This document shows positions 1 to 64,000 of a stretch of DNA of 64,000 bases, piece after piece. Positions within the stretch are counted from its first letter, which is position 1, and every line of letters begins with the position of its first letter. The notes below the pieces were generated by a model. It saw only the letters and a list, made by a program, of their open reading frames with translations. It was not told where the DNA came from and made no database searches. The stretch lies in the NCBI GenBank assembly GCA_023078555.1, contig CM041203.1, forward strand, positions 4,424,538 through 4,488,537, written 5' to 3'. A program made the position numbers and the translations under genes. Source of the stretch: Ulva prolifera. Its lineage: Eukaryota > Chlorophyta > Ulvophyceae > Ulvales > Ulvaceae.

Positions 1-1591
1 TGTTGTATCTGAAGAAAGCCGTTGTTGTAGAGCAATAAATGACAGCGGGAACACACGATCACCACGCATGGCGCGTCCGCGCACGGAACGACAGGAAGAC
101 AGGAACAACGACAGGAGCAAGCAAGTCGCTAGCGCTTGCTGTACACACGACGAAGCATACCTCAGTTGCCACAGATCTTACATTTGATAGTCGATCAACA
201 CAGTATCGCCTAGGCTCAGCTTTCCGGTACTGCAGCAGCTGGGGAGAGCTGCTGCCCTGCTTAAGCTTGTAGTGCAAGGCCAGGAGGACCTGTACATACT
301 CGCAGTGTCAAGGAACTGATTTGAAGCAGATTTTTCATGTCGGGAACTGCAGCCAAACAGTCATTTCATCCGGGCAGTGGACGCATTGTTGTCTCTCCTC
401 CACTCTCTGGTGTCGATCCAGCAAGGGCATTATGGCTGTCACGCCTGGCTACAGCTCAGCTCACCTGATCGATGCTTTTAAGAGTTGATATTGATGTGTT
501 GAGGGGTACGCCCTGATCATCCAGCAAGGCCGAACCGTCGTGGCCTTCTGGTACGAGAGTCCGATGCGCCAGAGGCAAGCACGCGTTAGCACACACCACA
601 GTCTCAAAAAATGATCCCTTCATCGCAGGAAAAGCTACCGTGATAATCTGGAGCTAGCTTCAAGCGTTTACCTTGCCTGGGCAGACGGCACTGGAACTCG
701 TTGATTGGACATTTTAGGCAGGTCGTGGACACAGTGAATTCGACGCTTGTACCGTACGGCCGTCTCTGTTCAATGAACAATGATTGGCATTCACGCAGCT
801 TGACTCTGGACAACATGCAAGGATTCTGCGGTCGTTAATTGTGTCACAGCTGTCGTTGTGTGGCAGGTGCCTCCAGTTGCCCACGACCTCGAAGCTCGAC
901 CGCAACGCCTCGTGCGGCGTTCGACACATCGATGAAACGCGCATCACCCCAGGCCTTGCGCGCGTGGTGGAAGTGGGAACGATCAGGCGTGAAGGGACGC
1001 AAGTAAATTCTCAAAGCGGAACCCCCGGAGACAGGTAGCCCCGCAAATGCCGCGTGCGCTGCAGCACAAGATTTTCGAACGGGAACATCGACAGGCGTGA
1101 ACATGTGGCTCAGTGCGGTGGAAAATAACTATATAAAATCAACATGCATACGTAAAGTGCTGCTGCAGTGCTGCTGAATTCGCGGCGTCATGCCTTTGCC
1201 ATGACTGTGCTTATGTGGCGGCGGGACGCGGTGCCCTGTTTTTAGCCGCCCATTTAAATGGGCCATTTGCGTTGGTCCGCTCAGGAATAGGCGGATGAGA
1301 TCTCGAGCGCTGTAGGTGCGAACCAGCATCAAGCGCGGGATGCGCAGGGCGGCACCGATGTTGGCCATCCTGTTCTGCGGGGTGGCCCCACACAATCAAT
1401 TTGAATTATGAACGGCAACATATGATCATGTGCATTGATCTTGGCACACCAGCCTTCACACCCCGCGGTGCCCGCGGTGCTACCTGCCTTGCTTGCTTTG
1501 TCCTTGTAGCACACACCACCCTTCACACCCCACACCCACAACCACAACCGCACGCCCACGTGGTGCACCCACACTCGCCCCGCCCTCCCCT

Positions 1592-1627
<36 letters not shown>

Positions 1628-3050
1628 ACCAGCTCGGCTCCAGAGCCTCGAAAGCACACGCCGAGGCCGAGGCCGCGAAGCCCAACAGACCGAGATACCA
1701 ACAACAACTCTCCCCGGGGATGCCCCAGCCTCCCCAGCCTCCCCAGCAAACCAGCCTCCCTAGCAAACATCGAACAGGAGAGCTTGCGAATTCTACCATA
1801 TGCATGAACCATGTGGGCGGCCACCCTGGTGGAGCCAAGCTTGAGGCCTCCAGGGCCATTGTTTTGAAAAGTGTATGACGACACATATTTGAATTGTAGC
1901 CATGTTATATATCAGAGGCGCAGGTGAATGTGATTAGGACATAGTGTGCAGCCTACCACAGTGTTAGGGCAGCCATATCTGGCCCTCAACTTCACTGAGC
2001 CGCTGAGACAGAACGCCACGTTGGGGTGCATCCCCCCATACTTGGTGTGTAGTGGATGGCCAGAGATTATTGATTAGTCCATGGGAAGAGGGCTTCGGTG
2101 AAGAGGGAGTTAAACCAATAGGTACGTTCACTAGTGAAGCATGCAAAGTATGCACGCCTCGAGATCTGCAACGCCCCCATACATATGCGCCATAAAAACC
2201 CAACATGGACTACATGATACGGTCGTTGGGCGAGCGTTGCAATAGACGCCGGCAGCTCCGTACAGGCTGCATTCTTTACATGCTGGGATCCGTGGAGATA
2301 CGGCAGAACGTATGAGCTGGGGCCATTGCATGGCAGGGTACCAGTGCACCCATGGGGTGCAGCACACAAATCTATCCAGATCTAGACAGCATTCTCAGCA
2401 AAGCAGCAAAGAACATGTGATCTGAAGACCAACCTACACTGAACACAGGCTAGCTCACCAGCTCACCAGAAGCCCAGAAGCCCAATCCATTTGAATGGCG
2501 AGGAATACAATACCCAAGGCCTTGTACATATGTGCACCATGCATGAGGCACTGCTGGGCATGTAATACCCTGACACAGTCTGCTGGCCATGTGTACTGTA
2601 CGTGGTGTCCTTGCATGCGCATCTCGAGATTGCGCCCAGAGGCACAGATCCTGTTAGGGAACGTGCGGGCCCGCGGGTGCTGATCTTGGAGTATATGGGA
2701 ACAGATGTCTTTTTTGTATGTAATCACAAATTTTGTTAACCAACGTTGGCCAACTCGTGAAGCACCGTACGCGTGAAAACCCGTCAGCAAAGAACCAAGA
2801 AATTCCGGTTGCTAGCAACGCATGCGAACGTTTGAGTTTGTGCCGAACGAGATATGGCTGCAACGTGTCAAGCTGGCTGCTGTCTGCAGTGCTAGAGCCC
2901 TGCACTGTGTGTCCGGAAGGAGCATCGCGATGAAGTAATACCCGAAAACACTCCGTCAAAAGGTTTGGATCGCGCCCAGCGATCCAACGACATCGCGACA
3001 CTTTTGCGCAGCCAACCGCCTATGAACCCGCTCAGGATAATCGTGGATTC
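1..3050. other. No confident gene; low-complexity and intergenic sequence
   Basis: No frame in this stretch shows a domain or an intron pattern that I can support. A minus-strand frame at about 844-1104 has a protein-like composition (it includes RPFTPDRSHFHHARKAWGDA) but matches nothing I know and has no supporting neighbour. At 1500-1800 both strands give long frames only because of the C-rich tract. A short sequence at about 1478-1520 recurs, inverted, at about 23104-23146, so at least part of the region is dispersed repeat. Confidence 0.5.
1593..1627. repeat. Poly-C homopolymer tract (35 C)
   Basis: An uninterrupted run of 35 C sits inside a broader C-rich stretch with CCACACCC-like repeats (about 1500-1680). 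Pro-rich or Gly-rich frames read through it are composition artefacts. Runs of this length are prone to slippage, so the exact count may reflect assembly as much as biology. Confidence 0.9.
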
Positions 3051-3057
3051 ACATGCA

Positions 3058-3062
3058 TTACA
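3058..3062 (-). promoter_or_regulatory. Putative poly(A) signal (TGTAA) of the kinase gene
   Basis: TTACA on the plus strand reads TGTAA on the minus strand, about 205 bases beyond the stop at 3266. TGTAA is the chlorophyte-type poly(A) signal. I saw no such motif in the 500 bases after the earlier in-frame stop at 5031, which supports splicing onward to 3266. Confidence 0.4.
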
Positions 3063-3265
3063 AGGATCATCAATTCAACATCTCACCGTTTCACACCATT
3101 CTGCCATATCCTGCATTGCTGACAGCCCAACACACCCCAGCTCCGAGACCCATGTCGTGCTTGGAATATCTGAACCAGTCAGCAGCTGGTTCAACATTGG
3201 CCTGCAGCATTGCTTTATTCGGACTCTGATCCCCAGAATTATTTGGAAAGCGTCCTGCACAAGCT

Positions 3266-6200
3266 TCACAACTCCACAGCGGAACCGCGGCGCAAGCGAG
3301 CCCGCACAGTCTGCAGCATGCGGCCCAAGTTCACAGTGGGAACCTTGCGCGGCGACAGTAGCGCGGCCCACCCGGGCCTGGCCGACTCGTCGCCGGCCGG
3401 CACCTCGGCCGAGTCGCCCTTGCGGCGGAACGGCGACGCCGGCGACTTGAGGACGGCTCGCATGCGGCGCAGCAGGCTGCTGCGGGGGGATGCGTGTGCG
3501 GACGGCGACGGCCCGGCGGACATCGACAACGCGGTGCAGCCGGTGGCGGCCCCTTCCTCGAAGCCCTCCGCCTCCGCACCGGCGGGTGCGGCGCCTGGTG
3601 CGGAGACGCGGACCGGCGGCAGCGACGGCATTGGCGCGACGCTCGCGAGGGTGGCCGCTGAGGCCGCCGCGGAGGCCTCGGTGTACACCGTGTGGCTGGT
3701 CTTGCGTTCGCTCTCTGCATGGCCGCGGGCGTTGTGCTGAGCTCTGGGGCCGCCATGCATGCAGTTGCGCAGGATGCTGCGGAGGCTGGCTGTGCTGCAT
3801 ATGATCGGCGGCGGATGCGCGTGTCGGCCCCCGTGAGCCCGAGTACTAGCAACGAAATTCAACCACCGTACTCGCATGCAGTTTGAGTGTCTCCAATGCG
3901 CAAGGACGGAGGAACTTCGGGGTTGGCCCGGGTGCGCACCCTGGTCGGTGCTTGCGTCGTCCATGGAGGCCGCCTCCAGGAGGGCCCCCCCGGCCACACC
4001 ACTGGCGGAGAGCACCGGGAGGCTGCCCCGCGCGCGGGGTGTCGCGGCGGCTGCAGCAGAGGACCATGTCGGGGAGGCCTCGCCAGAGTGCGCCGAGAGG
4101 GCGAGCGCGCTGCCGACAGCAAAGTCGTCCGCAAACTCAGGGGTCGCCTGGCCCGAGTGGCCGGAGTTGCCGGGCAAAGAAGGCGGCCGGTGCGAGGCGA
4201 TGCGCAGGGGTGGCAGTGATGACAGCCGCGCTGTGAGGATGCTCCCGACGGCCTCGGCAGGCGCATCGGGGGCGGCGGCGGTTGCTGTAGGCCATGAGGC
4301 CGCGCTGTCTGGCTCTGTGCTGGAGTCGCTCGGTGCCTCTGAGCCTGCATGCGGGAGATGCAGTGTTGCTGACTGTGTATGCATGCATGTGGTGTTGCCG
4401 TCATGTGGTGCTGCTGTCGGGATGCAGGTGATGCAGTCGGGAAACATGTTCAATGTGTGTGTCTGGATGATCGGGACCGGCTGCAATAAGAGATCACAAT
4501 ACATGCACACAACGTTTGAGTTGGGAAGGAAGCCTTGTCATATGTGGAGCATCGTACGAATGCCTATCTGATCGAGGTCGGCTTGTGCAGCTGGAACAAC
4601 GCTCCATGCAAGAGGACGGAACTTGGGTGCAAGGTTCACCATGGGGCTCAATGATACAGCTTGCACTGGTGGCTAATTCTGTACCCTGCGCTGTTCCCTT
4701 GCCCAGCGTCAACGAGATATAGAGATATAGAGCATGTCGGAGCGAATAGCGCTGGCATGTCCTCAGTGGATGTTCTTGTCGCAGCTGCAGATGCAGCTGC
4801 GGAAGGGTAACCGGGGGCAGGCAGACAAAAACGGCATTTGCACAGTGTGAGCTAGCCCTGATGTTCTAGAAAGCAATTGACTGTGTCACTGACTTGCAGT
4901 TATAGCTTTCCATAGGGTCAGTTTGAAACTTAAACAACCACAACCCCAGGTGCGAACCTGAAAAACCCCCCTGAGAAATACATGCAAACGTTTTGCAAGT
5001 AATGTGACAGATATGGAAAACAATTCTGTGTCAATGTGCCCATGTCCAGCACGAGGCACAGCTGTGCACAGGCAACAGTGATGCGGGAGGACCCGCACTT
5101 GTGGAGTCCAGGGCGCTTGAGGTGTGCCTGAGGAACTGCCGAGGTGTTTGCAGGCCATCGGCAGCAGGCTGTGGATGCCATGCCGCACGCAAAGACCAGG
5201 GAGCCACATCTTCGCTGGAGTTGGCAGGAGGTCGTGTTGGGGTTCTGGCCTGTGTCAGGCTGAGTGCCTGCCATGTCAAGGCATGGAGCTCAGGGAGTGT
5301 GATGCGGTCCGCCGCAGAGACAGTCAGACCGCGGCAGATGGCATTGGCCAGTTCACGATCAAGCCGCTCGCTCAGGATGTTCTCCAGCTGGCGGTGCTGG
5401 AGCATGGTGATGATGTCACGCACTCCTATGCTGGTTAGGAGCTCAACTGCAAGGATGCAGATGGACCAGACATCGAAGGAAGGCAGGGATGGCGCCCCCG
5501 CCTGTGCTTCGGCAGCGTCCATTGCCAGAACACAGGACTCTGGAGGGGCATATCCGATTGTGCCAGTGAGGCTGTGCATCATCTCTCCACTCTGGGCAGC
5601 CAGCCCCATGTCCCCGATCACTGCCAATGTACAGGCCTCGTCAGAGAGGAAGATGTTCTCGGGCTTGATGTCCCGATGGACGAGTCCGTGGCGGTGCACA
5701 TGCAACAGACCATGCATGATCTGGCTCAACAGTGACAGGCCCTGAGCAAGGGGCACCGGCTGTGCCTCCGTGAACGTGTTGATGAAGGCGTGCAAGTCGC
5801 CTCCCACACACATAGGAAGGGCCAGGTGCGTTGCCCGCTGAAGAGAGTCATCTTTGGCGGCTCCGTATGGTCGCAAGATGTTTGGGTGAGGTGACAATGC
5901 CGTCGCCACTCGATATTCGTTGTACAGAGCGCCCTCGTTCCCGGGAAGCGCCACTTTCATCGCACAGCTCGGAACGACGAAGCGTGCATCACATGCAAAA
6001 ATCTGCAATACATCAGCTGCTTCAAGCGTCGGAGTGGAGCAAGTGTGCACAAAATGTGGTCGTGTGGCAGATGTGGCGCTGTAGCGGGCATGCTCATTGC
6101 CCGCGCACTGTCCGCGCGTCGTCATCGTCACATGGAGGGTCAACAAATAGTGCAACCATGAGTCATTCTGTAATGTTGCGTCCATATACACGCAATCCTG

Positions 6201-6655
6201 TATCGGCTCAGCGGACTTGAACGCGAACAGTGATCCAAGCATGCCTGAACCCGGATATCAATGCACGACCGCAGCAAATTCACAGCGGAGTCAAAATGCA
6301 AGAGTACATATGAAACCACAGTATGTATCTATACAGCCACATGCGTGCAACATTCAGCGTAGCCCGGATAAACACTCTCAGAACCCGGAACGCCTGGGCG
6401 TCGCGTTCGATGGCTATCCTCAAGCCCCGACAGCTGCAGTTCTAACGTTGGCTGGACCAGATATATGGCACATACTTTGCCGCAGAGGTTTTGTTGTGCT
6501 GGAGCTGCAGCCGACGAGATTCGCGCCCTAGGCCTTGGGAAGTCCGACATGTACAGGGCTGTCAGCATATGCCGCACCTCTGCACACGAGCCTGTCTGAA
6601 ACGGCCTCTCCTGGAACGAGCTTGACGCAACATCTACAGGGAGAAGCATCTCCAT
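3266..6655 (-). CDS. Protein kinase (Ser/Thr type) with Ser/Ala-rich C-terminal extension, four exons
   Basis: Proposed exons are 6476-6655, 5099-6002, 3916-4344 and 3266-3714, giving 653 residues with all three intron phases matching. Exon 1 ends in CGK and exon 2 opens with IFACDARF, so the glycine-rich loop is split by an intron and is poor in glycine. Visible kinase elements are AMK (Lys76), a possible helix-C Glu89, HRDIKPEN (169-176), DMG in place of DFG (191-193), YAPPE (211-215) and DVWS. With the catalytic Asp and metal-binding Asp present, an active phosphotransferase is likely. After the catalytic domain comes a Ser/Ala/Pro-rich tail of about 290 residues with basic patches (SPFRRKG, VRARLRRG). 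The start Met has an in-frame stop just upstream. The exon 2 to 3 junction is the weakest: without it the protein ends at 5031, and the minus-strand exons at 3266-4344 would be a separate gene. The kinase subfamily is not clear. Confidence 0.72.
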
Positions 6656-8384
6656 GTCCTATGGTACTGTCCACCTCTGAAGTGCGGGAAGAACAGCACG
6701 CAGGGCTTCAGCGTACAACGAACAAATGGTCGTGCGGAGATCGATCACACAAGGACTAAGGTCAGAGCGAATTGTGCCGCTAGGAAGCCCGGGGATGTCT
6801 ACAAAACTATCGTAGTCGAGCAACGTGCATCAGGTGAGCCTTGCATCGCGCAGGCTATGTAGCCAGGATCCTCCAAAGCAGCAATTGTGCTGGAATGAGG
6901 CTGTGCCACGTGTAGGGCACTGCAATGCAGCGGAGCTATGCATAGGCTGTGGCGGCCATCTCGCGAGATCTCGACGCATCGCAACGTCATGACGACTCAC
7001 GCGGCGATGCGCTTGTGCTCAGCAGCGCCGGCCACAAGCGCTGCACCCGCACGCTCATGCATGTATCTCGAGATAGATGCATATCTGGGCGCACAACAAA
7101 GGCACCGAAGCATCTGGAGCACATCACCCGAGCGTGCCGTGGAATTGTGCACGGCAGGGGGCCGGATCATGCAGCCCGAGCTACGTTCTCAGACAGGCGA
7201 TGGGCGGCACTGTCTCTAGCTAGTTACGGCATGCACGTGCTTGACTATGAATTGCAAGCCTGCAATTGAGTAATGTGCACTAAGGTATGCCATACAGTGA
7301 AGAGAGAGGACATCGAGCTTGCAAATCAGCGCTGGTGCACAGCATAGCCAGCAGTCCCGGGACGAACCTGATGCCATTGCGGACAGTGTGCCCGACATGA
7401 ACTCAGAAGGTGCTGAGCTCTCCTATTCCATTTAAATTGAGCACAGGATACCCACAGGGAGCGCCCGAGCAGATTGTCGACGAGCAGCACGTGCATCAAT
7501 TAGGGAACGCATGGGTTTCACGCCATGTCTGCTTGCTGATTCGATTCTGTCACAATTTTCACCAAGCTGGTGTCGTCATTGGTTCGTGCACATGTGCTCT
7601 TGTGTTTGTCGCTGTAACCTCAATTGCATCGAACAACGTACGCGCCTCGCCGTTTCAGCAGGGTGCAAGGTGGACAGCCATGCGTTGATGCTGTAGTAGA
7701 TGTCTGGGTAAAGTAAATTGCATATTTGTTGCCGTTGTGTTACCTATGTTGCGGAACGCGCTGTACGAAATCCTCAGCTGCAGTGCTCAGATGCTGATAT
7801 CGTTGATCGAAGGCCCTGTTGCCAACCCATGCGCTTTCGGTCTCTATATGATCCATTCAAAGTACCGGTTTTTGTAGCTGTCTTGTTCTTGTGAGGCCTT
7901 CGCATCCATAGCATCCGGCCTTATAGGCTGCGGTTGGCTTTGCTGCCTAATTGCGTAAAACAGTCAACACGCAAAAGAGCTGGAGAAATATGTAATCGAG
8001 GAGCTTGTGCTGGATGTCTCCTTGCTGACTGGATGGGCGACGCCGATGTGCAACGCTCTGTGGTGTCTCGTCGGCATAGCTTGCCTGTCGGCATGAGCCC
8101 GCTGCGGGCTATGAAAATTGTGGCGGAAAGATATTATGTCGTGTATGACCGTGTATAAACTCCAGGGCAAGATGCGACAATACTGGGTCATCGATACTTT
8201 ATTCCGTAGCTGTTCACGTCTCCTCTGCACGAGCACGCGTGAAAATGTCAGACCTGCGCTGCTGGATACAATTCAAAATGAAGTGTTCAAAATTCACCTT
8301 GGCGGTGTTTCTGCGTCCTTGATGGCTGCGGTCGTCATGCAGGCTTGCATCGTGAAAGACACAGCGTTGCGGCTGCACCTGCAG
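6656..8384. other. Intergenic stretch; start exon of gene A may be hidden here
   Basis: No recognisable domain is encoded on either strand. This lies between the 5' end of the minus-strand kinase and the first supported exon of plus-strand gene A, so it probably holds both promoters. I looked for the ATGGCTCCA-type start exon and the promoter module of the later paralogues and did not find them. ATGGCTGCGG at about 8322 is similar but has no matching phase-1 donor. Confidence 0.5.
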
Positions 8385-11300
8385 CGATTGCAGCTGCCGG
8401 CCGCGATGGCCCGGCACAAGGCACCTACACCATGCCGGCATCGGTGAGCTCTATCCTCAGAACGGTCGATGTGTCTTTGTGCCTGGGCCGAGACTGAACG
8501 GACGCGTTCTCCGGTGTCTCCAACAGGCTGGCCGGGTAACATGTACAGCGACACCTCTCTGAATGTCTACTCACGTTCAGACCGCATGCAGGCAGAATAC
8601 TTTGATACCATGTGTGCGGCAGTGCGCTTTCTGATCGAGAGTCTGCGCCCTTTGCGTGGATCCGACCGCTATGTGGCAGTTGTCCGCACTTACATCACAC
8701 TGAACGCACTGATCAAGCAGTACCAACAAGCTTTGACCAAGGTGAGCCAAAACTCCCTGCACCATTCTCTTCTTCTGCCGGCATCTGGACACACTTACGA
8801 TTCTCCTTGCAAGCCGCAACCCTGCGAACTGGCATTCTTGTCCATCACTGCGTCGTTACAGCAACAATATTGAGCTGCTGCATCCAATGCAGCTTGGCAA
8901 CTTGCCCTGCAGGCCCACAGCATCAAATCATCCGGGCAACACACCACCATGCATCCAGAGCCTCATGCCCGCTATCCATTCCATACGACCTCGACTGCTT
9001 CTGTTCCTTTTCAATGCTCGTGACTCGAGTGTCATCACATCCCTGTCCACGCTCGACAGCCACCATCGACCCCTGCTCACATCTGGCACCAGCAGGCTCC
9101 CACATCAGCACTGCTCGCGTGCAGAGGATCCTCCACAGCGTTCCGGAGGCTGTGCTGAAGCAAGACATGAACACCGCGTTTCGCAAAGTCGACGCGCTGC
9201 GCGCAGAACTCACAACCACGGCCGCCGACATCTGGTCCCCCAGTAGCCACACTTGTGCCTGGGCCGCCGAGCAGGTCCTCTCGGTGTCCCTACTCGCCGC
9301 GACCGCCACCATGGCCTCCCTCAGCATCGCCCGCGCCTTTGGCTGCCGCGCCGACGCACACCAGGCGCTCGTGTTTGTCTGCACGCAGTATGGGGTGCCC
9401 TCAAGCACGCAGCAGCAGCTGATGACGTGCTTCGTGGCGCCGGGCGGGCTTGGCGGCGGCCCCGAACACGGCTTCGTGGCCGCGGGCTTTGAGATGTTCA
9501 GCATCGCGTGCGCGTGTGCCGAGAGATACTGCTCCGCAGGCACTGCTCCTGGGGAGGGTACAGGTGCGGCGCATACCCTTGTGGTGAACTCACAAGGTTG
9601 TGCACATGTGTGCGCACCTGGTAGCTGTTGATGCAGGGGTCCCGTACGCCAGCAGCACCGAACGTATTCACATCGCCTCGCATTGCAATTGCAAGAACAA
9701 CAGAACACGGGTGGTATGATGTTCTACATGAAAGAGAAACGTGTGAATCGAGATGTTCTCTGGAGGAAGTGTGGGTCTACCACGCCATCCAGGTTTACTT
9801 CACATCGCCACGTACCGGGCTGTGGCCACACCGACTACAACATACCATACATACCAGTAGCGGCAGCTTCATGTGGCCGACGGAACGTAAGACCCGCCTT
9901 GCAGGTCAACAAGTGGAGCCCCCGGCCCCTCCCCTCGCACCGGAATCCAACCGCCTGTGCCTCACCGCAGGCAAGGGTGGACCTCAACGCCATGGCACGG
10001 GCACCGGGCAGCCCCCCTCCCGCGCCACCCAGGCCACTCCCACGCTTGCCCCATCTGCATGGCTCTCGTTCCCATCTCCACCGTCGGCACCGCCGCAGAG
10101 CCGTGCCGCGCCAGCGGACGCTCCTCCGCAGCCCGCCGCCGCGCCCGCGCCGCCGTGTGCCGCGGCACCGGGTGCCACCGGCCCTCGTCCTGGGGAGCTG
10201 CATTGGCAGAGGACTGCGGAGGCGGATGTGTGCGTGGAGGCACCGCATGCGGCTCCCCGGCAGCAGCTGCCGGGCGGGCAGGGCCCGGCCGGAGCGGCTC
10301 CTGCGCCGTCTGCACCGCCGCGGCCCCCGCAAGGCGAGGTGGCACCTGGTGAAGTCAATGATGTGGCCGCAACGCAGCAGCAGCCAGGTACTCCCCCGGA
10401 CTGCTCGGCTGCTGACTGCTGTTTTGTTGCCGAGTGAGGTCTGAATGCGGTCCCGACCCGTTTCGGGTTCAGTCTGTTCTTGGTGGTGTTCCATCCACTT
10501 GCTTGTTTGAACTATCCCACGGCGTGGTGTGAGGTAGTCCCCTGTGGTGTCCATGAAATGCCCGCAGCAGCTGTCAGCTGGATCCGCCAGGGTGCTGCTG
10601 GCGCGTGTGTCTCCTGTCGCCCATGGTGACTTCGCCGCGAGTGCTTGCGTGCGCCGCCATGGTGCGCCCACTGCATCAGACGCACCTGCGATGCCGCACC
10701 CTGCATTGGCACACAAGGAATGCCTCACGACAGGCGCTCCGCGGCCGTGCAGGTGCATCAGTGCCCCCTCCGCCACCACCAGCACCGCTGACCGCCGAGG
10801 CGGCCGCCGTGCCCGCGGCGTGCCAGAGCCCGTTCACACGCGCCAGCAACGGCGCCGGCGCGGCTGCGGAGCGTGCTGCGCGCAACGGTTCCGCGACGTC
10901 CTCCGACGCAACAATGCATGCGTCGAATGCATCGACGGTCGCCAACGCGGAGGTGCACCGCGCATGCGGCCGAGACGAGTGCGGCGTGAAGGAGGAGTCG
11001 CTGGTGGAGTGCGGTGCGGCGGCGGGCGGGCACGCGGGCGCCCGGCCGCCGTCTCGAGAGCAGAACACCGATGTCTCAGTCGTGAAGGCTGCCGGCTCCA
11101 GCGCGATGGGAGCAGGGCCCGCTGAGGATGTCAAAGGTATGGTCATGTTCGCTTCTCTCCCGACAGGCGGTGTTTGTGCGGTGATGCAGAGTTGCTGGTG
11201 CAACCTGGGTGTGGACGTGGGCAAAACCTGCGACTGCTCGCTGCACGGGCCGTCTCCAGCCGGCAGCCCTGTTGTCTGCGCCGGCACCACTCCATCTACA

Positions 11301-12158
11301 TCCCGAATGCAGCATTGGCGCCAACATCCATCTTGCACAGTGTTCAGCGCCGCGGGGCCGCTCTCAGGTCGACCCTCAGGTCGTGACGCATGTTCCACCC
11401 ACAGCATGCCGGCACGACCGCAAAGCCTTTCCCTTGATGCAGGCTCGCCTCACGACCGCACTCCGCCTCCTCGGCGCCCGGGGATCTTCCCACAAAGCCC
11501 CCCACGGAGCCCCCCTGTGCTCAGTGAGGCCTTCCGGGCCTCTTCTGGTCTCTCCTCCGCAACCCACAACGCCGCACCGCCGCGCATGATTTCGCCGCCG
11601 GTGCTTCCCACCGGGGCCCGCCGGGCCGTTGTGCCCGTGGCCGCCGCGGCTCCACCGCTTCGCGGCACTCCGGGTACCCCACCGCGCATGCAAGGCCACG
11701 ATGAAAGCCCCGCACACGGCAGTGATGGCAGCTTGTATGAGGGCCCCTCTGAGCCCATTCTGAGGGGGATCAAGGTGGTGCCTGCGGACGAGGTCAACGC
11801 TGCGGGCTCCGGCGGTGGATCGGCGGTGGATGCCCCGGAAAGCCCTGCGGTCATGCCGCTGAAGCGCGGCCGTGACGTCGGCTCCGCGTCTGACGATGAG
11901 TCTGATTACGAAGCCTCGGGTGGGCCGAGCTTGAAGTCGATGAAGCTGGAGGTCACCACCGCGCTGGATGTGAAGGGGCCGCCCGGCGATGGTGCGTCGG
12001 CGCAGGAGCCGTTTGTCGTGACGACGCCGTCGCAGGAGCTGTCGGCCTGCCACGCGCTGCGCAGCATGCGCAGCACGGAGGCGCTCAGCGCGGCGGTGCC
12101 GAGTCTTGATCACGGCCTCGAGGGGGCACAGTCGATGATGGACGTCACGGCCGAGTAG
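8385..12158 (+). CDS. Gene A: divergent member of the tandem family; helical core plus long Pro/Ala-rich tail (5' end incomplete)
   Basis: I do not recognise this protein. Proposed exons are 8385-8443, 8592-8741, 9125-9557, 9905-10348, 10753-11136 and 11443-12158, about 727 residues, and every junction keeps phase. The 8592-8741 exon is exactly 150 bases with phase 0 at both ends, as in genes B, D, E and F (AEYFDTM...QQALTK). The next exon runs phase 0 to phase 1 as in the paralogues, carries IWSP where they have EWSP, and has VAAGFEMF where they have ALAWTLYL. The last three exons are disordered, rich in Pro, Ala and Ser, and include LKRGRD followed by an acidic stretch (ASDDESDYE) and LKSMKL, resembling a bipartite nuclear signal. 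The first coding exon is not found. The exons at 9905 and 10753 are supported by phase only, and a stop at 10437 could instead end the protein. Its divergence and flank position suggest it predates the amplified copies. Confidence 0.6.
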
Positions 12159-12635
12159 GAGCGTGGGACCTCCCCAAGCTACAGGGCGTGCTACCCCTGG
12201 GCGCCGGTGACCCTCAGGTTTAATCCAAAGTGTGGTGGTTTGAGTCGGGTGTGAGCGGGGGTGGCAGGTTGGTCACTGTGGCACAGGGGGCGCGCTGTAG
12301 TGCATGCCGCGCCACAACAGTGTGTGTTGCAGTTTGGCTGTGGCCATGTGTGGAGGGTTGGCGGTGGCAGTGTGTGCTGTGGCTGCGGGGATGTGGCGCC
12401 GCCTGTGCTGCAGCGCTGTGGCGTGCACCATTCGCAGTGCATGCATGCAGCTGTATGCATGGCAGCACCTGGTCTGGAAAATAAAGCATGGTTGTGTACA
12501 TGCCCAGATAATCTGCAAACTTCAAGTACAGCGTCGTTTGCAGCGTCATTTCAAACCCGTTTGCTGCATTTATATTATTTGCAGCAGGATGGAAAGAAGA
12601 GGAGAAGTAGTGGGTGTATGGCCATATATGTGGTC

Positions 12636-12640
12636 ATGTA
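12636..12640 (+). promoter_or_regulatory. Putative poly(A) signal (TGTAA) of gene A
   Basis: TGTAA lies 478 bases after the gene A stop, farther than for the other family members. An AATAAA-like AAATAAAG at about 12479 is an alternative. Confidence 0.25.
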
Positions 12641-12883
12641 AATATGCGCTCGTGTGCAGAGCATGGGAGTGTATCTCGAGATACGTATGGTGACTGTGAC
12701 GCAATGATTTCCGTGCTCAGTGTTGCAGCCAATTTGCCGGCTCTCCACAGTCTGCCGTAGACAGGACACGAACTGCACGGCGGCTCTTGCACAGCCTATG
12801 GTTGACACTACCTAGTTTCCTGATAAATGTCATTGCAGAAGTTGCACCTGAAGGGAGATTGCAACTAGTGCAACGGGCTACGC

Positions 12884-12934
12884 AATTGCGATTCCATAGA
12901 GCTCACCACCTAGTAACTCTATGGAATCGCAATT
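12884..12934. repeat. Perfect 18-bp inverted repeat (hairpin)
   Basis: Arms 12884-12901 and 12917-12934 are exact reverse complements around the CCATAGAG core, with a 15-base loop. At the matching place in X copy 2 (about 21080-21115) only the right arm and loop are recognisable. Confidence 0.7.
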
Positions 12935-14859
12935 TAGCATGTCAGTGTACGATCAAACCCACGTGCCACGAATTCCGAGAAAAGTAACGTAACTGAAAGA
13001 TGTCGGAAACGAAGCATCGGTTCAAGCGGCACACATCTGAAGCCAGCTCCTGCAATGATGCGCATGTTGCCTGGTGCACATGTGCTGTAGAAACATGGCA
13101 TCCTAGTTTGCCCAGCTACATAGCGGTCACCAAGATTTAAGCCCGTAGAGATACTACTGTAGAGCGTTGTGGGTCGAGATGGCGACTCATCAATGTACCT
13201 GACTGCTGGCTGCCCTGTCCTCTTTCGCAGCAATCTGATCACAGGAGGTACATGGCATCAGATCGGAGACTGAACATATAGAACATGTAGATTATGTGAC
13301 CTTTGTCCAAATTGAAGGAACCAGTTCACAACACGTAGGTTCTGGTGCTCGCGCATGCACACCAGATTCCGCAACACCGAAAGCTTCATACTGGCGCAAT
13401 GAAGGTGGCGTGCATGCACACTTATCCCAGAAGAATGTACAATGGAAGCCATCACGAGCAGCGTAGTGATCTATACTGTATTGTATAGCGTTTCATCGAT
13501 CGACTTGGGAACTGCTGCGCGTATGGTCCAGGACCACGGCTCCCAAGCACGCCCTGTTGGCGCCCCTCAGGAAATAAAACTTAGCCACGAGAACTGAGCT
13601 CAACCAGGAGATGTGATTTTATGCGATCATGGGGGCAGCCGGCTAGCGTGAGTTATGTGGCCGAGAACTGACGGGCGCAACGCAATCGTGCGAGCGTGTA
13701 CGACACATTCCAGTTGAGGACAGATGGACGGCCCTTCACGATTCAAGACTGGATGCGGTAACATATCCTGGCACACTCGCAGTGCACCAAATTTCCCGGC
13801 GTTGAATTTGCAGCCATGTGCATGAAACGAGCGCTCGAGATTCGACACGAATCGAAGACGGACCTCAAAGTAGAGATGTACCGGTCTCAATTGTTGTCGC
13901 TCAGTGAGAAAGGTTTCAGCATGCTGTCTCTTCCCTTTCACTGAAACGTCGAAACGCTGTTTCATGCGAAATGTGAATTTGAACCATCTGCAGTGCACTC
14001 AGTATGTAGTTACAAAGGACAGAGGCCGGACATCGAGCCGTTGCTAGGCAGCACTCAGTATGTACGTGTAGACCCAGGAATTCCTCTCCATCATGCCTGC
14101 TTTAGAGCCTTAAACTCAATTGCAAGCCATCAGTAAGTTGCCCGTGATTCATCTGGTCTTGTACATGCTTCCCAACTGAGACCAAATTCTAGGCCGTGTG
14201 AAGTGTGATTCGTGTGATTCCTTGGGTTCGAGAGGTGCAACGCCGCAGCCTACAGGTGCTGAGGTCTAAGCTATCAGCACGCAGATGGAGTTGAATATTC
14301 ATCCAATCGCTGATCTTGACCAGAAAGGCTTATACAACGGCTTGCACATGCGCAAGGCCGCCTGGGCTCCAAATCCAATTCCATCTGCGCACACTGGCAC
14401 TTCAACTATGCTCCTGATCTGAAAACGGCATCCTGAGGCGAGAAATGGTCAAAATGGGATTTCCTATGTGCTGGAAGCATCGGTGAGCGCAGTGCGTGCC
14501 TGCTTCTACGAGGAGGAGGAGGACTGTGCGAGGCACCTGTGAAGTCTGCAGCAGCATCGCGACGGGCCATGGTACAATGCAACTGCCACCTGTGCTGCCT
14601 TGAAACGAAGCTCACTGAACCGCTGCAGCGGAAAGGTAGCAGGCCCTCTGTATAAGCAGATTGTAGCATGCACAACTAACAGCTGTCAGTGAGTCACGCT
14701 GCACGTCATCCACGGACGATACAGCTGGAATAGTTTGCAGCCTGTGGACACAGCATCACAGTCACAGCTGTCACAATCCTGGAATTGACCCAGAAGTGGA
14801 CCTACAAACTTCTCTCATGGCAGTGTGAGGCTGGGGTTGTATCTGAATCAGTATCTGAA

Positions 14860-15780
14860 TATATCTTATATCTATCAGTATCTGAATAGCGTCTTCGAAC
14901 TCACGAGCAGTACACCTCTCAGCGGGTCAATGCTCAACAGGGATGCGGAGCGGCTTTGTTGGTATGCATACCGGAATGGACGCCTGAGGATGATGATTGG
15001 CCTTTGGATGCCTAGCACCTGCGGCTGAAAAAATGTCCTGCACAGGGAAAGACAGTGAAAAACAATAATTTAAGTAATAAAAGTTCTGTCAGTACTAGAG
15101 AACCTGTTTGGGCTTAATGTAGACCCTCACCAACAGCATTCCAGAACGCGCATAGGCACACCCATTCGAATGCGCCCATTCTAATGCTGGAGGGTCATCG
15201 GATCCAGAGCATGCGATGAATCGCGCAGAATCGAAGCTATTCCGATCAACAGTTCATATGGCAGACAATAGCATGTGCGGGAAGTGGGGAGCTCATCCAA
15301 ACGCGAGCCCGTCCATTCGTTGAGGCGCGGTCGTCAGCATGCCATACAAGCCATGTGCTCCATTGCACCACATAAACGGATACAAAATAAGAAAAAATGT
15401 CTTCCAAAATCGGGCCGTTTTCACCGCATGATGGGCATCAAATGTGTGCCTGATGTCAAGACTCTCTGGTATGGCTTTTGGCGCAATGCCGACAGGTATG
15501 GCCTTCAATGATGCCTCAGTGACAACGCACGTCACTGAGTCTCGTCCATGCGAGTGCATTCTGTCAGATGATCGGCTATGCATGCTCCAGTCATGATGTC
15601 GTCCACGTGGATCCACCGACTCCGACAGCCCTCACAGCTGACCTGACCAGTGGCAGATACCTCGTTAAGCCTGTGTATGCTGATGTCATGTTGAAGCGTA
15701 CATCCTCGCGCTTAAGCACGAAGTAGGCTTGAGCGATGGTCACAATTTCCAGGGCCATGATGCCCTTCTGGCGCGTACGT
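14860..15780. repeat. Upstream module P, copy 1 (before gene B)
   Basis: It is recognised by GTATCTGAATAGCG near the start, a GGTATGCATACC-like core, CCTGCACAGGG, CATTCGAATGC, and GCCCTTCTGGCGCGTA at the end. The same order recurs at 19480, 30530, 36900, 45150 and, in shortened form, 53070. No frame is conserved between copies, so it is probably non-coding. Confidence 0.6.
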
Positions 15781-15949
15781 GATCACCGGAACACCAAATC
15801 TGCGTGATCATGATAGCTGATGTGTCCGAGTTGCCAATGAGAAACAGAACGAAGATGCATCAGCTTGTCGACAACGGGGTGCAGCCTTGCAGGATCAGGT
15901 GATCGAAACCTTGGGGGCATGCCTGACTTGTGCACGTTGATACGCGATT

Positions 15950-16302
15950 CGCCGTCACTGGTCACCTCATCTCTACACCTCGAGAGATACCGCAAGTCGC
16001 TCATTGAACAGCCGCATTGAAACAACGTCGAGTGGCCAGAGGGGTTGCCGTTGTCACAGAACGATGCTATCTTACAACAACAACAAAAATCAATGCCATG
16101 ACTGCGGCGACGTTGGTCAGCGGTTGATAGTTTTGCTCGGGTATGCATCAAGCCGACACTTGACCATGTGCAAGCCGATACTTGACCATGTGCATTCCTA
16201 TACAGCCAACGTCGTCGTTTGTGCTTGCCTCTGCGCGCTGCCCATAATGGCTTCTGAGTTCCTCAAGCTTTTCCAGGTTAATATCAACCGCTATGGCTCC
16301 AA
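15950..16302 (+). promoter_or_regulatory. Promoter/leader module Q of gene B
   Basis: The module contains GTGGCCAGAGGGG (about 16030), a TGACTGCGGCGACGTTG block, a TCGGGTATGCATCAAG block, and GCTTCTGAGTTCCTC followed by TTTTCCAG. It ends at the start codon at 16293. The same blocks in the same order precede genes D, E, F and G. The start context has purine at -3 and G at +4 in every copy. Confidence 0.6.
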
Positions 16303-19300
16303 GTATGATTCGAGGATCCGCAAAATGCCGTGTTTCCGATGTAGTTCATTTCGGATCAGATCAGCACACGGATGCTCGATCATTGGATCCATGCACCGAG
16401 TATTCGCTGTCATTCCATACGCCGATGTGACATTCGCCCATTGTCCAAGGCTTCGGATTTTGCCATGTTTTCAGAGTTCTTGACGAGAGTCGAGCATAGG
16501 GCGTTTACAAGGGCGTATACGTGCCACTGCGCGTGCCACTGCGCGAGTAGTGCCAGCTATTCTACAGCCTACTCCATGCAGCGTTCCGGGCGATGAACGG
16601 CAATCTAAGCTAACACTACCGTTCAGCATCGACTTTGGCTGATGTTTGGGATGCAGACTCCTCTGTGCGACAGATGTTTCGACCGATTGACCACAGCTGC
16701 AGCTGGCACTTCTATCTCAGGAGATGTCTATTCCCCTTTACGCTTCTTTGACAATCTCAGGAGATAGGAATGCCTGCTCTGCATCACCACGGGATCGCGG
16801 GTGGAGAGCATCTGCGCGCCTGTCTGCATCACGCCAGTTGCCTGGGCGACACGATTCAGTGAAGGGCGACGTGCGGCATACGTGCGTAGAAGCATGCACA
16901 CGAAGACTGTGGCCCATGTGAAGCAGTGCTCGTCCTGCCTGCGTTACCTTGCGCTTCAAATTCTGTGCGAAGTGATGTTTCGGACGACACCTAACGCTGT
17001 GACCTGATCTGCAATTTCGCACAGTGCAAAACTGCCGTAGACCACCGGTACCGAAGCCGTATTCTCTCCCTCGCGCTTGGCTTTGATCGGAGTGCTGCAG
17101 CCTGATGGCTGCCAGTGCTGGCTATCAATTGCAGGGGGCGGGTTGGTGAACCTGAACCTGAGCTGATCGACGCTTCTGTGGTGCTACCAGCCCTGTCGCA
17201 TTCACTCTTGTGTTGTGAAACACAACCGAAGTTCCGGGGTTTCTATCTGTAAGTATGATGTATCATGCAAGGTGATCTCCACTATCTCCACCATATGGCC
17301 AGCCCTAGCTGTGCAGCCAGCAACGTGGCTGCATGCAGGTATCCTCGACGGCCGCAGTGCCCTCGGGCAACCGGCAGCAGCGTCACCACCGATCAGACAG
17401 CAGCTGCGCACCGAAGATGCGGCGGCAATGTCCGCAGGCGTTGTTGTGGCGTCGGCGCCTAGCTCCACCGGAAGGAACAGCGCGGCTTACATGCACGAGG
17501 TTCCTCCACCGTCGCTGGTGCGCCTGCGCTGCCGTTGTGAAACATGAAATGTTCATCTTGGAGCTGACCCAGACTGCCAGTGAATGCACCCACGCATGAC
17601 ATGTCTCTGGTCAGAGGCCCGAGCCCTCACCTTGGCTAGATCAACTACCTAGCAATGTGTTTACTGTCCATGTCTGTGATGTGGTCACCATTTGCTGAGC
17701 CTGCAGTGCGGGGATACACAGTCAAGCATGTACGGCATTCAGAAATGTACGAACTGAGCATTGTTGTGCGATGTGTAGCACCCGAAACTCTTTGGAGCCC
17801 TGCAGACCATTCAGAAATATGTCAAAGGCTGCTTAAATGTCAGCCATGAGTTCGCCCACACCGGCGTGCTCGCATGTCTCAGCAATCTGCGCCTCTTCTT
17901 CCTGGAGTATGGCATCGTGTATCGTCAGGTCCGACTCTGCAGTTTTCAACCGGCAACGCTGGCTTGTTCACCTCCGACTACCAGCCATGAATGGCCCTGA
18001 GGAGCATAGTTATCATCATGCGATGCGATGGTGTCTCAACATCGTGCCATAACCCTGCACGTATACATGCATACACTGTGTGAGATCAGCTGCAAGACAT
18101 GCTCAGCGGCACTGTTGTCTAGAGCATCCTATGCACGACCATGCCATCATGACGTGTGGTGGTATGCGGGCTGTGGTATGAGCGCACCCATCCGCCTTTG
18201 AGGGTGTCGCTGCATCACCACTGGCACCGTGGTGACGGCCAACACCAGGACCCACATGCAGTGGCTGCAGTCACAGGCTCCGACAGAATCTGCCATCTCC
18301 TGTGTCTTGAAGTCGATGACAATGCAACTCTGCAACGTCACTGAATGCATCGCGAGCACATGCTACTGTCATGCACTGCAATGGTCCCCTAAGCGGCGCC
18401 ATTTCCTCGCTGCTTTCCTTGCCGCGGCGCAGGCTGCCATCGTGACGCGTGACCACACGCGCCCATACACCCGCGACAAGATGCTGAAACTTCTGGACGA
18501 TCAACTGACCCGGCACTCAAGCAAGCTCAAAGTTGGGGGCCTGTATGCTGTGGAACGCGACAGCGCAGCGGATGATCTGATGCGGGGGGCGAGGGCAGCT
18601 CTCGCTGGAGCAGAGACAGGGCTGGGGAACGAGGGGGCGTTGATGAAAGCGCTTGCATAGACGCTGTTGATAGGCATGTGCCAGCAGGCCGCCGCTGAAG
18701 ACGGGCTGCAGTACTTCCAGACGGCACTTCGATCCAGTAGTGCGCGTCCCCGGCAGATCGCTGCGCCACTGCTCTTGGTGCCGCAAACGCCTGCTGCGCC
18801 CTGTAGCTGCGCGGCCGCGCTCTTGCCTTGTCATTTTAGACTGCTGCGTGCATATCAATCGTCGGTGACTTATCAAACGCGTATATATATAGCGCGCGTG
18901 TAGGCCGCTTGTTGTAGGCACCAGTATACTATAGGGCCAGGAACCCGCTGCAATAGCCCAACAGACCATTCACGGCTCAACATTGTTTCACATACTCATG
19001 GCTACTCCCGCATGTGCAGGCCATGCACCCATGTTATTTCCCACATGCATCAAGCCGCCCGCCCTGGCCACACCAGCACTGGCCCCGCCCGCCGCGCATC
19101 CCGCGGCGCTGGCGGTGCATGCACGTGCGCAAGCCACAGCGGTTTCTCCACAGCAGCCCATCGCCTCTGTTTCCCTTTGCGGTGCGCTACTCAGCGCAAG
19201 CCAAGGACCCCTCGGCCAGGCTTTCAGCGATACCGCTGACGCAACACCCCAGAAGACAGCTCGCACGCATGTGGACGGCATTCGTTCAACGCAACGTACG

Positions 19301-19378
19301 GCTGAAAACCGTCTGGGCCAAGCAAGGAACTTGCTGTCACCAGAGATCATCAACCACTTTCATCATGCTGACGTGTGA
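16293..19378 (+). pseudogene. Gene B: family member with helical core, interrupted by a nonsense codon
   Basis: Exons are 16293-16302, 17339-17517, 17779-17928, 18262-18739 and 19020-19378, with matching phases throughout. Exon 1 is ATGGCTCCAA, completing Ser4 across the intron. The 150-base exon encodes HPKLFGAL...EYGIVYRQ. The next exon has QWSPKRRHFLAAFLAAA. In that exon the Trp of the conserved LAWTL motif, kept in D and E, is replaced by TAG at 18658-18660, which would remove the last 27 codons of the exon and the whole tail. Everything after the stop is still in frame, so inactivation looks recent. The last exon holds a single, diverged copy of the Pro/Ala/Gln cassette that is expanded in gene D, then QKTARTHVDG and a final HHADV. 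Without the stop the protein would have 391 residues. A sequencing error or a truncated functional product cannot be excluded. Confidence 0.7.
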
Positions 19379-19479
19379 TGCACCCAGTCCGTGTTGGAGC
19401 GGTGACCTGGACTGGTCTTGGTAGGTATTCTGGCCATTTTCCCAGCACTAGAAATGGACTGCTCTAGTGTCAGCAAAGC

Positions 19480-20520
19480 AAGACCGCCAGCAGTCTCTGA
19501 ATAGCGGCTTTGAAGATTCAAATGGTGACCTCTGGATGGCTACAGCATGACGGCGTGGTGGACCTGTTCCGGTGGTATGCATACTTGAAGAGGTGCTTAT
19601 GGATGATGGTTCCGATGTATCTGCGTCGGGCACGAGGGCATTGCAGGATCGTCCCGCACAAGCAAAGCAAACAGTATCAAACGCACAAACGAGAGTGCAA
19701 TACTAGTAGTTCAAGATGATTAGGTAGAACGTAGAGCTGTACCACAGGCAGCCCAAATCGGGAGTGCACCATGGGCACATAGGGGGGCATGCAGGCACTC
19801 GGGCCTCATGCACGTCCACCGGGAACGCGAGCACCTCAGAACGCTCTGGGACGCGATTGAATTTTTTTTAAAACATCTATGGACTAATTGGAACCTTCTG
19901 AATCGATCTAAAGGATGCTGGGCGAAACAGTCGAAACTGCCCAGGGAAAAGGGGGTTTTCGGACGAAATGTGCCATTTTGCCCAGCGCCTGGGCACATAC
20001 AACCACCCCTTTGTTGGCTGGCCGTGGGGCTCATGCACGCAGTCAGAGTGAGCTACACCGGGACTCTTCCAGTGGCACAAACCTGCTTAGTAGGTTACAA
20101 TCGGCGCTGGAAGCGCGGGCAGCTCACCAAGAAGCGTTCGGGGGGCGGTTCATGCGTTCAGATGCGTCCACGCATGAGCACTACCACAGCATATGACTTG
20201 CTGCATAGACTTGACCTAGGGCGCGTCACCTGTCACACCGCGTCCGCGCATTCCTTGGAATTGCATGCGCACCACGGCCTCCGATCAGGAGCCCTTGATC
20301 GCATTTGGCGCACCAGCACGTGTAACCTGAGGTGTCAGTGACCGAACCTGGCCAGTGGCAGGCACTGCATCGAGTCTATTGGCGTTGTGCTGCTGAGGTG
20401 CCAACTATGGAGGAGGCGCCATTAATGTGCACAATGCACATGGCCATTATGTTGAAGGCCATTGTGCCCTTCTGGCGTGTGTACTACCCGCACGTCCAGA
20501 AAGTTTGGCGACAACTTCCA
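19480..20520. repeat. Upstream module P, copy 2 (between gene B and X copy 2)
   Basis: It starts with GTCAGCAAAGC and a TCTGAATAGCGGCTTTGA block, has GGTGGTATGCATACTTG, and ends with TGTGCCCTTCTGGCGTGTG at about 20465. It directly follows gene B, which has no D-type downstream module, and it is followed by module X instead of a promoter module. Confidence 0.6.
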
Positions 20521-20595
20521 CAACAAATCTGGCCCTCGTAAAATAGCGGATTCGTCCTGCGGACATATGTGCAGCCAAACGGCGCAATGCAGCCC

Positions 20596-22960
20596 AACAG
20601 GGTTGGCGGCGGCAGCGTGGGCTGCGGCTGTGGTGATGTGGCGCCGGTAGTGCTGCAGCGGTGTCCACAGTGCATGCATACGGCTATATGCATGGCAGCA
20701 CCTGGTCTTGTACATGCCCAAGTAAGCTGCGAACTTCAAGCACAGCGTCGTTTGCATCGTCACTCCAAACCCAGATGCGGCATTCAACACATTTGAAGCG
20801 GCAGGATGGACAAAAGGAGGCGAAGTAGTCGGTACATGGCCATGTAACACGCTCTTGTGAAGAGTATGGGTTGTGTATGGTCTTCATGACGCGATGATTC
20901 CCCTGCTTAGTGTGACAGCCAAGGTGCCAGGCTTGCAGCCGACCTCGGATCACTAGTATGATGAGCAGGACACGAACTGCATGGCGGATAGCCTATGATG
21001 GACACTGCGCCTTTTCCTGCCATGATGTCCGTGCAGCAGTTTGACCTCAAGGCAGAGTGCACCGGGCCACGTCACTGCGAGCCTGGGTCCCCACCACCTA
21101 GTAATTCTGTGAAGTCGCAATCCAGTATGTCATTGTACGGTCAAACACGCGTGCCACGCATTTCGAGGGGAGCACCATACTTATAAGATAATACAAATCA
21201 GCATCAATTAATTGAATTCAGCTGGCATACATACATCTGAAGCCAGCTCGCGCAAGGATGCACATTGCCTGGTGCACATGTGCTACAGAAACATGGCATC
21301 GTAGTTTGAGCAGCTAAATAGCAGTCACTGAAACGGAATTTTGTAGAGCTGTCAATGTGGAGCGTTGTGGGTCGAGATGGCGACTCACCAATGTATCTGA
21401 CTGCTGGCTGTCCTCTTGCACAGCAATCTGATCACAGGGAGATACATGGCACCAGGTCAGAGACCGAGAAGCTAGAGGACGTTGCCTTCGTCCAAATTGA
21501 AGGAACCACTTCACGACAGGTAAGTGCTGGTGCCCGCCTATGCACAGCAGGTTCTACAACACCAAAAGCTTCGTACTTGAGCAATGAAGCTGGCGCATAT
21601 GCAGTCTCGTCCTCGAAGACAGTGTAACACAAGCTGTCACAAGTAGCACGATGACCGAAACTGTATCGTACAGCGTTTTAGCGTTTGACATGGGTAGTTC
21701 AGCTCGTATGGCCCAGCACCACGGCTCGCAAAAACGTTGTCTTAGCTTCCCGCAGGAACGATAACTGGCCGAGAAGATCGAATTCAAGCAGGAGGGGTCA
21801 TTCAATGCGGGCATGGGGGCAGCCTGCCAGCTAGATTTATGTGGCTGAGAACTGACGAGTGTGTGCAAGCCCAACGGAGTAGTGCGCGCGCGTACGAAAC
21901 AAACCAGCGGAGGACAACTTGACGGCCTGCCACGATTCACAATTCGATTTCGTAGCCTATCTTGGCACATTCGCAGTGTACCCAATTTCCAGGTGCTGCA
22001 TCTTCACCAATGAAAGCTCTCGATAGTTGAAACGATTTGATAGTGGGCCTCAAAGTGGAGATGCAGCGGTCACAACTGTCGACAGCCAAGGGACGTACAC
22101 CCGCATGTTGACTCTTAGATTTCACTACAAGGTCGAAATACCTTTTCATGCGCGATGTGAGTGTGACCTAGTGCATGCAGATGAACATGTAGACCCCAGG
22201 CATTCCTCTGCATCATGGCTGCCTCATCACCTTGAGTTCAATGTCGAGCCATAAGTGAGTTGCCCATAGCTCATCTGGTCGTGTACATGCTTCCTAACTG
22301 ATACCACATTGTTGATTGTGTGATTCCTGGGGCAGTGTCCGAGTGGTGCAATGCCGCAGCATACAGGTGCTGGGGGCTAAACCGGTAGCATGCAGCTGGA
22401 GCTGAACATTTACCGCATCTATCGTCTTGGCCAAATTTTCCGATTTTGCTTCGGCCTGGACATGGGTACAGCCTCCCATTAGTCCACCTTCACACACTGG
22501 CACTCACTGGCACTTCGACCACGCTCCTGATCTGAAAATAGCAGCATGAGGCGATGAACATGAAACTTGACATCTCCTGTGTGTTGGAAGCATTGGTGAG
22601 CGCAGTGCAAATGCCTGCTTGTACGAGGAGGACTGTACAAGGCACCGTCCAGCAGCAGCGTCGGGCTATGGTACACTGCAACTGCCACCAGTGCTGCCTC
22701 CAAACAAAGCTCACCAAATCGCTGCAGCGCAAAGGTATCGGAACCGGCCGTCCGTATGAGCAGATTGTAGCCTGCGCTACTGACAGCTGTCAGTGAGGCA
22801 CTTTTCACGTCATCCATGGACGATGCAGCTGGACATTTGTACACGTGAAGCCTGTGCACACTGCAACACAGTCACAGCTGTCACAATCCTTGAATTGACC
22901 CAGAAGTGGATCAAAAGACTTCGCTCATGGCAGTGTCAGGCTGGGCTCGCTCGCACACGA
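20596..22960. repeat. Downstream module X, copy 2
   Basis: It is homologous to 12350-14830 in the same orientation. The plus-strand frame near 22640-22730 (CNCHQCC...LQRKG) lies where the D-type modules keep paired CxxC motifs, but frame and spacing differ, so I read it as decayed. Confidence 0.6.
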
Positions 22961-24689
<1,729 letters not shown>

Positions 24690-24780
24690 AAGCTTGTCTA
24701 CCACATCCACCTTTTCGTCGCGCAAGAGCTTCTGAAATCCTCCAGCTTTTCCAGATCCACATCTAGCACAATGGCTCCAG
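24690..24780 (+). promoter_or_regulatory. Partial promoter/leader module Q of gene C
   Basis: Only the last 70-90 bases match the other Q modules: CGCAAGAGCTTCTGA, then CCTCCAGCTTTTCCAGAT, ending at the ATG at 24771. The start-exon sequence is ATGGCTCCAG followed by GTACGT, the best donor in the family. Confidence 0.5.
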
Positions 24781-27063
24781 GTACGTATCTCTACTGCTCC
24801 GTGTTCAACCACAAGTTGTCGACATCGATTGATGCTGTGTTGAGCGTCGACCCGCCCCCAGTACTAGTGCGTCATGATCAGCGACGGATCGACACAGCCA
24901 CGTACGTTATAACGCCCGTCCTAACGTCGATGTATTGTCCATCTGCAGATCTAATCGATACCCAACACTTACATACTCACTTGCAACAAGGCAGTTCTTC
25001 ACAACACATTTGTTTGACGGAGGTGTGGTGCTGCGGGTTTGCGAGCTGCCGCGATGCTCGAGATCTGCGCCGCATACGTAAGAATAGTACTCGAACGCAT
25101 GTCTAGCATGTCGTGAAAATATTTGGCTGGAAAGAGCGTACCTTGGGTCGTTGCTGTGTCGTTCTGGCTGCGCTCGTGGACGCGTGCGCCTGTGTTGTCC
25201 GGCTTGCAGTGCTCGACGTCCGTGCGCTTCGGATATGCACCATGGTGCGGATATATATGATGCGACGCACGTCACCAGCTATAAAGTTTGCAAGATCACG
25301 CGGTGACCTGGGTGCATTGTTCACCTTCACATGTGAACCTGCGCGATGGCAGCTGCCCGCCTGCTTCATACTGCAAGCACCCTGCGGCGCAATATTGCAT
25401 CATTGAGATACTGCAGCTGGCGGTACTGCTGCAAGTAGGCTGTCTTCGATACATATGATCTGGCACGTACATGTCGATTTGCATGCCCAGCAACGTCCGA
25501 CTCGGATCCCAGACATCGTGTGCTGCATCAGGGCCCGGGGGAGTTATATTAGGCTTGCAAGCCTAATTGTTTATTTATTTATCGAACTTCTCATTGATCG
25601 TTTTGCATTTTCCAGAAGTGAATTTTCTTTAGCCAAAGACTAGTTGGCGAGATTTTGTATTTGCCATAGCATCACCTTTGCTTGCGTGATTGATCTCATC
25701 TCGAGATGTAGTCTGGAGGCCAGCATGTCTGGCATTGAGTTCGGTGCTTCACAAGCCGTCGACGTGGACCGATTCCTACATATGTAATATTGGCGCTTAT
25801 GCACGAGTCGATGTGCCTGTGGCGAGGGGCAGTCTACGTCAGCTCACCAAAGCTAAGCCAAAATCCACCAATGCCTTCTCCCGTTCACTCTTTTGTAAAT
25901 CCACAATCACACTCCTTCCACCATGCATGCATTAGCTTCACTGACGCCAACTCAGCGTCCACCTAGCTCGGCATGCATGCCACCTCAGCAGCTCCAGCCG
26001 CATGCATTGTATGATGCATGTACCACGTGTGTACATGTACACCTCAGCATAAGGGGTTACCAGTGACAACATTGTTTGCAAATTACACCATCGATAGCTG
26101 ACCTGTCTTTCTGCTGGTGCAGGTGCTCGGACTCCATGCAACGCCCCCGGGCCAGACTCTCCCGTCGCGCCCGCAGCCATGCAGCACGGCATGCGCGACG
26201 ATGACCCGCCACCCCTGCAACGCGCCACACCGCTGCTGCCGAGGGAGGAAGTTGCCGCCATCCTTGCGGCCATGCGGTGCCCCCGTTGCAGCGGGCCTAC
26301 TGCCACCGATGTGCCAATGACGCCTTCCCCTCAGGTTGAAGTCTCCGGCTTCACACCTGGAATGAAGCTGAGGCTGGCACCAGCATCTCTGGCACCATTG
26401 CCAAGCCATGGCCCCTGCGGCGTTACTGCGCAGCCAGCTGCGGCCGCACACCCCACCACTGATGCACCCATGCCCCCTGCGCCAGAGCGTAGCGCCACAC
26501 CGCCTGCCTTCACTGAGATGCAGGCAGTTGCAACCCCACACGCCGCCGAAGGAGACGCTGGCACGGTCGCGCCAGCGCAGCGCGGCAAGCGGGGCCGCAC
26601 CGACCCTGAAGAAGAGGACGCCGCTGGCTCGGCTGCGCACAAGAGGCAGGCATCATGGGCAGAGGGCGCGGCCCTGGCCCCTGCGGAACAGCGGCAGTTC
26701 TGGCCTGCTTGTGGAGGCGGACACCAGAGTGTCCCGGAGGAGTGCCCTGCACCTGTGGCCACCGCGGCGCTCAGCCGGGAGATGGCGTTGGGCGCTGCTG
26801 ACCATGTTGACCCGGGGGCGGTTGCTCCCCAGTCGCAGGCCTGTAATGCGCCGGCGCTCAAATCGGCGGCTCCCGCTGCGGCAGCGGCGCCGCCGGTGGA
26901 CCCTGCGGCGGCGGCCGAGGCACTGGACCCTGCCTCCCAAGCGATGGACTACATGAACCAGCCGGAAGAGGATATTTTATCGGCCAACTCGTTGCTGGGC
27001 TTGCTTCAGCCCACATACACGCCGCTGTCAGATGATATGCTTGTCAGGCCTTTGTCGATGTAA
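24771..27063 (+). CDS. Gene C: family member lacking both helical exons
   Basis: Exons are 24771-24780 and 26123-27063, giving 316 residues. The first is the family start exon (Met-Ala-Pro; Gly4 is split by the intron). The second opens with ARTPCNAPGPDSP, which aligns with AHIRCNTPAKQ of gene E, and then runs straight into a Pro/Ala-rich tail. The 50-residue and roughly 160-residue helical exons are absent. The 1342-base intron has room for them, but no matching sequence is seen there. The tail holds a Cys pair (MRCPRCSG), the basic cluster GKRGRTDPEEED...AHKR that parallels EKRRRGE...TRQR in E, and a hydrophobic end (NSLLGLLQ). Function is unknown. A TGTAA lies 266 bases after the stop. It is either a natural short variant or a product of unequal recombination that kept its frame. 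Confidence 0.62.
25877..25898 (-). repeat. 22-bp element shared by first introns of C, E and G (inverted here)
   Basis: The reverse complement of this stretch is identical over 22 bases to 39492-39513 and 54627-54648 (core TTACAAAAGAGTGAACGGG). All three lie in the long first intron of a family gene. Confidence 0.7.
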
Positions 27064-27328
27064 GCGTGTGCGCAGCACGCATGACTGGTCCTCAGGCGCC
27101 ACTTATCGAGTGATTGCAATGCCGGGGAGCACAGGCTGTAGCTACTGGAGAATATCCAGTGGAGATGAGGGAACATGCTTAGTTGATGGAGGGAGGTCTG
27201 CGCGAGACTCTCCACAGGGACAGAGCACTCGTTGGGAATCCGACCGTGACGACGACGACGATGAGTCATGAGTAGGTGAAGAAAGTGTGGAGAAGGTGAG
27301 GCGAAGAATTGTACTGTTATGTTGAATG

Positions 27329-27333
27329 TGTAA
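27329..27333 (+). promoter_or_regulatory. Putative poly(A) signal (TGTAA) of gene C
   Basis: TGTAATCCTGTAATG carries two TGTAA motifs about 270 bases after the stop. The first is in the same GTGTAATCCTG context as in gene E. Confidence 0.5.
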
Positions 27334-29092
27334 TCCTGTAATGCAAGACATATACAGGCTGTGGGATAACCACATGACATTTGTACGATCACCTATGATG
27401 TTTTGCGACCTGGTGATATTGAGCACATGGAACGAATCAGAAATTGGCATGTCAGAGCATCTCAAAGTTCTAAAATGCCATTCGGGGTCAAGACAGATCA
27501 AGATAGATCTTACCGAAATTCACTGCAGATTCAGCTGCGGATGAACCTGGACACTCCTGTTTGTCCAAGCAGCGCCAGGATGCGACAGTAGCATGCAGTG
27601 AATCATGTCATTCATGGCCCACTGTAGCACCTCAAGTGCACAAGCTCCGCCATTTGCGATCTCACAGCACTAAAAATATATGTAGATATTCAGGGTCTTG
27701 CTCACGGGGCGTCGGTCCATGATGCGTTCGCAGCCAGGAGGACGTTTACTGTTTGACCTCCTGGTGTTGTTTCAGAGGTCCATATGGCACTCCGGTCAGA
27801 CTGTAAGGCCATGAAAGGGCTTGTCGTCAGCACTGTTTGTGTCGTTCGCGTTGCTGTGTCAAATGTATGCTCGCATCACCATGCCCAGAGCGAGATGCTT
27901 CCGACGGGAACGCCCGCAAGCATTGACCAGTAGGACAGCGGTATGGCGCCGTAAGGAGCAGCACTTATGTCAAGTTTCTGCTGCGAAGTCTTCGCCGGTG
28001 GAGCGCTACTGCCTGGTGTCGTTGTGCTGTATGAGAGGATGCATGGCTGGGTGCAAACACTTGCCGTGCATCTGGACTCAAACTGGCTCCGATACGTTGG
28101 AACGGTAATCAGCGCATGGTCACAAAATAAGAAAAGCTTTGAAATTTCGATTCGTCCTGAATTGCGGCTCCCCGGCTCCTCCATTTCCGGCTCCTCCGTG
28201 CCGAGCCTCTTGTCTGGTGTAGCCAGCTCTGCAGGTGCGGTGCGTGAGCGCTATGCTCGCATGTAGGTGTCGACCTTTCATTGTGCCAGCTATCATGAAA
28301 GCCCTGAAAATCGGGATCTGCTTAGACTACAGGGCGTTTTCTATCTGTCTTCATAGGTCTACGCAGCGGCATCGAATATGCATCACCGACGTACCGTCAC
28401 AGGCCTGACACAGTTCGGCCCGGAATTGACTGCGGAGATGATAACTCTCCGTTCGCTCTAGAATGAATTTGAAGGAAAACAAGTAGAGCTTTGCTGGAGG
28501 TTGGCTCATTTCATGGAGCGGCTCAACGTTTCCCCCTGCAATGTCCGACAACAGCACTGACAGCTCATAAGCTATCAGTCATAACACCACATACCTGGTA
28601 AAATAAGTAGCTGTCGCTTGCGCCACAGCGATATGGGCTAGATGAACACCCGCTGACACTGCTGACTGCCAATTCGCCTCTTCCAAGGCAGTTTTGCCAC
28701 AGGTCATGTAAACTGCATGGGGACGGAGATCAAACAATCGAAACAGTTTTAGAACAGGCCCCTGAGTTGACGGTCAAGACCATGACGCAAACTGATCACA
28801 ATACGCGAACACTGACGGTGTTATTTTACCGGAATTTTAAAGGCCCGCAGCAGTTCATATCCATGAACATGTGCACCACTGCACACACCTGGTGCCTGCA
28901 TGCACGCGGATATGGCCGATATGGCCGCCAGCCATGCCTGAGGCGAACAGCCATTTCTGTGAATCTGTGATGCTCGAGAGATCTACATGTCGCCGCGTAG
29001 AGGGTTGCCAAGCGTGATCAGTTGCTTGGCTACGTGAGTCCCAGGGCATTGTCAAGGTAATGGTGCACACCCAAGCAACAGATCATTCAGCA

Positions 29093-29431
29093 TGTAAAGT
29101 GAAATGAATCTGGATTTACTGAGCCGTATCCTATTGGACACTGGACAATGTGGTGGTTCTTGTCGGAAGCATTGGTCATGCCTGGGTAGTCACTGCCGCT
29201 GCACTGTTCCGACGCAACATCAAGCAAAAGATTTCCTTGGCCTGTAGGCATACTTCTCTCATGACGGGAGTCCGTGCACCACTGATTATGCTCTTATGAG
29301 CCGTATGTATCGTAGCCGGTTGAGGAGGACACACAGTGGACACATAGTCGGCATATGTGGGCCCGTTAATTTGGAGTTGTCAATGTCCAATAGGATACGG
29401 CTCAGTAAATTCAGATTTACTTCACTTTACA
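29093..29431. mobile_element. MITE-like element with about 50-bp terminal inverted repeats
   Basis: The left end (29093-29142) and the reverse complement of the right end (29382-29431) agree over about 50 bases with only a few differences. Both begin TGTAAAGTGAA and share CTGAGCCGTATCCTATTGGA. The 339-bp length, long terminal inverted repeats and lack of coding capacity fit a non-autonomous DNA transposon. I cannot assign a superfamily because no clear target-site duplication is visible. It is absent from the matching modules after genes E and F, so it inserted after the units duplicated. Confidence 0.75.
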
Positions 29432-29474
29432 TAGTGAGCAAAGGATTTCTGTTTCCGGTCTGTCGTCGTAGGCA

Positions 29475-29870
29475 GTGATGCTGAACGCAGAGCAAGTGCC
29501 TGCACGTACCAGGCATCTCCCGTGCACGGCCGTGAGATGTTGTCAGCTGACAAAGGCTCTGTTTGTAGATCATTCTGCGTATGCTTCTCGTACACTGTGT
29601 CTCACCCATAACCCACTCACAAGGCGACACTGCAGTGCGGTGTGCCCCCTGGCTACCGCCCTACCATGCGAAAACTGCACTGAGCATTCAGTTGCACCAA
29701 CACCAGGGCATGGCATCACTGTTACATGTGCAGCCTGTAACACAGCCGTCAACGAGATACTGCAGCAACCTGTCAGTAAACATACGTGTCCTGAGTGCAC
29801 AAAACACTATGCAATCCTGTCAGAGCGGCATGTTCGAGCACACTCCAGCCTGGCTTGCGGGCACCGCTAA
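29475..29870 (+). CDS. Cys-rich frame with paired CxxC motifs (zinc-ribbon-like), hypothetical
   Basis: The plus-strand frame encodes up to 131 residues, of which the last 70 or so look real. They contain a CP pair, CENCTEHS, then GHG, VTCAACNT, a Glu-x-x-Leu-Gln stretch and CPECTKHY. Three CxxC pairs suggest zinc binding. The same order (CQSCTQQS, GYG, VTCAACDT, LQRG) is kept in frame at 52104-52370 in the module after gene F, and conservation of Cys positions with changed neighbours argues for a coding origin. A likely acceptor, CACTGCAG, precedes it at about 29636, so the conserved part may be an exon of a small gene within the repeat unit. Its first exon is not found, and its function is unknown. 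Confidence 0.4.
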   Translation: MMLNAEQVPARTRHLPCTAVRCCQLTKALFVDHSAYASRTLCLTHNPLTRRHCSAVCPLATALPCENCTEHSVAPTPGHGITVTCAACNTAVNEILQQPVSKHTCPECTKHYAILSERHVRAHSSLACGHR

Positions 29871-30529
29871 CACAGATCAGGATTGGTGGACCCATGAACC
29901 TCTAGCATCCAATAATGCATGAAATCACGGTACTGGCCGGGACTATATATATTTGAACAGGAACTTTGCGGATCGTGTTCAGCAGCTGCTTACACGAGCT
30001 GGCTATTCTGATGAACCGGCCCCCAATGGTGAAGCCCTGAACAGATCTATCACAGCGACATGTCTGAAGCGTACGACGGCCTCAGGCCACCTCATGTTCA
30101 CGCGTGTGCCATGGTGACCGCCCACTGGTCGGCCGCTTGGTGAAGCGTGCCGCTTGAAGGTGCAGAAGCGAGGAATGCTGGCATGGGATGTTTGAGCATG
30201 GAGGGTCGGGCACATCCGTGCCTGACGACGGGAGCTCCGGCACCTAGACAGCATTGACGCTGCGCCAGTGAGCCTTGGGACTGAGTGAGCTTGGCTTGAT
30301 GGATGTGGAGTCGTGAGCAGGAGGGTCATCAGCACATTCGACACGAGGTATGCGCTGTTTTGTTTGGAATATGACGAATGGGCATGTGAGGATCAGGGGC
30401 CTCGCTCTGAGGAGAGCGGCGAGAGTGGCAGAGGACATCTAGACATCAGCTTAAAGAGTGTTTGCTAGCCAGCTGCAATTTCAGGACGCTGAAGCCTGCG
30501 GACAACAGTCTTATCGGGTATGGACTATG

Positions 30530-31440
30530 GCAGTGTCAGCAAAGCATGAGTGTCAGAAGTATCTGAACAGCGGCTTTGAGCTCACAAATAGCATGCTCAG
30601 GGCGACTCAAAGCACAACAGGGTGGCGGAGTCGTGTTGTTGGTGTGCATACCTGAAGGGAAGCCTGAGTATGATGGCCCCTGTTTGAATGCCTGGCACAA
30701 AGTGGCTGGAAGATTGTCCTGCAAAAGGTAGACGGCCAGTGGAAACGGACATAGCAATCATCTGTCAACACAAGAGAAGATGTTTGGGCAGAGAGTAGAA
30801 CCGTGACACAGGCACTCCAGCACGGGCATGGGCACACACCCATTCGAATGCTGGACGGCCACCGAGATCCAGAGCATTCGATATGCCGGCGCAAAGTCGA
30901 TTCACTCTCAACTAAGCTTCCTGTATTGCAGGCCAGATCATGTGCTGGAAGTGGGAGCTCGTCAACACCGAACACGCGCCGGAGGTTGCGGTCGTCAGCT
31001 TGCTCTATTAGCCATGCTAACACGGACATATACACCGCGGTGCACCGATACGAGAAAGTGGGTTTCAAGGATTGCACCGTTTTCAGCGCATTGAAGGGCT
31101 CTGCATGTGCGCCTGTGATCAGGACTCTCCGGTGGCATTTGGCTCAAAAGGTGCAACCTGCATTGACACCTCAGCGACCACGAATGTCACCGAATCTCTT
31201 CCATGCCAGTGAATTCTCTCAGACGATCAGCTATGACTGCTCGAGTACAAGACATCGTCCACAGCGCCGAACTGACTCCGAAAGCCCTCACAGCTGGCAG
31301 ATACCTCGACAAGGCTTTAAATGTCGATATCATGGCAAAGGGTACATCCTCGTGATCAATCATGGAGGATGCGCTTCAACAATGGTCATGATGTCGACGG
31401 CCATCGTGCCCTTCTGGCGCGTATACTAGCGGCACGTCCC
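30530..31440. repeat. Upstream module P, copy 3 (before gene D)
   Basis: It starts GTCAGCAAAGCATGAGTG, includes AACAGGGTGGCGGAGTCG, TGTGCATACCTG, CATTCGAATGCTGGACGG, and ends CGTGCCCTTCTGGCGCGTA at about 31402. This is one of the best-preserved copies. Confidence 0.65.
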
Positions 31441-31689
31441 GACTGGCGGAGTCGTCCGTAAACAGATACGTGCCCCCAGATCCGCAGCAGAGACATGTGA
31501 CAGATACATGTAGACAAACGATGTGATGTAGCAAAGTGGCCTTGACCACTTGAAAGCGAAATCCGCCTAAGCGAAAGCTAACATGTCTGAGTTACCGTGG
31601 AGGAGGAGAACAAAAGTGCATCAGTTTGTCGACGACGGGACAAGGCCTTGCAATATCAGGTGTACGAGGCCTCGCGGGCCTGCCGGACT

Positions 31690-32040
31690 TGTGAGATACA
31701 CGACATGATATGTGTTTCGCCGTGACTAGTACTGGTCATGTACCTCAAAAGAGGTACCGCAAGTCGCGCATTGGCAGATCTGGACGCATAGAAACGAAAT
31801 TCTCAGTGGCCAGAGGGGATGCCGTCAGCAAACAGCCATGCTGTGCGATAAATGATCTGATGACTGCGACGACGCTGCTCCGGCGTTGTTAACTTTGCTC
31901 GGATAGGCATCCATCGCCGATACGTGACCTTGTGCAAGCGGATCCAGCCAACGTCGTCGCTTGAGATTGCTGCTGCTGCCCATAACGGCCTCTGAGTTCC
32001 TCGAGCTTTTCCAGATTTGATTCAACCGCAATGGCTCCAA
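31690..32040 (+). promoter_or_regulatory. Promoter/leader module Q of gene D
   Basis: Blocks in order are GTGGCCAGAGGGG (31807), GATGACTGCGACGACG, TTTGCTCGGATAGGCATC, GGCCTCTGAGTTCCTCGAG, TTTTCCAGATTTGATTC, and the start codon at 32031. Confidence 0.65.
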
Positions 32041-35000
32041 GTACGCTTCGAGGTTCCGCACGTTGCCGTGTTGTCGATGTATTTTGTCGAGATACTTCAT
32101 TCCGGATCAGATCAGCACACGGTTGCTCGACCATCGGATCCATCCACGTTCGTCCGATGCGCCGATGTGACTGTCTTTTATTGTACAAGGCTTGAAAGTC
32201 TGCCATGTTTTCAAAGTTGTAGACGAGACTGGATCATGTGGCGATACACGTGCCGCTCTGCGAGCACGCGTCCACAATGAAGCTTCACGAAGTACACTTT
32301 TTCACTTTTTCACCGGAAGAAGCTAATCTTGCCTCGCAGTTTGAAGTCTGGTTTATTTTTGGGGTGCACACTACGGTGTGCGATTCATGTTTCGGCCGAC
32401 TGACCGCAACTGGCGGTTCCAGAAACACCAATTGCAAGCCTGCGCTTCACCACCTAGAGTTACGCGGCTGGTGAGCATCTGTGCGCCTATTTGCATCACG
32501 CTGTCGTCTGGTTGACACGATGTATATTTAATGAAGGGCGGCGTGCGTGATGTGTTCGTAGCAGCATGCACATAAAGACGAATGTGGTGCATTCGATGCA
32601 GTGCTCGACATGCTTGTCTGCGTCACCTCGCTCGTCAAAGTCAGTGCAGATATACCGATGTGACATTTCGGACGCTACCTGGTGCTATCTATATCTCTGA
32701 ATGTCCTTTATGCGATTTCGCACAGAGATCTCTGCAGCTCGAGCTGCACAGAGCACAACTGCTGTGGACCACCGGTACCAAAGCCGTGTTCCCTCCGCCA
32801 TGCTTTGTTTTTTCTCGAAGGCTGCCAGTGCTGGCTTTCAAGTTGCAGTGGGGCGTGGTGTGCTGGGTTGGTGAACCTGAACCTAGGTCAACTGAGCAGC
32901 TGACAATTATGTGGTGCTGCCAGGAGTGCAGCATGCTGCCTACCCTGTTGCCTTCAGTCTTGTGACACACCATTGCGAATTATGGGTTCTGGCGGTATGT
33001 ATGATACACCATGCAAGAAACTCTCAAGTGGGCTCATGCATGAAGCACTGCAGCAGGGTGCCAGATCAGCCATTCATGCCAACCGGGCAAGTGCATGCAG
33101 TCGCCGGTGCGCGGTGCCAGTGCATGCATGGATCAATCCCACCTGAGGGGATCAAGGTAATCTCCACGTGGTACCAGCACTAGCTCTGCAGCCTACAATG
33201 TGTCTGCATGCAGGTGTCCGCAACTGCCGCGATGCCCCCGCCCAGTCGGCACCGGCGGGCTGGCAGCCGGCAGCAGCAGCGGCGCCACCGACCAGGCAGC
33301 AGCACCGGCCCGCAGATGCGGCGGCGCTGCCCGCAGGCATCGCTGTGGGGTGTCCGCCCAGCTCCCCTGCGTCCGTGGTGCCTCCGCCGTCGCTGGTGCG
33401 TGTGCGCTGCCATTGTGCACTGTGAAACTTCATGGCGTACGCTGACTGCCAATAGATGCAGCCTCTCCCAGCCGTTGTACAACAACATGAGCCCTCTGCT
33501 AAATGCGCCACCTCACAGCGTTGTGTATTGCTGTCCATCATGTGCTCAACGTTCCTGGAGCGCGCCTGGAGCGCGGGCCGCACAATCAAGCATGTACGAC
33601 ATTCACGAACAGAAGGACTGAGCGTCGTTGTGCGATGTGTAGCATCCCAAACTCAATGAAGACCTGCAGAACATTCAGACTTATATCGAGAGCTGCTCGC
33701 TCGTCATCCCAGAGTTGGCCTACACCGGCGTGCTTGCGTGCCTCAGCAATCTGCGCCTCTTCTTCATGGAGTATGGCATCCTGTGCCGCCAGGTCCGAAC
33801 CTGCACTTGATTTAATTTTTCCATTTCTTTGATTTTGGCCTGCACTTGCTGCTGCCATCCATCATCGGCCCTGGAAAGCATGTTGATGATCGTGCGACAG
33901 CTTTCGGCGTGGTGTCATATCCCGGCGTGCTCACACGCATACACACAGTGAGATCAGCTGCACAACATGCTCAGCGACAATGTCGTCTAGAGCATGCCAC
34001 GTAAAACCACACCATCACGATGTTTGGTGGGTTGCGTGCGGCCATTCGTACGAGTGGACCCTGCCACCTTGAAGGGTGTACACAGAGACGTCTCTGCATG
34101 AACGCCGCCAACACCAGGACCCGCATGCAGTGGATGCTGTCACAGTCACCGACCGAACCTGACATCTCCTGTGTCTTGGACATGACAACAATGCAGCTCT
34201 GCAACGTGACCGAACGCATTGCGACCACAGCCTACTGGCATAAACAACAATGGACCCCCAAGCGGCGCCACTTCCTCGCCACTTTTCTTACAGCGGCGCG
34301 GGCCGCCATCGTAACGCATGACCTTACGTGCCCATACACCCGCGACGTGATGCTGAAGCTTCTGGACGACCAGCTGACCTGGCACTCACGCAAGCTCGAA
34401 ATCGAGGACCTGGACGCTGCGGAGCGCGACGACGCAGCGGACAAGTTGCTGCAGCGGGTGAGGGCGGCTCTCGCTGGGGCAGTGCCGGTATCAGGGATCT
34501 GGAAAGAGGGAGCATGGATTACAACCCTCGCATGGACGCTGTTTGTGGGCCTGTGCCAGCAGGCCGCCACTAGAGACGGGCTGCAATACTTTCAGACGGC
34601 ACTGCACTCCTCTCGTGCGCATCCCTGACAGAGAGCGGCGGCACTGCTGCTGATGCCGCATGCTCATCATGCGCCGTGCGGCTGCTGATGCGGCAGTGCG
34701 TTAAAGCAAGCTTGCTTTGTTATATCGGCCTGGTGCCCCTTTGTCATGTTTTGGGCTTCATCAGACGAGCACGTGCAACTGTCGAAAGGCCGCCTGTTGT
34801 AGACACCAGCAGGGCTGTCACCGGCTGCGATAGACCAACAGACCAATCAGGCAGCCGTTTCAAATGCCCATGGCTACTCCCGCATGTGCAGGCGCTGAAC
34901 CCATGCTGTTTCCCCCATACACCAAGCCACCCGCCATGGCCCCACCCGCGACACAGACAGTGGCGCTGCCGGAGCATGCACGAGCGCAAGCCGCGGCGAA

Positions 35001-36765
35001 TCTTCCACAGAAGCCCATCGCCACTGTTCCCCCTGCCGTTTACCCGCCCGCCACACAGACAGCGTCGCTGCCGGAGCATGCACGCGCGCAAGCCGCGGCG
35101 ACTCTTCCACAGCAACCTGTCCCCCGCTTTGCTTCTGCCTTTGCCTCGCCCGCCACACAGACAGCGGCGCTGCCGGAGCATGCACGAGCGCAAGCCGCGG
35201 CGACTCTTCCACAGCAGCCAACCGCCACTGCTCCCCCTGCCGTTTACCCGCCCGCCACACAGACAGCGTCGCTGCCGGAGCATGCACGCGCGCAAGCCGC
35301 GGCGACTCTTCCACAGCAGCCCACCGCCACTGCTCCCCCTGCCGTTTACCCGCCCGCCACACAGACAGCGTCGCTGCCGGAGCATGCACGCGCGCAAGCC
35401 GCGGCGACTCTTCCACAGCAGCCCACCGCCACTGCTCCCCCTGCCGTTTACCCGCCCGCCACACAGACAGCGTCGCTGCCGGAGCATGCACGCGCGCAAG
35501 CCGCGGCGACTATTCCACAGCAGCCCACCGCCACTGCTCCCCCTGCCGATTACCCGCCCGCCACACAGACAGCGTCGCTGCCGGAGCATGCACGCGCGCA
35601 AGCCGCGGCGACTATTCCACAGCAGCCCACCGCCACTGCTCCCCCTGCCGTTTACCCGCCCGCCATACAGACAGCGTCGCTGCCGGAGCATGCACGCGCG
35701 CAAGTCGCGGCAACTCCTCCTCAGCAACCTGTCCCCCGCTTTGCTTCTGCCTTGGCCCCGCCCGCCACACAGACAGCGGCGCTGCCGGAGAATGCACGCG
35801 CGCAAGCCGCGGCGACTCTTCCACAGCAGCCCACCGCCACTGCTCCCCCTGCCGTTTACCCGCCCGCCATACAGACAGCGTCGCTGCCGGAGCATGCACG
35901 CGCGCAAGTCGCGGCAACTCCTCCTCAGCAACCTGTCCCCCGCTTTGCTTCTGCCTTGGCCCCGCCCGCCACACAGACAGCGGCGCTGCCGGAGCATGCA
36001 CGCACGCAAGTCGCGGCAACTCCTCCTCAGCAACCTGTCCCCCGCTTTGCTTCTGCCTTGGCCCCGCCCGCCACACAGACAGCGGCGCTGCCGGAGAAGG
36101 CACGCGCGCAAGCCGCGGCGACTCTGCCACAGCAGCCCACCGCCACTGCTCCCCCGGCCGTTGACCCGCCCGCAACACAGACAGCGGCGCTGCCGGAGCA
36201 TTCACGCGCGCAAGCCGCGGCGACTCTCCCACAGCAGCCCACCGCCACTGTTTCCCCTGCCGTTGCCCCGCCCGCCACACAGACAGCGGCGCTGCCGGAG
36301 CATGCACGTGTGCAAGCCGCGGCGATTCCTCCACAGCAGCCCACTGCCTCCTTTGCCTCTACCAGTGCCGGTGCACTGCATGGCACAAGCCAAGGCCCTG
36401 TTCACCAGATTTGCAGTGGCACCAACGACACACCACCCCACAAGACAGCGCGCACGCATGCGGACGGCAGCTGTTCCCGGCAACGAAGGGATCAAAGACC
36501 TCTGGCTCAAGAGAGGGACTCGCTGTCACCAGAGACCATTGACCGCCTGCTTTATATGCCTTGCCACATGCATGCCGCCGGCCCGCCCGCGGCGCCCCTT
36601 GGCCGGGCTTCTAGCGGTACCATAGACGCACCTCCCAAAAAATCAGCCCGCACGCATGCGGACGGCAGCCGATCCCGGCAACGCAGGGCTGCAAAACCTC
36701 TGGTCCAAGAAAGGGACTCGCTGTCACCTGAGACCATTGACCGCCTGCTTTTGGCCGATGTGTGA
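32031..36765 (+). CDS. Gene D: family member with helical core and 14 tandem 34-residue repeats
   Basis: Exons are 32031-32040, 33214-33395, 33643-33792, 34131-34614 and 34892-36765; the phases fit and give 899 residues without a stop. Residues 1-64 are Pro/Ala/Gln-rich, 65-114 are the fixed 50-residue helical exon (HPKLNEDL...MEYGILCRQ), and about 115-275 are the second helical exon with QWTPKRRHFLATF and LAWTLFVGLC. The last exon carries 14 consecutive 34-residue cassettes (34942-36369; typical start PPATQTASLPEHARAQAAAT), followed by a 66-residue tail module present twice (HKTARTHADG and KKSARTHADG), each with RQRR and LSPETIDRLL. The repeats lack the features of TAL effector, PPR or TPR repeats and look disordered. 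The duplicated basic tail could direct the protein to the nucleus. No TGTAA is obvious close downstream, and the D-type downstream module is missing, so the 3' end of this unit was probably lost in a recombination. Confidence 0.75.
34942..36369 (+). repeat. 14 x 102-bp in-frame tandem repeat in gene D
   Basis: Fourteen units of exactly 102 bp (34 codons) follow head to tail. Two subtypes alternate irregularly: one ends QQPTATAPPAVY and the other QQPVPRFASALA. Neighbouring units are close to identical (units 3-7), and the block unit 8-9 resembles unit 10, which points to recent expansion by unequal exchange. Gene B has a single diverged unit at the matching place. Confidence 0.9.
36415..36765 (+). 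repeat. Duplicated 66-codon tail module in gene D
   Basis: SGTNDTPPHKTARTHADG at 36415 and SGTIDAPPKKSARTHADG at 36613 start two copies with a period of 198 bp. Both run through SRQRR and RDSLSPETIDRLL. Gene B has one copy, ending LSPEIINHFHHADV. Confidence 0.8.
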
Positions 36766-36899
36766 TGCACCCTGTCCGTGTGAGAGCGGCACTCCGGTCC
36801 GGCCGATCGACCGGTGATGGTAGGTATACTATCGATGTGGACTAGTACACACTGCAGATAGCGTTGCTGCACTATGTGAATACGGCACGTGGGCCAACA

Positions 36900-37880
36900 G
36901 ACTCTGCCTTGCGGCCTCGGAATCGCAGGTGGGAGATCTCTGAACAGTTTCAGCACAACAGGGCGGTGCAGTGATTTTGGTAGTATGCATGAATGCTGGA
37001 AGAAGAGGTGCTCATGATCATGGATGAAGAAGAGGTGCTCATGGATGATGGTTCCGATGTATCGACGTTTGGCATGAGGGGAGTGGAGGAACGTCCTGCA
37101 CAAGCAAGGCAAACAGTAAGCAAGCACAAACGACAGTATGATACGTCAAGAGATTCGTTTCAGATGCAACGCATCAAGTACCATGGGAGTTCAGACCAGG
37201 AGTGCACCACTTGCACATACATGTACTCGAATGCTGGATGGAATTGGCCATGGGGAGCTCAAGCACGCAATCAGAATGAGAAATACTGAGCTCTGGGACA
37301 GGTACCTGTACATTAGGCTTCAGCAAGCGCTGGAAGTGCATGCAGCTCATCAAACCGTTTGCGCGTTGGTCCATGCGTTCGGACGAGGTCGCCACCATGC
37401 TACGCCGTATATTTCGTTGCATGGACCTAACAGAAATTTCTCTAGCGGTGCCCTGATTGGCGCTTCCAATCATTGGACCGGTACCGCTCGAGCGAGATCT
37501 CAGCGCTTTTGTGCGCGCCTGATCAGCAGAAGCTCTAGGCCTTGATGGCGTTTGGCACAACGCCAACACGTACAACCTGAGACATCAGTTACTACCACTG
37601 TCAGCAGTGTTCTTCCGTGCTAATAATTGCTCTCAGGTGGTCCACCTTCGCAATGCTGGTGTCCTTAGGTCCATCGAGAGGCTGCACCGAATTTTGGATC
37701 CATCGCAACTGACCTGGCCAGTGGCAGACACGGCATTTTCAGTCTGTTTGTGTGGTACAGAAGAGTTCGGCATCTTGCTTAGTATGGAGGCAGCGCCAAC
37801 AATGGGCACAATCATCGTGCCATTATGTCGACGGCCATTGTGCCTTTCTTGGCGTGTACACTAGCGGCACGTCCAGAACA
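36900..37880. repeat. Upstream module P, copy 4 (before gene E)
   Basis: It begins with AGATCTCTGAACAG, has CACAACAGGGCGG, GTCCTGCACAAGCAAGGC and TACTCGAATGCTGGATGG, and ends GTGCCTTTCTTGGCGTGTA at about 37843. An internal 27-bp duplication (GAAGAAGAGGTGCTCATG-type) occurs at 36997-37050. Confidence 0.6.
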
Positions 37881-38149
37881 TTCGACAGACGCTTCCACCC
37901 AAGTTTTTGCTCCCTCAATTACAGCAGATTTGTGGCATGTGCATATGTACAGATAAAGGACGCGATGTAGCTCAACGGTTTTCATCTGGCGCGACTTCGT
38001 CTTAGGTGGAAGCTGATGTGCGCGCATTTCTCAGTCGGGCGTGCCCGATTGGAAACTCTGGAACACATTGGAATTAATTTTTCGACAACGCGACAAAGCT
38101 TTGCAAGTCCTGCACACCAGGTGATTGGGGCCTCGAGAGCACCTGCCAC

Positions 38150-38453
38150 CTGGCACATCTTGCGATGACATGTCATGTAGCGCAAGTCTCCCATCGAATG
38201 ACGCGTGTGGACGACATTCATAGTGGCCAGAGGGGTCTGCGTCATCTGCGATCGTCACGATCTTTACAATGATCCGATGACTGCAGCGGCGTTGCTTTGG
38301 GGTTTTAATCTGGTCCGGATAGGCATCAATACTCAACAGTGTCAGTACATCCTTCTACAGCCAATCTCTTTGTGTAAGCCTGCTTGTGTTGCGCACGATA
38401 GCCTCTGACTTCCTCGAGCAAATCCAGACCTGAAGCACCAGCAATGGCTCCAA
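38150..38453 (+). promoter_or_regulatory. Promoter/leader module Q of gene E
   Basis: It includes ACGCGTGTGGACGACATTCA then GTGGCCAGAGGGG (38222), GATGACTGCAGCGGCGTTG, GTCCGGATAGGCATCAATA, and the start codon at 38444. The first block is nearly identical in gene F (46360-46397), the strongest promoter identity in the array. Confidence 0.65.
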
Positions 38454-41400
38454 GTACGCCTCTAGGCTCCATAAGCTGTCGTGCTGTCGATGTAGTGCAC
38501 CTCGGATCGAATCAGCATACGGATGCTCGACCGTCGGAACCTTCTACGATCCTACTCAACGCCGATGTGACGTCCATCCACTGTACAAGGCTTGACAGTC
38601 AGCTATCTCTTCAGCTTTGTAATTGTGTGTTTATCAATGGGCGTGCGTGGCACGTACGCGCAACTCTGTGAATGTCGCGAGCCCTACGTACGTATACCCC
38701 AAGCTGCAGATCTAGGGTCCCGGATGATCAAGCGCAGGGGTGTCAGGCTGCCTTCGTCAGCGTTGCGTATGGTGTGCTGTCTTACATATATAAGCTTTCG
38801 ATCCACGTATGTACGTGCAATCGAAGTACATGCCTGGCCGACTGATCATTGCCGCAGAATCTCCATGGCCAAGCTCGCGTTGCGTACGCGACCAGCCTCT
38901 GCGCGCATATCTGCTCCAAGCCGCTGCCTGGAAGCCATGGTGTAGTGAACGGGCGACTTTGTGGTGAAAATGTAGCAGCATGCACAACAGCATCGTTTTC
39001 CATGCCTGGCATTGCTCGACATGTGTGCGTCACCTTGCAGCTGCGCATTAGATTGAGTGCGAATGCGACTTCTCGGACATTTGCGGACGCACAGTTTGCG
39101 ATGTCACGCAGTGAACGACTGATGTGAGCCACCGAAGCCTTGTCGCTCGCGCCGTGAACTTGAATTACGTTGCCATGGATGCGCCACCGTGACGTGGCAC
39201 ATGCACGCAGTTGCCATATCCACTATCCGCCATGCGCGCCAGTACGTCTGCCAAGAACACGCGCCGGCAGGCGCCTCCGCGACCGGACCTGCTGCATCCG
39301 ACAGACATGCAGTGTTCAGCTTTCTCGACTGTTTCTGGTGATACACATATGTAACGGCCCATATACATATCGTGAATATGCAACATTGAATTCAAATTGC
39401 TTCACAGTGCACGTCTTTTCAGGCCTACTAGTATAGCTAGGCCTGCAAATCCTAGGCCTGCAAATCTGAGGAAGCATGTATATGCCATGAGTTACAAAAG
39501 AGTGAACGGGAGAAGACAAACACCAAAACCGAATCTCATCCGAAGCAACAGCAACACATACACACACTACTAGTGTGTGTCACTACGGTAGTACACACTA
39601 CACTGTTGGCAACCACACCTCAGTCCGGCAGGATCGCGTCCTCCAGGAACACAGCGGCGCTGTCGCTGTTTTCCGAGTCCAGGGAGTCTGCATTATATAT
39701 GGCCATATATGGCTGAAGCATGCAGTGATGTCACTGTACACTCACTCATCATTGATTGCAGCATCAAGCTTAAGCCTCTAGGCGCGGTGCCATCTCACAA
39801 CAGCAATGCGCATGCATGCCAACTAGTTGATCAAGCTTGATCAATCTTCGAAGTCTGCAGTGTCCCGCACATCATGATCATGATCACTGGATCAAGCTGA
39901 ACTCCATCAGCGCTGACCCTGCAGTCTGCAACCTGTGTGCGTGCTTGTGCAGGTGCCCACATCCGTTGCAACACCCCGGCCAAGCAGGTCAGGCCGCAGC
40001 ACCGCCACGTGAATGCGGCGGCAGTCTCCGGTGGAGGTCCAGTGGCGAGTCCGCCCACCCCCGCCAATCTTGCAGAACATTCGATGGCTCCAGATCTGCT
40101 GTCGCTGGTGCGCTACCATTCTGAATGACACTTCTTGGCCCAGGAGTCCTGGGGTGCAAATATATATATATATTCGCTGCTGGTAGATGTTGCATCAAGA
40201 GCATGAGAGCACCGCTCGCCGCTCGATGCGCCAACTATCAATCTGGACAGCGCGTCTCCAATGTGAACACCGCTGTTGGCCTAGCAGTGTGGATCCAAAG
40301 AGCAGATGCAATCACGAACCTCATCCAACATCGTAGCATCACAGGCATGTACAAACGGACCTTTGGCGCAATCACTGACGTGTGACTGTTGGCGTGGCGT
40401 GCAGCATCCCGAGCTGCTGGAACACCTGAAGACCATTCAGGACCAAGCCGAGGGCTGCATGTGCATCACGGCCGGGGCGGCCTACATCGGCATGCTCTCG
40501 TGTCTGAGCACCCTGCGCTACTCCATCCTGGCGTACGATGAAATTCTCGTCCAGGTCCGACTCGTCAGCCCCGCTGGAGTGTGCATCAGCTTCCATGTGC
40601 ACTCGCCATCGGCCTCGCCTGCAATGCTTGACAATTGGCGTAGAACATGGTCCCCTACACGCACACATGCATACACCAAGTGCAATCAGCGTCAGGAGGT
40701 GCCTGCCGAGTTACATGGCATGGCCACGAGCACAAAGCGCAAAGACGGCCACAGGCGGCCGCGGACCCTGAAGCACGCCATAGCCGCGCATACCCGTGCG
40801 TGTTGGCTCATGTGCTGTGAACTCCGCAGGCCCTTTGACCTTGATCTGCCAGCATCACAATCGCTGACACAGCGCCTCGCATGCATGCAGTGGAAGCAGA
40901 CCCAGACACCGACCGATGCTGAGCTCTGCGGCGTCCTGGCCAGGGCAATGGCGCCCCTCCTCCACACCACCGAGCTCATCACCACCACATGCAACCTGCA
41001 CGCCCCGGAGTGGAGCCCCAGGCAGCGCCACTTTCTCGCGACGTTCCTTACCGCTGCGGTGGCCGCCATCGTAACACGTCACTACACGAGCCCATGCACC
41101 CGCGACCTGCTCCTGCGGATTCTGGACGAGCAAGCTGTGTGGCAGTCACACCAGCTCAGCGCTGAGGGCCTGGGCGCGGCGGAGCGCGACGGCGGGGCGG
41201 ACGAGCTGCTGCAGCGGGTGAGGGCGGAGCTTGCCGGGCCTCTGCCGCGGCCTGGGACTGAGGCGCAGTGGGTTGCAGCGCTCGCGTGGACGCTGTACCT
41301 GGACCTGTGCAACCAGGCCGCCGCCGACGACAGGCTGAAGTATCTTCAGGCAGCGCTTCGGTCCACTGGTGCGAATCCTCGGGACGCCCATGCATGGTGC

Positions 41401-42226
41401 ACTCTCATCATCCACCCTGCAGCAGGTCATGGCTACCGTGTACTTCTCACAGCGACAACACACACGCACCCCTTGACCACTTCGTTGTGTATATGCAGGC
41501 CTGCCCGCCGCGTCCTCTCACGGCGACATCAGGACCGTCCAGAATCAGACCATGGTGGCCTCGAACCACGCAGCGCCCCAGGCGCCCCTGCCTCAGCCGC
41601 ATGCAGCTGCTGCCATGCCAGCTTCAGCACTGATGCCGCAACAGCAAGCCCACGTTCGCACAGGCATGCTGCCCCAGAGCTGCGACAGGACGCAACCTGT
41701 CGCCGTGCACGCGGCCGCGATGTCTATGGTTGCACCGGACCCGGCGGCTCCCATCGGTGATGCAGTTACACCGGCGCCGATCCCGCGTGGCGTGAACGTG
41801 TTGACGTTGCAAGACACGCCAAGCCTGGCGGCCACGCCAGCTGGGGCGGGGCTGCCAGCTCGGGGCGAGAAGCGCCGCCGCGGCGAGTGCGGCGGCGGAG
41901 AGGAGTGCGCACCTGCCACGCGACAGAGGCTGACACAGCTGCCGGCGGCCTGCCTTGTGGCCCCGGAGGCTGTCTCGGATGAGGTCCCCCCGCTGGAGTG
42001 GCTCATCACTGCTCCCTCCATCCCTCCATCGGCCGTTCTGCCAGTGGCCCGGCCGCCAGCAGCCCCCCAGCAGCAGTCCCTCACTATGTTGGACCCCTTG
42101 ATGCAAGGCCCCCTTGAAGCGGCACCGTGGGTGGAGGGCCCGCTTGTTTTGAGCTTCAGCGTCCCGCTGTCGTTGCCGTCGTATCATACTTTTGACCTCG
42201 ATGAGCTACTCGGCCTGGTGGCGTGA
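38444..42226 (+). CDS. Gene E: intact reference copy of the tandem family
   Basis: Exons are 38444-38453, 39953-40107, 40405-40554, 40891-41368 and 41499-42226, giving 506 residues with every phase consistent. The order is Met-Ala-Pro-Ser; a Pro/Ala-rich exon with NAAAVSGGG; the 50-residue helical exon (HPELLEHLKTIQDQAEG...DEILVQ); a 159-codon helical exon with TITTT-like, EWSPRQRHFLATFLTAA, TRDLLLRILDEQ and ALAWTLYLDLCNQAA; and a tail with EKRRRGECGGGEE...TRQRL (bipartite nuclear-signal-like), PPLEWL, DPLMQGPLE and the end TFDLDELLGLVA. I know no family with this layout. The basic cluster and the acidic-hydrophobic end resemble a nuclear regulator with a short activation-type motif, which is inference only. 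TGTAA lies 134 bases after the stop. The first intron is about 1.5 kb and shares blocks with those of F and G. Confidence 0.8.
39492..39513 (+). repeat. 22-bp element shared by first introns of C, E and G
   Basis: The core TTACAAAAGAGTGAACGGG is followed by AGAAGACAAACAC. It is identical over 22 bases to 54627-54648 and to the inverted copy at 25877-25898. Confidence 0.7.
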
Positions 42227-45140
42227 AGTGCCTCCCGTGGATACCCGGGCTCAACAGGCAGCTTCGTTGCGGAGCGAGAGTCGTCCATGACCTCCACTGT
42301 GACTGCATTGAGTGGACTGCCAAGCCGATTGAGAAGTTGTTGAAGTGTTCTGTTCGTGTTGTAATCCTGTATGACAGATACTGGCTGGCCATGACTGCTC
42401 TTGCGGGGCAGCTCACCACCCCTCAATAGTGACATTTGTGGTTCGCGCAGTTTATGCAACGTGATCCTGCTGCTTGTCCAAGCAGCGCCAGCATGCCACA
42501 GTCACATGCAGTGCACCACTGTGTCATAAGCAACAGAAGCAGATGCACACATTTAGTTTTGTGCTAATTCACAGAATGAGGGAATCGACATAAGCTGTAG
42601 CATCTTTTGCTGAACGTCTGTCGGGCGAAAGCCATAAGGCGCTGGCAGGCAGGAGGGTGATTGTCGTTTGACCTCCTGGCGATGCTTCAGATGTCCACAC
42701 GGCAGTCCGGTGATATTGTGAATAGAAACAAAGACTTCGGAAGACCGTAATTCGCATCCATCGCATTACCTGGTCGGTTGTATGATCGAAATTTAGACTC
42801 CCCACAGCTAGTGCTCCCGTTGGGAACGCCTGGAATCATTCACCGTCAGGACAGCGACATGGCGATGATCGCCTGTGGAAGGTGCAGTACTCATCTTGCT
42901 TCTGCGAGCCCTTCGCGAGTTGAGCGCTTCAGCCTAGTGCCACGGTGTTGAACGAGAGGATGCAGATGCCGTGTATGAGCGCCATGCGCGCATGTCGAAC
43001 TTTGATGGTGCCAGCGGACCAGGCAGCAGTGAAGTCCCTGAGATCTGCCGATACTGTACTAAATAGTGTCTTTGTTGGCCGTCGTTCCTGTCCAAGCACC
43101 GGCATCGTTTATGCACTAGCCACGCACCGCTACAAGCGCTCTGGAGCCAGAGGACAGCACAATGGTTCATGTCATGGAATCTCGACGTCAATCTGGTGCT
43201 TTTTCGGACCATATAAACTTCCTGAGCGCTGTCGAGGCCTGAGACGTGATCTATGGAACTGGTCAACGTTGCTGCCTACCGCAATGTCCTACAGTGCAAC
43301 GCCCGACAGTTCCTACAACACGCACCTGGCGAAACGATCACCAGCTGTATTTGTTGCGCAGTTTTCACTACGATGATTGACTGCTGCATGTCCCGCTCTG
43401 TTGCAATCCGACCATCAACGGTACATTGCGACGAGGTGGAGACTGGAGGACTGAAAGGATCTGAACGTAGGCACCTGAGTCGACCAGTCATGCCATATAC
43501 CAATCACATATTACCAAAAGTAGCTGTTCAACTCCAAGCATCTACCAAGCTTGAAGCAATTCAGATGGATGGATATGCAAAACATCGTACACACCTGGTG
43601 TCTGCGTCTACACAGAAATTTCCGTCCACCATGCTTGAAACAAGAATTGCAGGCTGTTTGAAATATATCGCTGTGGAGAGGCGTACTACATGTGATCACA
43701 TGCTTGACTGTGCGAGTTCCATCTGCGGCAGTGGTGCACACCCAAGCAAGAAAACTGCATGTGATCATTTAGTACGTGCTGTTTATGGTTGACATATTGT
43801 TCACGCCTACAAACCAACGGTTCTGTGACTGTTCATATGTCATGGAAACAGTCTCTGAACTCGCTTCCTATGGTCAATGCAGGTAGTCTGCGTCGCAAGA
43901 ACGGTGGTCCATGTACCGATGCACGTGAATTCATGGCTACCCTGGATGTTTGCGAATAGCGTATTGGGATTTCATAGACTTGCCCTGTAGTAAACGTTGT
44001 GGACAGTGATGGTGAGAGCACTTCAAGTTTCTACATGGACCAGGAGACCCAACAGAAACAGTGCGGACGGTCCTTACCCATTCAAAGAAGTATCTACGTC
44101 AATAGATAGTAAGTGACGTTTGCTCGTAAGAGATCCTGCAGAAGTGAATCATCAAAACATGCAATGTCTGGTTCACAGGTCAGCAGATCGCCCCACGCAG
44201 CCATGTCAGTGAGGCAGCATCCACCGACACTAGTACAATATAGGAAATGTCACATTTCAAATGTGGGTTCTAGTGCAGATTGTGGACCGACTTCAATTGC
44301 AGGCGCCGCTTACAACAACCTGGAGCTGACCAGAGTTGGTGGATCCACATACCTCTATCTTTCAAAGCAAGACTTTTGGCACCTTTCAGGAAAACTACGG
44401 CAACGTTGACAAGATGTCAACACCGTGTCGATAGAAACCTGTATAAAACATTCATCACGAGCTGGCAGTTCGCCAAGATGAACAGCTTCCCGAAAAGTGA
44501 ACCTGTAAGAGCTTTAACGGAGCTAATGCCTGGTACTGGATAAGGAGGGCAAAGGTGACCGAAAATGGCGCATCTGCCCATGTGATTGCCAACTACTTCA
44601 AATGTCACTAAAGCGTGCGCCTCTTGACCGGCTGTGCACAACGGGCATGCAGCAGCCATGCACACGAAGCGTCTTTGCTAGCGTTGCCTTGAGTGGACCT
44701 GACAGCAGCGGCAGTCGGAACGGTTTGCAGACTGGTCGAGGTGGCTTGTGGCATGTGGCATTCCTGTGGGCTCTCAGGAATCGTAGATGCGCGCCACAGA
44801 AGCGAGGACTGCTAGCAGGGAAACAATCATGAGGGGTGAGGCGCAGCCATGTCCACCGGCGAGAGCGCAAGCACCCAAATAGCACTGATGAGTTCCTGGT
44901 TGAAGGCGAGTAAGCTCTTCTCGATGGAGGTGGCAATGTGACTGTTGGGGTGAGTCTTCTTCTGGCAATGCTTTTCCTTGAATGTAAGGTACCGGGATAT
45001 GGAGATCAGGATCTGGATACAAGGAGCTCAGAGAATACAGCAGATGCCTAGTCGTCAAACGGAGGACGTGCCATATGCAGTCTTCAATCTCCCGGGAGAC
45101 TAGAGCCTGCACAACACGGTCTGATCGAGATGTAGATCAG
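42227..45140. repeat. Downstream module D after gene E
   Basis: It is homologous to the modules after C and F: a CAGGAGG...CCTCCTG stem (42650-42678), GGGAACGCCTGG (about 42812), GTCAACGTTGCTGCCT (about 43261) and CACACCCAAGCAAG (about 43737). I could not find the CxxC frame seen in the other two copies. Confidence 0.6.
42360..42364 (+). promoter_or_regulatory. Putative poly(A) signal (TGTAA) of gene E
   Basis: TGTTGTAATCCTGTATGACA lies 134 bases after the stop and is matched base for base around the motif in gene F. Confidence 0.6.
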
Positions 45141-45149
45141 CGCAGTGTC

Positions 45150-45720
45150 AGCTTAGCATGAGTGCCAGATCTCTCTGAACAGCCGCTGTGCAGTTGCGGG
45201 CAGAATCTCTTGTAAGCGGCTTTAGAACACGACAGGGTGGCGGAGTGGTCTGGGTGGTATTCATACCAGCATGGACGCCTGAGGAGCATGGTTGATGTTG
45301 GGATGCCTGGCATGAAGTGAGTGGAGAAACGTCCTGCACAAGGAAGGCAGAAGGTGACGAAAGAACGTATACGGAATACAAATACATTTGGGCACAACAG
45401 AACAGTATCACGAGCTGTCAACACACGCCCACTCGAATGCTGGACTGTCACCAGGATCCTGCACGCGCAATCAGTATACACAAAACTGCTTTCAGCGTTT
45501 CGGTTGAAGTTGTTGCATAGCAGGCAGCAGTATGCGCTGGAAGGGGGAAGCTCACCATGATCGAATGCTCGTCCGAGCAATCATCGAGACGCGGTCGCCA
45601 TTATGCAACGCCATGTGCTTCAGTACACACACCAGATATGCAGACTCATTTGAGACGGTGATTTTGAGCATCAGACCGTCTTCAACGCAGCTCCAAGGCT
45701 TTGCACGCGCGGCTCTGAAC
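45150..45720. repeat. Upstream module P, copy 5 (before gene F)
   Basis: It contains GTCAGCTTAGCATGAGTGCC, CGACAGGGTGGCGGAGTGG, GTCCTGCACAAGGAAGGC and CACTCGAATGCTGGACTG. The end block (CCCTTCTGGCG) is not found, so the 3' part is diverged or deleted. Confidence 0.55.
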
Positions 45721-46319
45721 ACGAGTTCCTGATCGAGCTTGGCGCATTGCCAACAGATGCAACGTCGATCGATGCATCAATGTCTCTCACTTTCATTTGC
45801 CTTCTGCTAGTCTCTGCTCATAGATGGCCAATTTAAGACAAACTCGAGTCGATGATACCATCTACCGGGATGCGTCGACTCCGAAATGCTCGACAGGTGA
45901 CCCTGCCATTGGAAAAATCTCACGAAAGGCTAGTTCACATCTATGTCGTGCTCAGAGTCTACCCTCGTGCTGAAGAATCGAGGAGGCATCAAGGAGGGGC
46001 ACGACATCAACAGCCAAATTGCCATTGTGGCGAGACCGCCAGCGGCACTTCAAATTTGGCGGAGACCTCCAGATCAACACTAGGCTCGTTGATTCACAGC
46101 TGACCCGCGCCATCTACAAATTTACAGCCAAACAACATCGATGCAAAACAAGACATTCATTACTCGCACACAAAACCCTCGTAGACAGAGGCAGATGTGC
46201 GTAGCTAATCCGTGAGGCTAAAAGTAAAATTTCTCATAACTTTCCGACAACACGGCAAGGCCTTGCAAGACCAGGTGCCAGAGGCCTCGCTCGCGAGCAA
46301 ATACTTGACACGTGGCAAT

Positions 46320-46619
46320 TTGCGGTAGCAGGTCATAGTCCGTAAGTCTCCCATTGGATGACGCGTGTGGACGACATTCATAGTGGCCAGAGGGGCTAGC
46401 GTCATCTCCAATCGTTGCGATCTAAACGATGATCCGATGACTGCTGCGGCGTTGCTTTGAAATCAAAACCTTATTCGGTAGGCATCAGGCCAGTACTGGA
46501 CATTGTGAGTACATGCTGATACAGACATTCCCTTCGTTTAAGCCTACTTCTACTGCGCACAAGAGCTTCTGAGTTGCCCAAGGTTTTTTTAAGATCCGAA
46601 CAAACCGCAATGGTTCCAA
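46320..46619 (+). promoter_or_regulatory. Promoter/leader module Q of gene F
   Basis: GTGGCCAGAGGGG lies at 46383, followed by GATGACTGCTGCGGCGTTG, GGTAGGCATCAGG, AGAGCTTCTGAGTTGCCCAAG and the start codon at 46610. Confidence 0.65.
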
Positions 46620-49600
46620 GTACGCCTCAAGGACTCGAGGATCCGCAAGCTGTTGTGTTGTCCATGTAGTCCATTCAGATGATCGACCGTCGGATCTGTC
46701 CACGGAATTGTACAGCGCCGATGTGACACTCCATTCATTGCACAAGCCTAGGCTTGACACTCAGCCATCGATCTTTTCGTTGTTGTGAATGCGAGGGCCG
46801 GGCGTGCTACTCTAGATCCGCGAGCCCTACCGTGAACCAGCCGTAGAGCTCTCGAGGAAAGGCAGGGGTGTCAGGCTGCCTTCGTCAGGTTTACGTGTTG
46901 CGTGCTGTTTTATATATAGGTGTTCGATCCACGTATGCAGTCGACGTTCTGGCCCCGTGCCCACAGAATCGCCATGCTTAAGCCTGCGCTGCATTACGTT
47001 GCGTACGCGATGAGCATCTGCGCGCCTAGCTGGCTGCTTCAAGCCGCTGCCTTGGAGCACATGTTGTAGTGAACGGGCGTCATTCGCGGTGTGATTGCAG
47101 CAGCACGCACAAACAGATTGTTTTACATGTCCCGCAGTGCTCGACACGTCAGCGACACCTTGCGCATCAGGTTTGGTGTGCACGTGATGTCTTGGACGTC
47201 ACCTGATGCAAAACTTGCAATGTCGCAGTGAACGACTACTGTGAACAACCGAAGCCTTGGTCGCTCTTGTGTCCGTGAACTGCTTTGCTTTACCTCCAAG
47301 CTTGGACCTTGGCCAAGGTCCGCTGGGCTAAAGTGCTGCGCCACGTGGCATACTGACGGCTGCCGGCACGTCTACAGAGCACACTCCACAGCGTCCGAAC
47401 CCGCGCGGAACCAGCGCTGCATCGCTCCTCGCCGACTCGTCGGCAATTGCCTCGACTCTGCATGATATTCAAAACCTTACGAACTTCGTTCCACTTTGGA
47501 ACAGTAGCGCCAGGCGTATTTGCGCATATGTTGAGATATATGTATGCGTGACATGTCGATGTTTTGTTGGTCCGCATGTTTTGGGTTGTGGACGAGTCAT
47601 GCAATTGCAAGGTCTAGCATCAACGTCAGCACAGTACACGTGGCAGGCGGCTATTAGCTCGGCAATGCATGCTGAGTTGCAGTCGCCCACGCATCAAACT
47701 GCTGTCCACCAGCCCTTCAGGCTGAAACATGTCTGTGCACGTGTGCAGGTGTCCGGATCCAAGTTCGCCGCAACGCCTCAACCAAGCCGGCAGCAGCAGC
47801 GCCCCCGATCGGGCAGTGGCACCTCCATGAATACGAGGCGGCAGTGTCCGCTGGCGGTGTGGCTGTGAGTCGACCCAGCCCCAACGATGTCGCGGATCAT
47901 GCGATGGTACCGCCATCGATGGTGTGCTGCCATCCCGAACATTTCACACTAGTACTGGAGCTCATTCTGACTGCTGCTAGACCTCACGGACGAGGATGCG
48001 AGCACCCACGACAGTTTCAATGGATGCACCATCTGTACCGTAAGCGGGTCAATGTAACCAAAACGTGACGTGCAGCACAATGCTGTACCGTAAGCGGGTC
48101 AATGTAACCAAAACATTACTTGCAGCATCCCAAGCTGCTCGGAGACAGGCGAACCATCCAAAAGCAAGCCAACGACTGCGTGTGGGTCAATGCTGAGGTG
48201 GCCCACACCGGCATGCTCGCGTGCCTGACCGGCCTGCCCCGCCTCATCTTGGAGTATGGCGAAGTGTTTATTCAGGTCCGCTTCGTCAGCCCCCAACACG
48301 GGTGTGTGAATGCACTCGCCACAATGCACCCACCATGGCCCACCCTGTGAGGCATGCTGAACTTCGATAGCCAGCTTTCATTTTGGTGTCGTACCCCTGC
48401 ATGCACACATGCATACACCAGACTTGGTTAAACGAGATCGGCGGCGCACCACATGTACACCTGCCACTGGCAGAAATGCCGCCCCACACACGGACATTCA
48501 TAGCCATTCACGCAGAGTGAAGGATACCTCACATGACCACACCATGTGTGCTAACGATGGCACCTGAGCCCTAAAAAGTGTTTTTGGACGCTGTAAATCC
48601 TGCTGGCCCCTTAGCTAGCGCTCGCCCTGTCTGCATTACACCCACTCACACCAGGCCTTGCATGCAGTGGATGGAGACACAGACACCGACCGATGCTGAT
48701 GTCAGCCGCACGCTGCTCTTGTCGATGACGGATCTCCTGAGCATCACCGAAGACATCACTACCACATGCAACCTGCACGCCTCAGAGTGGAACCCCAAGC
48801 AGCGCCACTTTCTCGCGACACTCCTTGCCGCGGCGGTGGCCGCAATCATAACGCGCCACTACACCAGCCCATGCACCCGCGGACTGCTGCTGCATATTCT
48901 GGACGAGCAAGTTCCGTGGCAGTCACGCCAGCTCAGCGCTGCGGGCCTGGAGGCTTCAGAACGTGATGGCCGGGCAGACGAGCTGCTGCGGCGGGTGAGG
49001 GCGGAGCTTGCCGGGCCAGCACGGCGTCCAGTGGAGGAGGCGCAGTGGGTTTCATCACTCGCGTGGACGCTGTACCTGGACCTGTGCAACCAGGCCGCCG
49101 CTGACGACAGGCTGCAATATTTCCAGGCAGCGCTCCGGTCCGGATCCACTGGTGCGAATTCCCGGCAGAGCACAACCGTACTGCTCGAGCCCTCTCACTC
49201 TGATCATCCGCCCTGCAGCAAGCCATGGTGACCATATCCTTCTCACAGCGACATCACACACGCGCCCCTTGACCTCTTTGTTGTATGTGCAGGCCTGCCC
49301 GCTGAGTCCTCTCACGGCGACATCAGGACCGCCCAGAATCAGACCATGATGGAACACGCAGCGCCCCAGGCGCCCCTGCCTCAACTGCATGCAGCTGCTG
49401 ACGTGCCAGCTTCAGTGCCGATGCCGCAACAGCAAGCCCACGTTTGCACAGGCATGCTGCCCCAGGGCTGCAGCGGGACGCATCCGTCCGCCGTCCACAC
49501 TGCCGCGATGTACACGGCTGCCCCGGACCCTGCCGCTGCCTTCGGCCTACCACCCAAAACTGCAGATACATTCATCCTAACCCCGGGGTATGAGAACATG

Positions 49601-50062
49601 TTCCCACTGCAAGACGGGACAATACCGGCGGCCGTGCCAGCTGTGCCGGGCCACTGCGCCGCACGGCCTCACAGCACTGGCGCGCACACGAATGCACATG
49701 CGCACGCCGGGGCTGACGGCGCTGAGGCGGGACTGTCGGCTCGGGGCGTGAAGCGCAGCCGCGGCGAGTGCGGCGGCGGAGAGGAGTGCGCACCTGCCAC
49801 GCGACAGAGGCTGACTCAGCTGCCGGCAGCCTGCCTTGTGGCGCCGGACGCCCTCTCGGGTGAGGTCCCCCCGCTGGAGTGGCTCAACACTGCTCCGTCC
49901 ATCCCTCCATCGGCCGTTCTGCCAGTGGCCCAGCAGCCAGAAGGCCCCCATGGGCCCCAGCAGCAGTCCCTCGCTATGGTGGAACCCTTGACGCAGGACC
50001 CCCTTGCAGTGGCACCGTGGGAGGAGGGCCCGCTGTCTGCGAGCTTCAGCTTCTCGCCGTAA
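46610..50062 (+). CDS. Gene F: close paralogue of E, ending before the conserved C-terminal motif
   Basis: Exons are 46610-46619, 47749-47921, 48126-48275, 48668-49151 and 49293-50062, giving 528 residues with all phases consistent. The start exon reads Met-Val-Pro-Ser instead of Met-Ala-Pro-Ser. The second exon has YEAAVSAGGVAVSRPSP. The 50-residue exon is HPKLLGDRRTIQ...EVFIQ. The long helical exon has EWNPKQRHFLATLLAAA and SLAWTLYLDLCNQAA. The tail is close to that of E (VKRSRGECGGGEE, PPLEWL, PQQQSLAM) with an extra 50-residue insert. TAA at 50060 replaces a Ser codon (TCG in E), so the final 17 codons, whose frame still reads TFDIEELFGLLA, lie after the stop. The helical core is intact, so it may act as a tail-less version. 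TGTAA is at 50260. The 3' end of the second intron is locally duplicated (48034-48115). Confidence 0.75.
48034..48115 (+). repeat. 50-bp tandem duplication spanning an intron 3' end in gene F
   Basis: CTGTACCGTAAGCGGGTCAA begins at 48034 and again at 48084. Each copy is followed by AACCAAAAC and then an acceptor (CGTGCAG|CACAATG, then CTTGCAG|CATCCC). Only the second acceptor joins the conserved exon starting HPKLL. Confidence 0.85.
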
Positions 50063-50259
50063 TTGCCTTCACATCCTACTTTTGACATCGAGGAGCTTTT
50101 CGGTCTTTTGGCGTGAAGTGCCTCCCGTGGATATCCGAGCTCAATATGCAGTTCCGTCGGGGAGCTAGAAACTTCCATGAGCTCCACTGTGACTGTAGAC
50201 TGTCAAGCCGATCGAGAATTCTTTAGTTGTTGAGGTGTACTGATATCAGAATATTGTGT

Positions 50260-50264
50260 TGTAA
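50260..50264 (+). promoter_or_regulatory. Putative poly(A) signal (TGTAA) of gene F
   Basis: GTTGTAATCTTGTATGACAG lies about 200 bases after the stop, in the same context as in gene E. Confidence 0.55.
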
Positions 50265-52103
50265 TCTTGTATGACAGACACTGCCTGGCCATGACTGCCA
50301 TGACTGCCAGCACACCACCACTCGCCAGTGATCATTCCTGTTCCGGCAGTCAACGCACCATGATTCTGCTGTGTGCCCAGGCAGCGCCAGTATGCCACAG
50401 TAATATGCAGTACGCCACTGTGTACAGACTTTTAGTAGCAGCAAGGACACAGATCCACCCTCGTGCGTATTCACAGATTAGCGAACAATTCAAGGATCGT
50501 TGACTATTCGCTGAACGGTCGTCGGGCGAGGGCTGTGATGCTTTCGCAGGCAGGAGGGTGATTGTTGTTTGGCCAGTTTGTTTGACCTCCTGCCCTCTTG
50601 TTTAACTCACCGACACGACACTTCAGTCAGATTGCGAGGTCACAAAATGACTTCAAATGAGCTATATTCGCAACCTTCACGCTTACATGTCAAATGTATG
50701 CTGGTATGTTGATCCACAGCTAGCTCCTCCCGACGGGAGTGCTTGGAAACATTGATCGTTAGGACAGCGGTATGACGATCATCGCCAGTGGAAGGTTTTG
50801 AGATTGCTACTGTGAATACTTCGCGGGTTGAGCGCGACAGGCCACTGCGATGCTGTTGTGCCAGAGGACACATGTGCCGTGCATGAGCGCCATGGGCACA
50901 TGTCGAGCTTAGCTGGAACCCGCGATCCAGGCGGCAGTAACTTTCCCGGCAAGTGCCCACACTCGATCGATTGATTCCTGTATGATTGTTTGCATAGCCC
51001 CAAGCCCCGGCATCGTTGATGCACTAGCGACGCACCGTGAAAGGCCCAGCGCGCTGGAGCCCTAGTATAGCACATTGGCTGAGAAAATGGTAGCTCGCCG
51101 TCAGTCTGAAGCTTGAATCAAGAACATGAATGTATAGAGCGCTGTCGGAGCCTGGTGTGTTCTTTGAATCTGGTCGACGTTGCTGCCTCGACGTCCTAGA
51201 GGAGTAACGCCTGACAGCTCATTCCACCATGTACGCAATTAAACAACCAGCTCTCGCTTGCAGCAGAGTGATATGTGCTATCTGGTGACCCTCTGACATA
51301 GCTGAATGCTGGGTGTCCTCCTCCGAGGCAATTGAACAGAGGAGGTGAACTGCAGAAGGGGTGAGAATGCGGAGCTGAAAAAATTGACAATGCGCCCCCT
51401 GATTCAACCGGTCAAACGCCTGACGCAAAAGTGCAAAGCAATATAATTCTGGCATTATTCAACTTTACCGATCTGTCGGGCTCATAGTAGGCCAGATTCA
51501 TGTTCGTGTGAAACAGCACATCATGCTGAGCACGCACCCAGTATCTGCTTCCACACAGAGGTTGTTGTCCACCGTTCCTGAGGCATAGGCTTTAAGCTAC
51601 GTGATAAATCCGTACGCACAGAGGCTTGCCTGATGTGATCGTCGTGGCAGTATGCAGCAACGAGGAAGAGAGCACCGAGTTCTTGATGGTGCCTTGCAAG
51701 ACTCTGAACTTCACCTGCACATCAGCGATGCTCAAACATCGTGTATAGGCGAATAGAACTAACATCAGATGATCGGATATTTGTGTAATAACTAGTAAGT
51801 CTGAGATCCAAGTATGGTGGTGGTGCACTGTTGCACGGCTGACGATCCTGGCTGTTTGATAACGACATACCGCAAGCATTCGGTCAGGACAGTCATCTTT
51901 CGAAGGTGACGTTCAGGGCAGTGATGGTGGTGTCGAAGCCAGAGTCTGTACGCTGTTCCTACCATGAAAAGGTGTCTCTGACCTGACACCATAAACGAGG
52001 TGTTCTTTACACACTGAGTGTTGCTCAGTACGCAGTCCCCATCGCAACATCGCAGCATGCACTCTATGTTGTTTGAAATCATATCCCTGAGGCGATATCG
52101 CCG

Positions 52104-52370
52104 TGTCCTCAGGCCTCAGTCCGGATCTGTCAAAGCTGCACACAGCAATCTGGTGGCCGTGTGATATTACACGTGGTGCTACCACCTGGTTATGGCAGCG
52201 CTGTCACATGTGCAGCCTGTGACACGCACATCCCCGAGTGGCTGCAACGAGGAGTCATCAAGACATTCGTTCTCTTTGTTCTCATGTGCAAAGGGCATCA
52301 GATTGTGACTTGCAATATCATCAGTGAGGCATCTCTTGCAGCAACCACAGATGAGCACTCCCTGGATTAG
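52104..52370 (+). pseudogene. Second copy of the Cys-rich CxxC frame, probably decayed
   Basis: In frame it reads CPQASVRICQSCTQQS, then GYG, VTCAACDT, EWLQRG, paralleling CPLATALPCENCTEHS, GHG, VTCAACNT, EILQQP at 29475-29870. After LQRG the frame diverges: the third pair (CPEC in the other copy) is recognisable only in a shifted frame, as CSHV. It is therefore either a divergent gene end or a pseudogene. The neighbours are the same in both places: a family gene upstream (C or F) and module P downstream. Confidence 0.4.
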
Positions 52371-52395
52371 CACAGCTTCCAAAGTCCTGGAAGTG

Positions 52396-52444
52396 ACTGT
52401 GGCAATCCAGTGGTATAGCGGCCATATCACTGGATTGCCACAGT
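52396..52444. repeat. Palindromic element, copy 1
   Basis: Perfect 17-bp arms (52396-52412 and 52428-52444; ACTGTGGCAATCCAGTG) flank a 15-base loop. A second element of the same arms lies at 52981-53025. Confidence 0.8.
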
Positions 52445-52980
52445 GACCAGGACCGGTGGAAGCAGGAACCTCCCACATCGGAAACGTGCCTTGCAGCGCT
52501 TGTAAACTCCTAATGGCAAAGCGAGTGTGTATCATGTTCAAAGCTGGTGTACATAAGGTGTCAGTCCCGATGAACAGCAGCCCAACGATCAGGCCTGGAA
52601 CACGTCTGCCTGAATGTAACTGAAAAGAGGGCATGTGGGGGATCTCAGGAATTCTAGAGATTCGCTGCCTGGCGCCACAGCAACGCTGAATACTTACAGG
52701 CTAGATACACTGGCAGGGGAGCTTCTGGCATGATGGGTGGAGCAACGATGTCGATCAATGCAATTTCCAGCATCCGATTAGCAATGTTCCTGCACTAGTG
52801 GGCCTCAGAGGTGAGAAAGCTTGGGGCAGGTGGCGATTTGAGGGACGGTGCCACAGGCGTCTTCGATGTGAGGAATGGGGATGTGGGGTCAGGTCCTTGA
52901 TTGATGGACGGCTGAAGAATGGTGGATGTCCCGCTGTACAGATCGAGGGAGTGCTTTGGGCCAATGAAAGTTCTGGGAGG

Positions 52981-53025
52981 CTGTGGCAGTCCAGTGTTAT
53001 GACCGCTGTACCACTGGATTGCCAC
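52981..53025. repeat. Palindromic element, copy 2 (inverted loop)
   Basis: The arms are GTGGCAGTCCAGTG and CACTGGATTGCCAC with one mismatch. Its loop, TTATGACCGCTGTAC, is close to the reverse complement of the loop of copy 1, so the two elements are in opposite orientation. Confidence 0.75.
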
Positions 53026-53069
53026 AAAAGCTGAAGCCAGCACGACAAAGTCTCATCACAGTACGGACC

Positions 53070-53400
53070 TGCAGTGTCGGCAAAGCTTGAGTGCCATCAG
53101 AGTCCCTGATGGCAATTTCCGCAATGCCAACAGGTGCAACCTGAATCTATGCATCAGTGATTAGCACTGTCAGTATACACACATAAGGTTCCTTCATAGT
53201 ATTAATCTCATGTGATCAGCTAAAGCGGCGTGTGAGTACACAGCTGCATTGACCAGTATCATCACAGCTGACTTGGCCTGTTGCAGACACCATATCGAGC
53301 CTTTGAAGTCTTGATGTTAAGCTGAAGTGTCACCTTCGTGATCCATGACGGACCTGTGCTGCCTGATCCACAGCTTAATCATGCCACAGGAATGTGTTCA
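53070..53400. repeat. Shortened upstream module P, copy 6 (before gene G)
   Basis: GTCGGCAAAGCTTGAGTGCC at 53076 matches the P start. The middle part (GGTATGCATACC, CATTCGAATGC) is missing, and CAATGCCAACAGGTGCAACC matches a later part (compare 37558 and 15486). Confidence 0.45.
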
Positions 53401-53559
53401 GCCAAAGGACGTGATTCAGCGGATTCAGATTTGGCGTTATTCACTTGCACACAAAGCATCGTAGGTGGGATCTGATATATCCACCTGTTGATGAGGAGGG
53501 GAAGGATCTCTGTAAAGTTCACCACGTGGCAAGGCCTTGCAAGACTAGCGCATGCCTGA

Positions 53560-53880
53560 CGCGGGTTCGCCGTTGCACGTCATGTTACAGGACTCATGTA
53601 CCACAAGTCTGCCTGTGATAGACGCGTTGAGATGACCTTTTTGGTGGCCAGAGGGGCCAGCTGATGTCAGCTCCTATGAATGCGATTTGAATAATGACTA
53701 GATGACTGCTGCGACGTTGCTTCGGGTATTTAAGTTTTTTGCGAATAGGCTTCAAGCTACAAGTTGATCTCGTGACAATATCCCGATACAGCCATCACCT
53801 TCGCGCCTGCTTTTGCTGCCGACAAGAGCTTCTGAGCTGCCCAAGCTTTTCCAGCTCAAAATCAACTGCAATGGCTCCAA
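53560..53880 (+). promoter_or_regulatory. Promoter/leader module Q of gene G
   Basis: GTGGCCAGAGGGG (53645), GATGACTGCTGCGACGTTGC, GGGTATTTAAGTTT (the most TATA-like version of this block in the array), AGAGCTTCTGAGCTGCCCAAG, and the start codon at 53871. Confidence 0.65.
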
Positions 53881-55834
53881 GTACGCCTCCTGGATCCGCA
53901 AGCTGTCGTGTTGCCGATGTAATGCATTCCGCATAAGATCAGCGTTCCGATGCTCGACCGTCACATCCTTCCACAGTCATGTCTTACACCGATGCATTTG
54001 ATACATTGAACGCTTGACGCGCAGCCATCTCTTCTGTGAATGTGAGCGGATCATAGGTGTGACACGCGCAAGCTACTAGTATGTATACTCTGCAGCGTTT
54101 CGCAAGCTCTGTATCGCAAGCTCTGCTTCAACTTGAAGCTGCAGCGTCTCCGGCGGACATCACTGAGTGTAGTCTACCTTGGCACATGATACCGGCGGTG
54201 GTGAAATTGTGCACATCGACATGTAAGCGTCACTCTAGATCTGCGCATAAGATTCGGTGCAAACGTTGACGTGACATGAAAGTGTGAATTCACGCAATGC
54301 ATAATTCAATATCCTCTTGGTCCACAGCTTCGTGCGTTCTCGAGTCCAGGAAATTGCTTTCCTGTGAAATTTGCCCTGAACGCCTGCGCCACGTGGCGCA
54401 CCGCAACATGTACCATATCCAGCTGCCCGAGTACAGCCTGAGCGCACACAAGCTATGCTCCGCAGCGCTTGGGCATGCTGCGTCGCTCAGCTGTATAGGT
54501 AAGCTAGCATCAAGTTTCTCAGCTCTGCATATGCTGGGCATGTACAACGAAGCATTTCACAGTGAGTAGCAATTAATTGCGTGTCAACGCAAACTCAAGA
54601 GTGCGTACTATAGTGAGAGACTCTTATTACAAAAGAGTGAACGGGAGAAAACAAACACTGCGTACTATAGTCTTTGTGTGCTGCATATACACCGGTATAC
54701 GCGCCATGGTGTTGTGGATTTGGTCGAATGTATGATTAATCGATCAAGCGCTGTGACAGGGTACCGGTGCCAGCTGCAGCCTGCAACCTCTCCGCGTGCA
54801 TGTGAAGGTGTTCACGATTATCGCAATGCCCCCCCCGGGCCGACAGTGTCACCGTTGGCGTCGCCGATGTCGGACGCATCCGATGAGATCAGGCAGCATC
54901 GCAGCCACGGTGTGGATGAGGCGGCAGTGTCCGCCGGTGGCGCGGTGGCGCACCCGCCCAGCCTCAGCACCCTCGCGGACCACGCGATGACTCCACCACC
55001 CATATGGATTGTGCGCTGCCGCTCTGACCGAATCATCCTGGCACTCATCTTCACGGCTGACATATTCTGCATATGATATCAAGGATGCATCCATGCCGCC
55101 ATGGACACTCATGGCGGCTCTGAACCACATCTCCCAACTGTAACGTGTTGTGCTGCTGGGGCAGCAGAGCGTGGAGGCAGATGCATTCATATGCGTGACT
55201 GTGCAGCACTGATGCGCAGAGCCCGCAGCATGTTGAGACTGCAGACTGAGCATCGGTGCGCATTACTGACCCTTGCCACGTGTACGGCGTGCAGCACTCT
55301 GCCGGGAAGCGCAACCGCAGCAGGAGCGGCCATGACAAGCATCGCACTCCGGCCGCGCACAAGAGACTGGCACAGCTCGCGCCTGATCCACAGGCGGTCA
55401 CGGACGAGGTCCCCTCGCCAGATCTTCTCGGCACAGGTATCTGGTCGACCCCATCCCTGGAGATCACACTTTCGTCGCTCCCGCCATCGGCCGCGCTGCC
55501 TGACGCCCTCCAGAGGGCCCGGGAGGCCCCCCCGCCGATCGCGATGGCCCCGCAGCCGGAAGCCGCCCCGCCGGCGGCCCCTCACTGGGACGCGGCCCCG
55601 CCGGCGGCCCCTCACTGGGACGCGGCCCCGCCGGCGGCCCCTCACTGGGACGCGGCCCCGCCGGCGGCCCCTCACCGGGACGCGGCCCCGCCGGCAGCCC
55701 CTCACCCAGTCGCCGCCCACCAACTCTCCCTCTCTGCGATGGACCCCATGATTTATGCCCTCGCGGAGCTCATGGGGGAGGGCTTCGAGTCGATGAGCTT
55801 TAGCGACGTGCCAAAGTGGTTGTATGTGCCGTAG
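53871..55834 (+). CDS. Gene G: second family member lacking the helical exons
   Basis: Exons are 53871-53880, 54808-55010 and 55295-55834, giving 250 residues with consistent phases. It has Met-Ala-Pro-Ser, then the Pro/Ala-rich exon (DEAAVSAGGAVAHPPSLS, close to that of F), then directly a tail exon. The second intron is only 284 bases and holds no trace of the 50-residue or 160-residue helical exons. The acceptor of the second exon is GTGAAG where paralogues have GTGCAG. The tail has GKRNRSRSGHDKHR...AHKRLAQL, five 10-residue AAPPAAPHWD-type repeats (55559-55708), then LSLSAMDPMIYALAELMGEGF and the end FSDVPKWLYVP. The basic cluster and Met-Asp-Pro block align with gene E (LTMLDPLMQ). TGTAA lies 409 bases after the stop. 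It may act as a core-less counterpart of the longer members. Confidence 0.62.
54627..54648 (+). repeat. 22-bp element shared by first introns of C, E and G
   Basis: Identical over 22 bases to 39492-39513 (core TTACAAAAGAGTGAACGGG). The following AAACAAACACT also matches gene E with one base changed. Confidence 0.7.
55559..55708 (+). repeat. 5 x 30-bp in-frame repeat in gene G
   Basis: Five units of ten codons, DAAPPAAPHW with end variants HR and HP. Units 2-4 are nearly identical at the DNA level. Confidence 0.9.
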
Positions 55835-55989
55835 CTCGGTTTCCAGGCGCTGCTCAGCCGACTAGCATGATGCTTCGTAGGTGAAGCAACGGCCAGGCTC
55901 GCCATGCACGCCTGCCCCTGTGGCTACAGCGGTGGGAGCACATGATTACGCTGAGCACCTCGCTGTAGCGTTGGGGAGACGGTGGGCTC

Positions 55990-56021
<32 letters not shown>

Positions 56022-57168
56022 TGCTCATTAGAAACATGTGTGCGAACAGTAGCAGTGTGATCGGAGCTGAGGCGCACCCAGGCTGTTGAGTCGTTCCTAC
56101 TTCTGGCACGCGTAATTTAGTTGACTACCGCTGCATTGGTGGAGCTAGTGAGTAAGTTCTTGGCCTCCGCTGTGACCGTGTAGAGTCAACGACGGAGCCG
56201 AGGACTGGTGGAAGTGTGGTGACTCGCCACTGGTGAGTGTATTGTAAAAGATGTATGCATGAAGGATACGGACTGGCCGTGAGTGTTGGCAGGAACAGGC
56301 GTGCATATGCATCGCTTGCTCAGCAACAGATCAAAGCAGCACTCGAAACTGATCCGAGTCACCACTCGCCGTCCGCATGCAGCACAGGTTGCTGGCATCA
56401 TGTGTGAGGCAGTCCCATTCACCCGAATGCATTACCATCAGCAGCACTGCCGCAACAGTGTACAGACCTGGCTATATCATCATGCATGGATACATCCACG
56501 CAGCACGTACACATGCCACCATACCAGGACCCCCACACAACCTGACGCAGCCGCAAGGTGCCCTTTGGCGTCCTCGGAGGGTGGTCGAGCAGATCCATGC
56601 TGGCTGTGTACAACAATGCACTACCTCACCTGCGAATCTCAGTGCAGCGTTCCCCGGGGCCCTCGCATGTGGCTTGGGGGACATCTGCACACCAGGCTGG
56701 GTGCATACGGAGGGCCTCACCGCACAGCCCCTTGGAGGCGGGCAGGGACGGGCGCCGCGTCGAGTGATCTGCGATCCCCATGCATGTGTAGCACTTTACA
56801 TCGCCCACGCCATGCGGCGCATTCGATCGCTGCTGCAGTTGGGCTTGGCACGGGTCCATGGCACACATACTTCAAGCCACACGTTTCACCACTCCACTCA
56901 GCCTGTAGGTATATCGAATGGTCTAGGGAGTGGGAGACCACATCACCGCGGCGATATGCAGACAACCACGCATATGGAACATGTGTGTTCTTGTCCAGCG
57001 TTGGTTGGGACCACCCCTCCAATGACAAGACTCCGAACCCTGTGTTCTGGAGCTTCGATGTCCGGAGTCAGCCCAAGCTGACATCTATCCCTCCGCAAAA
57101 ACGCCGACGACATGCATGTCGAATGCGATGCTCCGTGCCTGCACGCGGCGTGCTGCGGCCGTGCATAT
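55835..57168. other. 3' region of gene G and intergenic space to the dioxygenase gene
   Basis: The first 450 bases hold a run of 29 G (55990-56018) and then the 3' region of gene G. The remainder shows no supported gene; long plus-strand frames at 56283-57269 have no recognisable features and overlap the dioxygenase 3' end. TTACA at 56796-56800 gives TGTAA on the minus strand, 369 bases past the dioxygenase stop, a possible poly(A) signal. Confidence 0.5.
56243..56247 (+). promoter_or_regulatory. Putative poly(A) signal (TGTAA) of gene G
   Basis: ATTGTAAAAGATGTATGCATG lies in a 3' region that still aligns with those of E and F (CTCCGCTGTGACCGTGTAGA; GGACTGGCCGTGA). Confidence 0.45.
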
Positions 57169-58764
57169 TCACGTCTCGTTGCGCAGCGCGGCGAGCTCAG
57201 CGTGGTACCGTGCGCTTGCCTCCTCGGCAGGCAGGTGCCGGTACTTGTGCAGGATCCCCTGGCGCGTGAGGTCCATCGCCCGCAGCGGCCGCGGCGCCGC
57301 CGCGCCGGCCGCGACGCAGCTCGGAAACGCCTCGATGACTGCGTCCGCATTGACCTTGTGGAAGTAGGCGAGGGAAACCCTGCGCGAGCGCGAGCGCGCA
57401 GCGGCGGCGCGGCGGGGGTTGGTGACGCGGTGCAGCGTGCTCGGCCAGCGGCCGGCGGTCCAGCGCGTCATCAGGGTTCCGAGGTTGACGAGGAGCGCGC
57501 CCCTCGGCACGACGACCTCCTGCCACACGCCCTCGGGGCTCAGGAGCTGCAGCCCTCCGTCTCCCGGCTGCAGCTCAGCAGCCAGGGGTCATGTCTTCGT
57601 GCGGAAAGCATGCACATGGGCGGCACCGGAGCGGGGCAGTGCTGCCGGCGGTGGATGCGAATGCATGGTCCAGCCAGAGCGCCGCCATGAGCACTGTTGC
57701 AGCGGCGCAGTCGCAAGCAAAGCGCAGACTGCTACCGTGCCGTATCCGATGTACTCATCGGCTGATCAATCATGAATTGCACACGAATCTAGGTTGGACC
57801 ACATTCGCATTCAGAACCATGCGTGGATTCATCAACGGGGACCGTGGGCCGCACCTGCCATGAGCCGCCGAGCCAGTCGTCCGACGCGAGCAGTGTCAGT
57901 GTGCCCGAGTCGACGTGTGCCTTCTTCCGCATGCATGCGCCTGCCCCCTCTGGCCACATCACCAGGCTAGCGTAGTTTGCCACCTGCATGTTGCTGTGGT
58001 GCGCGTCCGTCTTGTCCTCGAAGAAGCGCTCCCGGGCCCCGAGTGCAACGGCAAAGATGCGGAGCAAGGCGTCTGCGACGCCGGTGCAGCGCGCGTACAT
58101 GGCCTCCATGCATGGCTGCAACGCCGGGGCGTCCGCGTGCGGCCACACGTTGGGGGCAAAGAACACCTGCAGGGGAATGTGGCGTGCCTGGCTGGTTGAG
58201 AATTGCGAGTTGGCCGGTACGCCGCATCGTCGGGGGGCAAGGAGGCTCTTTAGACATCGGCTGTTGCGCCATCCACATGCATACGCATCAGGGACAATCA
58301 GGCATCCGCTCTGCTGTGGCCACGCAAGTGGGAGACACAGCAACCCTGCGTGCTAGCCGTGACATGCTGGCCGATCAGCAGCCGCACACCTCACGCAGTT
58401 CCCGCTCCTCCTCGCCCCCACCTGCCCCCACCGGCGGCTGCGGCGGGCCGCACATGAACCGCTCCGACATAATCCCTTCTCGCGTGGACGGCTCCGGGTG
58501 GCTCCGGAGCGTTGCGTCCAACGCCGGGCTGCGGCGGCGCGCAGCCGCGACGGCCGCGGCGTAGCCGTCGTGCTCCGGGGACACCTCGTAGCCGCGGCCG
58601 GCGCGCATTCCGCGCACGGCGAGGCGGTGCTTTGCGGCCGCCGGGAGGTCAAAGAGGGGCTGCGCGGCGGCGAAGGTGGCGGTGAGGGCGGCGGGCGGGC
58701 AGCCGTGGTGGGTGACCGCGAAGAAGCCGGTATGCTCGCATGCCTGCCTCACCTGCACTCGCAT
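57169..58764 (-). CDS. 2-oxoglutarate/Fe(II)-dependent dioxygenase, isopenicillin-N-synthase-like, three exons
   Basis: Exons are 58390-58764, 57855-58166 and 57169-57567; all introns are phase 0 and give 361 residues. The N-terminal part has ACEHTGFFAVTHHG (residues 8-21), the usual start of the non-haem dioxygenase N domain, and SERFMCG. Exon 2 carries HVDSGTLTLL with the metal ligands His209 and Asp211. Exon 3 has GDGGLQLL, then LHRVTNP with the distal ligand His275, and RRVSLAYF with Arg292 and Ser294, which bind the 2-oxoglutarate carboxylate. The full ligand set is present, so an active oxygenase is likely; the substrate cannot be told from sequence. The length suits the family, but the first beta strand normally found about 20 residues before GFF is missing, so the true start may lie in an upstream exon. 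The Met at 58764 directly follows a GCGGCAG acceptor-like motif. Confidence 0.85.
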
Positions 58765-61035
58765 CTGCCGCCTGAGACTTGCTCATTTCAAGGCGTCCGC
58801 ATGCATGCCTGACCTGCACATGCATGCACATGCAGCTGCCGTGCCTGACACTCGCTCGTATACACTATGTTGTCCTTTTACATTGTGATCAGTGGCTCCA
58901 AGAAATTGGCTGGACAGCAGTTGAGGGTGATGAGTTAGCAGTAATGTTGCCACTCGCTAGTCGCCGCTGCGCTGCGATGTTTGGTTCATGCGGTGCCACC
59001 TACTCCAGTGGTTGTGACACACGACGCTGCAGTTTAAGCCGCTGAGTGCAACGAGAGGATATGATGTCCACTGTGGGAAACATGCTTCTCACGAAGGGGA
59101 GTCGAGGGAGGCATCACGGGGAGCGCACGCACAAAGTTAGGTGCGTGAATGCAAGGCGTGGGCCAAGTGCAAATTACATGTCAGCAAATGCGGGGCCTGC
59201 CGCTGGATGCAGAGAGTACGAGTGGTCGCAGGGCTTGCCGCTGGATGCCGGGAGCTCCCCAGCGCCGAAACTGTGTGTGTGGAAGGCCACGTGACCCAGG
59301 AGCACTGCGGACAGGCATTGTCTGAGCACCACCGAGAGCCTCCTGCACCGGGCAGCGGGCTCTCGTACCGGTTCTCCGACAACATGGTGGCCTGTCTGCA
59401 GTGAACCGCCGCAGCGCTCGGACGTGGCAAGGAGGAACCTCACTACGGATGCGTGTGTCTGGCAGCACTGTCTATGCATGGGACCGTTGTTCGTGGCGAG
59501 CGCGGTTGACTCGTGGCGTTGCAGCCAGTAAGCGGAGGCCGCAGTGTCTGGGTCATAGGACATGCTGGGGGGAGGCAGCTGCATGGGGCGTGGGTGACAA
59601 GATAGGTGTGCTGCAGAAGTGAGAGACTGGGCGTGTGGGTGTCCATGCTGCATCGGAGGCTGCTTCCTTATGCGAAAGCCGGCAGGCATGATCAGGGCGT
59701 GCTGCGCTGTGTGAAATCAGCATGTGGATAGGCGACTGCCCCAGGAGATGCAGGCCGTCTATGCTGCCGGTGTGCATCTGATTCGTGAATTGCAGCACGC
59801 ATGAGAAGCTTGGACCTGTGTGGCTGCACGGGTTGTGATGAAGCACACCTGCTCCACAACCTCTGGTGTTGGAGACTGGCCATCGATGACTCCTGCTAGA
59901 CTGATCAAGGGAGGATTGAAGACTTTGAAGTCTGCTGCTGTGTCGAACTGTGTGTATGCAGATACCTGCCACTTGCTGGTCCCCTTGGCTGTGGTGTCTG
60001 GGTGTGCTTTGCTTGCCTGCTGGGATACGCCAGCAACTCTAGCATTGCGAGATACAGAGGATACCTTTGATGGCACTAGCGAACTCATGTGTGTAAGCCG
60101 TAGCGTAGGTTCTGGAATTAGCTGCTCGCACTGATCCCCACCGAATCAGCTGAATAGATCAGCCAGACAGATCAACGCCTACCATGCAGAAGCTAAACAT
60201 GCCACCTTCACAGAGATCAAACAATGTATGGAGCTATCTGCGCCCTGGACATGTATGTTCTACAAGGCAATGTCCAGATAACGAACGGTAAGCGCTCCGT
60301 GCGAGCGAATACACCCAGCACACTATTTCGAGGTGCTATCTGGAGTGAGAAGCCGATGTACAGCTATGCGGAGATGAGGACTATCGAAGTTATCTTGGTT
60401 GTCCGCAGAAATAGCTTGTAGAGCTTGGTTTGTGTGAATGTTTTCCGTGCTGTGTCGCGCTCGGGTCGCGAGCGCGGTGCGCAGCGTCTCATGCCAGCAG
60501 CTCGTGACCTCGACAGTGTGCAATAGCAACGCTACGATGCATGCCCCCAGCTGGCATGTCAAGGACAAGTGCAGGCACCGTGGCCTGCAGCTGCAGTTTC
60601 ACACATGCACTGACGCCAAGCAACCAAGCTGCTGACTACGAAGAAGTGACCACATCACTGCGCTGAGCGTGGCCAAAGGACTTCAATTTGTTGTCACCGC
60701 TCGGCACGTCCAGCGTGTAAGCTATTAGCGAACAATTGTGCCATCACGACAACATCTGTGCTCCGTCCGCACTCCCCTTGTTTGCATAGACGTCTTCGGA
60801 TCGTGTGACAGTGTCGGCATGTACGAGTCTCTCATCACGGACCACAAGCAAGTGTACACGAGGCTTTCATAACTCTTCATGCGTAAAGTTCTAGTTTAAG
60901 TACTGCCTGGACGTCTGCTCGGCCTTCGCTCTGCAGGCCACCAGCTAGTGCACACCACCGCAGTCTTGGTCCTCGTGTCCGTCCGCAGTGCCTGAGTATC
61001 TCCAAATTGCTTCCAGCCACGGTAGAGATTTATTA
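58765..61035. other. Region between the dioxygenase and SDR genes; no supported gene
   Basis: It probably contains the dioxygenase 5' end and both promoters. A minus-strand frame at 59759-60088 has protein-like composition (for example FNPPLISLAGVIDGQSPTPE) and a plausible donor after its last part, but I recognise no family and find no partner exons. Repeated GCATGC-rich sequence occurs at 58795-58840. Confidence 0.4.
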
Positions 61036-62510
61036 ATGACAAGTCAGGTGTCCGTGGTAGTCGGCGCGAGCCGTGGTATCGGACTGGAGCTGGCGAAGGT
61101 GCTGCACAGCAGCGGAGATGTGTTCGCCACATGCAGGAAGCAGTCAACTGCCCTGTCTGAGCTGGACGGCCAAAGCTCCACATTCCATGCTGTACCAGGT
61201 TTGCTATGACATCCCTTGCGTCCGTGTCTCGAATCATCAACGCAGGTCAATTAGCCATGTCTGTACATCAAAAGCAGCAGTAAAGTATTTCGAATGCTGC
61301 AAAGATGACAATGCGAATCCGCATTGAGATTATCAGCACATTGACACAAGCGAGTGGCGAAACTTGCCGTGGAACTGCATGGCAAAGTAACACATTCGGC
61401 TTGCGGGTGGCGCTCAGAAACAGTAGGTCTCTCTGGAGGAACAAACGCCCCCCCCCCCCCCTCCCCCCAAAATAGCAACACTTAGAGGCGACCAAAGCCA
61501 CACGGGGCTTCTCCACGTGCATCTGAAACAGGCTTGTGCCATCAACACCGGGCGGCTGTGACACGGCATCAGCTGCAGGTGTGGATGTCGAGTCGACAGA
61601 GGGCTGTGAGCCGCTGGCAGCCCTACCCGTCTCCAGCATCGACGTCGTCGTCTGCAACGCCGGCGTCCTCACAAACGACGACTTCAGCAGCCTCAGCTTC
61701 TCAGACTGCGCCTGGCAGTTCAACACCAACGCGCTCGGGCCGCTGCGGGCCGTGCAGGCGCTGCTGCCGAAGCTCAAGGACGGCTCGAAGGTCGTCTTCG
61801 TGGGCTCGAAGCTCGGCAGCTTCGGGGAGTGCGCGCCCGGGAAGCGGGTGCGCTGCTAGCCACAGCCACTGCCTGGCAGCAGTCTCTGCCGAGCCCGTGC
61901 AGAAGCGCTGCCGAGTGAGCTGCACAGCACGGCGAGTCAGCTACCCAGAGCAAGCCTGCTGCTTCTGCAGCCATCGCCATTGAATGAGCCGGCTGTGCAG
62001 ATCTGTGCTTCTAGTAGCATCTGTGGAGGAGTTCTCAGGACACCATATATTGATAGAACCTTGGAGTATATGCATAAACACTTGGTAGTCAACCCGCTCG
62101 GTTTCGCAACACGCCATACCTGCATCCACACCTGATCAGCAGCACTGGAGCATGCCACGTCGATCAGTGTGTCGCTGTACTTGGCCGATCGGCCAGATTC
62201 GACTCTGCATATGTATCCGCGCCCAATGCATGACCTGCATGCGTGTGGGGTGCAGTTCGGCTACCGCATGAGCAAGTGCGCGGCGCACATGGCGGCGCGC
62301 TGCCTGGCGGAGGACCTCAGGCCCCGCGGCATCGCCGTGGCTGTGGTGCACCCGGGCGTCGTGCAGACGGACATGGTCAAGATCTCGGGCTCCAAGGCTG
62401 ACGTGACCCCCCAGGAAAGCGCGGCCGGCATCGCCCGCGTCATCGAGGGCCTCGGCTTTGCAGACACGGGCTCCTTCTACAACTACCTCGGCCAGCCGAT
62501 GGCTTGGTAG
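61036..62510 (+). CDS. Short-chain dehydrogenase/reductase (SDR), three exons
   Basis: Exons are 61036-61198, 61579-61847 and 62256-62510; phases 1 and 0 fit and give 228 residues, normal for a classical SDR. The N terminus has VVVGASRGIGLELA, the dinucleotide-binding glycine motif. Exon 2 has VVCNAG (the NNAG-type motif), the FNTNALGPLRAVQALLP stretch with the conserved active-site Asn, and VFVGSKLGS, whose Ser is catalytic. Exon 3 starts FGYRMSKCA, supplying the YxxxK pair, followed by VVHPGVVQTDM. All four catalytic positions are present, so an NAD(P)-dependent oxidoreductase is expected. The pattern resembles the small C-factor/sniffer-like SDRs, but the substrate is unknown. An in-frame ATG at 60988 would add 16 residues; 61036 is preferred because the first strand then starts at residue 5. 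Confidence 0.87.
61448..61461. repeat. Poly-C run in SDR intron 1
   Basis: Fourteen C, one T, then six C, inside the first intron of the SDR gene. Confidence 0.9.
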
Positions 62511-62647
62511 GGGCGCAAGGCTCGGCAGCTTCTCCTAACGGCCATTTGTTACCAGTATACTTACAGCGTACCGGACTGAATTTGAATTAATCGAAAGGGT
62601 GACATAGTCCTATTGGCAGCGAGTGCAAGTGTCGAGGTGCCTGCGCG

Positions 62648-62652
62648 TGTAA
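62648..62652 (+). promoter_or_regulatory. Putative poly(A) signal (TGTAA) of the SDR gene
   Basis: GCGTGTAAGGTGC lies 138 bases after the SDR stop. Confidence 0.5.
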
Positions 62653-64000
62653 GGTGCTGTGGGTGGCTGCGAGAGGACTGGCAGCGAGCCTGGCCTGGCA
62701 GTTAGTCAACCGGAACAACCGAATCGGGGAGCGTGCATTCGCCAGTCACGCACCACGGCAGTAGGTGTGTTGGTCCTCTGCACGGAGTGTTCCTCAGCGG
62801 AAGTGTAGCCATGGGACCTGGCCTAGGCAGCCGATGTGGCACTACAGATATGGAGTGAGGTGAGTGATCTGTGTATGCATGTATGTACTGACAAAGGACA
62901 GAGGCCGGGCACTGATGCCGGTTCCCGGAATCCACTCTCAGACCCGTTCATGGCACGTGTGCGCATGCATGCGTGATGACATAGCATGTGTAATCGGAAC
63001 GGCACTGGTGCCCGGGAGGTGTCGCGCGAAGCGCCGGCGCAGCTGAGGGTCTGCAGGGGTTTGTATGGTGCATCGGCGGTCAGCTCTGTGCACTCACCCC
63101 CACTCAGCCACCACCAGGCCAGTGAGGGTGGTGGTGGTGGTGGTTGCTGAGTGGGTGTGAGTGCACGCATGTCTCATGAGACAGCAGAACCAGAGTGAAG
63201 GCGCCCGCGTCGGCACGGCTGTGCTCGTCGCGTTTACGCCGGTCGGAGCTGCCCCTGGAGATTGCACAAGTGGTGTTTGGTAATGTGGGCCATGTTGCCC
63301 ACTGCGGGGCCGGCTGCATCACGGTGCCCTCCGGTTGGCCAAAGCGTTGCACGGCAGCCCTGCCCATGCACCCACCAACCCCTGCCGGGCTGTCACTCAT
63401 GCTTGTTCACGTGGCTATGCTTGGAAAACGTGGTGTGCCCAGGCCGGTCTGCATTGCAGTGGCCCGAGACTGGGGCTCTCTCAGGCTGCGCTCTGCAATG
63501 GCACCCGTCGCGCGGGCAGCGACAGCGGATGCACACGCATGCAGCCGCGCACATATGTCTGACCACCCCAGTGGCCATGTCACCGCCCCTCCCACGGGGG
63601 CACCAGGTGCACCTGCGCTGCCTCCCCCTCCCCCCCAATGCCCAGCGCGCAGCAGCCCATGGCCAGTACCGGTAGCCCTACGAACAGCCCTTTGTCGTCG
63701 CGCTCATGGCCAGTTCCTCAACCGTGCTGGTGTGGCCGCATGCCGCCTGGGCGCCCTCCCCCGCATGCATTCATGCATGCATGCAGATCTGCACGCATGC
63801 GCAATGTCGCGGCCAGCAGTGTCCCGCTGGGCAGGCCTGGCCCCTGCCGCAAGCTACCGCCAGCGGCCGCCACGGTGCGACCAGCCTTCCCGCAACGCAT
63901 CCTACTGCTTCTGAGACTGCTGCGGCCGCCGCGCCCATGCTGCGCTGCATGCATATGCCAGGACTGCTGCATGCATATGCCAGGACAGCTGTGCCTGGGT
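62653..64000. other. End of window; no confident gene, possible dioxygenase-like fragment on the minus strand
   Basis: Most frames reflect GC-rich composition and GCATGC repeats (63760-63800, 63940-63980). A minus-strand frame at about 63160-63330 includes TWPTLPN and EHSRADAGAFTLVLLS, reminiscent of the HxDxGxxTLL segment of 2-oxoglutarate dioxygenases but with two extra residues between His and Asp. No further exons were found. The 239-codon plus-strand frame at 63195 is probably its shadow. Confidence 0.35.

What the first reader, a model, noticed from the sequence alone, without database searches (positions are those of the whole stretch)
8385..55834. Tandem array of a multi-exon gene family with no recognisable homologue
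Seven plus-strand genes share exon order, exon lengths and intron phases: start exon, Pro/Ala exon, 50-codon exon, 478/484-base exon, tail exon. I recognise none of the domains. Four copies keep the helical core, two lack it, and one is a divergent founder. Repeated units with their own promoter and downstream modules suggest an expanding, fast-evolving, lineage-specific locus.
Basis: partly seen in the sequence, partly recalled or inferred. Interest (0 to 1): 0.9.

Follow-up and report, generated by a model that had tools for sequence, protein, structure and literature searches.

The report
Clustered orphan gene family, green alga
A row of related genes in what is most likely a green alga encodes proteins with a helical domain that matched no known family in the libraries searched, with further relatives along the same chromosome; they may be gene-regulating proteins, but that is not shown.

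Summary
Four plus-strand genes (B, D, E, F) share five exons: a 10-nt start exon, a Pro/Ala exon, a 50-codon exon, a 478- or 484-nt exon and a tail exon, with GT-AG introns in phases 1, 0, 0, 1. C and G keep start exon and tail but lack the core. A, the "founder", fails the sequence tests and is unproven.

The array is not alone. At least six more core genes lie within about 0.6 Mb on the same contig, 22-30% identical to the window copies over exon 4, with matching exon boundaries. A near-identical, frame-broken block on contig C7 looks like an assembly duplicate.

Exon 4 is predicted as seven helices (pLDDT 82.9, pTM 0.79). No hit passed a curated cut-off or E 0.001 in Pfam, NCBIfam, PHROGs, PDB or BFVD, and pattern-led scans of IMG/VR and GTDB gave no relative. 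Other eukaryotic proteomes could not be searched, so "no homologue" is not settled.

My reading: fast-evolving, nuclear regulator-like proteins; function is inferred only. B has an in-frame stop; F ends earlier than E.

The parts
16293..19378 (+). Gene B: start exon 16293-16302, Pro/Ala exon 17339-17517, exon 3 17779-17928, exon 4 18262-18739 (in-frame TAG 18658-18660), tail exon 19020-19378
24771..27063 (+). Gene C, core-less: start exon 24771-24780, one long Pro/Ala-rich exon 26123-27063 with a KRGR...KR motif; 316 aa
   Evidence: no core hit; a genome search with part of its long exon found only itself
32031..36765 (+). Gene D: exons 32031-32040, 33214-33395, 33643-33792, 34131-34614, 34892-36765; 899 aa; the tail holds the 102-bp tandem repeat 34941-36348
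38444..42226 (+). Gene E: exons 38444-38453, 39953-40107, 40405-40554, 40891-41368, 41499-42226; 506 aa
46610..50062 (+). Gene F: exons 46610-46619, 47749-47921, 48126-48275, 48668-49151, 49293-50062; 528 aa
53871..55834 (+). Gene G, core-less: exons 53871-53880, 54808-55010, 55295-55834; 250 aa
   Evidence: no core hit
8592..12158 (+). Gene A, membership unproven: 50-codon stretch 8592-8741, 439-nt stretch 9125-9563, Pro/Ala-rich frame 10557-12158 with a KRGR motif
   Evidence: no second copy at E up to 1
12354..14835 (+). Downstream module, 70-75% like 20599-22945
   Evidence: the part 20599-22166 found two places in the genome search
20599..22945 (+). Second copy of the downstream module
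32063..32079 (+). Element shared just inside intron 1 (also 38476-38492, 46650-46666, 53903-53919)
   Evidence: 4 matches, 0.26 expected; also seen in L024-L028

Best explanation
A protein-coding gene family of a (most likely) green alga, expanded by local duplication in three clusters on one chromosome. Shown: shared gene structure, loose purifying constraint on the core, one group per cluster in the tree, an all-helical predicted exon 4, no transmembrane or signal-peptide-like stretch by hydropathy in D, E, F. Inferred: the proteins are nuclear regulators. The helical core (exons 3 and 4) would bind a partner protein or DNA, the basic cluster would carry the protein into the nucleus, and the low-complexity tail with its hydrophobic/acidic end would recruit the transcription machinery. 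The core-less paralogues C and G would compete for the tail's partners without the core's target.
For: Models open over five exons in D, E, F. dN below dS in 11 of 11 exon-4 pairs and 5 of 6 exon-3 pairs computed (pairs not independent, no test against 1). Tree: each cluster is one side of a branch, support 100/100, 97/96, 99/98. Seven-helix model of exon 4, pLDDT 82.9, pTM 0.79. KR-x-R in 7 of 12 tails looked at (E, F, G, C, L024, L025, L027), at one aligned place in the six aligned, in tails poor in lysine (E: 1 in 241). Largest 19-residue hydropathy 1.43-1.55 in D, E, F, N-terminal values near zero.
Against: No DNA-binding or co-regulator family passed a cut-off; no fold matched. Basic clusters and acidic tails are weak, common features; 5 of 12 tails (B, D, L026, L028, L029) lack KR-x-R, B and D having another basic stretch. 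Exon-4 dN/dS of 0.27-0.78 allows relaxed constraint; B has a nonsense codon, F a shorter tail. The sub-threshold EAD2 hit would point elsewhere. No expression or localisation data.
Confidence: 0.33

Rival explanations
1. Fast-evolving cytoplasmic proteins (for example defence, recognition or stress scaffolds) that evolve by birth and death; the basic motif is not a nuclear signal.
For: Clustered pattern, broken or shortened copies (B, F), repeat expansion in the D tail, dN/dS up to 0.78 in exon 4 and one exon-3 pair above 1. One of nine exon-4 members has a sub-threshold hit to EAD2, an effector-associated domain.
Against: KR-x-R kept at one aligned place in six tails that have otherwise diverged. 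The EAD2 hit is below its cut-off and in one member only. The padloc library was not searched.
Confidence: 0.3
2. A divergent member of a described plant or algal family that these libraries fail to show, such as a DOG1-like regulator.
For: Recalled likeness of the W-x-P-x-x-R-x-F-L stretch to DOG1; no algal proteome was searchable.
Against: PF14144 gave no match in this genome at E up to 10 (an exon-by-exon search that could miss a domain split by introns). No PDB or Pfam hit over a cut-off with nine members; best Foldseek E 2.9.
Confidence: 0.2
3. Mostly pseudogenes: a decaying array with little protein function.
For: Nonsense codon in B, earlier stop in F, cores absent in C and G.
Against: Open frames over five exons in D, E, F; matching splice sites over 22-30% identity; dN below dS in exon 4.
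Confidence: 0.11
4. A domesticated piece of a transposon or giant virus.
For: Repeated modules around the genes.
Against: No Pfam hit at E up to 0.05 in ten long frames between the genes (other frames not tested). One module found at two places only in the genome search. No viral contig or BFVD match. Regular multi-intron genes.
Confidence: 0.06

Closest known systems
Lineage-specific tandem gene families (birth-and-death clusters)
   Same: Neighbouring same-strand copies, cluster-wise groups in the tree, shortened copies, fast change.
   Different: The core matched no family over a cut-off in the libraries searched; lineage restriction is untested.
DOG1 domain (PF14144) regulators
   Same: Recalled only: a helical domain with a W-P-R-F-L stretch.
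   Different: Profile test gave no match in this genome.
EAD2 (PF19956)
   Same: One of nine exon-4 proteins (E) matched over 37 residues at E 0.0083.
   Different: 16.8 bits against a cut-off of 23.8; the other eight members do not match.

Membership tests
DOG1 (PF14144) | Match to the family profile | tested here: not met
   No match in this genome at E up to 10; not among the Pfam hits of nine exon-4 members
EAD2 (PF19956) | Score over the curated cut-off | tested here: not met
   16.8 bits against 23.8, 1 of 9 members
Transposon or viral protein | Homology to a mobile-element or viral protein | tested here: not met
   (four members, best E 0.11), 65, 69, 86: phage families, viral contigs, viral folds and Pfam only
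Tandem paralogue family | Neighbouring copies of common descent with shared gene structure | tested here: met
Tandem paralogue family | Gene A belongs to it | tested here: inconclusive
   Profiles negative; phases and a KRGR motif fit but splice sites were chosen to fit
Tandem paralogue family | Restriction to one lineage | not testable with these tools
   No other eukaryotic genome or proteome on hand
Nuclear transcription regulator | Nuclear location and effect on transcription | not testable with these tools
   Only sequence features

The most novel reading that the evidence does not exclude
The roughly 210-residue helical core is a new protein domain that arose in green algae and founded a class of nuclear regulators, with natural core-less antagonists encoded in the same array and a shared micro start exon followed by a conserved intron-1 control element.
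Probability: 0.12. Interest if true: 0.75.

Novelty: new member of a known kind. Interest (0 to 1): 0.45.

Why it matters
If the core is truly without relatives, this is a clean case of a new domain being born, duplicated and trimmed on one chromosome, with ten core copies of graded divergence in one genome. The core-less copies would allow a direct test of whether losing a domain makes natural competitors. If a match turns up in algal proteomes, it becomes an ordinary expanded family.

Tried and rejected
DOG1 likeness: tested with PF14144, no match. Giant-virus or prokaryote origin: pattern-led scans of IMG/VR (1 candidate) and GTDB contigs (68 candidates) confirmed none as a relative. Alternative genetic code to explain the TAG in B: six LHC-type copies end in TAA (2) or TAG (4) at the conserved C-terminus, so the standard code holds and the TAG is a nonsense codon. 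Link to a mating-type locus: the two RWP-RK matches lie on contigs C2 and C3, not C8, so no support. A as founder: profile tests negative. A second, longer model (exon 3, in-frame intron, exon 4 of E) was poor, pLDDT 56.8, so how exon 3 packs on exon 4 is unknown. C tail: it matched the tail of L027 at E 1.3e-5 in a search of nine loci, but a genome search with 183 residues of C found only C itself at E up to 0.1. Paper searches: listings only were seen, no paper was opened; no such family was seen in the listed titles and abstract starts. In one search the B and D tails were taken in a wrong frame, so those rows are not used; one search has the right frame.

Full report
What is there. The window lies at C8:4424538-4488537 of an 88.9 Mb assembly of 44 contigs. 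The genome encodes LHCII-type chlorophyll a/b proteins; one of them matches chlorophyll a-b binding chains in the PDB, the best whole-sequence score going to a 620-residue LHCI-2 chain, with Lhcb chains close behind. The entries' organisms are not shown there, so "green alga" is my inference. Self-comparison of the window shows repeated blocks between about 12 and 55 kb.

Gene structure. B, D, E and F share a 10-nt start exon (ATG GCT CCA A; GTT for GCT in F), a Pro/Ala exon of 155-182 nt, a 150-nt exon 3, a 478- or 484-nt exon 4 and a tail exon. All 16 introns are GT..AG; I picked the sites by comparing copies. D, E and F are open to the tail stop (899, 506, 528 aa); B meets a TAG in exon 4, at a place where D, E and F have tryptophan. 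F ends at 50062; read, E's frame has 17 further codons after the aligned place.

Core-less relatives. C has the start exon and one long exon; G has the start exon, the Pro/Ala exon and the tail, joined in frame. Exon 3 and 4 profiles run over the six frames of the window and nine out-of-window loci hit, within the window, only B, D, E and F above the inclusion threshold. G shares Pro/Ala-exon and upstream similarity with E and F. C shares the start exon and leader, 3' flank with E and F and the KR-x-R motif; a genome search with part of its long exon found only itself.

Gene A. It has a 50-codon stretch and a 439-nt stretch with fitting phases, and a KRGR motif in its long tail, but I chose the splice sites to fit. 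Profile comparison gave nothing: 72 of 100 (exon 3) and 38 of 100 (exon 4) shuffles score as well. The tail profile scores A at -31.0 bits, reversed A at -35.1. No second copy at E up to 1.

Relatives outside the window. Searches with exon 4 of E and of L026 found, besides the four window copies, four genes at C8 4.849-4.895 Mb on the minus strand, two at C8 5.035-5.041 Mb on the plus strand, and a block on C7; the tool calls such counts lower bounds. One search also listed C1 (E 0.6) and C4 (E 5.5), which I did not count; a profile scan of the C1 locus gave E 2.6. The six C8 relatives have an exon 3 of 156-165 nt, phase 0, and an exon 4 of 490-496 nt, phase 1; sites were picked by eye. A start exon like the window's was found in five of the six (L024-L028; ACG for ATG in L027); none was found for L029. 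The tree of ten genes puts each cluster on one side of a branch (100/100, 97/96, 99/98); the B-D fork has 87/86 and the B row is cut at its stop.

Constraint. Exon 4: dN below dS in 11 of 11 pairs computed (E-F 0.157/0.315; D-B 0.201/0.422; L028-L029 0.192/0.495). Exon 3: 5 of 6 window pairs, D-E being the exception. Pairs share history and no test against 1 was made: coding constraint, but loose.

Fold and libraries. The exon-4 model of E (four window rows) has seven helices, pLDDT 82.9, pTM 0.79; the five models ranged from 63.2 to 82.9. Foldseek listed 38 PDB and 46 viral matches at E up to 10, none at 0.001 or better, best E 2.9 and 2.1. Pfam over nine exon-4 members gave four families, each from one member: EAD2 (E 0.0083, below cut-off), Lar_N (0.011), TetR_C_15 (0.037), Delta_lysin (0.13). 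NCBIfam and PHROGs over the four window members gave five and seven families, each from one member, best E 0.013 and 0.11. PDB sequences: two hits with each profile, best E 0.33 and 0.36. IMG/VR and GTDB scans: no relative confirmed.

Tail and function. KR-x-R is present in 7 of 12 tails looked at: E, F, G, C, L024, L027 (aligned) and L025. L026, L028 and L029 lack it; B and D have another basic stretch. No 19-residue stretch of D, E or F reaches 1.6 in hydropathy. From this I infer, at about one in three, nuclear regulator-like proteins. Nothing here shows DNA binding, location or expression.

Intron-1 element. A 17-base pattern just inside intron 1 has 4 matches with up to 3 mismatches in the window (D, E, F, G; not B or C) against 0.26 expected, no shuffle reaching 4. 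By eye it is also in L024-L028. The pattern was derived from these genes, so the count is not independent of the choice.

Limits. No other eukaryotic proteome was searchable; E-values of the genome searches are for one genome; no transcript data.

Noticed in passing
C7:6384000-6403800 (L030, L031) against C8:5030000-5042070 (L028, L029): Block of about 12 kb, 99.7-99.9% identical, inverted. In the 7.6 kb compared, 19 of 21 differences are gaps of one or two bases, and exon 4 is frame-broken in both copies: probably a redundant, poorly polished assembly copy, or a very recent duplication.
   Followed up: partly
32063-32079, 38476-38492, 46650-46666, 53903-53919: 17-base element just after the micro start exon, shared with the out-of-window clusters.
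   Followed up: partly
L027 (reverse complement of C8:4889401-4899300), position 2444: ACG stands where the relatives have the start ATG; an in-frame ATG lies 27 bases upstream.
   Followed up: no
34941-36348: 102-bp tandem repeat, 13.8 copies, inside the open D tail exon.
   Followed up: no
55558-55705: 30-bp tandem repeat, 4.9 copies, inside the open G tail exon.
   Followed up: no
5031-6257 (-); 58375-58782 (-); 62136-62510 (+): Flanking frames match protein kinase, DIOX_N (dioxygenase N-terminal) and short-chain dehydrogenase profiles: an ordinary nuclear setting.
   Followed up: partly
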